From Notolepis coatsorum (lineage: Eukaryota > Chordata > Actinopteri > Aulopiformes > Paralepididae), in contig OZ020586.1 of NCBI GenBank assembly GCA_963971535.1, positions 77,042,703 to 77,106,702 of the forward strand: a stretch of DNA of 64,000 nucleotides, given 5' to 3'. Below, piece after piece: positions 1 through 64,000 of the stretch; positions within the stretch are counted from its first letter, which is position 1, and every line of letters begins with the position of its first letter. Below the pieces are notes generated by a model that had not been told where the DNA came from, did no database searches, and saw only the letters and a list, made by a program, of their open reading frames with translations. Made by a program: the position numbers and the translations under genes.

Positions 1-1319
1 TCATCATTCAACACATTTTATCTGAGACAATGAAGTTTAGATGGGGGTGAAAATCACTGGAATGTGGGCCAAACCATAGTAACACACAGATTTTGGTTCA
101 ACTGATATCAGGCTAAGGTTCACTCAAACTAGATTTTTATCTCAAATGTGATATCCCCAATGCATATAATTTAACATTGAAACATTTTCTTCTTTGAATT
201 TGAAATATTGTGTAACGTTACCGTTATCTAATTAGTAACTGGCAACTGCAGATGTCTGCCCCATGTCTATACCCCACAATGCAAAGTGGTCTAACGCTAT
301 AGCTTAATTGTAGATTCTAAACATAATTGAGGTAACGCAGCTACCAAATGTTATCTTTAATCAAAGTGTGTAATGTTAATCCACAACAGCGACTTTTGGT
401 ATATGACATATCAATAGAAATACATTTACAAAAATACAAATGAAATACATTTCAAATTAATTCCACAATTCTTTGCGATAGACTTATATCAATACACAAA
501 CAAATTTAAATTGATGACATTAGATCGGGTGTAGCTAATCTAAATAGTGTGCATCATTTTCAAAACTATATACTGTATTTTGAGAGTAAATCAAGCATAA
601 TAAACATTCATGTTCTAATGAAGCCTGAGAAACCAAGTTTGCACTTCACCGCATAGGTCCTTGTGAATCGCTAATGTCTATTTTGTAGTTGTAAACAGTG
701 ATCCCCTCATTAAAGTGGCCAATATCTGAAGAGGGCAGTGATGGATGAAGTGTGATTGTTATTATATGTACTTAATAAGTATATAGGGTATACAATGGAA
801 GGAATTTGTATTTCTTTAGTCTAAGATAGTGATCCATAATCAGAAAATGTCCATATTACTATACAGAGTCTAAGGCTGTTTTTCAGCTGCTTCTGTTCTA
901 AATACACAGATCGCTATAGTCTTGGACCGTTATTCATATTCCAATGGTCCCCCTTTATCACTTCCATTGTCCTGTTTAAAGATAGAAAATAAAATTTAAA
1001 TAAACAAATGAACATGACTGAGACCCAGTCTGGTACATATTAATAAACACATGAACAACATACTTCATGCATTTTCCTCTGGAGGGACTGAATACAGTAT
1101 ATTTCTTACTGCTAATCTGCGATTTTAGGCAATATAGTGTTGCTATAGAAACATGTTTAAGAAATCCAAAATCTCCCATGCTAACAAACTATTGTATGCA
1201 GCTCTACAGACTAGTGATATATAAGGAGCAACAGGGAGGCAGGCCATGACATGTTTTCAGGATTCATTCATTCATTCAAGTTGAATTTCACACATTCAAA
1301 AAAGGTTTGGTTTGAGCAA
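1..1319 (+). repeat. Head module (upstream region) of type-1 copy A
   Basis: AT-rich block that precedes every type-1 gene copy, recurring near-identically at 3838-5503, 12.1-13.1 kb, 22.5-23.6 kb, 27.6-29.5 kb, 36.4-37.9 kb and 56.7-57.8 kb. It starts inside the module at the window edge and is cut at 1319 by a LINE; the leader part resumes at 2330. Where both genes survive, it lies between divergent type-2 and type-1 start codons, so it is probably their shared promoter region. Short open frames on both strands recur in all copies, but look like repeat copies rather than genes. Confidence 0.8.
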
Positions 1320-2329
1320 CGCAATTCTTGTACCGGATCTCCGCTCTGGTAAACAAGAATACCCTGAAGACTCTAGCAGGAGCACTCATTCAAGGGTACT
1401 ACGACTATGCTTGCACCTCATGGTACCAAAGCACCTCAAAGGCACTAAAAAACAAATTACAAACATCTCAAAACAAGCTAGTCAGACTACTACTTGACCT
1501 GACTCCTAGAACCCACCTCACCCCTGCCCACTTTGACAACCTAGGATGGCTTAGAGTAGACGACAGAGTACAGCAACTTGCAATGGGCCTGGTCTACAAG
1601 ATACACTATGCGACCAAGGTACCCATGTACATGTCAAAATACTTCCCAAAGGTCAGTGAATACCACAATCACAACACCAGAGGGAGCTCCACAAATCATG
1701 TAAAACCCAGATTCGGATCAAACAAGGGACTAAACACGTTTCGCAATTATGCCACATCAATGTGGAACGCCCTGCCTAAAGCTGTAAAGGAATGTGAATC
1801 ACTACCCACCTTCAAAAACACTCTCAAAAAACACCTACGTGAGACTGCAATTCGAAACTGGCCCCTACAAATGTCCTAACCTGGTTGTACAGTAAATGAC
1901 CAAGTAAGGCTTTGTCAATATTCCAATGTACAGTGTAAAATGTGTGTGTGTCCCCTTCCCAACCCCCCCCCCCCCCCCCACCTCCAATGTACAGCCCTCA
2001 CCCAACCCACCCAACCCCACCCCACCCAACCAACCTCCTCCAATGTACAGTTTCTATGCCAAATGTATATACACTCCTTTTCTGGACACTTTTGTATCAC
2101 AAACAGTACTGTATTTGCAAATCTGATATGTCATAAATGTATAGATGTAGCAGTACTGTCTATCTGTATGTCATGTATGTCATATATGTTATGATGAATT
2201 GAAAATGGGGGACCCTGATGTAAACAAGTCGAAAGTCTTTCTCTGGTCTGCATCCCCTGTATGTATTGAGCTGTACTGTACTGTACCCATTCTGCAATCT
2301 GTTAATAAACTTTTCAATCAATCAATCAA
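1320..2329 (+). mobile_element. 5'-truncated non-LTR retrotransposon (CR1/L2-like LINE) 3' fragment
   Basis: The insert splits the head module of copy A; uninterrupted copies read GAGCAAGTCTATATA across this point. A possible short target duplication (AGCAA) lies on both sides. It holds the C-terminal end of a reverse-transcriptase polyprotein, a C-rich and pyrimidine-rich 3' UTR (poly-C at about 1966-1979), AATAAA and a short TCAA tandem tail, as CR1/L2-type LINEs have instead of a long poly-A. The family assignment is tentative. Confidence 0.8.
1328..1879 (+). pseudogene. LINE reverse-transcriptase C-terminal remnant
   Basis: An open frame of 183 codons matching the region after the polymerase core of CR1/L2/Rex-like LINE proteins. 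Visible signs are a Y-Y-D-Y-A-C-T-S-W segment, an N-K-L-V-R-L-L-L-D-L segment, the late motif S-M-W-N-A-L-P and a closing F-K-N-T-L-K-K-H-L. The catalytic YxDD box is missing, so it is a dead 5'-truncated copy. The annotated ATG is only the first methionine in the fragment. Confidence 0.75.
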
Positions 2330-2661
2330 GCAAGTCTATATAGGAAAACAATTTACACGACAATAAAACTATAATATATTAAACCCAAGAGTATGGTAAG
2401 AGAGAGCTAAAAGTACAATCACCATCCATTGGTCCAGATAGGTTTGTTGGAAGTGGGCTGTTATGACGGCCATTGACCCCACCTCATCCAGATGAAAAGG
2501 CCCTCATCAACCTGGAATGCACACCTTGTAATGTTCTATTGTTCTGGCAGGACTTATATCCAGAAGTCTGGGACTCCATCACTCCAGGTCCACAGCTCCA
2601 CTGAGTGAGGTTCTGATACCACTGTGTGTGACTTGACTCTACAACCAACAAGAAGCAGAAC
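2330..2661 (+). promoter_or_regulatory. Leader and proximal upstream region of type-1 copy A
   Basis: Continuation of the head module to the start codon at 2662. The last roughly 170 bp, from about 2500, are conserved in type-1 copies and, in opposite orientation, ahead of type-2 copies. They probably hold the transcription start and 5' UTR. I see only weak TATA-like stretches (for example ACTTATATCC near 2551) and no certain promoter element. Confidence 0.45.
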
Positions 2662-3711
2662 ATGGCTGAGAACTTTGGAGCTCCCCTGCCTCTCCATGTG
2701 ACACCCAACAGCACACAGAAATCATGTTTGAGAATTGTAACACCCACCTGGCAATGATTGCCTTTGTCCTCCAAGACTCTCCAGGCAATATGCTCACCTT
2801 CTGTGAGGTAAGAACAAGCAAGCAACATATTAAGTTTCATTTGACTTTAAAAATGTTGTGATGTGAAAGCAAAATGTCCTTCTAATGTCTGATGATGCCT
2901 AATTTTCAATGTAACTTCTTTTGCAGTTGCTGGGAAATTTGGAAGCATTGATCTCAGGAAACAGAAAAGGCCTTGATGCCAAAATTAGAGTCTGCTTGTC
3001 GACCAACAAATGTTTTGTCAAGGTAAATGGAAAAAATCTTTATATCTCATTGATCATGATCACTAATTTAGTTGAACCAACATAGTTTTGGGTTAAAGAT
3101 GAATTCTAACTTGTGTGTTCAATTGTTTCCAGATTCCATCAAATCCAGAAAAACCAAACAGTAAGAAAAACTACTGGAAGCTTGACCACAGTCAAATTAC
3201 AGGGAAGATGGTGCGTCGTCACTTCAAGGGAATTCTGGACTGGTTCCCTGAGTTGGTCTCCAAAGTTATGGAGGCAGTCAGACCATCAGAGCACTACACT
3301 ACTCTCCACTCCCCTGAACCTGCAGCCTACAGAGATGTTCAGATTAAATGTGAGGTGAAGTTCAGCAGTCCTTTCTCCATCGAATCCCTCCTGAAGAAAG
3401 ACAGTCCCTCTGGCCTGGGCTCCAAACCCTCTCCTCTGTTGGGCATTTCCAGCTTGCCAGTCAGAGTAGAACAGCAGCCTTGGTGCTCAGAGAAAGGAGT
3501 TGGAACAAAGAGGAAGTTCAGCTGGGACGCTCCACCAGTGGAGATGCACATTCTTCAACCGGCAGATAGAAGTTATGCCATCTACCCAGCAGGGGGCAGT
3601 GTGGACCATGGACTCAGTGGTTCTGGAAACAGGCCAGTCAAGAGGATTCGTATGTGTGCTGAGCTCAATGCCATAGATTCATCATTCAGCCCATTTTACC
3701 AGAGGCAATGA
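2662..3711 (+). pseudogene. Type-1 divergent forkhead (FoxH1-like) gene, copy A: frameshifted, chimeric 3' end
   Basis: Three exons by comparison with the intact copies: 2662-2807, 2927-3022 and 3133-3711, with GT/AG introns. Exon 1 has lost one base around 2720 (CAGAAATCATG instead of CAGAAAAGGATG), so the usual ATG reads out of frame. The ATG at 2724 restores the forkhead frame, and a protein missing about 21 N-terminal residues could still be made. Exon 3 is open, but after R-I-R-M-C-A-E the usual 42-residue type-1 tail is replaced by about 14 foreign residues ending at 3711. The foreign tail matches the block at 56549-56669. By family logic it would be a nuclear transcription-factor-like protein, but it is probably a relic. 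Confidence 0.75.
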
Positions 3712-3837
3712 CGTTTAGATCAAGGTGAAAATCATTGGAATGTGGGCACGGCCTGTACAGCAATACTCTAGTTTTAAATGCAAATGTCTAATTCACACCT
3801 GCCCTCATGTTAACTAAATGTAGCCCCAATAGCTTAA
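3712..3837. repeat. Junction block shared with 56.55-56.67 kb
   Basis: The segment from about 3661 to 3788 is nearly identical to 56549-56669 and is also a diverged relative of the first 70 bases of the head module (ACAATGAAGTTTAGATGG-like). It replaces the normal type-1 3' end here and leads straight into the next head module. Confidence 0.6.
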
Positions 3838-5503
3838 TCATTCAACACATTATATCTGAGACAATGAAGTTTAGATGGGGTGAAAATCACTGGAATGTGG
3901 GCCAAACCATAGTAACACACAGATTTTGGTTCAACTGATATCAGGCTAAGGTTCACTCAAACTAGATTTTTATCTCAAATGTGATATCCCCAATGCATAT
4001 AATTTAACATTGAAACATTTTCTTCTTTGAATTTGAAATATTGTGTAACGTTACCGTTATCTAATTAGTAACTGGCAACTGCAGATGTCTGCCCCATGTC
4101 TATACCCCACAATGCAAAGTGTCTAACGCTATAGCTTAATTGTAGATTCTAAACATAATGAGGTAACGCAGCTACCAAATGTTATCTTTAATCAAAGTGT
4201 GTAATGTTAATCCACAACAGCGACTTTTGGTATATGACATATCAATAGAAATACATTTACAAAAATACAAATGAAATACATTTCAAATTAATTCCACAAT
4301 TCTTTGCGATAGACTTATATCAATACACAAACAAATTTAAATTGATGACATTAGATCGGGTGTAGCTAATCTAAATAGTGTGCATCATTTTCAAAACTAT
4401 ATACTGTATTTTGAGAGTAAATCAAGCATGATAAACATTCATGTTCTAATGAAGCCTGAGAAACCAAGTTTGCACTTCACCGCATAGTCCTTGTGAATCG
4501 CTAATGTCTATTTTGTAGTTGTAAACAGTGATCCCCTCATTAAAGTGGCCAATATCTGAAGAGGGCAGTGATGGATGAAGTGTGATTGTTATTATATGTA
4601 CTTAATAAGTATATAGGGTATACAATGGAAGGAATTTGTATTTTTTAAGTCTAAGATAGTGATCCATAATCAGAAAATGTCCATATTACTATACAGAGTC
4701 TAAGGCTGTTTTTCAGCTGCTTCTGTTCTAAATACACAGATCGCTATAGTCTTGGACCGTTATTCATATTCCAATGGTCCCCCTTTATCACTTCCATTGT
4801 CCTGTTTAAAGATAGAAAATAGAATTTAAATAAACAAATGAACATGACTGAGACCCAGTCTGGTACATATTAATAAACACATGAACAACATACTTCATGC
4901 ATTTTCCTCTGGAGGGACTGAATACAGTATATTTCTCACTGCTAATCTGCGATTTTAGGCAATATAGTGTTGCTATAGAAACATGTTTAAGAAATCCAAA
5001 ATCTCCCATGCTAACAAACTATTGTATGCAGCTCTACATACTAGTGATATATAAGGAGCAACAGGGAGGCAGGCCATGACATGTTTTCAGGATTCATTGT
5101 TTGTCCATTGCTTCCTGACCAAACAGATTTTTGAAGTTGACTTTCACACATTCAAAAAAGGTTTGGTTTGAGCAAGTCTATATAGGAAAACAATTTACAC
5201 AACAATAAAACTATAATATATTAAACCCAAGAGTATGGTAAGAGAGAGCTAAAAGTACAATCACCATCCATTGGTCCAGATAGGTTTGTTGGAAGTGGGC
5301 TGTTATGACGGCCATTGACCCCACCTCATCCAGATGAAAAGGCCCTCATCAACCTGGAATGCACACCTTGTAATGTTCTATTGTTCTGGCAGGACTTATA
5401 TCCAGAAGTCTGGGACTCCATCACTCCAGGTCCACAGCTCCACTGAGTGAGGTTCTGATACCACTGTGTGTGACTTGACTCTACAACCAACAAGAAGCAG
5501 AAC
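3838..5503 (+). repeat. Head module of type-1 copy B
   Basis: Same AT-rich upstream block as 1-1319 plus 2330-2661, here without the LINE, so it gives the empty-site sequence for that insertion. Copies A and B are the only direct tandem repeat of type-1 genes in the window. Confidence 0.8.
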
Positions 5504-5775
5504 ATGGCTGAGAACTTTGGAGCTCCCCTGCCTCTCCATGTGACACCCAACAGCACACAGAAATCATGTTTGAGAATTGTAACACCCACCTGGCAATGAT
5601 TGCCTTTGTCCTCCAAGACTCTCCAGGCAATATGCTCACCTTCTGTGCTGAGCCCTCAACCCTGATCTACACAAGACCCAGTGTTGCTCCTTATTTTACC
5701 AGCCGTCAGAACGGTTATGTCAATTATCCTCTACCAACATATCCCTGTGATGTTAAACGTTATTGTAAAATGTAA
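5504..5775 (+). pseudogene. Type-1 forkhead-like gene, copy B: exon 1 fused to end of exon 3
   Basis: Exon 1 begins normally (ATG 5504) with the same one-base loss as copy A. A deletion then joins the end of exon 1 (T-F-C) directly to the last part of exon 3 (A-E-P-S-T-L-I-Y), removing both introns, exon 2 and most of exon 3. TGTG/TGTGCTGAG microhomology lies at the joint. From ATG 5566 the fusion stays in frame for 69 codons and ends like an intact type-1 protein. The forkhead core (recognition helix, wings) and eh1-like motif are gone, so no DNA-binding role is expected. Confidence 0.8.
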
Positions 5776-7270
5776 ATGTAAAATGTTTTTTTTTGTATAC
5801 ATGCCACTTCTGCACTTATTTGTACATTATATTTGCTTACTTATCTTGGCACCTTTTTCAATAAAACACAAAAACAAACATTGTTACTTACTGCTATCAT
5901 TTATTTGTATGCATACAGATCTGAGATGAAGAATTTACAACTGAACATAATCAGAATCAGAAAGATCTTTATTGCCAAGTAAGTTTGCACACATACAAGG
6001 AATTTGTATTGGTTGTTGCAACATTAACAGACAATTAAAGTAGAATCATCAGTCATATATAAACTAAATTAGAATAAAAGTACAATAGAATATGGGCTGT
6101 ACAATTGTGCAGTATTGTGCAAAAAGTATGAATAATCACGAAAAACTAACTATTAAAATAGTTTTACAGAATTACTTAATTGATTTAATAACATATTGTA
6201 AAATATTATTATCCTGTATAAGTATAATACATGTGTATCAGGCTCAGTAATGTACCTTCCATACACCATTGACCTCTCACCTCAAGATATATGAATGAAA
6301 ACTGGCTCAATTGAACCACTCCACAGCTGATTTATGGTAGTGTGTTGCCGTTTTGGGCCAATACCATGCTGTTTTAGGCATGCGGTACAAATGTGTTGTC
6401 ACAAATATATATTAGCCTATTCCATGGATTAGGTGTGGCTTTAAAGTTGAGACTTTTTTGGAATCCGGTGATGAAGCTTCCCACTTGGCAGGCCAAAAAC
6501 ATCTGATTGGTTATTGATGCATGGAGCTGTTGTTTTGGTCAATCAGATTTGAATCTGATAATAAATGAGTTATGGCTATATGCCTTAATCTGGTAAATGT
6601 AATGTTGCTTTGTGGTGGAATTTCCCTTTACAAATGGAATTACAGACACAGAATGTTCTCAATGTAAGATTGTGAACCACTAAAATTAACATTAAATTAA
6701 CAAATAGTAGTGTAACAGTAGGTGTAACAGGCTGTTGGGATTTGTTGCGTGTGTCTTCATTAGTGGAATTAATTTATTAACAATTGACAGAAAGGAATAC
6801 ATAAATATATCAATAATTGAAATGTCATTATAGAATTGAAAATGTTTCGTTTTCTCATGTATAAATATTGAATCTCAATCACAAGGTAACATTGACATTT
6901 TTTATACCACATATGATGTTGGTGGCCGACAGCAGGGTTCATCCCCGGAACATTTATGGCCAGAAGACCAAATTCCACAACATAATCTAGTATTATTAAT
7001 CAGAGTATTATTATATATTATATTTGGTCTACATTGATGCAGTTTACCTCTTGAGAGTGAACAACTAGTTAACTATTAACAAGGTATAATATAATACAAA
7101 TACAAAATAATATATGATAGCAAAACATAGTTTGGTTTAATATTTTATTGAAAAAAATATCTTCACAAGAAGGCAAGTATATATATAACATATTTACAGA
7201 TTATGACATAACACAGGGACATTTGAGACAGAATAATCGTCCTGGGTTGGAAAGGAGCAATTCTGGGTCT
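5776..7270. repeat. Tail module between convergent 3' ends (copy B / copy C)
   Basis: AT-rich non-coding block found between every pair of convergent 3' ends. It starts with the type-1 3' UTR and AATAAA (5860-5865). It contains an AATCAGAATCAGAAAGATC segment resembling a dispersed fish repeat, and ends with the type-2 3' UTR, whose antisense AATAAA lies about 120 bp from the type-2 stop. A 70-95 codon antisense frame (6769-6978 here) recurs, but I see no domain and consider it chance. Confidence 0.75.
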
Positions 7271-7518
7271 TCAGATCACATAGATCAGGAATGAGGGATT
7301 AGCACACATACGAATCCTCTTGACTGGCCTGTTTCCAGAACCACTGAGTACATGGTCCCCACTGCCCCCTGCTGGGTAGAACTGGTCACTTCTACCTGCA
7401 GGTTGAAGAATGTGAATCTCCACAGGTGGAGCGTCCCAGCTGAACTTTCTGTGATTTGACTGTGGTCAAGCTTCCAGTAGTTTTTAATATTGTTTGGTTT
7501 ACCTGGATTTGATGGAAT
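7271..7518 (-). pseudogene. Type-2 forkhead-like gene, copy C: exon 3 remnant
   Basis: Only exon 3 survives. About 241 bp are missing inside it: the joint runs from the I-P-S-N-P..H-S-Q-I-T-E part straight to the region before S-W-D-A-P-P-V-E and shifts frame, so the eh1-like motif is lost. Exons 1 and 2 are absent; about 30 bp upstream of exon 3 the sequence switches to an LTR-element fragment. Confidence 0.8.
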
Positions 7519-7550
7519 CTGGAAAGAATTTAACACGTTATAATTCAACT

Positions 7551-9645
7551 AGGTTTTTTGGGCTTCAAAATTAAGGGTGATCCTGAGAGAGGATTTGTTT
7601 TGGGGTTTTAAAGGGCCCTTTGGAACGCTGTGAATAGGTGATCCTGCCGTAAAGGGAAAAAGAGTCAGTATGTTCCACAGGGGTTGATTATCTTTAGAAC
7701 TAGGGTATAAGGGTACTTTCTCATGGGGTCATGGACAGGGGAGGCAGTGCTCTGAGGGTTAATTCCATTTTTGTTTGTCTGTACTATAAGGTTTTTTTCT
7801 CACAAGAGGCGGGAACGCGGGACTGTGAGTCGGGAGAATTTACCTATGTTTTTCAGACCTACCGTCATTTGCCATTCAGTCTGTTTTGACCTGTTCAGTA
7901 CTTGCATGTTTATAGTAGCTGCTAGCAACGGCGATCATCTAATTTCATGTGACCTGCAGAAATAATTATGACCTGTTTGCCGACGAGACTCTTAGAGACG
8001 TTGTTTTTTGTTGTCATGACTTAGGGAATCTGCCCTGCTCGTTGGAGCTGAAGTTGAGGTACTATAGAATGTCCTAACTTCAAGCCTGGAGTGGACCCTT
8101 TCTACCGTTTTAGTGTGTAACTGTCTATAATGTGTGATAACGGGCAAATGTTTTTTAAGTGTGGCTGAGAAAAAAAAAAAAAAAAAAAAAAAGAGATTGG
8201 AATAGTGAGATATACAGCCAGCCACTCACATCTTTCCTTTGTCTCTTCTCTCCCACATACACCTATGTATGTACCCCTCTCCTTTGTAGTTTCTCAGGGG
8301 GGGGTCCTCCATCTCTGTGCCAAACCAATGCCCGCCGGCCCTACTACTGCCCAGTGAGAGGAAGCTGTGCCCGGAGAGGTATATGCCAGCCTGCTCTGGC
8401 CTGCAGCTGGACACGACGACGCAGCTATGAGCTACATCAGACACTGTCCAACAGCTGACCACAGCTGGGACAAGCACTGGCCGAATCATTGGTCGAAGAT
8501 AAAGAACTAAGGGACAGTTCAATCCTAACTGTCCAGGTGGTTGAGGCCTCACACACGGAAGGGCATCGAGGTCAGGGTCCAGACAAAGCAGCAAAATGTT
8601 ATCCTCTACATCAAGAACAGACCATCGGCAACGACGAGGGAACCATCGGACTGGGTCGGCCCGGGGGTGTTTGGTGCGAGGAGAGGGGGGACCTGCCTGA
8701 GATTCAACAACTGATTAAGAGGCAAGTCTGACCCACATCACATTACATTATCTCGGAAATATTGAGTAACGATATGAAAGAATGGAGATGTTTGTTTGCA
8801 AATTGTAGTTTTGTTTTGTTTTGGCTATCTCCCGGCCTCTGTGAGAATGCAGTCACGTGTATTCTGTTTTCGCTATGAGTTTTGTGAGAATGTTTTTGTC
8901 TTCTAGTAATGCACCCAGTGTTATATTTCGTGAGCGCAGTCTATCTTGCAAGGTACTGCCCTGTTTTTTCTTTTGTGATTTCAATTTTTCAGCTTGGTGG
9001 TGGGAGAAGTATGGCCTTGACAAAACCAGAGGCTGGACTGTACCCTTGAGTCCTGCAACCACCGTCTGGGCATTTGCAAAGCACGTGACACGGGGTCTAT
9101 GCAGAGGACCTTTTGTTTTTTAGATAATAAAAATAGTTTGTGCTGAGTTTAATGATAATAATATGTTTGTTGTCTTTATGAAATGATAATGATTGTGATT
9201 AATAATTATCAAAAGGAGGGAACTGTCGTGGAAATATATTATCATGTTCTTATATATCTGTGTGGAGATATCATGTTATACAGCTTGAGTTTCAATATGA
9301 CCAGATTGACTGGTTAATGTGTGTATGTCTCTTTAAGATCACTCTGACATCCTACCAGTCATAACAAAGTTGTTGTTTGCTTCCAGTTACTGAGAAACCA
9401 TTTTGTTTACCTTCGTCATCATATCTGATATAATATGTTTCGTCTGACAACTGTGTATTTAACATATGTCTGAACAGAACTCTTGGTCAGTTCATGGCCA
9501 GACGCTACTGTGTGAACATGTGTCTCTGACTGTGGGTTGAACTTTCATTGTGGCCACGGTGAAATAAACTTTTCTATTATTAATAATGACTCAGAATGAT
9601 TAATGTAAACGGCTCATCGTTTGTCCTTTAATAATTCCCATTACA
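7551..9645 (+). mobile_element. 3' portion of an LTR retroelement (endogenous retrovirus-like)
   Basis: Foreign sequence between the broken copy C and the next tail module. Its right end is a recognisable LTR (9224-9645), immediately preceded by a polypurine tract (AAAAGGAGGGAAC, 9211-9223). No matching 5' LTR, gag or pol frame is visible, so the 5' part was lost, probably with exons 1-2 of copy C. The interior (7551-9210) holds a poly-A run (8170-8192) and short open frames without recognisable domains. Confidence 0.65.
9224..9645 (+). repeat. 3' LTR
   Basis: A 422 bp segment starting TGTCGTGG and ending TTACA, fitting the TG..CA rule approximately. It carries an AATAAA at 9563-9568 about 80 bp before the end and abuts a polypurine tract on its left. 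A target duplication cannot be tested because the other end is missing. Confidence 0.65.
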
Positions 9646-11023
9646 CTATCATTTATTTGTATGCATACAGATCTGAGATGAAGAATTTATAACTGAACAT
9701 AATCAGAATCAGAAAGATCTTTATTGCCAAGTAAGTTTGCACACATACAAGGAATTTGTATTGGTTGTTGCAACATTAACAGACAATTAAAGTAGAATCA
9801 TCAGTCATATATAAACTAAATTAGAATAAAAGTACAATAGAATATGGGCTGTACAATTGTGCAGTATTGTGCAAAAAGTATGAATAATCACGAAAAACTA
9901 ACTATTAAAATAGTTTTACAGAATTACTTAATTGATTTAATAACATATTGTAAAATATTATTATCCTGTATAAGTATAATACATGTGTATCAGGCTCAGT
10001 AATGTACCTTCCATACACCATTGACCTCTCACCTCAAGATATATGAATGAAAACAGGCTCAATTGAACCACTCCACAGCTGATTTATGGTAGTGTGTTGC
10101 CGTTTTGGGCCAATACCATGCTGTTTTAGGCATGCGGTACAAATGTGTTGTCACAAATATATATTAGCCTATTCCATGGATTAGGTGTGGCTTTAAAGTT
10201 GAGACTTTTTTGGAATCCGGTGATGAAGCTTCCCACTTGGCAGGCCAAAAACATCTGATTGGTTATTGATGCATGGAGCTGTTGTTTTGGTCAATCAGAT
10301 TTGAATCTGATAATAAATGAGTTATGGCTATATGCCTTAATCTGGTAAATGTAATGTTGCTTTGTTGTGGAATTTCCCTTTACAAATGGAATTACAGACA
10401 CAGAATGTTCTCAATGTAAGATTGTGAACCACTAAAATTAACATTAAATTAACAAATAGTAGTGTAACAGTAGGTGTAACAGGCTGTTGGGATTTGTTGC
10501 GTGTGTCTTCATTAGTGGAATTAATTTATTAACAATTGACAGAAAGGAATACAATAAATATATCAATAATTTAAATGTCATTATAGAATTGAAAATGTTT
10601 CGTTTTCTCATGTATAAATATTGAATCTCAATCACAAGGTAACATTGACATTTTTTATACCACATATGATGTTGGTGGCCGACAGCAGGGTTCATCCCCG
10701 GAACATTTATGGCCAGAAGACCAAATTCCACAACATAATCTAGTATTATTAATCAGAGTATTATTATATATTATATTTGGTCTACATTGATGCAGTTTAC
10801 CTCTTGAGAGTGAACAACTAGTTAACTATTAACAAGGTATAATACAATACAAATACAAAATAATATATGATAGCAAAACATAGTTTGGTTTAATATTTTA
10901 TTGAAAAAAATATCTTCACAAGAAGGCAAGTATATATATAACATATTTACAGATTATGACATAACACAGGGACATTTGAGACAGAATAATCGTCCTGGGT
11001 TGGAAAGGAGCAATTCTGGGTCT
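9646..11023. repeat. Tail module 3' of type-2 copy D
   Basis: Same block as 5776-7270, entered partway (at CTATCATTTATTTG, just after the type-1 polyadenylation region) where the LTR element ends. It ends with the type-2 3' UTR. No independent gene seen. Confidence 0.75.
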
Positions 11024-11970
11024 TCAGATCACATAGATCAGGAATGAGGGATTAGCACACATACGAATCCTCTTGACTGGCCTGTTTCCAGAACCACTGA
11101 GTACATGGTCCACACTGCCCCCTGCTGGGTAGAACTGGTCACTTCTACCTGCAGGTTGAAGAATGTGAATCTCCACAGGTGGAGCGTCCCAGCTGAACTT
11201 TCTCTTTGTTCCAACTCCTTTCTCTGAGCACCATGGCTGCTGTTCTACTCTGACTGGCAGGCTGGAAATACCCAGAGGAGATGGTTTGGAACCCAGGCCA
11301 GAGGGACTGTCTTTTTTCAGGAGCGATTCGATTGGAGAAAGGACTGCTGAACTTCACCTCACATTTAATCTGAACATCCAAAATGGAGACCAACTCGGGG
11401 AACCAGTCCATAACTCCCTTGAAGTGACGGCGCACCATCTTCTCTGTGATTTGACTGTGGTCAAGCTTCCAGTAGTTTTTAATATTGTTTGGTTTACCTG
11501 GATTTGATGGAATCTGGAAATAATTTAACACGTTATAATTCAACTAGGCCCCAGAGACAATGTTGGTTCAACTAAACTGTAGTAATCACGATCAATGAGA
11601 TATAAATATGTTTTTAAATTTACCTTGACAAAACATTTGTTGGTTGACAAGCAGACTCTAATGTTGGCCTCAATGCTTATTCCTTTTCCTGACATCAATG
11701 CTGCCAATTGTTCCATTATCTGTAGAAAAGTGAAAGAGAATTAGGTATTTGGACATTATGAGGACAGTATGCTATCATATCACAACATGTTTAATAGTTT
11801 AAAGGTTTATAGCTGGTTCTTACCTCAAAGAAGGTGAGCATATTGTCTGGACAGTCTTGGAGGACAAAGGCAATCATTGCCAGGTAGGTGCTACAATTCT
11901 CAACCATCATTTTCCGGGTGCTGTTGGATGTCACATGGAGAGGCAGGGGAGCTCCAAAGTTCTCAGCCAT
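11024..11970 (-). pseudogene. Type-2 forkhead-like gene, copy D: frameshift at the eh1-like motif
   Basis: Exons 11824-11970, 11624-11719 and 11024-11513 with GT/AG introns; start and forkhead coding are intact. Exon 3 has one extra base around 11330 (GATTGGAG for GATGGAG), which turns F-S-I-E-S-L-L into F-S-N-R-I-A and ends translation at 11145, about 203 residues in total. The protein would keep the forkhead-like region but lose the repressor-like motif and natural C-terminus. The same insertion is in copy E, so it predates their duplication. It may be a pseudogene or a truncated isoform. Confidence 0.75.
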
Positions 11971-13134
11971 GTTCTGCTTCTTGTTGGTTGTAGAGTCAAG
12001 TCACACAGTGCATCAGAACCTCACTCAGTGGAGCTGTGGACCTGGACTGATGGAGTCCCAGACCTCTGATATAAGTCCTGCCAGAACAATAGAACATTAC
12101 ATTTTCTTCTTTGAATTTGAAATATTGTGTAACGTTACCGTTATCTAATTAGTAACTGGCAACTGCAGATGTCTGCCCCATGTCTATACCCCACAATGCA
12201 AAGTGTCTAACGCTATAGCTTAATTGTAGATTCTAAACATAATGAGGTAACGCAGCTACCAAATGTTATCTTTAATCAAAGTGTGTAATGTTAATCCACA
12301 ACAGTGACTTTTGGTATATGACATATCAATAGAAATACATTTACAAAAATACAAATGAAATACATTTCAAATTAATTCCACAATTCTTTGCGATAGACTT
12401 ATATCAATACACAAACAAATTTAAATTGATGACATTAGATCGGGTGTAGCTAATCTAAATAGTGTGCATCATTTTCAAAACTATATACTGTATTTTGAGA
12501 GTAAATCAAGCATAATAAACATTCATGTTCTAATGAAGCCTGAGAAACCAAGTTTGCACTTCACCGCATAGGTCCTTGTGAATCGCTAATGTCTATTTTG
12601 TAGTTGTAAACAGTGATCCCCTCATTAAAGTGGCCAATATCTGAAGAGGGCAGTGATGGATGAAGTGATTGTTATTATATGTACTTAATAAGTATATAGG
12701 GTATACAATGGAAGGAATTTGTATTTCTTTAGTCTAAGATAGTGATCCATAATCAGAAAATGTCCATAATACTATACAGAGTCTAAGGCTGTTTTTCAGC
12801 TGCTTCTGTTCTAAATACACAGATCGCTATAGTCTTGGACCGTTATTCATATTCCAATGGTCCCCCTTTATCACTTCCATTGTCCTGTTTAAAGATAGAA
12901 AATAGAATTTAAATAACAAATGAACATGACTGAGACCCAGTCTGGTACATATTAATAAACACATGAACAACATACTTCATGCATTTTCCTCTGGAGGGAC
13001 TGAATACAGTATATTTCTTACTGCTAATCTGCGATTTTAGGCAATATAGTGTTGCTATAGAAACATGTTTAAGAAATCCAAAATCTCCCATGCTAACAAA
13101 CTATTGTATGCAGCTCTACAGACTAGTGATATAT
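11971..13134. repeat. Head module upstream of copy D, truncated on the type-1 side
   Basis: Type-2 leader followed by the head module, as in the intact divergent pairs, but at about 13135 it jumps into intron 1 of another type-2 copy. The expected type-1 gene is missing. E has the same joint at about 23570. Confidence 0.75.
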
Positions 13135-13146
13135 CATGGTTCTTAC

Positions 13147-13293
13147 CTCAAAGAAGGTGAGCATATTGTCTGGACAGTCTTGGAGGACAAAGGCAATCAT
13201 TGCCAGGTAGGTGCTACAATTCTCAAACATCATTTTCCGGGTGCTGTTGGATGTCACATGGAGAGGCAGGGGAGCTCCAAAGTTCTCAGCCAT
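13147..13293 (-). pseudogene. Orphan type-2 exon 1 (D')
   Basis: A complete 147 bp type-2 first exon (M-A-E-N-F-G start, ending F-F-E before the GT donor) with about 12 bp of intron 1 beyond it, then head-module sequence. No exon 2 or 3 follows, so it is a leftover from a deletion between units. Confidence 0.85.
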
Positions 13294-13567
13294 GTTCTGC
13301 TTCTTGTTGGTTGTAGAGTCAAGTCACACAGTGCATCAGAACCTCACTCAGTGGAGCTGTGGACCTGGACTGATGGAGTCCCAGACCGCTGGATATAAGT
13401 CCTGCCAGAACAATAGAACATTACAAGGTGTGCATTCCAGGTTGATGAGGGCCTTTTCATCTGGATGAGGTGGGTGGGGTCAATGGCTGTGATAACAGCC
13501 CACTCCTGGACCAATGGATGGTGCTAATCTTTGCTAATATACTTAGTTTAATATAGTGGGAAAATAC
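13294..13567. repeat. Long type-2 upstream flank
   Basis: Type-2 leader plus a GGTGGGTGGGGTCAATGG-containing flank, the alternative upstream context of type-2 genes. It is also found at 23729-24003, 42939-43213, 47710-47984, 51429-51703, 55150-55406 and 63037-63293. It may contain the promoter of these copies. Confidence 0.6.
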
Positions 13568-14153
13568 AGGCTCCTAAACATGCTTGTTCAAATCAAACAC
13601 ATCCCTGAATGCTTACACTGTAAAAAATAAATGTTTTTTTCACGGGAAATGAACTGTATTATTTTACAGATTACTTTTGTTTTTCTACTTAAATGTAAAT
13701 GCCATAAAAATACAGTAAATTACCTTTTATCAAAAGGCTCCTAAACATGCTTGTTCAAATCAAACACATCCCTGAATGCCTACAGTTGTTATTTTTTTCA
13801 TATATTGCTTCAAAATCAATAAGTTGGAAGTTGTATTTGTTGAGACACAGTTTACAAACATCTTCCTTTCGTATATACTGTATATATTATGATGCACAAT
13901 CCATTCCTCAGATTGTAATGATTGCAATCCTATACACTGTGAAAAAGAAGTCTGTACAAAAAAACTGTAAATGTCTGGCAGCAACGGTTGTCAAATACTT
14001 ACTGTTAAATTACAGTAAAATCTAATACATTTACAGATTACAATATTTTGATAATGGTTAATATTTTGATAAAGGGTAATTTACTGTATTTGTATGGTAT
14101 TTACATACTTAAAGTAGAAAAACAAAAGTAATCTCTAAAATAATACAGTGAAA
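13568..14153. repeat. Foldback/MITE-like inverted-repeat element
   Basis: Left arm about 13615-13735 (CACTGTAAAAAATAAATG start) is largely the reverse complement of the right arm about 14064-14153 (ending CAGTG). The middle has further ACTGTAAA/TTTACAGT repeats. A 45 bp segment starting GGCTCCTAAACATGC is directly repeated on both sides of the left arm. Non-autonomous DNA-transposon remnants of fish often look like this; no transposase is present. Confidence 0.65.
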
Positions 14154-14268
14154 TCAATTTTTTTTTATTTGATTTCTTTTTACAGATTTTTTTACCTGAA
14201 ACACTGGAGAATAACTGCTTCATTTTACTTAGTTTCTTCGGTAGTAATGATATACTGTTGTATTACTC

Positions 14269-14567
14269 CAAAGTTCTCAGCCATGTTCTGCTTCTTGTTG
14301 GTTGTAGAGTCAAGTCACACAGTGCATCAGTGCATTCTTCAACCGTCAGGTAGAAGTTATGCCATCGACCCAGCAGGGGGCAGTGTGGACCATGGACTCA
14401 GTGGTTCTGGAAACAGGCCAGTCAAGAGGATTCGTATGTGTGCTGAGCCCTCAACGCTGATCTACACAAGACCCAGTGTTGCTCCTTATTTTACCAGCCG
14501 TCAGAACGGTTATGTCAATTATCCTCTACCAACATATCCCTGTGATGTTAAACGTTATTGCTTGTAA
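14269..14567 (+). pseudogene. Hybrid fragment: antisense type-2 leader joined to type-1 exon 3 end
   Basis: About 62 bp of type-2 exon 1/leader in antisense (14269-14330) is joined at GCATCAG/TGCATTC to the last 237 bp of type-1 exon 3 (14331-14567). The type-1 part encodes I-L-Q-P..R-P-V-K-R-I-R-M through the normal tail, with the last codons changed to Y-C-L. A 139-codon frame runs through it from 14148. The same joint occurs in E, H, I and J, so it arose once. It lacks any forkhead core. Confidence 0.8.
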
Positions 14568-15099
14568 AATGTTTTTTTTTGTACATGCCACTTCTGCACT
14601 TATTTGTACATTATATTTGCTTACTTATCTTGGCACCTTTTTCAATAAAACACAAAAACAAACATTGTTACTTACCGCTATCATTTATTTGTATGCATAC
14701 AGATCTGAGATGAAGAATTTATAACTGAACATAATCAGAATCAGAAAGATCTTTATTGCCAAGTAAGTTTGCACACATACAAGGAATTTGTATTGGTTGT
14801 TGCAACATTAACAGACAATTAAAGTAGAATCATCAGTCATATATAAACTAAATTAGAATAAAAGTACAATAGAATATGGGCTGTACAATTGTGCAGTATT
14901 GTGCAAAAAGTATGAATAATCACGAAAAACTAACTATTAAAATAGTTTTACAGAATTACTTAATTGATTTAATAACATATTGTAAAATATTATTGACCAA
15001 TGTTATTATCCTGTATAAGTATAATACATGTGTATCAGGCTCAGTAATGTACCTTCCATACACCATTGACCTCTCACCTCAAGATATATGAATGAAAAC
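14568..15099. repeat. Tail module, left part
   Basis: Type-1 3' UTR with AATAAA, then tail module up to ATATATGAATGAAAAC, where the TIR element is inserted. The module resumes at 20489 with AGGCTCAATTG. Confidence 0.75.
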
Positions 15100-15388
15100 G
15101 TTAGGTTATGACTATAACCAAGTTCTGTTAGTTAGGGGCGATGCTTGGCATCACTACTGCACTATCTCGCGTACGTGCACGCGTACTGAATAAACCACAA
15201 ATGTACCTCTAATACCAGTATTAGTCTGACCACACCCCTCATCAGCTTACCTTCATAAGCAGGTGTGTGGTCACCTGCTCTCCTCCTTCCCAAGCTTTCA
15301 CCACAAGGTGAGGACAAGGGCTGCAGCGGCCGTCTGATGCCAAGCATCGCCCCTAACTAACAGAACTTGGTTATAGTCATAACCTAAC
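15100..15388. mobile_element. Small inverted-repeat element (289 bp) at left edge of large TIR element
   Basis: Near-perfect 54 bp arms (15100-15153 and 15335-15388) beginning GTTAGGTTATGACTATAACC. The interior (about 15147-15297) is the reverse complement of the right end of the adjoining large element (about 20290-20464). It is therefore a deletion derivative of the same family, nested or joined at its left end. Confidence 0.7.
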
Positions 15389-15917
15389 GTTCTGTATCGT
15401 TAGTGGCTTAGCTTGGCATCACTACTGCACAAGGGAGGCCAAGCGGAGCCACTTGGCTGACAAATACACCCCGCTGACAGCCCCCCAAAACCATCAGAAC
15501 AGGGAGGGCCGAGCCCCCCCGACCCCCCCTAATGGAGGGTATCCCCCCTATTAGAGGCTTCACGGGAAGGCGACGGACCCGACCGTGCGAAGAGGCACTC
15601 AAGCAACTTAACGCACAGGGTGAGCAGACCGTGGCTTGACCCCACGACTACACACACGCACAACCCGCATGCCACCCGGGAACGAACGGAGGAACAACCT
15701 CGTTACTGCCCCCAGAATCACGGGGCCAAGGGCAAACCCAACCCCGTGGCAAGGCCGTAGCAGCGGAGCGCGAAGGAAGACCCAGACCCACCAAAAGGAC
15801 TGGACTCCCTGGAATGGGGGCCCGGAGAAGTCCATGATGCCAGCATCAAGACCCCACCAGGTGGGCACGTAGTGCCCCGCCCCCCACATCGCCAGCGTAT
15901 TCGGACAAAGGCCCCTC

Positions 15918-16036
15918 AGTTACTGCACCTGGTATTCCCAGGCGGAACCCCATCCAAGTACTAACCAGGCCAGAACCTGCTTAGCTTCCGAGATCGGACG
16001 AGATCGGGCGTGTTCAGGTTGGTATGGCCGTAAGCC
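15918..16036 (-). rRNA. 5S rRNA-like sequence 1
   Basis: Read on the minus strand this is about 119 nt of 5S rRNA. It starts GGCTTACGGCCATACCA, includes GATCTCGGAAGCTAAGCAGG and CCTGGTTAGTACTTGGATGG, and ends near CCTGGGAATACCAGGTGC. The A-box region is nearly canonical. The C-box has changes (ATGGGGTTCC for ATGGGAGACC). It lacks a normal 5S repeat context and sits inside a transposon, so it is probably a captured copy or 5S-derived SINE head rather than a working gene. Confidence 0.75.
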
Positions 16037-16695
16037 GAGCGGGCCCCGTCCCCCCAATAGTACACCGCCTGGCACACTGACCCTGCAGAACAGGCAGTCA
16101 GCATGGCCGTAAGCACACAAAAAGGTTAACCAACGGAAGCAGGCAGCGCACCGGGGAAAAACCAGGCAACAGGCTGTTAACCCTAGCCTGGAGACTGCGG
16201 ACGAGACAGGCGCCAGAGGGGACAGCTGAACACAGCCGCCCCGGCGGAAGGAGCGTAAGCTGGCGGTGTTGCATGACCAAGCCTCCATTTAAAAACCCCC
16301 ACCCAGAGGGGTCGAGGCAGAGAAGGCTGACACGATTGGCAGACGTCATGAACGTGCAGGGGCACCCTCAAACGGTGAACCCGGGAGTTGACACTGCTCC
16401 AACACACCAGGGAATCAACCACCTCGGTGTTACCCAATGCGGTGGTTGTTCCTATAACCCCTCAAGAAAAAACTCTAAAACACACCTGCGGGCATACACC
16501 GGCTATACCGCAGTACAAGTGTTTCAGTTTCCAAAAAGGGTTAACCCAGGCCTACGGGTCGCAAACATCACTTCGGACCGGGCCTGGCGGTACGGGAAGC
16601 ACAGGGTCACCAGAGGAGGTCAAAAAACCACCCCCACAGGCCCCTCTTCGCCATGCGTGAGAGAGGAGCGAAAAATAATGGAGAACCAGCCCCTA

Positions 16696-16814
16696 AGCAC
16701 ACCGTACCTGGTATTCCCCGGCGGTCTCCCAACCAAGTACTAACCAGGACCAACCTGTGTAGCGGCCGAGATCCGACGAGATCGAGCGCGTACAGAATGG
16801 CATGGCTGTAAGCC
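16696..16814 (-). rRNA. 5S rRNA-like sequence 2 (degenerate)
   Basis: Second minus-strand 5S-like segment about 780 bp from the first. The start GGCTTACAGCCATGCC, the CTGGTTAGTACTTGGTTGGG core and the C-box GGGAGACCGCC are good. The A-box region is degenerate (GGCCGCTACACAGG for GGAAGCTAAGCAGG). The two copies differ from each other, so they were not just duplicated. Confidence 0.65.
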
Positions 16815-19800
16815 ATGACGACAGTGCTGAGTAAAAACATACCCAACCAGGGTCTCCATAGCGCTTAACCCTGTGACACCCAGACCGACCTGGCATTTTT
16901 CCCCCTGAAAAAAGCCCAAGTCCCTCAGGGTACCAGAACAGCAGATCTGCATCCCCGGCGGACAACGGGTTCAACTGATCTGGACCAGCGTGACCAGAAC
17001 CAGTCCCGTGCCCTAACCACGCCGACATGCCTACTCCAGGAGAAGGGCAGATATGCGTGTTGATCTTAACATGAAAAGAAGGCGCCACCCAGACGTTCGG
17101 ACGAACCGCGCCTGGTGGCCCACCCCAAGGGCGTGAGACCCCACTACATATGTTCAGATCCATCCCGTCATCATCCCCCAGACATGAACGAGAATCCGTC
17201 GACAACCCACCCAGGTCATGGGATGTGGTCGTCGGAAGAGGAAAAACCCCCATCTCAGTTGCTTTATAAAAACGCTGTTCCAACCACAAGCAACCAAGGC
17301 GTGCCAGCCAATCGCCTGTTTACAGCGAGCTAGCACTATACGTGCGTCGGGACACACCCCCATCAATGAACAGGCTATTTAGACCTGTCATTGAATCCCC
17401 AAGGCGCCCAGGGGAACGACAAGAGGGGTGTGACACTCCCTAACTCCAACACTTCTGGAATAGAAAGAAGGAAGCATCAACAGTATGTATCCCAGTCTAC
17501 ACAGCCGGGGTAAAAAATGTTCACATTTTTACATCCCACCACCCTCCCATAGGAAAGAGACGGGGATCCCCAGAGAGACTTCCCACGCGAGCTGTACAGA
17601 TTGAAAAGAATATATTGCACCTTGAGCCATGTAAAAAACTGGTTTTAGGGCCTCCGGGGAAGAGGCACTGAACCCATACACACTCAACAAACGAATTGAA
17701 TCGAATATACATACAATAGAAAAGGACCCTTCTAGAGGGTCCACTCACTTTGACAATCTGAGGAGGAAGGCTCTGTACTCTGATGGAGGCTTCCTCACAT
17801 GGAAGAAGGAGTCCGAACTCACAGAAGGCCTGAATAGGCGCTTGGTGAGGAGGAGCCCTGACCACCCCCCCTGAAAACAGATCCATCACATGGACCTGAA
17901 CAGCACACGGAAGTCCTACCAACAGAGACGCGCACGGTGACGTACTCTATGGCGGGGGAATTCCTGCGGTGCACACGCCCAATATACCAGGCCGTGGGAC
18001 CAGGAACTCCCTCCCCCCCCCCCCCCCCCCCCCCCCGTAACGTGCCGAACCGCCACGTGACGGGAACCTTGAAGGACAGGGGGTGTACCCCTGACCGACA
18101 GAACAATGGGGAGAGGAAAGGTTACCAGTTCACCCCTTCACGACCCCACACCCATGATACGACGTAACGACAAAAAGAGAATATGACACAGTCATAGTCA
18201 GCTCTATGAAGCGTTTCACAGCTCCACACAGCGCATGAGCTAACCTGCTATCTGATTTTTACTAAGGAAAAACACAGAATAGAGAGGGCTCTAAGAACCC
18301 CGGTCCAACATACACATGTGCTTCTGTGGCCAGTACAACCCAGTTGTAGGTCACATGACACACACAACCCATCATCACCTACAAAAAATGGCAAAAACAC
18401 TCAACAGAGGAACGCCGTTTTTTTCACAATGAGAGAATACATCATTCTTGATTAGTATCGACCACAGGCCTTGCTAAGCACACATGACAGCAACCAAACC
18501 AATTTCCCCTTAGGAAATAAGTTTCTCCAGCAGATTTAGCACAACCTCAGCAATCAAGCTAAGAGTTACATCGTATCCCTACCACACAAAAGACACAATT
18601 AATGCACAACATGTCTGATAGGAGGCGATAAAGTCCCCAGGGAACCGGGGGGGAAAACACAATCCTCCTATTTTACCCTCAATACGGCCAGTTAAAACAG
18701 GAAAACCTGTTAATGTGTGAACACACTGTTCATTGTCATTACAGTCTGAGAAAGAACATTCTTTTACTCACTTGTCACCAAGCATAGCTTCATAGGTTAG
18801 TTGCCTTAGTAGTGAGTACACGGTACACATAAACACCATGATGTTTCTCACACAACAACCAGATCAATACATCACGATCTGCACGGAGAAGCTAACTGCC
18901 AGTGACAAAAACAGCTCACACATAACCCGCAACGTATCCCAAATGCATTGCAACAACACACGTTTTGGGAAAAAACACCGTTATTCACAATACATTTAGC
19001 AAAGTAAAACCAGAAGACGTGTTATGAGGTCTGGCCAACCCCGTACCTACCCGGAACGCAGATCAGCGAAGTGCAGTCACAAGACACCGTAGAACACAGC
19101 CGACCTGTGTTGTTCGATCCGGGCAGCGTCGCCGCTCCAACCAGTCGCTACAGTCCTCTTTGTTGACGCAATCCCCGTCCAGGCTCAGGGCAGGGTCGAC
19201 GAAACATCCCCTGTCAAGGATGACGTTGCGGTCAAGAGTGTAAAACATGTTAAAATCAAAGCACGTTCAACAGAATAGCATCAAGCCAACGGCGATCAGA
19301 AGCGAGCTCCGGCGGCGCGCGAGAAGATAAGCTACCCCGCGCCAGCCATGGCCCTAGCAGCAAGCTAACGTTTACCCAGCGACCACGACATGCTAGCCCC
19401 GCAGCTAACAGCTGACCGGCTAATAGTAGGCCTTAAGCAGGCCATGCAGCGATCCAGCAGGCTAACGCAGCAGTTAACAGCTGACTGGCTAACCGTAAGC
19501 TATGAACATGTAAACAATGACATAACACTCACCCAGACAGGCCGCCGTTCTGAACCTCTCCTCACTTTTTAAGAGAAAAGAGAAAACAAGACGTCAACAC
19601 CGCTTCACAACGGTGAACATCCGGCGGAATCAGCACAGTACCAACTGGCCTGTGTAGCTGACTTCGAACATGAATCTGCCGCTATCGCACATTACATGCA
19701 CATATCCCCTCGTGAAGGAATACTCTCATTTGGATATGAAAGATGGGGTCTTAACACGGTGACAGAGAGAATCCACTCGTCCAGAACACACAGGGATCAC

Positions 19801-20488
19801 CAGTGTCAATGGTCGCGGCCCACTAGTTAAAACTATAATGGTCTCCAGACCAAGGCCTTCTGTCGCCTAGGCGGCTAAACAAAGGACCCTAGCCTGGGGC
19901 CGGTTTCCATAAACTTTGTCAAGTAGCCCCCATAGCACTAACAGACAAGTGGAGCCCGCCAGCAAACACTACTCACCCAACCTGGAACGCACCGCTCCTC
20001 ACAACAGCGGCATGTCCGACAGTTCAGCTGTGGCCTGACAGGTTTCACCCCAACAAACACAGCAAGGAACTGCAGTTGAGAAGCATGCAGCGGCGTGCTC
20101 CCAATACGAAAACCGGTGGAGGGTTTTTAGAATGATCATCATCTTCTAGACACTCCAGTACGAAGACAATATCGCCGTATTTTCTCGAAAATAGTGAGAG
20201 AGAAAATAAAGATATGTCAACGTATCCTTGTTTCCCAAGCTGTTCCTAATCCAATTTCTTCCATCATGGTGTCAAGTGTGGGGATCTACCGAGGCACTTC
20301 TTCCTTGTGGTGAAAGCGAGAAGGAGGAGAGCAGGTGACCACACACCTGCTTATGAAGGTAAGCTGATGAGGGGTGTGGTCAGACTAATACTGGTATTAG
20401 AGGTACATTTGTGGTTTATTCAGTACGCGTGCACGTACGCGAGATAGTGCAGTAGTGATGCCAAGCTAAGCCACTAACGATACAGAAC

Positions 20489-21457
20489 AGGCTCAATTGA
20501 ACCACTCCACAGCTGATTTATGGTAGTGTGTTGCCGTTTTGGGCCAATACCATGCTGTTTTAGGCATGCGGTACAAATGTGTTGTCACAAATATATATTA
20601 GCCTATTCCATGGATTAGGTGTGGCTTTAAAGTTGAGACTTTTTTGGAATCCGGTGATGAAGCTTCCCACTTGGCAGGCCAAAAACATCTGATTGGTTAT
20701 TGATGCATGGAGCTGTTGTTTTGGTCAATCAGATTTGAATCTGATAATAAATGAGTTATGGCTATATGCCTTAATCTGGTAAATGTAATGTTGCTTTGTT
20801 GTGGAATTTCCCTTTACAAATGGAATTACAGACACAGAATGTTCTCAATGTAAGATTGTGAACCAGTAAAATTAACATTAAATTAACAAATAGTAGTGTA
20901 ACAGTAGGTGTAACAGGCTGTTGGGATTTGTTGCGTGTGTCTTCATTAGTGGAATTAATTTATTAACAATTGACAGAAAGGAATACAATAAATATATCAA
21001 TAATTTAAATGTCATTATAGAATTGAAAATGTTTCGTTTTCTCATGTATAAATATTGAATCTCAATCACAAGGTAACATTGACATTTTTTATACCACATA
21101 TGATGTTGGTGGCCGACAGCAGGGTTCATCCCCGGAACATTTATGGCCAGAAGACCAAATTCCACAACATAATCTAGTATTATTAATCAGAGTATTATTA
21201 TATATTATATTTGGTCTACATTGATGCAGTTTACCTCTTGAGAGTGAACAACTAGTTAACTATTAACAAGGTATAATACAATACAAATACAAAATAATAT
21301 ATGATAGCAAAACATAGTTTGGTTTAATATTTTATTGAAAAAAAAATCTTCACAAGAAGGCAAGTATATATATAACATATTTACAGATTATGACATAACA
21401 CAGGGACATTTGAGACAGAATAATCGTCCTGGGTTGGAAAGGAGCAATTCTGGGTCT
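20489..21457. repeat. Tail module, right part, 3' of type-2 copy E
   Basis: Continuation of the module interrupted by the TIR element, through the type-2 3' UTR. Closely matches 10052-11023. Confidence 0.75.
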
Positions 21458-22404
21458 TCAGATCACATAGATCAGGAATGAGGGATTAGCACACATACGA
21501 ATCCTCTTGACTGGCCTGTTTCCAGAACCACTGAGTACATGGTCCACACTGCCCCCTGCTGGGTAGAACTGGTCACTTCTACCTGCAGGTTGAAGAATGT
21601 GAATCTCCACAGGTGGAGCGTCCCAGCTGAACTTTCTCTTTGTTCCAACTCCTTTCTCTGAGCACCATGGCTGCTGTTCTACTCTGACTGGCAGGCTGGA
21701 AATACCCAGAGGAGATGGTTTGGAACCCAGGCCAGAGGGACTGTCTTTTTTCAGGAGCGATTCGATTGGAGAAAGGACTGCTGAACTTCACCTCACATTT
21801 AATCTGAACATCCAAAATGGAGACCAACTCGGGGAACCAGTCCATAACTCCCTTGAAGTGACGGCGCACCATCTTCTCTGTGATTTGACTGTGGTCAAGC
21901 TTCCAGTAGTTTTTAATATTGTTTGGTTTACCTGGATTTGATGGAATCTGGAAATAATTTAACACGTTATAATTCAACTAGGCCCCAGAGACAATGTTGG
22001 TTCAACTAAACTGTAGTTATCACGATCAATGAGATATAAATATGTTTTTAAATTTACCTTGACAAAACATTTGTTGGTTGACAAGCAGACTCTAATGTTG
22101 GCCTCAATGCTTATTCCTTTTCCTGACATCAATGCTGCCAATTGTTCCATTATCTGTAGAAAAGTGAAAGAGAATTAGGTATTTGGACATTATGAGGACA
22201 GTATGCTATCATATCACAACATGTTTAATAGTTTAAAGGTTTATAGCTGGTTCTTACCTCAAAGAAGGTGAGCATATTGTCTGGACAGTCTTGGAGGACA
22301 AAGGCAATCATTGCCAGGTAGGTGCTACAATTCTCAACCATCATTTTCCGGGTGCTGTTGGATGTCACATGGAGAGGCAGGGGAGCTCCAAAGTTCTCAG
22401 CCAT
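21458..22404 (-). pseudogene. Type-2 forkhead-like gene, copy E: same frameshift as copy D
   Basis: Exons 22258-22404, 22058-22153 and 21458-21947. Like copy D it has the one-base insertion at the eh1-like motif in exon 3 and an F-to-V change just after the second methionine of M-M-F-E. D and E, with their flanks, are near-identical duplicates about 10.4 kb apart. The forkhead region is open; the natural C-terminus is lost. Confidence 0.75.
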
Positions 22405-23570
22405 GTTCTGCTTCTTGTTGGTTGTAGAGTCAAGTCACACAGTGCATCAGAACCTCACTCAGTGGAGCTGTGGACCTGGACTGATGGAGTCCCAGACCTC
22501 TGATATAAGTCCTGCCAGAACAATAGAACATTACATTTTCTTCTTTGAATTTGAAATATTGTGTAACGTTACCGTTATCTAATTAGTAACTGGCAACTGC
22601 AGATGTCTGCCCCATGTCTATACCCCACAATGCAAAGTGTCTAACGCTATAGCTTAATTGTAGATTCTAAACATAATGAGGTAACGCAGCTACCAAATGT
22701 TATCTTTAATCAAAGTGTGTAATGTTAATCCACAACAGCGACTTTTGGTATATGACATATCAATAGAAATACATTTACAAAAATACAAATGAAATACATT
22801 TCAAATTAATTCCACAATTCTTTGCGATAGACTTATATCAATACACAAACAAATTTAAATTGATGACATTAGATCGGGTGTAGCTAATCTAAATAGTGTG
22901 CATCATTTTCAAAACTATATACTGTATTTTGAGAGTAAATCAAGCATAATAAACATTCATGTTCTAATGAAGCCTGAGAAACCAAGTTTGCACTTCACCG
23001 CATAGGTCCTTGTGAATCGCTAATGTCTATTTTGTAGTTGTAAACAGTGATCCCCTCATTAAAGTGGCCAATATCTGAAGAGGGCAGTGATGGATGAAGT
23101 GATTGTTATTATATGTACTTAATAAGTATATAGGGTATACAATGGAAGGAATTTGTATTTCTTTAGTCTAAGATAGTGATCCATAATCAGAAAATGTCCA
23201 TATTACTATACAGAGTCTAAGGCTGTTTTTCAGCTGCTTCTGTTCTAAATACACAGATCGCTATAGTCTTGGACCGTTATTCATATTCCAATGGTCCCCC
23301 TTTATCACTTCCATTGTCCTGTTTAAAGATAGAAAATAGAATTTAAATAAACAAATGAACATGACTGAGACCCAGTCTGGTACATATTAATAAACACATG
23401 AACAACATACTTCATGCATTTTCCTCTGGAGGGACTGAATACAGTATATTTCTTACTGCTAATCTGCGATTTTAGGCAATATAGTGTTGCTATAGAAACA
23501 TGTTTAAGAAATCCAAAATCTCCCATGCTAACAAACTATTGTATGCAGCTCTACAGACTAGTGATATATC
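22405..23570. repeat. Head module upstream of copy E, truncated
   Basis: Counterpart of 11971-13134 with the same joint into type-2 intron 1; the type-1 gene is absent. Confidence 0.75.
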
Positions 23571-23581
23571 ATGGTTCTTAC

Positions 23582-23728
23582 CTCAAAGAAGGTGAGCATA
23601 TTGTCTGGACAGTCTTGGAGGACAAAGGCAATCATTGCCAGGTAGGTGCTACAATTCTCAAACATCATTTTCCGGGTGCTGTTGGATGTCACATGGAGAG
23701 GCAGGGGAGCTCCAAAGTTCTCAGCCAT
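23582..23728 (-). pseudogene. Orphan type-2 exon 1 (E')
   Basis: Complete first exon without exons 2 and 3; counterpart of 13147-13293. Confidence 0.85.
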
Positions 23729-24590
23729 GTTCTGCTTCTTGTTGGTTGTAGAGTCAAGTCACACAGTGCATCAGAACCTCACTCAGTGGAGCTGTGGACC
23801 TGGACTGATGGAGTCCCAGACCGCTGGATATAAGTCCTGCCAGAACAATAGAACATTACAAGGTGTGCATTCCAGGTTGATGAGGGCCTTTTCATCTGGA
23901 TGAGGTGGGTGGGGTCAATGGCTGTGATAACAGCCCACTCCTGGACCAATGGATGGTGCTAATCTTTGCTAATATACTTAGTTTAATATAGTGGGAAAAT
24001 ACAGGCTCCTAAACATGCTTGTTCAAATCAAACACATCCCTGAATGCTTACACTGTAAAAAATAAATGTTTTTTTCACGGGAAATGAACTGTATTATTTT
24101 ACAGATTACTTTTGTTTTTCTACTTAAATGTAAATGCCATAAAAATACAGTAAATTACCTTTTATCAAAAGGCTCCTAAACATGCTTGTTCAAATCAAAC
24201 ACATCCCTGAATGCCTACAGTTGTTCTTTTTTTCATATATTGCTTCAAAATCAATAAGTTGGAAGTTGTATTTGTTGAGACACAGTTTACAAACATCTTC
24301 CTTTCGTATATACTGTATATATTATGATGCACAATCCATTCCTCGGATTGTAATGATTGCAATCCTATACACTGTGAAAAAGAAGTCTGTACAAAAAAAA
24401 CTGTAAATGTCTGGCAGCAACGGTTGTCAAATACTTACTGTTAAATTACAGTAAAATCTAATACATTTACAGATTACAATATTTTGATAATGGTTAATAT
24501 TTTGATAAAAGGTAATTTACTGTATTTGTATGGTATTTACATACTTAAAGTAGAAAAACAAAAGTAATCTCTAAAATAATACAGTGAAAT
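23729..24590. repeat. Long type-2 upstream flank and foldback element (E unit)
   Basis: Flank 23729-24003, then the inverted-repeat element 24004-24590 as at 13568-14153. Confidence 0.65.
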
Positions 24591-24705
24591 TCAATTTTTT
24601 TTTATTTGATTTCTTTTTACAGATTTTTTTACCTGAAACACTGGAGAATAACTGCTTCATTTTACTTAGTTTCTTCTGTAGTAATGATATACTGTTGTAT
24701 TACTC

Positions 24706-25004
24706 CAAAGTTCTCAGCCATGTTCTGCTTCTTGTTGGTTGTAGAGTCAAGTCACACAGTGCATCAGTGCATTCTTCAACCGTCAGGTAGAAGTTATGCC
24801 ATCGACCCAGCAGGGGGCAGTGTGGACCATGGACTCAGTGGTTCTGGAAACAGGCCAGTCAAGAGGATTCGTATGTGTGCTGAGCCCTCAACGCTGATCT
24901 ACACAAGACCCAGTGTTGCTCCTTATTTTACCAGCCGTCAGAACGGTTATGTCAATTATCCTCTACCAACATATCCCTGTGATGTTAAACGTTATTGCTT
25001 GTAA
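24706..25004 (+). pseudogene. Hybrid antisense type-2 leader / type-1 exon 3 end (E unit)
   Basis: Same joint as 14269-14567; the type-1 part is 24768-25004. The open frame upstream is shifted by local base changes, which argues against selection on the hybrid protein. Confidence 0.8.
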
Positions 25005-26505
25005 AATGTTTTTTTTTGTACATGCCACTTCTGCACTTATTTGTACATTATATTTGCTTACTTATCTTGGCACCTTTTTCAATAAAACACAAAAACAAAC
25101 ATTGTTACTTACCGCTATCATTTATTTGTATGCATACAGATCTGAGATGAAGAATTTATAACTGAACATAATCAGAATCAGAAAGATCTTTATTGCCAAG
25201 TAAGTTTGCACACATACAAGGAATTTGTATTGGTTGTTGCAACATTAACAGACAATTAAAGTAGAATCATCAGTCATATATAAACTAAATTAGAATAAAA
25301 GTACAATAGAATATGGGCTGTACAATTGTGCAGTATTGTGCAAAAAGTATGAATAATCACGAAAAACTAACTATTAAAATAGTTTTACAGAATTACTTAA
25401 TTGATTTAATAACATATTGTAAAATATTATTGACCAATGTTATTATCCTGTATAAGTATAATACATGTGTATCAGGCTCAGTAATGTACCTTCCATACAC
25501 CATTGACCTCTCACCTCAAGATATATGAATGAAAACAGGCTCAATTGAACCACTCCACAGCTGATTTATGGTAGTGTGTTGCCGTTTTGGGCCAATACCA
25601 TGCTGTTTTAGGCATGCGGTACAAATGTGTTGTCACAAATATATATTAGCCTATTCCATGGATTAGGTGTGGCTTTAAAGTTGAGACTTTTTTGGAATCC
25701 GGTGATGAAGCTTCCCACTTGGCAGGCCAAAAACATCTGATTGGTTATTGATGCATGGAGCTGTTGTTTTGGTCAATCAGATTTGAATCTGATAATAAAT
25801 GAGTTATGGCTATATGCCTTAATCTGGTAAATGTAATGTTGCTTTGTTGTGGAATTTCCCTTTACAAATGGAATTACAGACACAGAATGTTCTCAATGTA
25901 AGATTGTGAACCACTAAAATTAACATTAAATTAACAAATAGTAGTGTAACAGTAGGTGTAACAGGCTGTTGGGATTTGTTGCGTGTGTCTTCATTAGTGG
26001 AATTAATTTATTAACATTTGACAGAAAGGAATACAATAAATATATCAATAATTTATATGTCATTATAGAATTGAAAATGTTTCGTTTTCTCATGTATAAA
26101 TATTGAATCTCAATCACAAGGTAACATTGACATTTTTTATACCACATATGATGTTGGTGGCCGACAGCAGGGTTCATCCCCGGAACATTTATGGCCAGAA
26201 GACCAAATTCCACAACATAATCTAGTATTATTAATCAGAGTATTATTATATATTATATTTGGTCTACATTGATGCAGTTTACCTATTGAGAGTTAACAAC
26301 TAGTTAACTATTAACAAGGTATAATACAATACAAATACAAAATAATATATGATAGCAAAACATAGTTTGGTTTAATATTTTATTGAAAAAAATATCTTCA
26401 CAAGAAGGCAAGTATATATATAACATATTTACAGATTATGACATAACACAGGGACATTTGAGACAGAATAATCGTCCTGGGTTGGAAAGGAGCAATTCTG
26501 GGTCT
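25005..26505. repeat. Tail module between hybrid (E unit) and copy F
   Basis: Complete tail module with no inserted element. It contains the type-1-side AATAAA near 25081 and the antisense type-2 polyadenylation signal at 26379-26384. Confidence 0.75.
26379..26384 (-). terminator. Polyadenylation signal of type-2 copy F
   Basis: AATAAA on the minus strand about 120 bp downstream of the stop codon, conserved in all type-2 units. Confidence 0.6.
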
Positions 26506-27451
26506 TCAGATCACATAGATCAGGAATGAGGGATTAGCACACATACGAATCCTCTTGACTGGCCTGTTTCCAGAACCACTGAGTACATGGTCCACACTGC
26601 CCCCTGCTGGGTAGAACTGGTCACTTCTACCTGCAGGTTGAAGAATGTGAATCTCCACAGGTGGAGCGTCCCAGCTGAACTTTCTCTTTGTTCCAACTCC
26701 TTTCTCTGAGCACCATGGCTGCTGTTCTACTCTGACTGGCAGGCTGGAAATACCCAGAGGAGATGGTTTGGAACCCAGGCCAGAGGGACTGTCTTTCTTC
26801 AGGAGCGATTCGATGGAGAAAGGACTGCTGAACTTCACCTCACATTTAATCTGAACATCCAAAATGGAGACCAACTCGGGGAACCAGTCCATAACTCCCT
26901 TGAAGTGACTGCGCACCATCTTCTCTGTGATTTGACTGTGGTCAAGCTTCCAGTAGTTTTTAATATTGTTTGGTTTACCTGGATTTGATGGAATCTGGAA
27001 ATAATTTAACACGTTATAATTCAACTAGGCCCCAGAGACAATGTTGGTTCAACTAAACTGTAGTTATCACGATCAATGAGATATAAATATGTTTTTAAAT
27101 TTACCTTGACAAAACATTTGTTGGTTGACAAGCAGACTCTAATGTTGGTCTCAATGCTTATTCCTTTTCCTGACATCAATGCTGCCAATTGTTCCATTAT
27201 CTGTAGAAAAGTGAAAGAGAATTAGGTATTTGGACATTATGAGGACAGTATGCTATCATATCACAACATGTTTAATAGTTTAAAGGTTTATAGCTGGTTC
27301 TTACCTCAAAGAAGGTGAGCATATTGTCTGGACAGTCTTGGAGGACAAAGGCAATCATTGCCAGGTAGGTGCTACAATTCTCAAACATCATTTTCCGGGT
27401 GCTGTTGGATGTCACATGGAGAGGCAGGGGAGCTCCAAAGTTCTCAGCCAT
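26506..27451 (-). CDS. Type-2 divergent forkhead (FoxH1-like) protein, copy F, intact
   Basis: Exons 27305-27451, 27105-27200 and 26506-26994 (147, 96 and 489 nt; phase-0 GT/AG introns of 104 and 110 bp) encode 243 aa. Residues about 29-100 align with a forkhead domain: Y-L-A-M-I-A-F-V-L-Q-D helix 1, T-N-I-R-V-C-L-S in the recognition-helix position, T-N-K-C-F-V-K-I-P, and N-Y-W-K-L-D in the wing. The canonical R-H-N-L-S is R-V-C-L-S and the Trp before it is lost, so canonical DNA contacts are doubtful. F-S-I-E-S-L-L (about 140-146) resembles an eh1 Groucho-binding motif; K-R-I-R may be a nuclear signal. This copy has R-to-S in M-V-R-S-H-F-K-G. It is divergent from type-1 copy M. FoxH1 kinship is inferred from the domain. 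Confidence 0.8.
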
Positions 27452-29569
27452 GTTCTGCTTCTTGTTGGTTGTAGAGTCAAGTCACACAGTGCATCAGAAC
27501 CTCACTCAGTGGAGCTGTGGACCTGGACTGATGGAGTCCCAGACCTCTGATATAAGTCCTGCCAGAACAATAGAACATTACATTTTCTTCTTTGAATTTT
27601 AAATATTGTGTAACGTTACCGTTATCTAATTAGTAACTGGAAACTGCAGATGTCTGCCCCATGTCTATACCCCACAATGCAAAGTGTCTAACGCTATAGC
27701 TTAATTGTAGATTCTAAACATAATGAGGTAACGCAGCTACCAAATGTTATCTTTAATCAAAGTGTGTAATGTTAATCCACAACAGCGACTTTTGGTATAT
27801 GACATATCAATAGAAATACATTTACAAGGCGGTTAGGTGGTCGAGCGGAGATTGCGTTCGTCACCAGCCCCGGAGCTGATTTGGATTTGCCTGTTCGAAT
27901 CCAGCTCACAGCTCCGGGGTTGTCACCAGCTTGGCTGGCCGTCTGCACTGATACGATTGGCTGTATCAGAGGGTGGGAGAAGCTGGCGGGGTGGGTCCGG
28001 GTCGTTGTAAACAGCGACTCCTACAGTTCGGTCGGGGCGCCTGCTAAGCGCGGATTGGACGTGAGGGGGATAGTGTGGTCCTCCCACACGCTACGCCCTC
28101 TCAGTGAGAATCCGCGCTGCCAGGTGAAAAGAAGCGGTGATTGGCTGGACGTGTGTCGGAGGAAGCACGTGGTAGCCTCCACTCTCCCATATGATCTGAC
28201 TGTAGGGGGTAAAGCGCAGCGACCAGGAAGGGACTGGGAATTGGCATACGACTAACATTGGGATGGGGAGAAAATCGGAGGAAAATGGAGGGGGAAAAAG
28301 ACCAAAAAAAAAAAAAAAATACATTTACAAAAATACAAATGAAATACATTTCAAATTAATTCCACAATTCTTTGCGATAGACTTATATCAATACACAAAC
28401 ACATTTAAATTGATGACATTAGATCGGGTGTAGCTAATCTAAATAGTGTGCATCATTTTCAAAACTATATACTGTATTTTGAGAGTAAATCAAGCATAAT
28501 AAACATTCATGTTCTAATGAAGCCTGAGAAACCAAGTTTGCACTTCACCGCATAGGTCCTTGTGAATCGCTAATGTCTATTTTGTAGTTGTAAACAGTGA
28601 TCCCCTCATTAAAGTGGCCAATATCTGAAGAGGGCAGTGATGGATGAAGTGATTGTTATTATATGTACTTAATAAGTATATAGGGTATACAATGGAAGGA
28701 ATTTGTATTTCTTTAGTCTAAGATAGTGATCCATAATCAGAAAATGTCCATATTACTATACAGAGTCTAAGGCTGTTTTTCAGCTGCTTCTGTTCTAAAT
28801 ACACAGATCGCTATAGTCTTGGACCGTTATTCATATTCCAATGGTCCCCCTTTATCACTTCCATTGTCCTGTTTAAAGATAGAAAATAGAATTTAAATAA
28901 CAAATGAACATGACTGAGACCCAGTCTGGTACATATTAATAAACACATGAACAACATACTTCATGCATTTTCCTCTGGAGGGACTGAATACAGTATATTT
29001 CTTACTGCTAATCTGCGATTTTAGGCAATATAGTGTTGCTATAGAAACATGTTTAAGAAATCCAAAATCTCCCATGCTAACAAACTATTGTATGCAGCTC
29101 TACAGACTAGTGATATATAAGGAGCAACAGGGAGGCAGGCCATGACATGTTTTCAGGATTCATTGTTTGTCCATTGCTTCCTGACCAAACAGATTTTTGA
29201 AGTTGAATTTCACACATTCAAAAAAGGTTTGGTTTGAGCAAGTCTATATATGAAAACAATTTACACGACAATAAAACTATAATATATTAAACCCAAGAGT
29301 ATGGTAAGAGAGAGCTAAAAGTACAATCACCATCCATTGGTCCAGATAGGTTTGTTGGAAGTGGGCTGTTATGACGGCCATTGACCCCACCTCATCCAGA
29401 TGAAAGGCCCCTCATCAACCTGGAATGCACACCTTGTAATGTTCTATTGTTCTGGCAGGACTTATATCCAGAAGTCTGGGACTCCATCACTCCAGGTCCA
29501 CAGCTCCACTGAGTGAGGTTCTGATACCACTGTGTGTGACTTGACTCTACAACCAACAAGAAGCAGAAC
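27452..29569. promoter_or_regulatory. Shared head-to-head upstream region of copies F (-) and M (+)
   Basis: The interval between two intact start codons on opposite strands. Without the SINE and its target duplication it is about 1.6 kb, the same as the 36286-37898 interval. Both ends carry the same roughly 140 bp leader in inverted orientation (ATTGTTCTGGCAGGACTTAT). Bidirectional promoter use is inferred from layout; no core element is certain. Confidence 0.55.
27828..28316 (+). mobile_element. tRNA-derived SINE with target-site duplication
   Basis: The head looks like a tRNA promoter: A-box-like GGTGGTCGAGCGG (about 27836) and B-box-like TGTTCGAATCC (about 27892). A body with the fish-SINE-like phrase GTGTGTCGGAGGAAGCACG follows, then a poly-A tail. 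The 14 bp AAATACATTTACAA is duplicated at 27814-27827 and 28317-28330; other head modules carry it once. This is a complete, fairly young insertion between the divergent promoters of copies F and M. The 124-codon frame inside is not a gene. Confidence 0.88.
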
Positions 29570-30694
29570 ATGGCTGAGAACTTTGGAGCTCCCCTGCCTC
29601 TCCATGTGACACCCAACAGCACACAGAAAAGGATGTTTGAGAATTGTAACACCCACCTGGCAATGATTGCCTTTGTCCTCCAAGACTCTCCAGGCAATAT
29701 GCTCACCTTCTGTGAGGTAAGAACAAGCAAGCAACATATTAAGTTTCATTTGACTTTAAAAATGTTGTGATGTGAAAGCAAAATGTCCTTCTAATGTCTG
29801 ATGATGCCTAATTTTCAATGTAACTTATTTGCAGTTGCTGGGAAATTTGGAAGCATTGATCTCAGGAAACAGAAAAGGCCTTGATGCCAAAATTAGAGTC
29901 TGCTTGTCGACCAACAAATGTTTTGTCAAGGTAAATGGAAAAAACCTTTATATCTCATTGATCATGATCACTAATTTAGTTGAACCAACATAGTTTTGGG
30001 TTAAAGATGAATTCTAACTTGTGTGTTCAATTGTTTCCAGATTCCATCAAATCCAGAAAAACCAAACAGTAAGAAAAACTACTGGAAGCTTGACCACAGT
30101 CAAATTACAGGGAAGATGGTGCGTCGTCACTTCAAGGGAATTCTGGACTGGTTCCCTGAGTTGGTCTCCAAAGTTATGGAGGCAGTCAGACCATCAGAGC
30201 ACTACACTACTCTCCACTCCCCTGAACCTGCAGCCTACAGAGATGTTCAGATTAAATGTGAGGTGAAGTTCAGCAGTCCTTTCTCCATCGAATCCCTCCT
30301 GAAGAAAGACAGTCCCTCTGGCCTGGGCTCCAAACCATCTCCTCTGTTGGGCATTTCCAGCCTGCCAGTCAGAGTAGAACAGCAGCCTTGGTGCTCAGAG
30401 AAAGGAGTTGGAACAAAGAGGAAGTTCAGCTGGGACGCTCCACCAGTGGAGATGCACATTCTTCAACCGGCAGGTAGAAGTTATGCCATCTACCCAGCAG
30501 GGGGCAGTGTGGACCATGGACTCAGTGGTTCTGGAAACAGGCCAGTCAAGAGGATTCGTATGTGTGCTGAGCCCTCAACCCTGATCTACACAAGACCCAG
30601 TGTTGCTCCTTATTTTACCAGCCGTCAGAACGGTTATGTCAATTATCCTCTACCAACATATCCCTGTGATGTTAAACGTTATTGTAAAATGTAA
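29570..30694 (+). CDS. Type-1 divergent forkhead (FoxH1-like) protein, copy M, intact
   Basis: Exons 29570-29716, 29835-29930 and 30041-30694 (147, 96 and 654 nt; introns 118 and 110 bp, GT/AG, phase 0) encode 298 aa. Forkhead-like region about 29-100: H-L-A-M-I-A-F-V-L-Q-D-S-P helix 1, D-A-K-I-R-V-C-L-S-T-N-K-C-F-V-K for helix 3, K-N-Y-W-K-L-D for the wing. The usual R-H-N is R70-V71-C72. Next come D-W-F-P-E-L-V, a 22-residue linker absent from type 2, the eh1-like F-S-I-E-S-L-L (162-168), basic patches (T-K-R-K-F, V-K-R-I-R-M) and a Tyr/Pro-rich tail. A FoxH1 relative would act in the nucleus on Nodal/Smad targets; no clear Smad-interaction motif is visible here, so that role is not shown. 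Confidence 0.8.
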
Positions 30695-30939
30695 ATGTAA
30701 ATGTAAAATGTTTTTTTTTGTACATGCCACTTCTGCACTTATTTGTACATTATATTTGCTTACTTATCTTGGCACCTTTTTCAATAAAACACAAACAAAC
30801 ATTGTTACTTACTGCTATCATTTATTTGTATGCATACAGATCTGAGATGAAGAATTTATAACTGAACATAATCAGAATCAGAAAGATCTTTATTGCCAAG
30901 TAAGTTTGCACACATACAAGGAATTTGTATTGGTTGTTG
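30695..30939. repeat. Type-1 3' UTR and start of tail module (copy M)
   Basis: Begins with short TGTAAA repeats, carries AATAAA at 30783-30788, and is cut at 30939 by a composite insert. About 0.7 kb of tail module is missing relative to other units. Confidence 0.75.
30783..30788 (+). terminator. Polyadenylation signal of type-1 copy M
   Basis: AATAAA 89 bp after the stop codon, preceded by a T-rich stretch; conserved in the other type-1 3' ends. Confidence 0.6.
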
Positions 30940-31046
30940 GGCCGGAACCAAAGTGGGCTGGTCCAACAAAAAAAAAAAAAAAAAAAAAAAATTTTTAATT
31001 TTTTATACTTTTTTTTTAACTTTTTTTTTTTTAAACTTTTTTTTTG

Positions 31047-31603
31047 GCCAGTGTGTGGGCCAGTGTGTGGGCCACTAATGTGGGCCGGTGTGTGGGCCAG
31101 TGTGTGGGCCAGTGTGTGGGCCAGTGTGTGAGTCGGTGTGTGGGCCACTAATGTGGGCCAGTGTGTGGGCCGGTGTGTGGGCCAGTGTGTGAGTCGGTGT
31201 GTGGGCCACTAATGTGGGCCAGTATGTGGGCCGGTGTGTGGGCCGGTGTGTGGGCCAGTATGTGGGCCAGTCTGTGGGCCGGTGTGTGGGCCGGTGTGTG
31301 AGTCGGTGTGTGGGCCACTAATGTGGGCCAGTGTGTGTGCCGGTGTGTGGGCCAGTGTGTGGGCCAGTGTGTGGGCCGGTGTGTGCGCCGGTGTGTGGGC
31401 CAGTGTGTGGGCCAGTGTGTGGGCCAGTGTGTGGGCCGGTGTGTGCGCCGGTGTGTGGGCCAGTGTGTGGGCCGGTGTGTGGGCCAGTGTGTGGGCCGGT
31501 GTAGTATGTGGGCCGGTGTAGTGTGTGGGCCAGTGTGTGGGCCGTATGTGGGCCGGTGTGTGGGCCATTATGTGGGCCGGTGTGTGGGCCAGTGTGTGGG
31601 CCG
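31047..31603 (+). repeat. 12 bp minisatellite, GGGCCRGTGTGT units
   Basis: Over 40 near-tandem copies of GGGCCAGTGTGT / GGGCCGGTGTGT, with periodic variants GGGCCACTAATGT and GAGTCGGTGTGT that mark a longer higher-order period in the left part. Because 12 is divisible by 3 all frames are open, producing long C-G-P-V or A-H-T-P repeat frames that are not genes. Confidence 0.9.
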
Positions 31604-32425
31604 GCAATAAAACAATAAACAAGTTGCATAAACTAAATCAGATTAAAAATGATCACAGTTCTGGTTTGCCTTAAGATGCAGTTTAAGATGGGTCTTGAAC
31701 ATGGAGTATGTAGGGCACTCTCTAATCACAACTGGTAGGCTATTCCAGTAGTTACCACTTTTAACAGAGAACACAGTTTTTGCAATGGTAGTATACCGAA
31801 AAGGCACCTTACAGTCCCCTCTACTGATGGCCCTGGTGGTAATGCCAGTGTCTGCTTTCTGTTGGATGAACTCATTCAATGGGGGAGGGGCAAGTCCACG
31901 CAGAACCTTGTACATGAAGCAAGTATATTTGAAAACTTGGAAATTCTCGAAACTTAGCATGTTATGTTTTTTTAAAACATTACAGTGATGAAATGAAATT
32001 GGTTTCCTATCAAATACTTTTATGGCTTTTTTGTAGAGTAATTCTATTGGTGTAAGAGTAGTGACATATGAAAGAGACCAGTTGATAAAACAGTACTCGA
32101 TGTGTGATAAAATCATTGAATGCAGAAACATCCTTGCAGCATTAACTGGCAGGCAGGGCCTGATCTGCCTGAAGTTTTCGATGTTAAACTTGACTGTGTT
32201 TGTCACTTTCTTCACATTACTTTTTGAAGGTCAATGTAGAGTCCAATGTGACCCCAAGATACTTGAATTAATGTACAATGTCCAGCTCCGCCTCTCCCAG
32301 AAACACATTAGAGTGAGTGACCTCTACTGGTGACTTTGTGAACATCATACACACTGTTTTCTTGGTGTTAAGTGAAAGACATGCTTTTGTTAGCCAGTCT
32401 TGAATGAGACATGAGACATCAGTGA
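31604..32425 (-). mobile_element. LINE reverse-transcriptase fragment (Rex1/L2-like)
   Basis: Minus-strand remnant carrying the post-catalytic part of a LINE reverse transcriptase. It begins in the N-T-K-K-T-V-C-M-M-F and K-Y-L-G-V-T-L-D-S region. The YxDD box is not included. The 3' end merges into the minisatellite. Family assignment is uncertain. Confidence 0.7.
31643..32215 (-). pseudogene. LINE RT C-terminal remnant
   Basis: 190-codon open frame with the usual late LINE segments: S-H-I-E-Y-C near the start, L-Y-K-K-A-I-K-V in the middle, Y-W-N-S-L-P and F-K-T-H-L-K-L-H-L at the end. It is broken upstream near 32260-32270 and lacks the catalytic part. Confidence 0.7.
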
Positions 32426-32474
32426 ATGAGATTCACGTTTCCTCCCAACCGCGAGTAGGCCTAGAAGCGCAGAA

Positions 32475-32660
32475 ATGGAGAATGCAAAAAAAGAAAGGGT
32501 GGAGCTGAAAAAGCTAGAATTGCTAGTAAAAGACGCAGAACAATGTTCTAAAATTACAGACATGTTTAGTAGAGGAAGGGCTGGCGTTAGAGTAGCTGCT
32601 GCTGCTAATGATGATGAAGTTCAAGTGGAAGGAACCAACAGTAACATGACAGGTGCGTGC
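32475..32660 (+). pseudogene. hAT transposase N-terminal exon-like fragment
   Basis: The frame starts M-E-N-A-K-K-E-R-V-E-L-K-K-L-E and includes C-S-K-I-T-D-M-F-S-R-G, then an acidic stretch up to a possible GT donor (ACAGGTGCGTG) near 32653. The K-I-T-D-M-F motif after a Lys-rich helix is typical of the N-terminus of hAT (TTF-type zinc finger) transposases. A likely second-exon piece with D-S-E-E-R-E-S-A-Q-S lies near 33881. No catalytic domain follows; the element is dead. Confidence 0.6.
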
Positions 32661-33719
32661 AGTAGCCTAGTGCATATTCTACTGTTGGTGTGTGCCGGTT
32701 CATGGGGGCTAGCTAGCCTATACTAGTTCTTGCAGTGATTTCAGTCATTCTATTACAAGACAATGTGCTTTCCGTATTCCTGATTCCTTACAGCACGTGG
32801 ACGTAAATAGTCGTGACTCGTGACGTTTTTTCTCTGACTAAAAGTTTAGTTAGCAATGTTAGGACTAGTGCCCACCACAGCATCAGAAGCTAAAGTGCTA
32901 ACCTAGAGAGCCAATCAGAACCTAGGACGGGCTGCAAATTAATTGGCTACTAATATTATAATAGTAAATACTCAAATAAAATACTATTATGTTCCCTTTC
33001 AAATTTTCATGTTGATATAATATTGGTAATCTAATTGATTGAATTGATTAGTTGCCATTTTACATGCTTAAATAAGATGTACCTTAGAATTCCCAACAGT
33101 TAGCCATGTTCTCGATTAGTCTCATCTACATGTTTGTAGATAACCACAGCTAACTAGCTTAAGCTAACAACTAGGTCAACTACTACCCCGTAGTTAAACA
33201 AATGTGATTGCATATAACAGCTAACTGCTACAGCTAAGTTGGTAGTTAGCCTATTCCATTAATGTTGAATGTATTTATGAAGGTTGTTGATGGTGGTTGG
33301 CGCTGAATAGCAGACATGATTCCGTCAGTCTGCCACAGGAAAGCTGTGTTTGCTGATGCTGCTCACGACCACCAGTAGCGTATGACTGTGTGAGTGTGAA
33401 TGCTTGATGGTTTCTGTGAAGCGCTTTGTGGAACAATGCTGATATACAGTTAAGAATGAGTAATTCGCTTTTGGTTTTTAAGAAAATGGTTTGTAAAGCT
33501 ATTTTTGAAAACTACAAGGGTGAATAATACTGTTTTTTTTTTGCTATTTTCTTTTAGAATACTGTTTTGGAGTCTTAATTTTTTAAATTTTTGTTAAGAA
33601 TATAGGACAGGCATAGGCTATATAAGCATTGCTTCAGTCTGTACCTTCTCAGTCACTGTAAAATCAAATATTGTTAAATGATGGTGTATATTGTATTGTG
33701 TGAGATGATGACTGAATAA

Positions 33720-33720
<1 letters not shown>
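32661..33720. other. AT-rich non-coding interior of the composite insert
   Basis: No gene or known RNA recognised. It probably corresponds to intron/interior of the hAT remnant, with small older repeat fragments. It is not found elsewhere in the window. Confidence 0.4.

Positions 33721-33815
<95 letters not shown>
33721..33815 (+). repeat. (CTA)n microsatellite
   Basis: About 31 uninterrupted CTA/ACT/TAC units. Confidence 0.97.
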
Positions 33816-33816
<1 letters not shown>

Positions 33817-33880
33817 TGGGTGTTTTCAAAAGGCTGAAAAACGCTTATTATTGATTGGTGATGTTCTTCTTATGCAGTTG

Positions 33881-34245
<365 letters not shown>

Positions 34246-34517
34246 CAAGCTCTTGGAATGGGTGTCTGGGAGGAAGTGGGGGGTCTTTCGATGTTGATTA
34301 AACGGCAAGCAACTAATGTCATGAGTGCCAAATTAAAGGACAATAAATCCAATCTAACTGAAATTGTCTAGCACAGACCTTTTCTATGGATCAAAACCTC
34401 AATATTATTATGGTGTAGTTAATACTTCATGTATCCTTAATCCCTAGGCTAATGAGGCACTAAGATGTTAGTAAAAAAAAAAACATATGCCAATGACAGG
34501 AAGTAACGGTATATATA

Positions 34518-34526
34518 TGTGTGTGT

Positions 34527-34561
<35 letters not shown>
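34518..34561 (+). repeat. (TG)n microsatellite
   Basis: TG tract with one CTCT interruption. Confidence 0.95.
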
Positions 34562-34562
<1 letters not shown>

Positions 34563-34675
34563 ACTGTGCATGAGTGCACATCTAGGGGCGGTGTGTAGAT
34601 TTGGTCTCCCTGATGTTGACTCCTTAGCCACAGCCTTGGGTTGTTTAATACTGGACAAGTGTTTCATAACGGCCG

Positions 34676-34752
34676 TTGTGTGGGCCGGTTTCGGAGCCGG
34701 TGCGTGGGCCGGTGCGTGGCCGGTGCGTGGGCCGGTGTGTGGGCTGGTGCGT
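34676..34752 (+). repeat. Short 12 bp-unit GC-rich tract near the hAT right end
   Basis: Degenerate copies of GGGCCGGTGCGT, the same 12 bp theme as the minisatellite at 31047-31603. Suggests both derive from a subterminal repeat of one hAT family. Confidence 0.75.
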
Positions 34753-34793
34753 CTGAATGTCCCGGGCTGAATTTGTGTCCCAGTCCGCCACTG

Positions 34794-35339
34794 AACAGGC
34801 TGTTGGGATTTGTTGCGTGTGTCTTCATTAGTGGAATTAATTTATTAACAATTGACAGAAAGGAATACAATAAATATATCAATAATTTAAATGTCATTAT
34901 AGAATTGAAAATGTTTCGTTTTCTCATGTATAAATATTGAATCTCAATCACAAGGTAACATTGAAATTTTTTATACCACATATGATGTTGGTGGCCGACA
35001 GCAGGGTTCATCCCCGGAACATTTAGGGCCAGAAGACCAAATTCCACAACATAATCTAGTATTATTAATCAGAGTATTATTATATATTATATTTGGTCTA
35101 CATTGATGCAGTTTACCTATTGAGAGTGAACAACTAGTTAACTATTAACAAGGTATAATACAATACAAATACAAAATAATATATGATAGCAAAACATAGT
35201 TTGGTTTAATATTTTATTGAAAAAAATATCTTCACAAGAAGGCAAGTATATATATAACATATTTACAGATTATGACATAACACAGGGACATTTGAGACAG
35301 AATAATCGTCCTGGGTTGGAAAGGAGCAATTCTGGGTCT
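34794..35339. repeat. Tail module, right part, 3' of type-2 copy G
   Basis: Resumes at AACAGGCTGTTGGG and runs through the type-2 3' UTR; antisense AATAAA at 35213-35218. Confidence 0.75.
35213..35218 (-). terminator. Polyadenylation signal of type-2 copy G
   Basis: Minus-strand AATAAA about 120 bp past the stop codon, as in the other type-2 units. Confidence 0.6.
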
Positions 35340-36285
35340 TCAGATCACATAGATCAGGAATGAGGGATTAGCACACATACGAATCCTCTTGACTGGCCTG
35401 TTTCCAGAACCACTGAGTACATGGTCCACACTGCCCCCTGCTGGGTAGAACTGGTCACTTCTACCTGCAGGTTGAAGAATGTGAATCTCCACAGGTGGAG
35501 CGTCCCAGCTGAACTTTCTCTTTGTTCCAACTCCTTTCTCTGAGCACCATGGCTGCTGTTCTACTCTGACTGGCAGGCTGGAAATACCCAGAGGAGATGG
35601 TTTGGAACCCAGGCCAGAGGGACTGTCTTTCTTCAGGAGCGATTCGATGGAGAAAGGACTGCTGAACTTCACCTCACATTTAATCTGAACATCCAAAATG
35701 GAGACCAACTCGGGGAACCAGTCCATAACTCCCTTGAAGTGACGGCGCATCATCTTCTCTGTGATTTGACTGTGGTCAAGCTTCCAGTAGTTTTTAATAT
35801 TGTTTGGTTTACCTGGATTTGATGGAATCTGGAAAGAATTTAACACGTTATAATTCAACTAGGCCCCAGAGACAATGTTGGTTCAACTAAACTGTAGTTA
35901 TCACGATCAATGAGATATAAATATGTTTTTAAATGTACCTTGACAAAACATTTGTTGGTTGACAAGCAGACTCTAATGTTGGTCTCAATGCTTCTTCCTT
36001 TTCCTGTCATCAATGCTGCCAATTGTTCCATTATCTGTAGAAAAGTGAAAGAGAATTAGGTATTTGGACATTATGAGGACAGTATGCTATCATATCACAA
36101 CATGTTTAATAGTTTAAAGGTTTATAGCTGGTTCTTACCTCAAAGAAGGTGAGCATATTGTCTGGACAGTCTTGGAGGACAAAGGCAATCATTGCCAGGT
36201 AGGTGCTACAATTCTCAAACATCATTTTCCGGGTGCTGTTGGATGTCACATGGAGAGGCAGGGGAGCTCCAAAGTTCTCAGCCAT
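35340..36285 (-). CDS. Type-2 divergent forkhead (FoxH1-like) protein, copy G, intact
   Basis: Exons 36139-36285, 35939-36034 and 35340-35828 encode 243 aa. The exon 2 donor reads GTACAT where other copies have GTAAAT, still a GT donor. Differences from copy F include V-to-M before R-R-H-F-K-G and M-T-G-K-G-R-S in exon 2, where F has M-S-G-K-G-I-S. The forkhead-like region, eh1-like F-S-I-E-S-L-L and short C-terminus (F-L-I-Y-V-I) are intact. It diverges from type-1 copy N across a SINE-free 1.6 kb head module, the cleanest pair in the window. Function is inferred only from family resemblance. Confidence 0.8.
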
Positions 36286-37898
36286 GTTCTGCTTCTTGTT
36301 GGTTGTAGAGTCAAGTCACACAGTGCATCAGAACCTCACTCAGTGGAGCTGTGGACCTGGACTGATGGAGTCCCAGACCTCTGATATAAGTCCTGCCAGA
36401 ACAATAGAACATTACATTTTCTTCTTTGAATTTGAAATATTGTGTAACGTTACCGTTATCTAATTAGTAACTGGCAACTGCAGATGTCTGCCCCATGTCT
36501 ATACCCCACAATGCAAAGTGTCTAACGCTATAGCTTAATTGTAGATTCTAAACATAATGAGGTAACGCAGCTACCAAATGTTATCTTTAATCAAAGTGTG
36601 TAATGTTAATCCACAACAGCGACTTTTGGTATATGACATATCAATAGAAATACATTTACAAAAATACAAATGAAATACATTTCAAATTAATTCCACAATT
36701 CTTTGCGATAGACTTATATCAATACACAAACAAATTTAAATTGATGACATTAGATCGGGTGTAGCTAATCTAAATAGTGTGCATCATTTTCAAAACTATA
36801 TACTGTATTTTGAGAGTAAATCAAGCATGATAAACATTCATGTTCTAATGAAGCCTGAGAAACCAAGTTTGCACTTCACCGCATAGGTCCTTGTGAATCG
36901 CTAATGTCTATTTTGTAGTTGTAAACAGTGATCCCCTCATTAAAGTGGCCAATATCTGAAGAGGGCAGTGATGGATGAAGTGTGATTGTTATTATATGTA
37001 CTTAATAAGTATATAGGGTATACAATGGAAGGAATTTGTATTTCTTTAGTCTAAGATAGTGATCCATAATCAGAAAATGTCCATATTACTATACAGAGTC
37101 TAAGGCTGTTTTTCAGCTGCTTCTGTTCTAAATACACAGATCGCTATAGTCTTGGACCGTTACTCATATTCCAATGGTCCCCCTTTATCACTTCCATTGT
37201 CCTGTTTAAAGATAGAAAATAGAATTTAAATAAACAAATGAACATGACTGAGACCCAGTCTGGTACATATTAATAAACACATGAACAACATACTTCATGC
37301 ATTTTCCTCTGGAGGGACTGAATACAGTATATTTCTTACTGCTAATCTGCGATTTTAGGCAATATAGTGTTGCTATAGAAACATGTTTAAGAAATCCAAA
37401 ATCTCCCATGCTAACAAACTATTGTATGCAGCTCTACATACTAGTGATATATAAGGAGCAACAGGGAGGCAGGCCATGACATGTTTTCAGGATTCATTGT
37501 TTGTCCATTGCTTCCTGACCAAACAGATTTTTGAAGTTGAATTTCACACATTCAAAAAAGGTTTGGTTTGAGCAAGTCTATATAACAATTTACACGACAA
37601 TAAAACTATAATATATTAAACCCAAGAGTATGGTAAGAGAGAGCTAAAAGTACAATCACCATCCATTGGTCCAGATAGGTTTGTTGGAAGTGGGCTGTTA
37701 TGACGGCCATTGACCCCACCTCATCCAGATGAAAAGGCCCTCATCAACCTGGAATGCACACCTTGTAATGTTCTATTGTTCTGGCAGGACTTATATCCAG
37801 AAGTCTGGGACTCCATCACTCCAGGTCCACAGCTCCACTGAGTGAGGTTCTGATACCACTGTGTGTGACTTGACTCTACAACCAACAAGAAGCAGAAC
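36286..37898. promoter_or_regulatory. Shared head-to-head upstream region of copies G (-) and N (+)
   Basis: 1613 bp between opposite start codons with inverted leader copies at both ends and no inserted element, the best reference copy of the head module. No certain TATA or CpG island is seen. Confidence 0.55.
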
Positions 37899-39024
37899 AT
37901 GGCTGAGAACTTTGGAGCTCCCCTGCCTCTCCATGTGACACCCAACAGCACACAGAAAAGGATGTTTGAGAATTGTAACACCCACCTGGCAATGATTGCC
38001 TTTGTCCTCCAAGACTCTCCAGGCAATATGCTCACCTTCTGTGAGGTAAGAACAAGCAAGCAACATATTAAGTTTCATTTGACTTTAAAAATGTTGTGAT
38101 GTGAAAGCAAAATGTCCTTCTAATGTCTGATGATGTCTAATTTTCAATGTAACTTCTTTTGCAGTTGCTGGGAAATTTGGAAGCATTGATCTCAGGAAAC
38201 AGAAAAGGCCTTGATGCCAAAATTAGAGTCTGCTTGTCGACCAACAAATGTTTTGTCAAGGTAAATGGAAAAAATCTTTATATCTCATTGATCATGATCA
38301 CTAATTTAGTTGAACCAACATAGTTTTGGGTTAAAGATGAATTCTAACTTGTGTGTTCAATTGTTTCCAGATTCCATCAAATCCAGAAAAACCAAACAGT
38401 AAGAAAAACTACTGGAAGCTTGACCACAGTCAAATTACAGGGAAGATGGTGCGTCGTCACTTCAAGGGAATTCTGGACTGGTTCCCTGAGTTGGTCTCCA
38501 AAGTTATGGAGGCAGTCAGACCATCAGAGCACTACACTACTCTCCACTCCCCTGAACCTGCAGCCTACAGAGATGTTCAGATTAAATGTGAGGTGAAGTT
38601 CAGCAGTCCTTTCTCCATCGAATCCCTCCTGAAGAAAGACAGTCCCTCTGGCCTGGGCTCCAAACCATCTCCTCTGTTGGGCATTTCCAGCCTGCCAGTC
38701 AGAGTAGAACAGCAGCCTTGGTGCTCAGAGAAAGGAGTTGGAACAAAGAGGAAGTTCAGCTGGGACGCTCCACCAGTGGAGATGCACATTCTTCAACCGG
38801 CAGGTAGAAGTTATGCCATCTACCCAGCAGGGGGCAGTGTGGACCATGGACTCAGTGGTTCTGGAAACAGGCCAGTCAAGAGGATTCGTATGTGTGCTGA
38901 GCCCTCAACCCTGATCTACACAAGACCCAGTGTTGCTCCTTATTTTACCAGCCGTCAGAACGGTTATGTCAATTATCCTCTACCAACATATCCCTGTGAT
39001 GTTAAACGTTATTGTAAAATGTAA
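37899..39024 (+). CDS. Type-1 divergent forkhead (FoxH1-like) protein, copy N, intact
   Basis: Exons 37899-38045, 38165-38260 and 38371-39024 encode 298 aa. The exon 3 product appears identical to that of copy M, 8.3 kb away, implying recent duplication or gene conversion. Layout: helix 1 L-A-M-I-A-F-V-L-Q-D, altered recognition helix I-R-V-C-L-S, wing N-Y-W-K-L-D, D-W-F-P-E-L-V, type-1-specific linker, F-S-I-E-S-L-L, basic V-K-R-I-R-M and a Tyr-rich tail. Upstream it shares the head module with type-2 copy G; downstream it converges on copy H. Confidence 0.8.
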
Positions 39025-40516
39025 ATGTAAATGTAAAATGTTTTTTTTTGTACATGCCACTTCTGCACTTATTTGTACATTATATTTGCTTACTTATCTT
39101 GGCACCTTTTTCAATAAAACACAAACAAACATTGTTACTTACTGCTATCATTTATTTGTATGCATACAGATCTGAGATGAAGAATTTATAACTGAACATA
39201 ATCAGAATCAGAAAGATCTTTATTGCCAAGTAAGTTTGCACACATACAAGGAATTTGTATTGGTTGTTGCAACATTAACAGACAATTAAAGTAGAATCAT
39301 CAGTCATATATAAACTAAATTAGAATAAAAGTACAATAGAATATGGGCTGTACAATTGTGCAGTATTGTGCAAAAAGTATGAATAATCACGAAAAACTAA
39401 CTATTAAAATAGTTTTACAGAATTACTTAATTGATTTAATAACATATTGTAAAATATTATTATCCTGTATAATACATGTGTATCAGGCTCAGTAATGTAC
39501 CTTCCATACACCATTGACCTCTCACCTCAAGATATATGAATGAAAACAGGCTCAATTGAACCACTCCACAGCTGATTTATGGTAGTGTGTTGCCGTTTTG
39601 GGCCAATACCATGCTGTTTTAGGCATGCGGTACAAATGTGTTGTCACAAATATATATTAGCCTATTCCATGGATTAGGTGTGGCTTTAAAGTTGAGACTT
39701 TTTTGGAATCCGGTGATGAAGCTTCCCACTTGGCAGGCCAAAAACATCTGATTGGTTATTGATGCATGGAGCTGTTGTTTTGGTCAATCAGATTTGAATC
39801 TGATAATAAATGAGTTATGGCTATATGCCTTAATCTGGTAAATGTAATGTTGCTTTGTGGTGGAATTTCCCTTTACAAATGGAATTACAGACACAGAATG
39901 TTCTCAATGTAAGATTGTGAACCACTAAAATTAACATTAAATTAACAAATAGTAGTGTAACAGTAGGTGTAACAGGCTGTTGGGATTTGTTGCGTGTGTC
40001 TTCATTAGTGGAATTAATTTATTAACATTTGACAGAAAGGAATACAATAAATATATCAATAATTTATATGTCATTATAGAATTGAAAATGTTTCGTTTTC
40101 TCATGTATAAATATTGAATCTCAATCACAAGGTAACATTGACATTTTTTATACCACATATGATGTTGGTGGCCGACAGCAGGGTTCATCCCCGGAACATT
40201 TATGGCCAGAAGATCAAATTCCACAACATAATCTAGTATTATTAATCAGAGTATTATTATATATTATATTTGGTCTACATTGATGCAGTTTACCTATTGA
40301 GAGTGAACAACTAGTTAACTATTAACAAGGTATAATACAATACAAATACAAAATAATATATGATAGCAAAACATAGTTTGGTTTAATATTTTATTGAAAA
40401 AAATATCTTCACAAGAAGGCAAGTATATATATAACATATTTACAGATTATGACATAACACAGGGACATTTGAGACAGAATAATCGTCCTGGGTTGGAAAG
40501 AAGCAATTCTGGGTCT
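39025..40516. repeat. Tail module between copies N and H
   Basis: Complete tail module; type-1 AATAAA at 39113-39118, type-2 antisense signal near 40394. No other gene seen. Confidence 0.75.
39113..39118 (+). terminator. Polyadenylation signal of type-1 copy N
   Basis: AATAAA 89 bp after the stop codon, same context as copy M. Confidence 0.6.
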
Positions 40517-40698
40517 TCAGATCACATAGATCAGGAATGAGGGATTAGCACACATACGAATCCTCTTGACTGGCCTGTTTCCAGAACCACTGAGTACATG
40601 GTCCACACTGCCCCCTGCTGGGTAGAACTGGTCACTTCTACCTGCAGGTTGAAGAATGTGAATCTCCACAGGTGGAGCGTCCCAGCTGAACTCTCTCT

Positions 40699-41516
40699 TT
40701 GGATGATACACAACTGTACATATCTGCTGAACCAAATGATACAGCGATTAGCTCCATTACAGACTGCTTACTGGCAATAAATAAATGGATGAGTAAGAAC
40801 TTCCTGAAACTAAACGAGAACAAAACTGAAATTCTAATTATCGGCTCCAAAACTAAAAAAGAAACATTAATAAAGAACCTGGGGGGACTAACCCCTTGGA
40901 TCAAATCTGAGGTCACTAGTCTTGGGGTTATCATAGATTCAGAACTGAACTTCAATTCTCATATTAGCAAAGTGACGAAAACATCGTTCTTCCATCTCAG
41001 AAATATAGCAAAAGTACGACCATTTATTAATCAGAACGATGCTGAGAAGCTAATTCATGCATTCATATCTAGCCGGTTAGACTACTGTAATGCACTTTTC
41101 ACAGGTCTCCCTAAGAAAACCACAGAGAGGCTTCAGCTAATCCAAAACTCTGCAGCCCTAGAACCAAAAGGAGAGAGCACATTAGTCCAGTCCTAGCCGC
41201 TTTACACTGGCTTCCTGTAACATTTAGAATTGACTTTAAGGTCCTTCTCCTTACATACAAAGCTCTAAATGGACAGGGACCTAGCTACATCGCCAACACT
41301 CTAATAAATTACACACCAGCAAGAACACTGCGATCATCAGCTGCTGGACTACTAGAGGCTCCCAGAAGCAGTCAAAAGAGGATCGGTAATGCAGCCTTTA
41401 TCAACTATGCCCCAAAACTATGGAACAAACTACCCCAAAACATCAGGGAAGCCAACTCGCTAGACATCTTTAAAAGACAGCTTAAAACCTATCTCTTTGC
41501 TCAGGCATTTCACTGA
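40699..41516 (+). pseudogene. LINE reverse-transcriptase remnant in copy H
   Basis: The first frame (40699-41196) carries D-D-T-Q-L-Y, N-E-N-K-T-E-I-L-I and S-R-L-D-Y-C-N-A-L-F. It then shifts through the 11 bp deletion, and the other frame continues to 41516 with L-W-N-K-L-P and F-K-R-Q-L-K-T-Y-L-F. No endonuclease. Confidence 0.8.
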
Positions 41517-42176
41517 TAGATATCTGCTACCAACTAGTGGCAAGAGGAAACATCAGGGATATCCTGACACAACTTGTATTTATTCTTACCCTGCCTACTC
41601 TTTTACACTGCCTATCAAATTCATGTGTCGGTTATTGCACTTTTTACTTCTTACTGATGACTATTTTTAAACTGAATCATTTTAAACTATTCTTATTATT
41701 TGCTAGATCCAAATGTGAAACACTGATTATTTATGACTATTTTTAAACTGAATCATTTTATTCTTATTATTTGCTAGATCCAAATGTGAAACACTGTGAT
41801 TATTTGTTCATGAATTACAGGAGTATTACTGAATAGAGAGCCTATTAGGATGCTAGATCCTAATGTGAAACACTGTGATTTGCCATATCTTGCTATGCTC
41901 GCTCATGCCTGTATTTTTTATGTCCGTTCTATTTTATAATTTTTTGACTATTTTTAAACTGAATCATTTTAAACTATTTTTACTATTTGTGTTACTGAAA
42001 ACTGTAAGCGGAGAGCCTATTGGGATGCTAGATCCTAATGTGAAACACTGTGATTCTACCTGTCTATCTTTTTATGCTCGCTTATGCCTGTATTTTTTGC
42101 TGTTGTGAAGCACTTTGAACTGCAACCTCTGTATGAAAAGTGCTATACAAATAAAGTTATTATTATTATTATTATT
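40701..42176 (+). mobile_element. L2-like LINE, 5' truncated, inside copy H
   Basis: Starts at the catalytic region (D-D-T-Q-L-Y-I), contains the rest of the reverse transcriptase, a 3' UTR with internally repeated GCTAGATCCTAATGTGAAAC motifs, a conserved L2-type end (GCACTTTGAACTGCAACC, AAGTGCTATACAAATAAAG) and an ATT tandem tail. No clear target duplication. It has an 11 bp deletion near 41157 compared with the copy at 45581-46947. Confidence 0.88.
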
Positions 42177-42938
42177 GTTCCAACTCCTTTCTCTGAGCAC
42201 CATGGCTGCTGTTCTACTCTGACTGGCAGGCTGGAAATACCCAGAGGAGATGGTTTGGAACCCAGGCCAGAGGGACTGTCTTTCTTCAGGAGCGATTCGA
42301 TGGAGAAAGGACTGCTGAACTTCACCTCACATTTAATCTGAACATCCAAAATGGAGACCAACTCGGGGAACCAGTCCATAACTCCCTTGAAGTGACGGCG
42401 CACCATCTTCTCTGTGATTTGACTGTGGTCAAGCTTCCAGTAGTTTTTAATATTGTTTGGTTTACCTGGATTTGATGGAATCTGGAAAGAATTTAACACG
42501 TTATAATTCAACTAGGCCTCAGAGACAATGTTGGTTCAACTAAACTGTAGTTATCACGATCAATGAGATATAAATATGTTTTTAAATTTACCTTGACAAA
42601 ACATTTGTTGGTTGACAAGCAGACTCTAATGTTGGTCTCAATGCTTCTTCCTTTTCCTGACATCAATGCTGCCAATTGTTCCATTATCTGTAGAAAAGTG
42701 AAAGAGAATTAGGTATTTGGACATTATGAGGACAGTATGCTATCATATCACAACATGTTTAATAGTTTAAAGGTTTATAGCTGGTTCTTACCTCAAAGAA
42801 GGTGAGCATATTGTCTGGACAGTCTTGGAGGACAAAGGCAATCATTGCCAGGTAGGTGCTACAATTCTCAAACATCATTTTCCGGGTGCTGTTGGATGTC
42901 ACATGGAGAGGCAGGGGAGCTCCAAAGTTCTCAGCCAT

Positions 42939-43799
42939 GTTCTGCTTCTTGTTGGTTGTAGAGTCAAGTCACACAGTGCATCAGAACCTCACTCAGTGGA
43001 GCTGTGGACCTGGACTGATGGAGTCCCAGACCTCTGGATATAAGTCCTGCCAGAACAATAGAACATTACAAGGTGTGCATTCAAGGTTGATGAGGGCCTT
43101 TTCATCTGGATGAGGTGGGTGGGGTCAATGGCTGTGATAACAGCCCACTCCTGGACCAATGGATGGTGCTAATCTTTGCTAATATACTTAGTTTAATATA
43201 GTGGGAAAATACAGGCTCCTAAACATGCTTGTTCAAATCAAACACATCCCTGAATGCTTACACTGTAAAAAATAAATGTTTTTTTCACGGGAAATGAACT
43301 GTATTATTTTACAGATTACTTTTGTTTTTCTACTTAAATGTAAATGCCATAAAAATACAGTAAATTACCTTTTATCAAAAGGCTCCTAAACATGCTTGTT
43401 CAAATCAAACACATCCCTGAATGCCTACAGTTGTTATTTTTTTCATATATTGCTTCAAAATCAATAAGTTGGAAGTTGTATTTGTTGAGACACAGTTTAC
43501 AAACATCTTCCTTTCGTATATACTGTATATATTATGATGCACAATCCATTCCTCAGATTGTAATGATTGCAATCCTATACACTGTGAAAAAGAAGTCTGT
43601 ACAAAAAAACTGTAAATGTCTGGCAGCAACGGTTGTCAAATACTTACTGTTAAATTACAGTAAAATCTAATACATTTACAGATTACAATATTTTGATAAT
43701 GGTTAATATTTTGATAAAGGGTAATTTACTGTATTTGTATGGTATTTACATACTTAAAGTAGAAAAACAAAAGTAATCTCTAAAATAATACAGTGAAAT
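42939..43799. repeat. Long type-2 upstream flank and foldback element (H unit)
   Basis: Flank to 43213, then the inverted-repeat element 43214-43799; arms about 43261-43379 and 43710-43797. Confidence 0.65.
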
Positions 43800-43913
43800 C
43801 AATTTTTTTTTATTTGATTTCTTTTTACAGATTTTTTTACCTGAAACACTGGAGAATAACTGCTTCATTTTACTTAGTTTCTTCGGTAGTAATGATATAC
43901 TGTTGTATTACTC

Positions 43914-44212
43914 CAAAGTTCTCAGCCATGTTCTGCTTCTTGTTGGTTGTAGAGTCAAGTCACACAGTGCATCAGTGCATTCTTCAACCGTCAGGTAGAA
44001 GTTATGCCATCGACCCAGCAGGGGGCAGTGTGGACCATGGACTCAGTGGTTCTGGAAACAGGCCAGTCAAGAGGATTCGTATGTGTGCTGAGCCCTCAAC
44101 GCTGATCTACACAAGACCCAGTGTTGCTCCTTATTTTACCAGCCGTCAGAACGGTTATGTCAATTATCCTCTACCAACATATCCCTGTGATGTTAAACGT
44201 TATTGCTTGTAA
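43914..44212 (+). pseudogene. Hybrid antisense type-2 leader / type-1 exon 3 end (H unit)
   Basis: Same inverted joint as at 14.3 kb; the type-1 part is 43976-44212. Confidence 0.8.
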
Positions 44213-45580
44213 AATGTTTTTTTTTGTACATGCCACTTCTGCACTTATTTGTACATTATATTTGCTTACTTATCTTGGCACCTTTTTCAATAAAACACAA
44301 AAACAAACATTGTTACTTACCGCTATCATTTATTTGTATGCATACAGATCTGAGATGAAGAATTTATAACTGAACATAATCAGAATCAGAAAGATCTTTA
44401 TTGCCAAGTAAGTTTGCACACATACAAGGAATTTGTATTGGTTGTTGCAACATTAACAGACAATTAAAGTAGAATCATCAGTCATATATAAACTAAATTA
44501 GAATAAAAGTACAATAGAATATGGGCTGTACAATTGTGCAGTATTGTGCAAAAAGTATGAATAATCACGAAAAACTAACTATTAAAATAGTTTTACAGAA
44601 TTACTTAATTGATTTAATAACATATTGTAAAATATTATTGACCAATGTTATTATCCTGTATAAGTATAATACATGTGTATCAGGCTCAGTAATGTACCTT
44701 CCATACACCATTGACCTCTCACCTCAAGATATATGAATGAAAACAGGCTCAATTGAACCACTCCACAGCTGATTTATGGTAGTGTGTTGCCGTTTTGGGC
44801 CAATACCATGCTGTTTTAGGCATGCGGTACAAATGTGTTGTCACAAATATATATTAGCCTATTCCATGGATTAGGTGTGGCTTTAAAGTTGAGACTTTTT
44901 TGGAATCCGGTGATGAAGCTTCCCACTTGGCAGGCCAAAAACATCTGATTGGTTATTGATGCATGGAGCTGTTGTTTTGGTCAATCAGATTTGAATCTGA
45001 TAATAAATGAGTTATGGCTATATGCCTTAATCTGGTAAATGTAATGTTGCTTTGTGGTGGAATTTCCCTTTACAAATGGAATTACAGACACAGAATGTTC
45101 TCAATGTAAGATTGTGAACCACTAAAATTAACATTAAATTAACAAATAGTAGTGTAACAGTAGGTGTAACAGGCTGTTGGGATTTGTTGCGTGTCTTCAT
45201 TAGTGGAATTAATTTATTAACATTTGACAGAAAGGAATACAATAAATATATCAATAATTTATATGTCATTATAGAATTGAAAATGTTTCGTTTTCTCATG
45301 TATAAATATTGAATCTCAATCACAAGGTAACATTGACATTTTTTATACCACATATGATGTTGGTGGCCGACAGCAGGGTTCATCCCCGGAACATTTATGG
45401 CCAGAAGACCAAATTCCACAACATAATCTAGTATGATTAATCAGAGTATTATTATATATTATATTTGGTCTACATTGATGCAGTTTACCTATTGAGAGTT
45501 AACAACTAGTTAACTATTAACAAGGTATAATACAATACAAATACAAAATAATATATGATAGCAAAACATAGTTTGGTTTA
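44213..45580. repeat. Tail module, truncated on its right side
   Basis: Runs from the type-1-like 3' UTR to GTTTGGTTTA, where it is cut and joined to the inside of a LINE. The type-2 polyadenylation region and the last part of exon 3 of copy I are deleted. Confidence 0.75.
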
Positions 45581-46947
45581 ACAAAACTGAAATTCTAATT
45601 ATCGGCTCCAAAACTAAAAAAGAAACATTAATAAAGAACCTGGGGGGACTAACCCCTTGGATCAAATCTGAGGTCACTAGTCTTGGGGTTATCATAGATT
45701 CAGAACTGAACTTCAATTCTCATATTAGCAAAGTGACGAAAACATCGTTCTTCCATCTCAGAAATATAGCAAAAGTACGACCATTTATTAATCAGAACGA
45801 TGCTGAGAAGCTAATTCATGCATTCATATCTAGCCGGTTAGACTACTGTAATGCACTTTTCACAGGTCTCCCTAAGAAAACCACAGAGAGGCTTCAGCTA
45901 ATCCAAAACTCTGCAGCCCGACTGCTAACTAGAACCAAAAGGAGAGAGCACATTAGTCCAGTCCTAGCCGCTTTACACTGGCTTCCTGTAACATTTAGAA
46001 TTGACTTTAAGGTCCTTCTCCTTACATACAAAGCTCTAAATGGACAGGGACCTAGCTACATCGCCAACACTCTAATAAATTACACACCAGCAAGAACACT
46101 GCGATCATCAGCTGCTGGACTACTAGAGGCTCCCAGAAGCAGTCAAAAGAGGATCGGTAATGCAGCCTTTATCAACTATGCCCCAAAACTATGGAACAAA
46201 CTACCCCAAAACATCAGGGAAGCCAACTCGCTAGACATCTTTAAAAGACAGCTTAAAACCTATCTCTTTGCTCAGGCATTTCACTGATAGATATCTGCTA
46301 CCAACTAGTGGCAAGAGGAAACATCAGGGATATCCTGACACAACTTGTATTTATTCTTACCCTGCCTACTCTTTTACACTGCCTATCAAATTCATGTGTC
46401 GGTTATTGCACTTTTTACTTCTTACTGATGACTATTTTTAAACTGAATCATTTTAAACTATTCTTATTATTTGCTAGATCCAAATGTGAAACACTGATTA
46501 TTTATGACTATTTTTAAACTGAATCATTTTATTCTTATTATTTGCTAGATCCAAATGTGAAACACTGTGATTATTTGTTCATGAATTACAGGAGTATTAC
46601 TGAATAGAGAGCCTATTAGGATGCTAGATCCTAATGTGAAACACTGTGATTTGCCATATCTTGCTATGCTCGCTCATGCCTGTATTTTTTATGTCCGTTC
46701 TATTTTATAATTTTTTGACTATTTTTAAACTGAATCATTTTAAACTATTTTTACTATTTGTGTTACTGAAAACTGTAAGCGGAGAGCCTATTGGGATGCT
46801 AGATCCTAATGTGAAACACTGTGATTCTACCTGTCTATCTTTTTATGCTCGCTTATGCCTGTATTTTTTGCTGTTGTGAAGCACTTTGAACTGCAACCTC
46901 TGTATGAAAAGTGCTATACAAATAAAGTTATTATTATTATTATTATT
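45581..46947 (+). mobile_element. L2-like LINE inside copy I, left end deleted
   Basis: Same element and same right-hand junction with type-2 exon 3 as at 40701-42176, so it is a duplicated insertion, not a second hit. The left about 120 bp are missing, but it keeps the 11 bp (CCGACTGCTAACT region near 45918) lost from the other copy. Confidence 0.88.
45733..46287 (+). pseudogene. LINE reverse-transcriptase C-terminal remnant in copy I
   Basis: 184-codon frame from T-K-T-S-F-F-H-L-R-N-I-A through A-A-R-L-L-T-R-T and L-H-W-L-P-V to the natural end, the uninterrupted version of the frame broken at 41.16 kb. Confidence 0.8.
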
Positions 46948-47709
46948 GTTCCAACTCCTTTCTCTGAGCACCATGGCTGCTGTTCTACTCTGACTGGCAG
47001 GCTGGAAATACCCAGAGGAGATGGTTTGGAACCCAGGCCAGAGGGACTGTCTTTCTTCAGGAGCGATTCGATGGAGAAAGGACTGCTGAACTTCACCTCA
47101 CATTTAATCTGAACATCCAAAATGGAGACCAACTCGGGGAACCAGTCCATAACTCCCTTGAAGTGACGGCGCACCATCTTCTCTGTGATTTGACTGTGGT
47201 CAAGCTTCCAGTAGTTTTTAATATTGTTTGGTTTACCTGGATTTGATGGAATCTGGAAAGAATTTAACACGTTATAATTCAACTAGGCCTCAGAGACAAT
47301 GTTGGTTCAACTAAACTGTAGTTATCACGATCAATGAGATATAAATATGTTTTTAAATTTACCTTGACAAAACATTTGTTGGTTGACAAGCAGACTCTAA
47401 TGTTGGTCTCAATGCTTCTTCCTTTTCCTGACATCAATGCTGCCAATTGTTCCATTATCTGTAGAAAAGTGAAAGAGAATTAGGTATTTGGACATTATGA
47501 GGACAGTATGCTATCATATCACAACATGTTTAATAGTTTAAAGGTTTATAGCTGGTTCTTACCTCAAAGAAGGTGAGCATATTGTCTGGACAGTCTTGGA
47601 GGACAAAGGCAATCATTGCCAGGTAGGTGCTACAATTCTCAAACATCATTTTCCGGGTGCTGTTGGATGTCACATGGAGAGGCAGGGGAGCTCCAAAGTT
47701 CTCAGCCAT
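46948..47709 (-). pseudogene. Type-2 forkhead-like gene, copy I: 3' part replaced by LINE
   Basis: Exons 47563-47709, 47363-47458 and 46948-47252 (first 305 nt of exon 3). The remaining 184 nt of exon 3, stop codon and 3' UTR start are lost by a deletion running from the LINE into the tail module. Exons 1-2 and the forkhead region are open. Near-identical to copy H over shared sequence, 4771 bp apart. Confidence 0.85.
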
Positions 47710-48570
47710 GTTCTGCTTCTTGTTGGTTGTAGAGTCAAGTCACACAGTGCATCAGAACCTCACTCAGTGGAGCTGTGGACCTGGACTGATGGAGTCCCAG
47801 ACCTCTGGATATAAGTCCTGCCAGAACAATAGAACATTACAAGGTGTGCATTCAAGGTTGATGAGGGCCTTTTCATCTGGATGAGGTGGGTGGGGTCAAT
47901 GGCTGTGATAACAGCCCACTCCTGGACCAATGGATGGTGCTAATCTTTGCTAATATACTTAGTTTAATATAGTGGGAAAATACAGGCTCCTAAACATGCT
48001 TGTTCAAATCAAACACATCCCTGAATGCTTACACTGTAAAAAATAAATGTTTTTTTCACGGGAAATGAACTGTATTATTTTACAGATTACTTTTGTTTTT
48101 CTACTTAAATGTAAATGCCATAAAAATACAGTAAATTACCTTTTATCAAAAGGCTCCTAAACATGCTTGTTCAAATCAAACACATCCCTGAATGCCTACA
48201 GTTGTTATTTTTTTCATATATTGCTTCAAAATCAATAAGTTGGAAGTTGTATTTGTTGAGACACAGTTTACAAACATCTTCCTTTCGTATATACTGTATA
48301 TATTATGATGCACAATCCATTCCTCAGATTGTAATGATTGCAATCCTATACACTGTGAAAAAGAAGTCTGTACAAAAAAACTGTAAATGTCTGGCAGCAA
48401 CGGTTGTCAAATACTTACTGTTAAATTACAGTAAAATCTAATACATTTACAGATTACAATATTTTGATAATGGTTAATATTTTGATAAAGGGTAATTTAC
48501 TGTATTTGTATGGTATTTACATACTTAAAGTAGAAAAACAAAAGTAATCTCTAAAATAATACAGTGAAAT
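47710..48570. repeat. Long type-2 upstream flank and foldback element (I unit)
   Basis: Duplicate of 42939-43799; element at 47985-48570. Confidence 0.65.
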
Positions 48571-48684
48571 CAATTTTTTTTTATTTGATTTCTTTTTACA
48601 GATTTTTTTACCTGAAACACTGGAGAATAACTGCTTCATTTTACTTAGTTTCTTCGGTAGTAATGATATACTGTTGTATTACTC

Positions 48685-48983
48685 CAAAGTTCTCAGCCAT
48701 GTTCTGCTTCTTGTTGGTTGTAGAGTCAAGTCACACAGTGCATCAGTGCATTCTTCAACCGTCAGGTAGAAGTTATGCCATCGACCCAGCAGGGGGCAGT
48801 GTGGACCATGGACTCAGTGGTTCTGGAAACAGGCCAGTCAAGAGGATTCGTATGTGTGCTGAGCCCTCAACGCTGATCTACACAAGACCCAGTGTTGCTC
48901 CTTATTTTACCAGCCGTCAGAACGGTTATGTCAATTATCCTCTACCAACATATCCCTGTGATGTTAAACGTTATTGCTTGTAA
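48685..48983 (+). pseudogene. Hybrid antisense type-2 leader / type-1 exon 3 end (I unit)
   Basis: Same joint; type-1 part 48747-48983. Its 139-codon frame is identical to that of the H and D units. Confidence 0.8.
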
Positions 48984-50482
48984 AATGTTTTTTTTTGTAC
49001 ATGCCACTTCTGCACTTATTTGTACATTATATTTGCTTACTTATCTTGGCACCTTTTTCAATAAAACACAAAAACAAACATTGTTACTTACCGCTATCAT
49101 TTATTTGTATGCATACAGATCTGAGATGAAGAATTTATAACTGAACATAATCAGAATCAGAAAGATCTTTATTGCCAAGTAAGTTTGCACACATACAAGG
49201 AATTTGTATTGGTTGTTGCAACATTAACAGACAATTAAAGTAGAATCATCAGTCATATATAAACTAAATTAGAATAAAAGTACAATAGAATATGGGCTGT
49301 ACAATTGTGCAGTATTGTGCAAAAAGTATGAATAATCACGAAAAACTAACTATTAAAATAGTTTTACAGAATTACTTAATTGATTTAATAACATATTGTA
49401 AAATATTATTGACCAATGTTATTATCCTGTATAAGTATAATACATGTGTATCAGGCTCAGTAATGTACCTTCCATACACCATTGACCTCTCACCTCAAGA
49501 TATATGAATGAAAACAGGCTCAATTGAACCACTCCACAGCTGATTTATGGTAGTGTGTTGCCGTTTTGGGCCAATACCATGCTGTTTTAGGCATGCGGTA
49601 CAAATGTGTTGTCACAAATATATATTAGCCTATTCCATGGATTAGGTGTGGCTTTAAAGTTGAGACTTTTTTGGAATCCGGTGATGAAGCTTCCCACTTG
49701 GCAGGCCAAAAACATCTGATTGGTTATTGATGCATGGAGCTGTTGTTTTGGTCAATCAGATTTGAATCTGATAATAAATGAGTTATGGCTATATGCCTTA
49801 ATCTGGTAAATGTAATGTTGCTTTGTGGTGGAATTTCCCTTTACAAATGGAATTACAGACACAGAATGTTCTCAATGTAAGATTGTGAACCACTAAAATT
49901 AACATTAAATTAACAAATAGTAGTGTAACAGTAGGTGTAACAGGCTGTTGGGATTTGTTGCGTGTCTTCATTAGTGGAATTAATTTATTAACATTTGACA
50001 GAAAGGAATACAATAAATATATCAATAATTTATATGTCATTATAGAATTGAAAATGTTTCGTTTTCTCATGTATAAATATTGAATCTCAATCACAAGGTA
50101 ACATTGACATTTTTTATACCACATATGATGTTGGTGGCCGACAGCAGGGTTCATCCCCGGAACATTTATGGCCAGAAGACCAAATTCCACAACATAATCT
50201 AGTATGATTAATCAGAGTATTATTATATATTATATTTGGTCTACATTGATGCAGTTTACCTATTGAGAGTTAACAACTAGTTAACTATTAACAAGGTATA
50301 ATACAATACAAATACAAAATAATATATGATAGCAAAACATAGTTTGGTTTAATATTTTATTGAAAAAAATATCTTCACAAGAAGGCAAGTATATATATAA
50401 CATATTTACAGATTATGACATAACACAGGGACATTTGAGACAGAATAATCGTCCTGGGTTGGAAAGGAGCAATTGTGGGTCT
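48984..50482. repeat. Tail module 3' of copy J
   Basis: Complete module. Shares GTGTCTTC and GTATGATTAA variants with 44213-45580, showing the two units are sister copies. Confidence 0.75.
50356..50361 (-). terminator. Polyadenylation signal of type-2 copy J
   Basis: Minus-strand AATAAA in the conserved position about 120 bp past the stop. Confidence 0.6.
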
Positions 50483-51428
50483 TCAGATCACATAGATCAG
50501 GAATGAGGGATTAGCACACATACGAATCCTCTTGACTGGCCTGTTTCCAGAACCACTGAGTACATGGTCCACACTGCCCCCTGCTGGGTAGAACTGGTCA
50601 CTTCTACCTGCAGGTTGAAGAATGTGAATCTCCACAGGTGGAGCGTCCCAGCTGAACTTTCTCTTTGTTCCAACTCCTTTCTCTGAGCACCATGGCTGCT
50701 GTTCTACTCTGACTGGCAGGCTGGAAATACCCAGAGGAGATGGTTTGGAACCCAGGCCAGAGGGACTGTCTTTCTTCAGGAGCGATTCGATGGAGAAAGG
50801 ACTGCTGAACTTCACCTCACATTTAATCTGAACATCCAAAATGGAGACCAACTCGGGGAACCAGTCCATAACTCCCTTGAAGTGACGGCGCACCATCTTC
50901 TCTGTGATTTGACTGTGGTCAAGCTTCCAGTAGTTTTTAATATTGTTTGGTTTACCTGGATTTGATGGAATCTGGAAAGAATTTAACACGTTATAATTCA
51001 ACTAGGCCTCAGAGACAATGTTGGTTCAACTAAACTGTAGTTATCACGATCAATGAGATATAAATATGTTTTTAAATTTACCTTGACAAAACATTTGTTG
51101 GTTGACAAGCAGACTCTAATGTTGGTCTCAATGCTTCTTCCTTTTCCTGACATCAATGCTGCCAATTGTTCCATTATCTGTAGAAAAGTGAAAGAGAATT
51201 AGGTATTTGGACATTATGAGGACAGTATGCTATCATATCACAACATGTTTAATAGTTTAAAGGTTTATAGCTGGTTCTTACCTCAAAGAAGGTGAGCATA
51301 TTGTCTGGACAGTCTTGGAGGACAAAGGCAATCATTGCCAGGTAGGTGCTACAATTCTCAAACATCATTTTCCGGGTGCTGTTGGATGTCACATGGAGAG
51401 GCAGGGGAGCTCCAAAGTTCTCAGCCAT
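50483..51428 (-). CDS. Type-2 divergent forkhead (FoxH1-like) protein, copy J, intact
   Basis: Exons 51282-51428, 51082-51177 and 50483-50971 encode 243 aa with normal GT/AG junctions. Exon 3 has the common type-2 sequence M-V-R-R-H-F-K-G-V-M-D-W-F-P-E-L-V. Unlike F and G it is not paired with a type-1 gene: upstream lie the long type-2 flank, the foldback element and a hybrid fragment, so its control region differs. It is the only intact copy in the right half of the window, and the LINE of H and I is absent from its exon 3. Confidence 0.8.
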
Positions 51429-52289
51429 GTTCTGCTTCTTGTTGGTTGTAGAGTCAAGTCACACAGTGCATCAGAACCTCACTCAGTGGAGCTGTGGACC
51501 TGGACTGATGGAGTCCCAGACCTCTGGATATAAGTCCTGCCAGAACAATAGAACATTACAAGGTGTGCATTCCAGGTTGATGAGGGCCTTTTCATCTGGA
51601 TGAGGTGGGTGGGGTCAATGGCTGTGATAACAGCCCACTCCTGGACCAATGGATGGTGCTAATCTTTGCTAATATACTTAGTTTAATATAGTGGGAAAAT
51701 ACAGGCTCCTAAACATGCTTGTTCAAATCAAACACATCCCTGAATGCTTACACTGTAAAAAATAAATGTTTTTTTCACAGGAAATGAACTGTATTATTTT
51801 ACAGATTACTTTTGTTTTTCTACTTAAATGTAAATGCCATAAAAGTACAGTAAATTACCTTTTATCAAAAGGCTCCTAAACATGCTTGTTCAAATCAAAC
51901 ACATCCCTGAATGCCTACAGTTATTATTTTTTTCATATATTGCTTCAAAATCAATAAGTTGGAAGTTGTATTTGTTGAGACACAGTTTACAAACATCTTC
52001 CTTTCGTATATACTGTATATATTATGATGCACAATCCATTCCTCGGATTGTAATGATTGCAATCCTATACACTGTGAAAAAGAAGTCTGTACAAAAAAAC
52101 TGTAAATGTCTGGCAGCAACGGTTGTCAAATACTTACTGTTAAATTACAGTAAAATCTAATACATTTACAGATTACAATATTTTGATAATGGTTAATATT
52201 TTGATAAAAGGTAATTTACTGTATTTGTATGGTATTTACATACTTAAAGTAGAAAAACAAAAGTAATCTCTAAAATAATACAGTGAAAT
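51429..52289. repeat. Long type-2 upstream flank and foldback element (J unit)
   Basis: Probable upstream control region of copy J (to 51703), then the inverted-repeat element 51704-52289. Confidence 0.65.
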
Positions 52290-52403
52290 TACATTTTTTT
52301 AATTTGATTTCTTTTTACAGATTTTTTTACCTGAAACACTGGAGAATAACTGCTTCATTTTACTTAGTTTCTTCGGTAGTAATGATATACTGTTGTATTA
52401 CTC

Positions 52404-52702
52404 CAAAGTTCTCAGCCATGTTCTGCTTCTTGTTGGTTGTAGAGTCAAGTCACACAGTGCATCAGTGCATTCTTCAACCGTCAGGTAGAAGTTATGCCAT
52501 CGACCCAGCAGGGGGCAGTGTGGACCATGGACTCAGTGGTTCTGGAAACAGGCCAGTCAAGAGGATTCGTATGTGTGCTGAGCCCTCAACCCTGATCTAC
52601 ACAAGACCCAGTGTTGCTCCTTATTTTACCAGCCGTCAGAACGGTTATGTCAATTATCCTCTACCAACATATCCCTGTGATGTTAAACGTTATTGCTTGT
52701 AA
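52404..52702 (+). pseudogene. Hybrid antisense type-2 leader / type-1 exon 3 end (J unit)
   Basis: Same joint; type-1 part 52466-52702. Confidence 0.8.
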
Positions 52703-54204
52703 AATGTTTTTTTTTGTACATGCCACTTCTGCACTTATTTGTACATTATATTTGCTTACTTATCTTGGCACCTTTTTCAATAAAACACAAAAACAAACAT
52801 TGTTACTTACCGCTATCATTTATTTGTATGCATACAGATCTGAGATGAAGAATTTATAACTGAACATAATCAGAATCATAAAGATCTTTATTGCCAAGTA
52901 AGTTTGCACACATACAAGGAATTTGTATTGGTTGTTGCAACATTAACAGACAATTAAAGTAGAATCATCAGTCATATATAAACTAAATTAGAATAAAAGT
53001 ACAATAGAATATGGGCTGTACAATTGTGCAGTATTGTGCAAAAAGTATGAATAATCACGAAAAACTAACTATTAAAATAGTTTTACAGAATTACTTAATT
53101 GATTTAATAACATATTGTAAATATTATTGACCAATGTTATTATCCTGTATAAGTATAATACATGTGTATCAGGCTCAGTAATGTACCTTCCATACACCAT
53201 TGACCTCTCACCTCAAGATATATGAATGAAAACAGGCTCAATTGAACCACTCCACAGCTGATTTATGGTAGTGTGTTGCCGTTTTGGGCCAATACCATGC
53301 TGTTTTAGGCATGCGGTACAAATGTGTTGTCACAAATATATATTAGCCTATTCCATGGATTAGGTGTGGCTTTAAAGTTGAGACTTTTTTGGAATCCGGT
53401 GATGAAGCTTCCCACTTGGCAGGCCAAAAACATCTGATTGGTTATTGATGCATGGAGCTGTTGTTTTGGTCAATCAGATTTGAATCTGATAATAAATGAG
53501 TTATGGCTATATGCCTTAATCTGGTAAATGTAATGTTGCTTTGTGGTGGAATTTCCCTTTACAAATGGAATTACAGACACAGAATGTTCTCAATGTAAGA
53601 TTGTGAACCACTAAAATTAACATTAAATTAACAAATAGTAGTGTAACAGTAGGTGTAACAGGCTGTTGGGATTTGTTGCGTGTGTCTTCATTAGTGGAAT
53701 TAATTTATTAACATTTGACAGAAAGGAATACAATAAATATATCAATAATTTATATGTCATTATAGAATTGAAAATGTTTCGTTTTCTCATGTATAAATAT
53801 TGAATCTCAATCACAAGGTAACATTGACATTTTTTATACCACATATGATGTTGGTGGCCGACAGCAGGGTTCATCCCCGGAACATTTATGGCCAGAAGAC
53901 CAAATTCCACAACATAATCTAGTATTATTAATCAGAGTATTATTATATATTATATTTGGTCTACATTGATGCAGTTTACCTATTGAGAGTTAACAACTAG
54001 TTAACTATTAACAAGGTATAATACAATACAAATACAAAATAATATATGATAGCAAAACATAGTTTGGTTTAATATTTTATTGAAAAAAATATCTTCACAA
54101 GAAGGCAAGTATATATATATATCATATTTACAGATTATGACATAACACAGGGACATTTGAGACAGAATAATCGTCCTGGGTTGGAAAGGAGCAATTCTGG
54201 GTCT
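52703..54204. repeat. Tail module 3' of copy K
   Basis: Complete module; near-identical to 60822-62091 where they overlap, including the longer TATATATATATC variant. Confidence 0.75.
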
Positions 54205-55149
54205 TCAGATCACATAGATCAGGAATGAGGGATTAGCACACATACGAATCCTCTTGACTGGCCTGTTTCCAGAACCACTGAGTACATGGTCCACACTGCC
54301 CCCTGCTGGGTAGAACTGGTCACTTCTACCTGCAGGTTGAAGAATGTGAATCTCCACAGGTGGAGCGTCCCAGCTGAACTTTCTCTTTGTTCCAACTCCT
54401 TTCTCTGAGCACCAAGGCTGCTGTTCTACTCTGACTGGCAGGCTGGAAATACCCAGAGGAGATGGTTTGGAACCCAGGCCAGAGGGACTGTCTTTCTTCA
54501 GGAGCGATTCGATGGAGAAAGGACTGCTGAACTTCACCTCACATTTAATCTGAACATCCAAAATGGAGACCAACTCGGGGAACCAGTCCATAACTCCCTT
54601 GAAGTGACGGCGCACCATCTTCTCTGTGATTTGACTGTGGTCAAGCTTCCAGTAGTTTTTAATATTGTTTGGTTTACCTGGATTTGATGGAATCTGGAAA
54701 GAATTTAACACGTTATAATTCAACTAGGCCTCAGAGACAATGTTGGTTCAACTAAACTGTAGTTATCACGATCAATGAGATATAAATATGTTTTTAAATT
54801 TACCTTGACAAAACATTTTTGGATGACAAGCAGACTCTAATGTTGGTCTCAATGCTTCTTCCTTTTCCTGACATCAATGCTGCCAATTGTTCCATTATCT
54901 GTAGAAAAGTGAAAGAGAATTAGGTATTTGGACATTATGAGGACAGTATGCTATCATATCACAACATGTTTAATAGTTTAAAGGTTTATAGCTGGTTCTT
55001 ACCTCAAAGAAGGTGAGCATATTGTCTGGACAGTCTTGGAGGACAAAGGCAATCATTGCCAGGTAGGTGCTACAATTCTCAAACATCATTTTCCGGGTGC
55101 TGTTGGATGTCACATGGAGAGGCAGGGGAGCTCCAAAGTTCTCAGCCAT
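54205..55149 (-). pseudogene. Type-2 forkhead-like gene, copy K: frameshift in exon 2
   Basis: Exons 55003-55149, 54804-54898 and 54205-54693. Exon 2 is 95 nt instead of 96: around 54815-54825 the sequence encoding S-T-N-K-C-F-V-K has lost one base (TTTTTGGATGAC for TTTGTTGGTTGAC). This breaks the frame right after the recognition-helix position. Exon 3 remains fully open, so the lesion is young. Copy L has the same lesion. Confidence 0.8.
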
Positions 55150-55981
55150 GTTCTGCTTCTTGTTGGTTGTAGAGTCAAGTCACACAGTGCATCAGAACCT
55201 CACTCAGTGGAGCTGTGGACCTGGACTGATGGAGTCCCAGACCTCTGGATATAAGTCCTGCCAGAACAATAGAATATTACAAGGTGTGCATTCCAGGTCT
55301 GGATGAGGTGGGTGGGGTCAATGGCTGTGATAACAGCCCACTCCTGGACCAATGGATGGTGCTAATCTTTGCTAATATACTTAGTTTAATATAGTGGGAA
55401 AATACAGGCCCCTAAACATGCTTGTTCAAATCAAACACATCCCTGAATGCTTACACTGTACAAAATAAATGTTTTTTTCACAGGAAATTAACTGTATTAT
55501 TTTACAGATTACTTTTGTTTTTCTACTTAAATGTAAATGCCATAAAAATACAGTAAATTACCTTTTATCAAAAGGCTCCTAAACATGCTTGTTCAAATCA
55601 AACACATCCCTGAATGCCTACAGTTATAATTTTTTTCATATATTGCTTCAAAATCAATAAGTTGGAAGTTGTATTTGTTGAGACACAGTTTACAAACATC
55701 TTCCTTTCGTATATACTGTATATATTATGATGCACAATCCATTCCTCAGATTGTAATGATTGCAATCCTATACACTGTGAAAAAGAAGTCTGTACAAAAA
55801 AACTGTAAATGTCTGGCAGCAACGGTTGTCAAATACTTACAGTAAAATCTAATACATTTACAGATTACAATATTTTGATAATGGTTAATATTTTGATAAA
55901 AGGTAATTTACTGTATTTGTATGGTATTTACATACTTAAAGTAGAAAAACAAAAGTAATCTCTAAAATAATACAGTGAAAT
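55150..55981. repeat. Long type-2 upstream flank and foldback element (K unit)
   Basis: As in other units, with an 18 bp deletion in the leader (TTCCAGGTCTGGATGAGG) and a shortened centre of the foldback; both are shared with the L unit. Confidence 0.65.
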
Positions 55982-56548
55982 TCCTTTTTTTTTTATTTGA
56001 TTTCTTTTTACAGATTTTTTTACCTGAAACACTGGAGAATAACGGCTTCATTTTACTTAGTTTCTTCGGTAGTAATGATATACTGTTGTATTACATTACA
56101 TCATATATTTATGAATGATGTTGACAGATGGATGGCTGTATTACTGAGAATGTAATGAAAGCATAACTCGAAGTGCTTTACAATGAAATAACTGCATATC
56201 TTTTTTCAGTATGGGAGAAAAAGTTTAATAATGCTTTTTACAAAATTATGCACATCATTCCTGATGAGACTGCTCAATTTGAGGTATTACCAGTGACGGT
56301 GGTGCAAAAACTCTGGAGTTTGGGAAGGACAGACGGATGATAGTCGCAGCAAAAAATAGACATGTTGGCTAAACCAATTGAATTTGAAGAGTTGTTTCTG
56401 CCTCTATTGCATTATATTGCAAGGGAGTTTAATGGCATTATCGCATTCTGCAACAACAAGTAGCCTATCAGAGGATATGGATGAGGTCAAGCTATGATTC
56501 CAAACATTCCAATGTTATAGTCCCGTGAAATACCGTCCTTGCCGAACT
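55982..56548. other. Non-array sequence between K unit and next head module
   Basis: From about 56093 the sequence leaves the common unit (no hybrid fragment) and enters DNA seen elsewhere only in the last few bases of the window. No frame longer than about 60 codons and no recognisable RNA. It may be ancestral flanking DNA or an old repeat. Confidence 0.4.
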
Positions 56549-56669
56549 CAATGCCATAGATTCATCATTCAGCCCATTTTACCAGAGGCAATGACGTTTA
56601 GATCAAGGTGAAAATCATTGGAATGTGGGCACGGCCTGTACAGCAATACTCTAGTTTTAAATGCAAATG
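56549..56669. repeat. Junction block matching the end of copy A
   Basis: Nearly identical to 3661-3788 and followed by head-module sequence starting at a different point. It appears to be the source type of the foreign 3' end of copy A. Confidence 0.65.
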
Positions 56670-57796
56670 TGCATCATTTTCAAAACTATATACTGTATTT
56701 TGAGAGTAAATCAAGCATAATAAACATTTATGTTCTAATGAAGCCTGAGAAACCAAGTTTGCACTTCACCGCATAGGTCCTTGTGAATCACTAATGTCTA
56801 TTTTGTAGTTGTAAACAGTGATCCCCTCATTAAAGTGGCCAATATCTGAAGAGGGCAGTGATGGATGAAGTGTGATTGTTATTATATATACTTAATAAGT
56901 ATATATGGTATACAATGGAAGGAATTTGTATTTCTTTAGTCTAAGAGTGATCCATAATCAGAAAATGTCCATATTACTATACAGAGTCTAAGGCTGTTTT
57001 TCAGCTGCTTCTGTTCTAAATACACAGATCGCTATAGTCTTGGACCGTTATTCATATTCCAATGGTCCCCCTTTATCACTTCCATTGTCCTGTTTAAAGA
57101 TAGAAAATAAAATTTAAATAAACAAATGAACATGACTGAGACCCAGTCTGGTACATATTAATAAACACATGAACAACATACTTCATGCATTTTCCTCTGG
57201 AGGGACTGAATACAGTATATTTCTTACTGCTAATCTGCGATTTTAGGCAATATTGTGTTGCTATAGAAACATGTTTAAGAAATCCAAAATCTCCCATGCT
57301 AACAAACTATTGTATGCAGCTCTACAGACTAGTGATATATAAGGAGCAACAGGGAGGCAGGCCATGACATGTTTTCAGGATTCATTGTTTGTCCATTGCT
57401 TCCTGTACTCACCAAACAGATTTTTGAAGTTGAATTTCACACATTCAAACAAGGTTTGGTTTTAGCAAGTCTATATAGGAAAACAATTTACACGACAATA
57501 AAACTATAATATATTAAACCCAAGAGTATGGTAAGAGAGAGCTAAAAGTACAATCATCATCCATTGGTCCAGATAGGTTTGTTGGAAGTGGGCTGTTATG
57601 ACGGCCATTGACCCCACCTCATCCAGATGAAAAGGCCCTCATCAACCTGGAATGCACACCTTGTAATGTTCTATTGTTCTGGCAGGACTTATATCCAGAA
57701 GTCTGGGACTCCATCACTCCAGGTCCACAGCTCCACTGAGTGAGGTTCTGATACCACTGTGTGTGACTTGACTCTACAACCAACAAGAAGCAGAAC
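56670..57796 (+). repeat. Head module, 5' truncated, upstream of copy O
   Basis: Starts partway into the module (GTGCATCATTTTC) and ends at the type-1 start codon. Confidence 0.75.
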
Positions 57797-57877
57797 ATGG
57801 CTGAGAACTTTGGAGCTCCCCTGCCTCTCCATGTGACACCCAACAGCACCCAAGGATGTTTGAGAATTGTAACACCC
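57797..57877 (+). pseudogene. Type-1 forkhead-like gene, copy O: exon 1 fragment
   Basis: First 81 bp of exon 1 (M-A-E-N-F-G..), with a small deletion in the N-S-T-Q-K-R region (CAGCACCCAAGGATG). An L1-like LINE then replaces everything up to the middle of the tail module. No exon 2 or 3. Confidence 0.85.
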
Positions 57878-60821
57878 GGGGGCGGAGCTAGGCGATCACG
57901 GAGTGAGACGTGTTTCACGTGAGCTCCCTTCTATCGTGCGAAATATACTTTTCTCCCCATTAGTCTTTATTTTATTTGTTATTTGTCTGCTTGTTGAGTC
58001 GTCGAGTTTCAACTACTGTCGTCGACTTTTTTCAACTTTCTGCGATGTCGGTGGTGGAGACCAGATCCATGAGCACCCCAGCCGGCAAACTGCCACCGGG
58101 TCTATCCTCGCCGTCGCCCGGTATCAATGAGATAAGCGAAGCTGTTCTCTTGGTCATGACCAAACTCCATACAGACTTTGAGATACGCTTCGCTGAAACA
58201 CAAAGAAAAGTGCAGGCGGAATTTTTTGATAACCTTCATCAAGAGATGTCAGAGGAAATTAGGTTGGCGGTAGACCCGTTGAGAGACAAGATGGAGTCGC
58301 TGCACGTTGTCTCCTCGGCTAATGCTAACGAACTAGCCACGCTAACGACAGAGGCCTCACTACAAGGCAAAAGGATGGCGGTTCTGGAGACCTCCCTTCT
58401 GGCTAGGCAGGCTGAAGTTGCCAAACTACAGTCGGTAATTGTGGAAATGCAGTCCCGGAGAGACGCTACAACATCAGGATTGTTGGTGTACCGGAGGGCA
58501 ACGAGGGAGGCCGTCTCTCGGAGACCATGCCGGAATTGCTGCAGAAAATACTTGTATAGGCCCTTGAGTCTTCTCGGGGCCGATTTAAAAGTGTTTGCCA
58601 AGGTGCTGGCCCGCCGCCTGCAGAGATTTATGACGGTATTGGTACACTGCGATCAAACTGGTTTTATCCCGGGGCGCCTGGCTGCAGATAATCTTAGGAG
58701 GCTGTTGCATGTAGTCGATAACAGTAAAGACAATACAGCTCCGTCCACAGTTCTGTCTTTGGATGCCATGAAGGCGTTTGACAGACTAGAATGGGCATAC
58801 CTGTGGAAGGTACTTGAGGTCATGGGTCTTGGAAAGAATTTTATTCATATGATTAAAGTCCTGTATGCCTCGCCGTCGGCAATGATACTGACAGGCAAAA
58901 ACTGTTCCACACTTTTCCCAGTCTCCAGATCTTCTAGACAGGGTTGTCCTCTGAGCCCAGGACTATTTGCGCTTTCCCTCTAACCATTGGCCCAATTTAT
59001 TAGGCAATCGGAGGACATCGTCCCCATAATGATCAATAATACACCACACAAAATTGCTCTCTATGCGGATGACCTACTGATTTTTATGGATGACCCTTCC
59101 CGGTCAGCCACAAAATTATTGGGAATAGTCGACAACTTTGGTAAATTGTCAGGCTTTAAGATTAACTGGAACAAATCAGCCTGCCTACCTCTTAATGAGC
59201 TGGCCAAGGCGGTGCGACTACCAGCTGATATCCCCATAGTGGAACATTTTAAATACTTAGGTATAGAGATATTCCCCATGCTGAGTCAAACTACTAAGTA
59301 CAACTTCACAGGGTACTTATGATCAAATACGCCAGGATCTAGACAGATGGTCGTCCCTTCCTAACTCCTTACAAGCCCATAATTCCATAATCAAAATGAA
59401 TGTCCTGCCTAGGATACATTTTGTTAGCTCAATGCTCCCCCTGCCCCCTCCAATAGACCACTGGCGCAAGGTACAATCGATGGTATCTAAGTTTATCTGG
59501 AATAACAAACGCCCGAGAATCAAAAGAGCTACTACTCAACATAGGAAACAAGATGGGGGCCTCGCAATCCCTGATTTTAAGCTTTATTTCTGGTCCTTTT
59601 CACTGAGAGCTCTGATGTGCTGGCTAGACCCTGTGGATGCTGTATCTTGGCGCTCCTTAGAAGCGGCGGCGGTCTCACCGCTAAGATTGCAGGATGTGGT
59701 GTACTCCACTGTCCCTATTTCGAAATGCCGACTGAAGTATGGACCGATCATAACTCACGTGATCCAGACGTGGCGTAATGTACAGAAGTCGTGTGGGGTT
59801 AAATGCCCATGGCACCTGGACTCTCCAATTTTTAATAACCAGCAATTACTTGTTGGGCACAAGCCGGTTAATATTCCTCAATGGCAAAGGAGGGGGGTTC
59901 ATACTCTGGAGGATATTTATGATAAGTACGGCCTCCGTGCGTTTTAGGACTTAAGAGAATTTTATGATCTTCCCGGCGAGTCCTTCTTTCTTTACCTTCA
60001 ACTAAGGTCAGCGCTGAGGGCTCAGGCTTTGCAACCACACCCCTTCCTCAGGCTCATAGTGGACAGGATGACCTCCAGAGGGGGTTTGTCTCAGACTTTT
60101 ATACGCTCTTAATTCAGTCCACGTATAAAAAATTATCATTGGATACAATCTGGCGTGTGGATATCCCGGAGTTGGACCCCGAGTTTGACTGGGAGGATGT
60201 TTGGGCAAATGTGGCATTGTCTTCCCGCAACCCCAATCACCAGCAAATTAATTTTAATTATATTCATAGGACCTATCTTACACCTAGGAAGCTATTTGCT
60301 ATGGGACTGATAACCGACTCTCGGTGCACTTTGTGCTCTCAAAAGGCCACTGGCACTTATATGCACATGTATTGGGATTGCCCACCAGTGGCCCGCTTCT
60401 GGAGGTCAATAGCGGACAAACTTTCAGATCTGTGTGGCTTAACTATCCCATTCACAGCTGTTACGCTACTCCTGAACGATATAACAACACTACCCGCGTC
60501 CGTACAACTGAAAAGGGTTGTCCTAGCGGGCGTCACAGCAGCGAAGAAGCTAATAGCAATGAGATGGAAGGAGCCTGAGAAGCTCACAGTGATTAACTGG
60601 TCCCTAACACTGTTGGATGTGATTTATCTTGAGATATCCACGGCGCGGGTGATTGGGGTGGGGCAGGCTGGGATTGACCTACTGTATGGTTCGCAGCAGC
60701 TGAGAAGGTCAGGACCGCCGTGTGCGGCTGAGCGGGGTTGGGGTGCTTGTTCGGGGGAGTCCGGCGGTCTCGTGGGAGGGGGAGGAGGAAATGTCTTGTC
60801 TGTGTTGTCTTTTGTGATGTC
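57878..60821 (+). mobile_element. L1/Tx1-like LINE with internal deletion
   Basis: Starts GGGGGCGGAGCTAGGCG with a 5' UTR, an ORF1 start at 58045 and ends without poly-A at TGTGATGTCT, where tail module resumes (GCAACATTAACAG). The end of ORF1 and the ORF2 endonuclease are deleted, joining ORF1 to the reverse transcriptase near 58555. Insertion or later deletion removed about 1 kb of copy O and 0.25 kb of tail module. No target duplication is visible. Confidence 0.85.
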
Positions 60822-60849
60822 TTGCAACATTAACAGACAATTAAAGTAG
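58045..60849 (+). pseudogene. Fused L1 ORF1-ORF2 remnant
   Basis: ORF1 (from 58045) begins [10 protein letters not shown] and has a long heptad-like helix (about 58130-58440). It then shifts frame just before the typical [10 protein letters not shown] segment (58464 on). From about 58555 the reverse transcriptase follows: [30 protein letters not shown] and Y-A-D-D-L-L-I-F (59062). Stops lie at 58981 and 59945 and shifts near 59310 and 60110. The C-terminal segment H-M-Y-W-D-C-P-P-V is in the last frame. Dead element, catalytic Asp pair still present. Confidence 0.85.
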
Positions 60850-62091
60850 AATCATCAGTCATATATAAACTAAATTAGAATAAAAGTACAATAGAATATG
60901 GGCTGTACAATTGTGCAGTATTGTGCAAAAAGTATGAATAATCACGAAAAACTAACTATTAAAATAGTTTTACAGAATTACTTAATTGATTTAATAACAT
61001 ATTGTAAATATTATTGACCAATGTTATTATCCTGTATAAGTATAATACATGTGTATCAGGCTCAGTAATGTACCTTCCATACACCATTGACCTCTCACCT
61101 CAAGATATATGAATGAAAACAGGCTCAATTGAACCACTCCACAGCTGATTTATGGTAGTGTGTTGCCGTTTTGGGCCAATACCATGCTGTTTTAGGCATG
61201 CGGTACAAATGTGTTGTCACAAATATATATTAGCCTATTCCATGGATTAGGTGTGGCTTTAAAGTTGAGACTTTTTTGGAATCCGGTGATGAAGCTTCCC
61301 ACTTGGCAGGCCAAAAACATCTGATTGGTTATTGATGCATGGAGCTGTTGTTTTGGTCAATCAGATTTGAATCTGATAATAAATGAGTTATGGCTATATG
61401 CCTTAATCTGGTAAATGTAATGTTGCTTTGTGGTGGAATTTCCCTTTACAAATGGAATTACAGACACAGAATGTTCTCAATGTAAGATTGTGAACCACTA
61501 AAATTAACATTAAATTAACAAATAGTAGTGTAACAGTAGGTGTAACAGGCTGTTGGGATTTGTTGCGTGTGTCTTCATTAGTGGAATTAATTTATTAACA
61601 TTTGACAGAAAGGAATACAATAAATATATCAATAATTTATATGTCATTATAGAATTGAAAATGTTTCGTTTTCTCATGTATAAATATTGAATCTCAATCA
61701 CAAGGTAACATTGACATTTTTTATACCACATATGATGTTGGTGGCCGACAGCAGGGTTCATCCCCGGAACATTTATGGCCAGAAGACCAAATTCCACAAC
61801 ATAATCTAGTATTATTAATCAGAGTATTATTATATATTATATTTGGTCTACATTGATGCAGTTTACCTATTGAGAGTTAACAACTAGTTAACTATTAACA
61901 AGGTATAATACAATACAAATACAAAATAATATATGATAGCAAAACATAGTTTGGTTTAATATTTTATTGAAAAAAATATCTTCACAAGAAGGCAAGTATA
62001 TATATATATCATATTTACAGATTATGACATAACACAGGGACATTTGAGACAGAATAATCGTCCTGGGTTGGAAAGGAGCAATTCTGGGTCT
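60822..62091. repeat. Tail module 3' of copy L
   Basis: Entered at GCAACATTAACAG after the L1-like element and complete to the type-2 3' UTR. Confidence 0.75.
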
Positions 62092-63036
62092 TCAGATCAC
62101 ATAGATCAGGAATGAGGGATTAGCACACATACGAATCCTCTTGACTGGCCTGTTTCCAGAACCACTGAGTACATGGTCCACACTGCCCCCTGCTGGGTAG
62201 AACTGGTCACTTCTACCTGCAGGTTGAAGAATGTGAATCTCCACAGGTGGAGCGTCCCAGCTGAACTTTCTCTTTGTTCCAACTCCTTTCTCTGAGCACC
62301 AAGGCTGCTGTTCTACTCTGACTGGCAGGCTGGAAATACCCAGAGGAGATGGTTTGGAACCCAGGCCAGAGGGACTGTCTTTCTTCAGGAGCGATTCGAT
62401 GGAGAAAGGACTGCTGAACTTCACCTCACATTTAATCTGAACATCCAAAATGGAGACCAACTCGGGGAACCAGTCCATAACTCCCTTGAATTGACGGCGC
62501 ACCATCTTCTCTGTGATTTGACTGTGGTCAAGCTTCCAGTAGTTTTTAATATTGTTTGGTTTACCTGGATTTGATGGAATCTGGAAAGAATTTAACACGT
62601 TATAATTCAACTAGGCCTCAGAGACAATGTTGGTTCAACTAAACTGTAGTTATCACGATCAATGAGATATAAATATGTTTTTAAATTTACCTTGACAAAA
62701 CATTTTTGGATGACAAGCAGACTCTAATGTTGGTCTCAATGCTTCTTCCTTTTCCTGACATCAATGCTGCCAATTGTTCCATTATCTGTAGAAAAGTGAA
62801 AGAGAATTAGGTATTTGGACATTATGAGGACAGTATGCTATCATATCACAACATGTTTAATAGTTTAAAGGTTTATAGCTGGTTCTTACCTCAAAGAAGG
62901 TGAGCATATTGTCTGGACAGTCTTGGAGGACAAAGGCAATCATTGCCAGGTAGGTGCTACAATTCTCAAACATCATTTTCCGGGTGCTGTTGGATGTCAC
63001 ATGGAGAGGCAGGGGAGCTCCAAAGTTCTCAGCCAT
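62092..63036 (-). pseudogene. Type-2 forkhead-like gene, copy L: same exon 2 frameshift as copy K
   Basis: Exons 62890-63036, 62691-62785 (95 nt) and 62092-62580. Carries the one-base loss of copy K in exon 2 plus its own H-to-Q change in R-R-Q-F-K-G. Exon 3 is open. K and L are sisters 7.9 kb apart; the L1-like element lies between them. Confidence 0.8.
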
Positions 63037-64000
63037 GTTCTGCTTCTTGTTGGTTGTAGAGTCAAGTCACACAGTGCATCAGAACCTCACTCAGTGGAGC
63101 TGTGGACCTGGACTGATGGAGTCCCAGACCTCTGGATATAAGTCCTGCCAGAACAATAGAATATTACAAGGTGTGCATTCCAGGTCTGGATGAGGTGGGT
63201 GGGGTCAATGGCTGTGATAACAGCCCACTCCTGGACCAATGGATGGTGCTAATCTTTGCTAATATACTTAGTTTAATATAGTGGGAAAATACAGGCCCCT
63301 AAACATGCTTGTTCAAATCAAACACATCCCTGAATGCTTACACTGTACAAAATAAATGTTTTTTTCACAGGAAATTAACTGTATTATTTTACAGATTACT
63401 TTTGTTTATCTACTTAAATGTAAATGCCATAAAAATACAGTAAATTACCTTTTATCAAAAGGCTCCTAAACATGCTTGTTCAAATCAAACACATCCCTGA
63501 ATGCCTACAGTTATAATTTTTTTCATATATTGCTTCAAAATCAATAAGTTGGAAGTTGTATTTGTTGAGACACAGTTTACAAACATCTTCCTTTCGTATA
63601 TACTGTATATATTATGATGCACAATCCATTCCTCGGATTGTAATGATTGCAATCCTATACACTGTGAAAAAGAAGTCTGTACAAAAAAACTGTAAATGTC
63701 TGGCAGCAACGGTTGTCAAATACTTACAGTAAAATCTAATACATTTACAGATTACAATATTTTGATAATGGTTAATATTTTGATAAAAGGTAATTTACTG
63801 TATTTGTATGGTATTTACATACTTAAAGTAGAAAAACAAAAGTAATCTCTAAAATAATACAGTGAAATTCCTTTTTTTTTTATTTGATTTCTTTTTACAG
63901 ATTTTTTTACCTGAAACACTGGAGAATAACGGCTTCATTTTACTTAGTTTCTTCGGTAGTAATGATATACTGTTGTATTACATTACATCATATATTTATG
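63037..64000. repeat. Long type-2 upstream flank, foldback element and unit edge (L unit)
   Basis: Same as 55150-56112, including the shared 18 bp leader deletion. The foldback lies at about 63294-63868, and the ATTACATTACATCATATATT sequence follows at the window end. Confidence 0.65.

Follow-up and report, generated by a model that had tools for sequence, protein, structure and literature searches.

In macrosatellites of the DUX4/D4Z4 type, units of kilobase size follow one another head to tail, and a transcription-factor reading frame lies in each; the protein is a homeodomain protein, and every unit holds a single intronless gene. The locus described here lies in a 64,000-nucleotide stretch of the Notolepis coatsorum genome (contig OZ020586.1, positions 77,042,703 to 77,106,702, hereafter the window); it has the same kind of layout but differs from that system in that its protein is unrelated and its unit is a pair of forkhead genes with introns. 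With FoxH1 the array genes share introns, domain, an eh1-like motif, and a non-aromatic helix-2 residue, whereas FoxH1 has PPNK and the recognition His and is mostly 430-580 amino acids long rather than 243-298. The available text of PMC6664792 reports that the FoxH1 eh1 motif mediates Nodal-independent repression via Groucho/TLE and that miR-430 repression by FoxH1 is not EH1-dependent, so eh1 by itself is no proof of repressor use. Xenopus FoxH3 is described in the accessible part of PMC1939712 as a FoxH1 paralogue that has lost eh1 and for which action together with Smads is predicted.

The array proteins also resemble a teleost family annotated as Si:ch211-239d6.2, Zgc:113424, and si:rp71-45k5.2 and, inconsistently within the same family, as FoxI1-ema, FoxQ1, FoxC2, FoxG1, and FoxH1(-like). 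Homology extends over nearly the whole protein (at best 57% identity over 97%), and the RVCLS helix, a conserved eh1-like block, C-terminal homology, and length are held in common. The array gene belongs to this widespread family, which goes under many Fox names, with the difference that the other listed species have one to a few members and this one has dozens. Like FoxH3, as PMC1939712 presents it in the text available, this family has given up one of the two output modules of FoxH1, but in reverse: the Smad motif is lost and the eh1-like motif retained. Family members are named as map-interval genes in the accessible part of PMC2924321; a search of open-licence literature on the family names, tandem FoxH1 paralogues, and fish Fox copy number listed no paper devoted to the family or to an array of this kind. 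The ovary-biased "foxh1" of the ricefield eel was considered as a family member and ruled out, being a 510-aa protein with a Smad domain in the part of PMC10531137 at hand.

Architecture of the locus

Exon mapping of the window gives 12 near-complete three-exon forkhead copies and about 10 fragments. Three near-complete copies are type 1, all on the plus strand, and nine are type 2, all on the minus strand; every intron has GT/AG borders, and splicing yields products of 298 aa (type 1) and 243 aa (type 2). Five of the 12 are open (two type 1, three type 2). Among the other seven, the same reverse-transcriptase-like insert interrupts exon 3 of two copies, and five have a one-base frame change. 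The features are as follows.

2662..3664, plus strand: type 1 copy, exon 1 with a one-base deletion, exon 3 truncated
5644..7450, no strand: repeated spacer module on the convergent side of the unit, where type 1 and type 2 tails face each other
11024..11970, minus strand: type 2 copy, exon 3 with a one-base insertion
21458..22404, minus strand: type 2 copy, exon 3 with a one-base insertion
26506..27451, minus strand: type 2 gene, open, 243 aa
27452..29569, no strand: region common to a divergent type 2/type 1 pair, with both putative proximal promoters inside
29570..30694, plus strand: type 1 gene, open, 298 aa (exons 29570-29716, 29835-29930, 30041-30694)
35340..36285, minus strand: type 2 gene, open, 243 aa
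37899..39024, plus strand: type 1 gene, open, 298 aa, protein identical to that of the copy at 29570
40517..42938, minus strand: type 2 copy, exon 3 split by a reverse-transcriptase-like insert (40702-42174)
46946..47709, minus strand: type 2 copy, exon 3 ending beside the same reverse-transcriptase-like insert (45582-46945), its exon-3 tail not found beyond that insert
50483..51428, minus strand: type 2 gene, open, 243 aa (exons 51282-51428, 51082-51177, 50483-50971)
54205..55149, minus strand: type 2 copy, exon 2 with a one-base deletion
62092..63036, minus strand: type 2 copy, exon 2 with a one-base deletion

Self-comparison of the window found 157 pairs of repeats 300 bp or longer. Identity within direct pairs is about 95-99.9%, with some neighbouring units at 99.8-99.9%; for 74% of the window sequence a direct copy exists at another place in the window, and for 22% an inverted copy. 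Like units match each other only directly. Inverted matches of at least 300 bp pair type 1 with type 2 only, are gene-length only, and reach just 85-94% identity; near-identical inverted repeats were sought in this comparison and none was found. The locus in the window is therefore a tandem array whose units, each a divergent/convergent gene pair, all run in the same direction; a palindrome of near-identical arms is rejected, and the long arms of a sex-linked or germline palindromic amplicon are absent. The first-pass annotation, which had called the locus inverted and palindrome-rich, overstated the case in this respect. Its count (at least 15 copies or large fragments) is borne out by the copies and fragments mapped here, and it was correct on the strand of each type, on the first and last ATG at 2662 and 63036, on both product lengths once spliced, and on the number of fully open copies, exactly five.

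Its word "amplified" was an understatement. Genome-wide exon matching extends the array to about 0.58 Mb of one chromosome, and the window is the worn edge of this larger array. The tabulated part of the list holds at least 63 exon-3 matches on the plus strand and at least 52 on the minus strand; in the main array, too, type 1 is on plus and type 2 on minus. Reading frames are open in 59 of 68 copies read as full-span, a fraction biased upward because most loci were chosen by good matches: 23/23 full type 1 loci, 6/8 of a second type 1 class, and 30/37 full-span type 2 copies. Three stops lie in the aligned stretch of ten minus-strand copies at 76.585-76.639 Mb. At the flanks, 5′ fragments are still present in the piece at 77.134-77.144 Mb, and no copy was found in the piece at 76.540-76.550 Mb. 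Farther out lies a broken pair in which the strand rule is reversed (C7:76.431 Mb, type 1-like, minus; 76.448 Mb, type 2-like, plus), and a broken type 1 copy stands far off at C7:68.326 Mb. Among relatives on short contigs, 8 of 20 have the three exons joined, as in spliced transcripts.

Kinship with FoxH1

The Pfam Forkhead profile matches the spliced products with E-values of 5.9e-9 and 2.3e-9 (36.4 and 37.6 bits against a curated cut-off of 27). Exon-3 frames searched alone gave no Pfam match; the spliced products are required. By sequence, the best three solved structures are all FoxH1, from fish, human, and frog (E 2e-12 to 7e-10), with other Fox structures weaker (E 6e-8 or worse). An AlphaFold2 model of the relative P0001, which is 57% identical to type 1, has a winged-helix fold over residues 21-130 (pLDDT about 80-96); Foldseek with this model placed FoxH1 in all of its top five matches, and in VIA-align FoxH1 and other forkheads tie in fold similarity. 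In a tree of 49 domains the teleost family is supported at 100/100, and the family together with FoxH1 splits at 100/100 from the seven other Fox chains that made up the test set, a grouping compatible with a branching of the family either before or within vertebrate FoxH1. The array copies group with the spiny-rayed sample, apart from smelt and salmonids (87/94); support for their precise placement is 34/69. Both introns of type 1 match in position and phase those of the genome's own canonical FoxH1 (C29:37.145-37.167 Mb, on a contig other than the array's). Among the remaining exon matches of the genome-wide forkhead list, none is restricted to the FoxH1-like stretch 21-64. Profile, tree, fold, and best of all the two common introns confirm the link of the array genes to FoxH1, and the divergent FoxH1-like forkhead family first proposed is right. 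The zebrafish family gene is placed in the available text of PMC2924321 near ndrg1, bmp8, and macf1; an Ndr family search here gave matches on C9, C44, C45, and C3585 and, on C7, a place 97 Mb from the array (174 Mb), so this zebrafish neighbourhood may not be conserved.

The two lineages differ in their motifs. PPNK, the Smad-interaction motif, occurs in 0/131 family proteins versus 117/120 FoxH1 proteins and is missing from both types, and the RHNLS helix in 0/131 versus 120/120. The eh1-like (Groucho/TLE) motif is present in 129/131 and 118/120, respectively, and reads FSIESLL in type 1 and type 2 alike. None of the 123 family rows with a residue at helix-3 position i+4 has His there. The helix Asn found in 109/120 teleost-family relatives is Ala or Thr in the array copies; in place of the Asn/Asp-Arg-His base-reading triad, type 1 has Ala-Arg-Val and type 2 has Thr-Arg-Val or Ala-Arg-Val.

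Proposed explanation and alternatives

We favor, with a probability of about one half, the explanation that a Smad-blind, repressor-type FoxH1 paralogue has been amplified in a macrosatellite-like manner. The repeated unit is an oppositely transcribed gene pair from the teleost FoxH1-paralogue family, which has kept the folded winged-helix domain and eh1-like motif of FoxH1 and given up its Smad-interaction motif and recognition-helix histidine, the array copies having additionally lost Asn/Asp at helix position i. Such proteins would be repressor-type or antagonist relatives of FoxH1 with a changed or weakened choice of DNA. Tandem duplication, presumably by unequal exchange, has multiplied the pair to its present extent, and dozens of intact copies would provide a high dosage if transcribed.

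The alternative that survives best, and one that we regard as quite possible, is passive amplification, in which a once-useful pair became trapped in a tandem repeat with fast turnover; youth and homogenisation would then be the main reason why its copies are still open, and the majority would be silent passengers. The nine window type 2 copies differ by 8 nonsynonymous and 2 synonymous changes, the neutral expectation, and array-wide pN/pS is lower (0.46 for type 1, p = 0.11; 0.75 for open type 2 copies, p = 0.50) without a significant departure from 1 (p = 0.12 for the pooled data). No selection can be detected among recent copies, and passive amplification stays a serious rival for this reason; numerous broken and fragmentary copies and the near-identity of certain neighbouring units also suit it. 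Against it, exon 3 is constrained between type 1 and type 2 (dN/dS about 0.40, p = 0.008), type 1 retains 35 and type 2 33 of the 36 positions conserved in at least 95% of the family, and the 120 bp upstream of the ATG are invariant across 23 type 1 loci, though gene conversion could suffice for the last. The first-pass annotation had named a lack of transcripts and a dN/dS near 1 across the intact copies as telling against its own reading; the window type 2 copies bear out the second of these, whereas the older exon 3 divergence does not. Its observation is confirmed and its interpretation, overall, partly supported.

An arms race, in which selection acts to change the DNA-reading helix as in a selfish or sexually antagonistic locus, seems improbable. 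Exon 2, which codes for helices 2 and 3, shows the largest difference between the types (dN 0.240, dS 0.077), and the nonsynonymous-to-synonymous ratio of exons 1-2 differs from that of exon 3 (p = 0.004-0.014). However, the excess of dN over dS in exons 1-2 alone is not significant (p = 0.12-0.31, with counts rounded to integers in these tests), and positive selection there was considered and is not claimed. Intron divergence between the types, at 19-24%, is close to the dN of exon 2, so a loss of constraint is enough to explain the divergence of that exon. That haplotypes or collapsed-then-expanded repeats inflate the copy number is very improbable in spite of the units at 99.8-99.9% identity, as copies are distinguished by private inserts, deletions, and unit type, periods near 3.57, 3.73, 6.11, and 6.76 kb occupy separate stretches, the 24 type 1 rows, in which one locus is entered twice, comprise 9 distinct coding sequences and the 30 open type 2 copies 19, and all listed array matches lie on a single 209-Mb contig (C7).

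Implications

The proposed explanation can be carried further. We infer that array copies may be transcribed, that their proteins may repress through TLE, and that they could have some role in the egg or germline. In its fullest form, which we consider rather unlikely, a forkhead macrosatellite would supply a high putative dose of Smad-blind, TLE-recruiting FoxH1 relatives to the egg or germline, countering or retuning maternal FoxH1/Nodal control, with recognition helices diversifying between the two gene types. If that were true, the locus would be a fish analogue of the DUX-type arrays, made from another protein family. An array with dozens of open transcription-factor genes is unusual. Introns, motifs, and tree link an inconsistently named teleost family to FoxH1, in a lineage where the Smad motif has been lost and the repressor motif retained, and the array offers a concrete system in which to ask what causes a relative of an early-development regulator to be amplified.

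Gene copies and layout of the array

The genes in the window belong to an unstudied, inconsistently named teleost family of FoxH1 paralogues that has been amplified on a macrosatellite scale in one species, and both the array and the family are firmly established. By exon mapping, a single three-exon gene is present in the window in 12 near-complete copies, together with about ten gene fragments. All three near-complete type 1 copies lie on the + strand and all nine type 2 copies on the - strand, as the first-pass annotation had described, and its coordinates, product sizes (298 and 243 aa) and five open copies were borne out by exon mapping and the spliced products. Every intron of the 12 copies has GT/AG ends. 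The open copies encode 298 aa (two) or 243 aa (three), one-base frame changes occur in five of the 12, and two are interrupted by a reverse-transcriptase-like insert with a Pfam RVT_1 score of 19.9 bits, below the cut-off.

When the window is compared with itself, 157 pairs of repeats reach 300 bp or more, and 74% of the sequence is duplicated elsewhere in the window in the same direction. Inverted homology is found only between type 1 and type 2 (85-94% over gene length). The units, each a gene pair arranged head-to-head and tail-to-tail, form a direct tandem array. The earlier description of an inverted array of convergent and divergent pairs is accurate for the genes within each unit but not for the array itself, in which all like units within the window run in the same direction. 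Three other features lie among the repeats, the two 5S rRNA matches scoring 94.4 and 66.6 bits:

15917-16035, - strand: 5S rRNA match, in a non-repeated stretch within the array
16696-16813, - strand: 5S rRNA match, in a non-repeated stretch within the array
57976-60849, + strand: non-LTR retrotransposon remains lying between units of the array (RVT_1 E 6.8e-19, zf-RVT E 3.9e-6)

Additionally, a long CT-rich simple repeat at 33826-34352 produces artificial open frames.

Searching the 3.42 Gb source genome with the type 1 protein yielded at least 219 matches, some of which are listed. Among the matches listed, exon 3 appears at least 63 times on + and at least 52 times on - of contig C7 across 76.431-77.133 Mb, mostly from 76.557 Mb onward; these lower bounds count matches rather than genes, as a broken copy can show in two frames. 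Two outlying fragments (76.431 and 76.448 Mb) have the opposite orientation to the rest. At 76.82-76.95 Mb most units measure about 6.76 kb and carry one gene on each strand, and periods of about 3.57, 3.73 and 6.11 kb occur in other stretches. Within the array, C7:76982579-77045820 (about 63 kb) has no type 1 protein match among those listed. The window (C7:77042703-77106702) covers an edge of the array where decay has gone further. A lone broken type 1 copy (L078, C7:68324700-68327700) lies 8 Mb from the array and matches the type 1 gene at 93% identity along 761 bp.

Integrity and selection

Among the best 30 type 1 loci by exon-3 score, 23 have the full set of three exons, every one of them open (298 aa in 22, 295 aa in one), two being the open window copies. 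Other type 1 classes are represented by eight loci: six encode an open 294 aa product that ends differently, one is broken and one is truncated. For type 2, 30 of 34 fetched loci span the gene and 27 of these are open, or 30 of 37 with seven window copies included. Pooled, 59 of 68 copies are open, a fraction biased upward because loci were selected by good matches; the 68 exclude both copies cut by the insert, the broken type 1 copy at 2662, and loci covering the gene only in part (seven of type 1, four of type 2). At 76.585-76.639 Mb, ten copies on the minus strand show three stops within the aligned stretch.

A function for the array copies is offered as a hypothesis, and passive amplification is a serious rival to it. 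Recent copies show no significant selection signal: variants among type 1 rows split 13 to 8 between nonsynonymous and synonymous (pN/pS 0.46, p = 0.11), those among open type 2 copies 22 to 8 (pN/pS 0.75, p = 0.50), and the two pooled give p = 0.12. The first-pass annotation stated that a lack of transcripts together with dN/dS near 1 across the intact copies would speak against its reading, and the window type 2 copies differ at the neutral expectation, by 8 nonsynonymous to 2 synonymous changes. Against passive amplification, exon 3 is constrained over the older divergence between type 1 and type 2 (dN 0.067, dS 0.166, p = 0.008). Between the same types, dN exceeds dS in exon 1 (0.072, 0.034) and exon 2 (0.240, 0.077), neither significantly (p = 0.12-0.31); when exons 1-2 are set against exon 3, rounded counts give p = 0.004-0.014. 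The 120 bp directly 5′ of the ATG are invariant across the 23 type 1 loci, and over 200 bp upstream type 1 and type 2 differ by only 4.6%, versus 19-24% in the introns of the same genes. Gene conversion would account for this similarity, and so would a promoter that is shared and constrained.

The family and its possible function

Motifs were compared between 131 family proteins (120 from one protein listing, 11 from another) and 120 listed FoxH1 proteins. The Smad-interaction motif PPNK occurs in 0/131 versus 117/120 and the helix-3 motif RHNLS in 0/131 versus 120/120, whereas an eh1-like motif is present in 129/131 and 118/120. The exact helix-3 pattern of the family is missing in 15 of its proteins: about ten start at exon 3, two are without exon 2 and three have letter differences. 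The base-reading triad, given as Asp-Arg-His for FoxH1 (PMC9701222), is mostly Asn-Arg-Val in the family (Asn 109/120, Arg 119/122, Val 115/123), with His at the third position in none of 123 family rows; N. coatsorum copies have Ala-Arg-Val, or Thr/Ala-Arg-Val. Of the 36 positions with at least 95% conservation across the family, 35 are retained in type 1 and 33 in type 2. All three exons are joined in eight of the 20 relatives on short contigs, as in spliced transcripts, on the assumption that their source codes denote read assemblies. Canonical FoxH1 is itself tandemly duplicated in this genome (C29:37145280-37166999; loci L039, L040 and L043), about 18.8 kb apart, with the third exon open in both.

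The FoxH1 EH1 motif is reported to act in Nodal-independent repression via Groucho/TLE, and the same study describes miR-430 repression as independent of that motif (PMC6664792). Xenopus FoxH3, without eh1, is the converse case to this family (PMC1939712). Judging from its motifs, with eh1 kept and the Smad motif dropped, the family is predicted to act as a repressor or antagonist that does not respond to Nodal signalling. A small cluster of the family may be old, since zebrafish si:rp71-45k5.2 and zgc:113424, which carry names used for the family, are adjacent in one map interval listing (PMC2924321). Database names for the family (proteins P0001-P0120) include FoxI1-ema, I3-A, Q1, C1, C2, G1, B1, D1, L3 and H1. 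Because all of these label one family, gene lists that use such Fox names may mislead.
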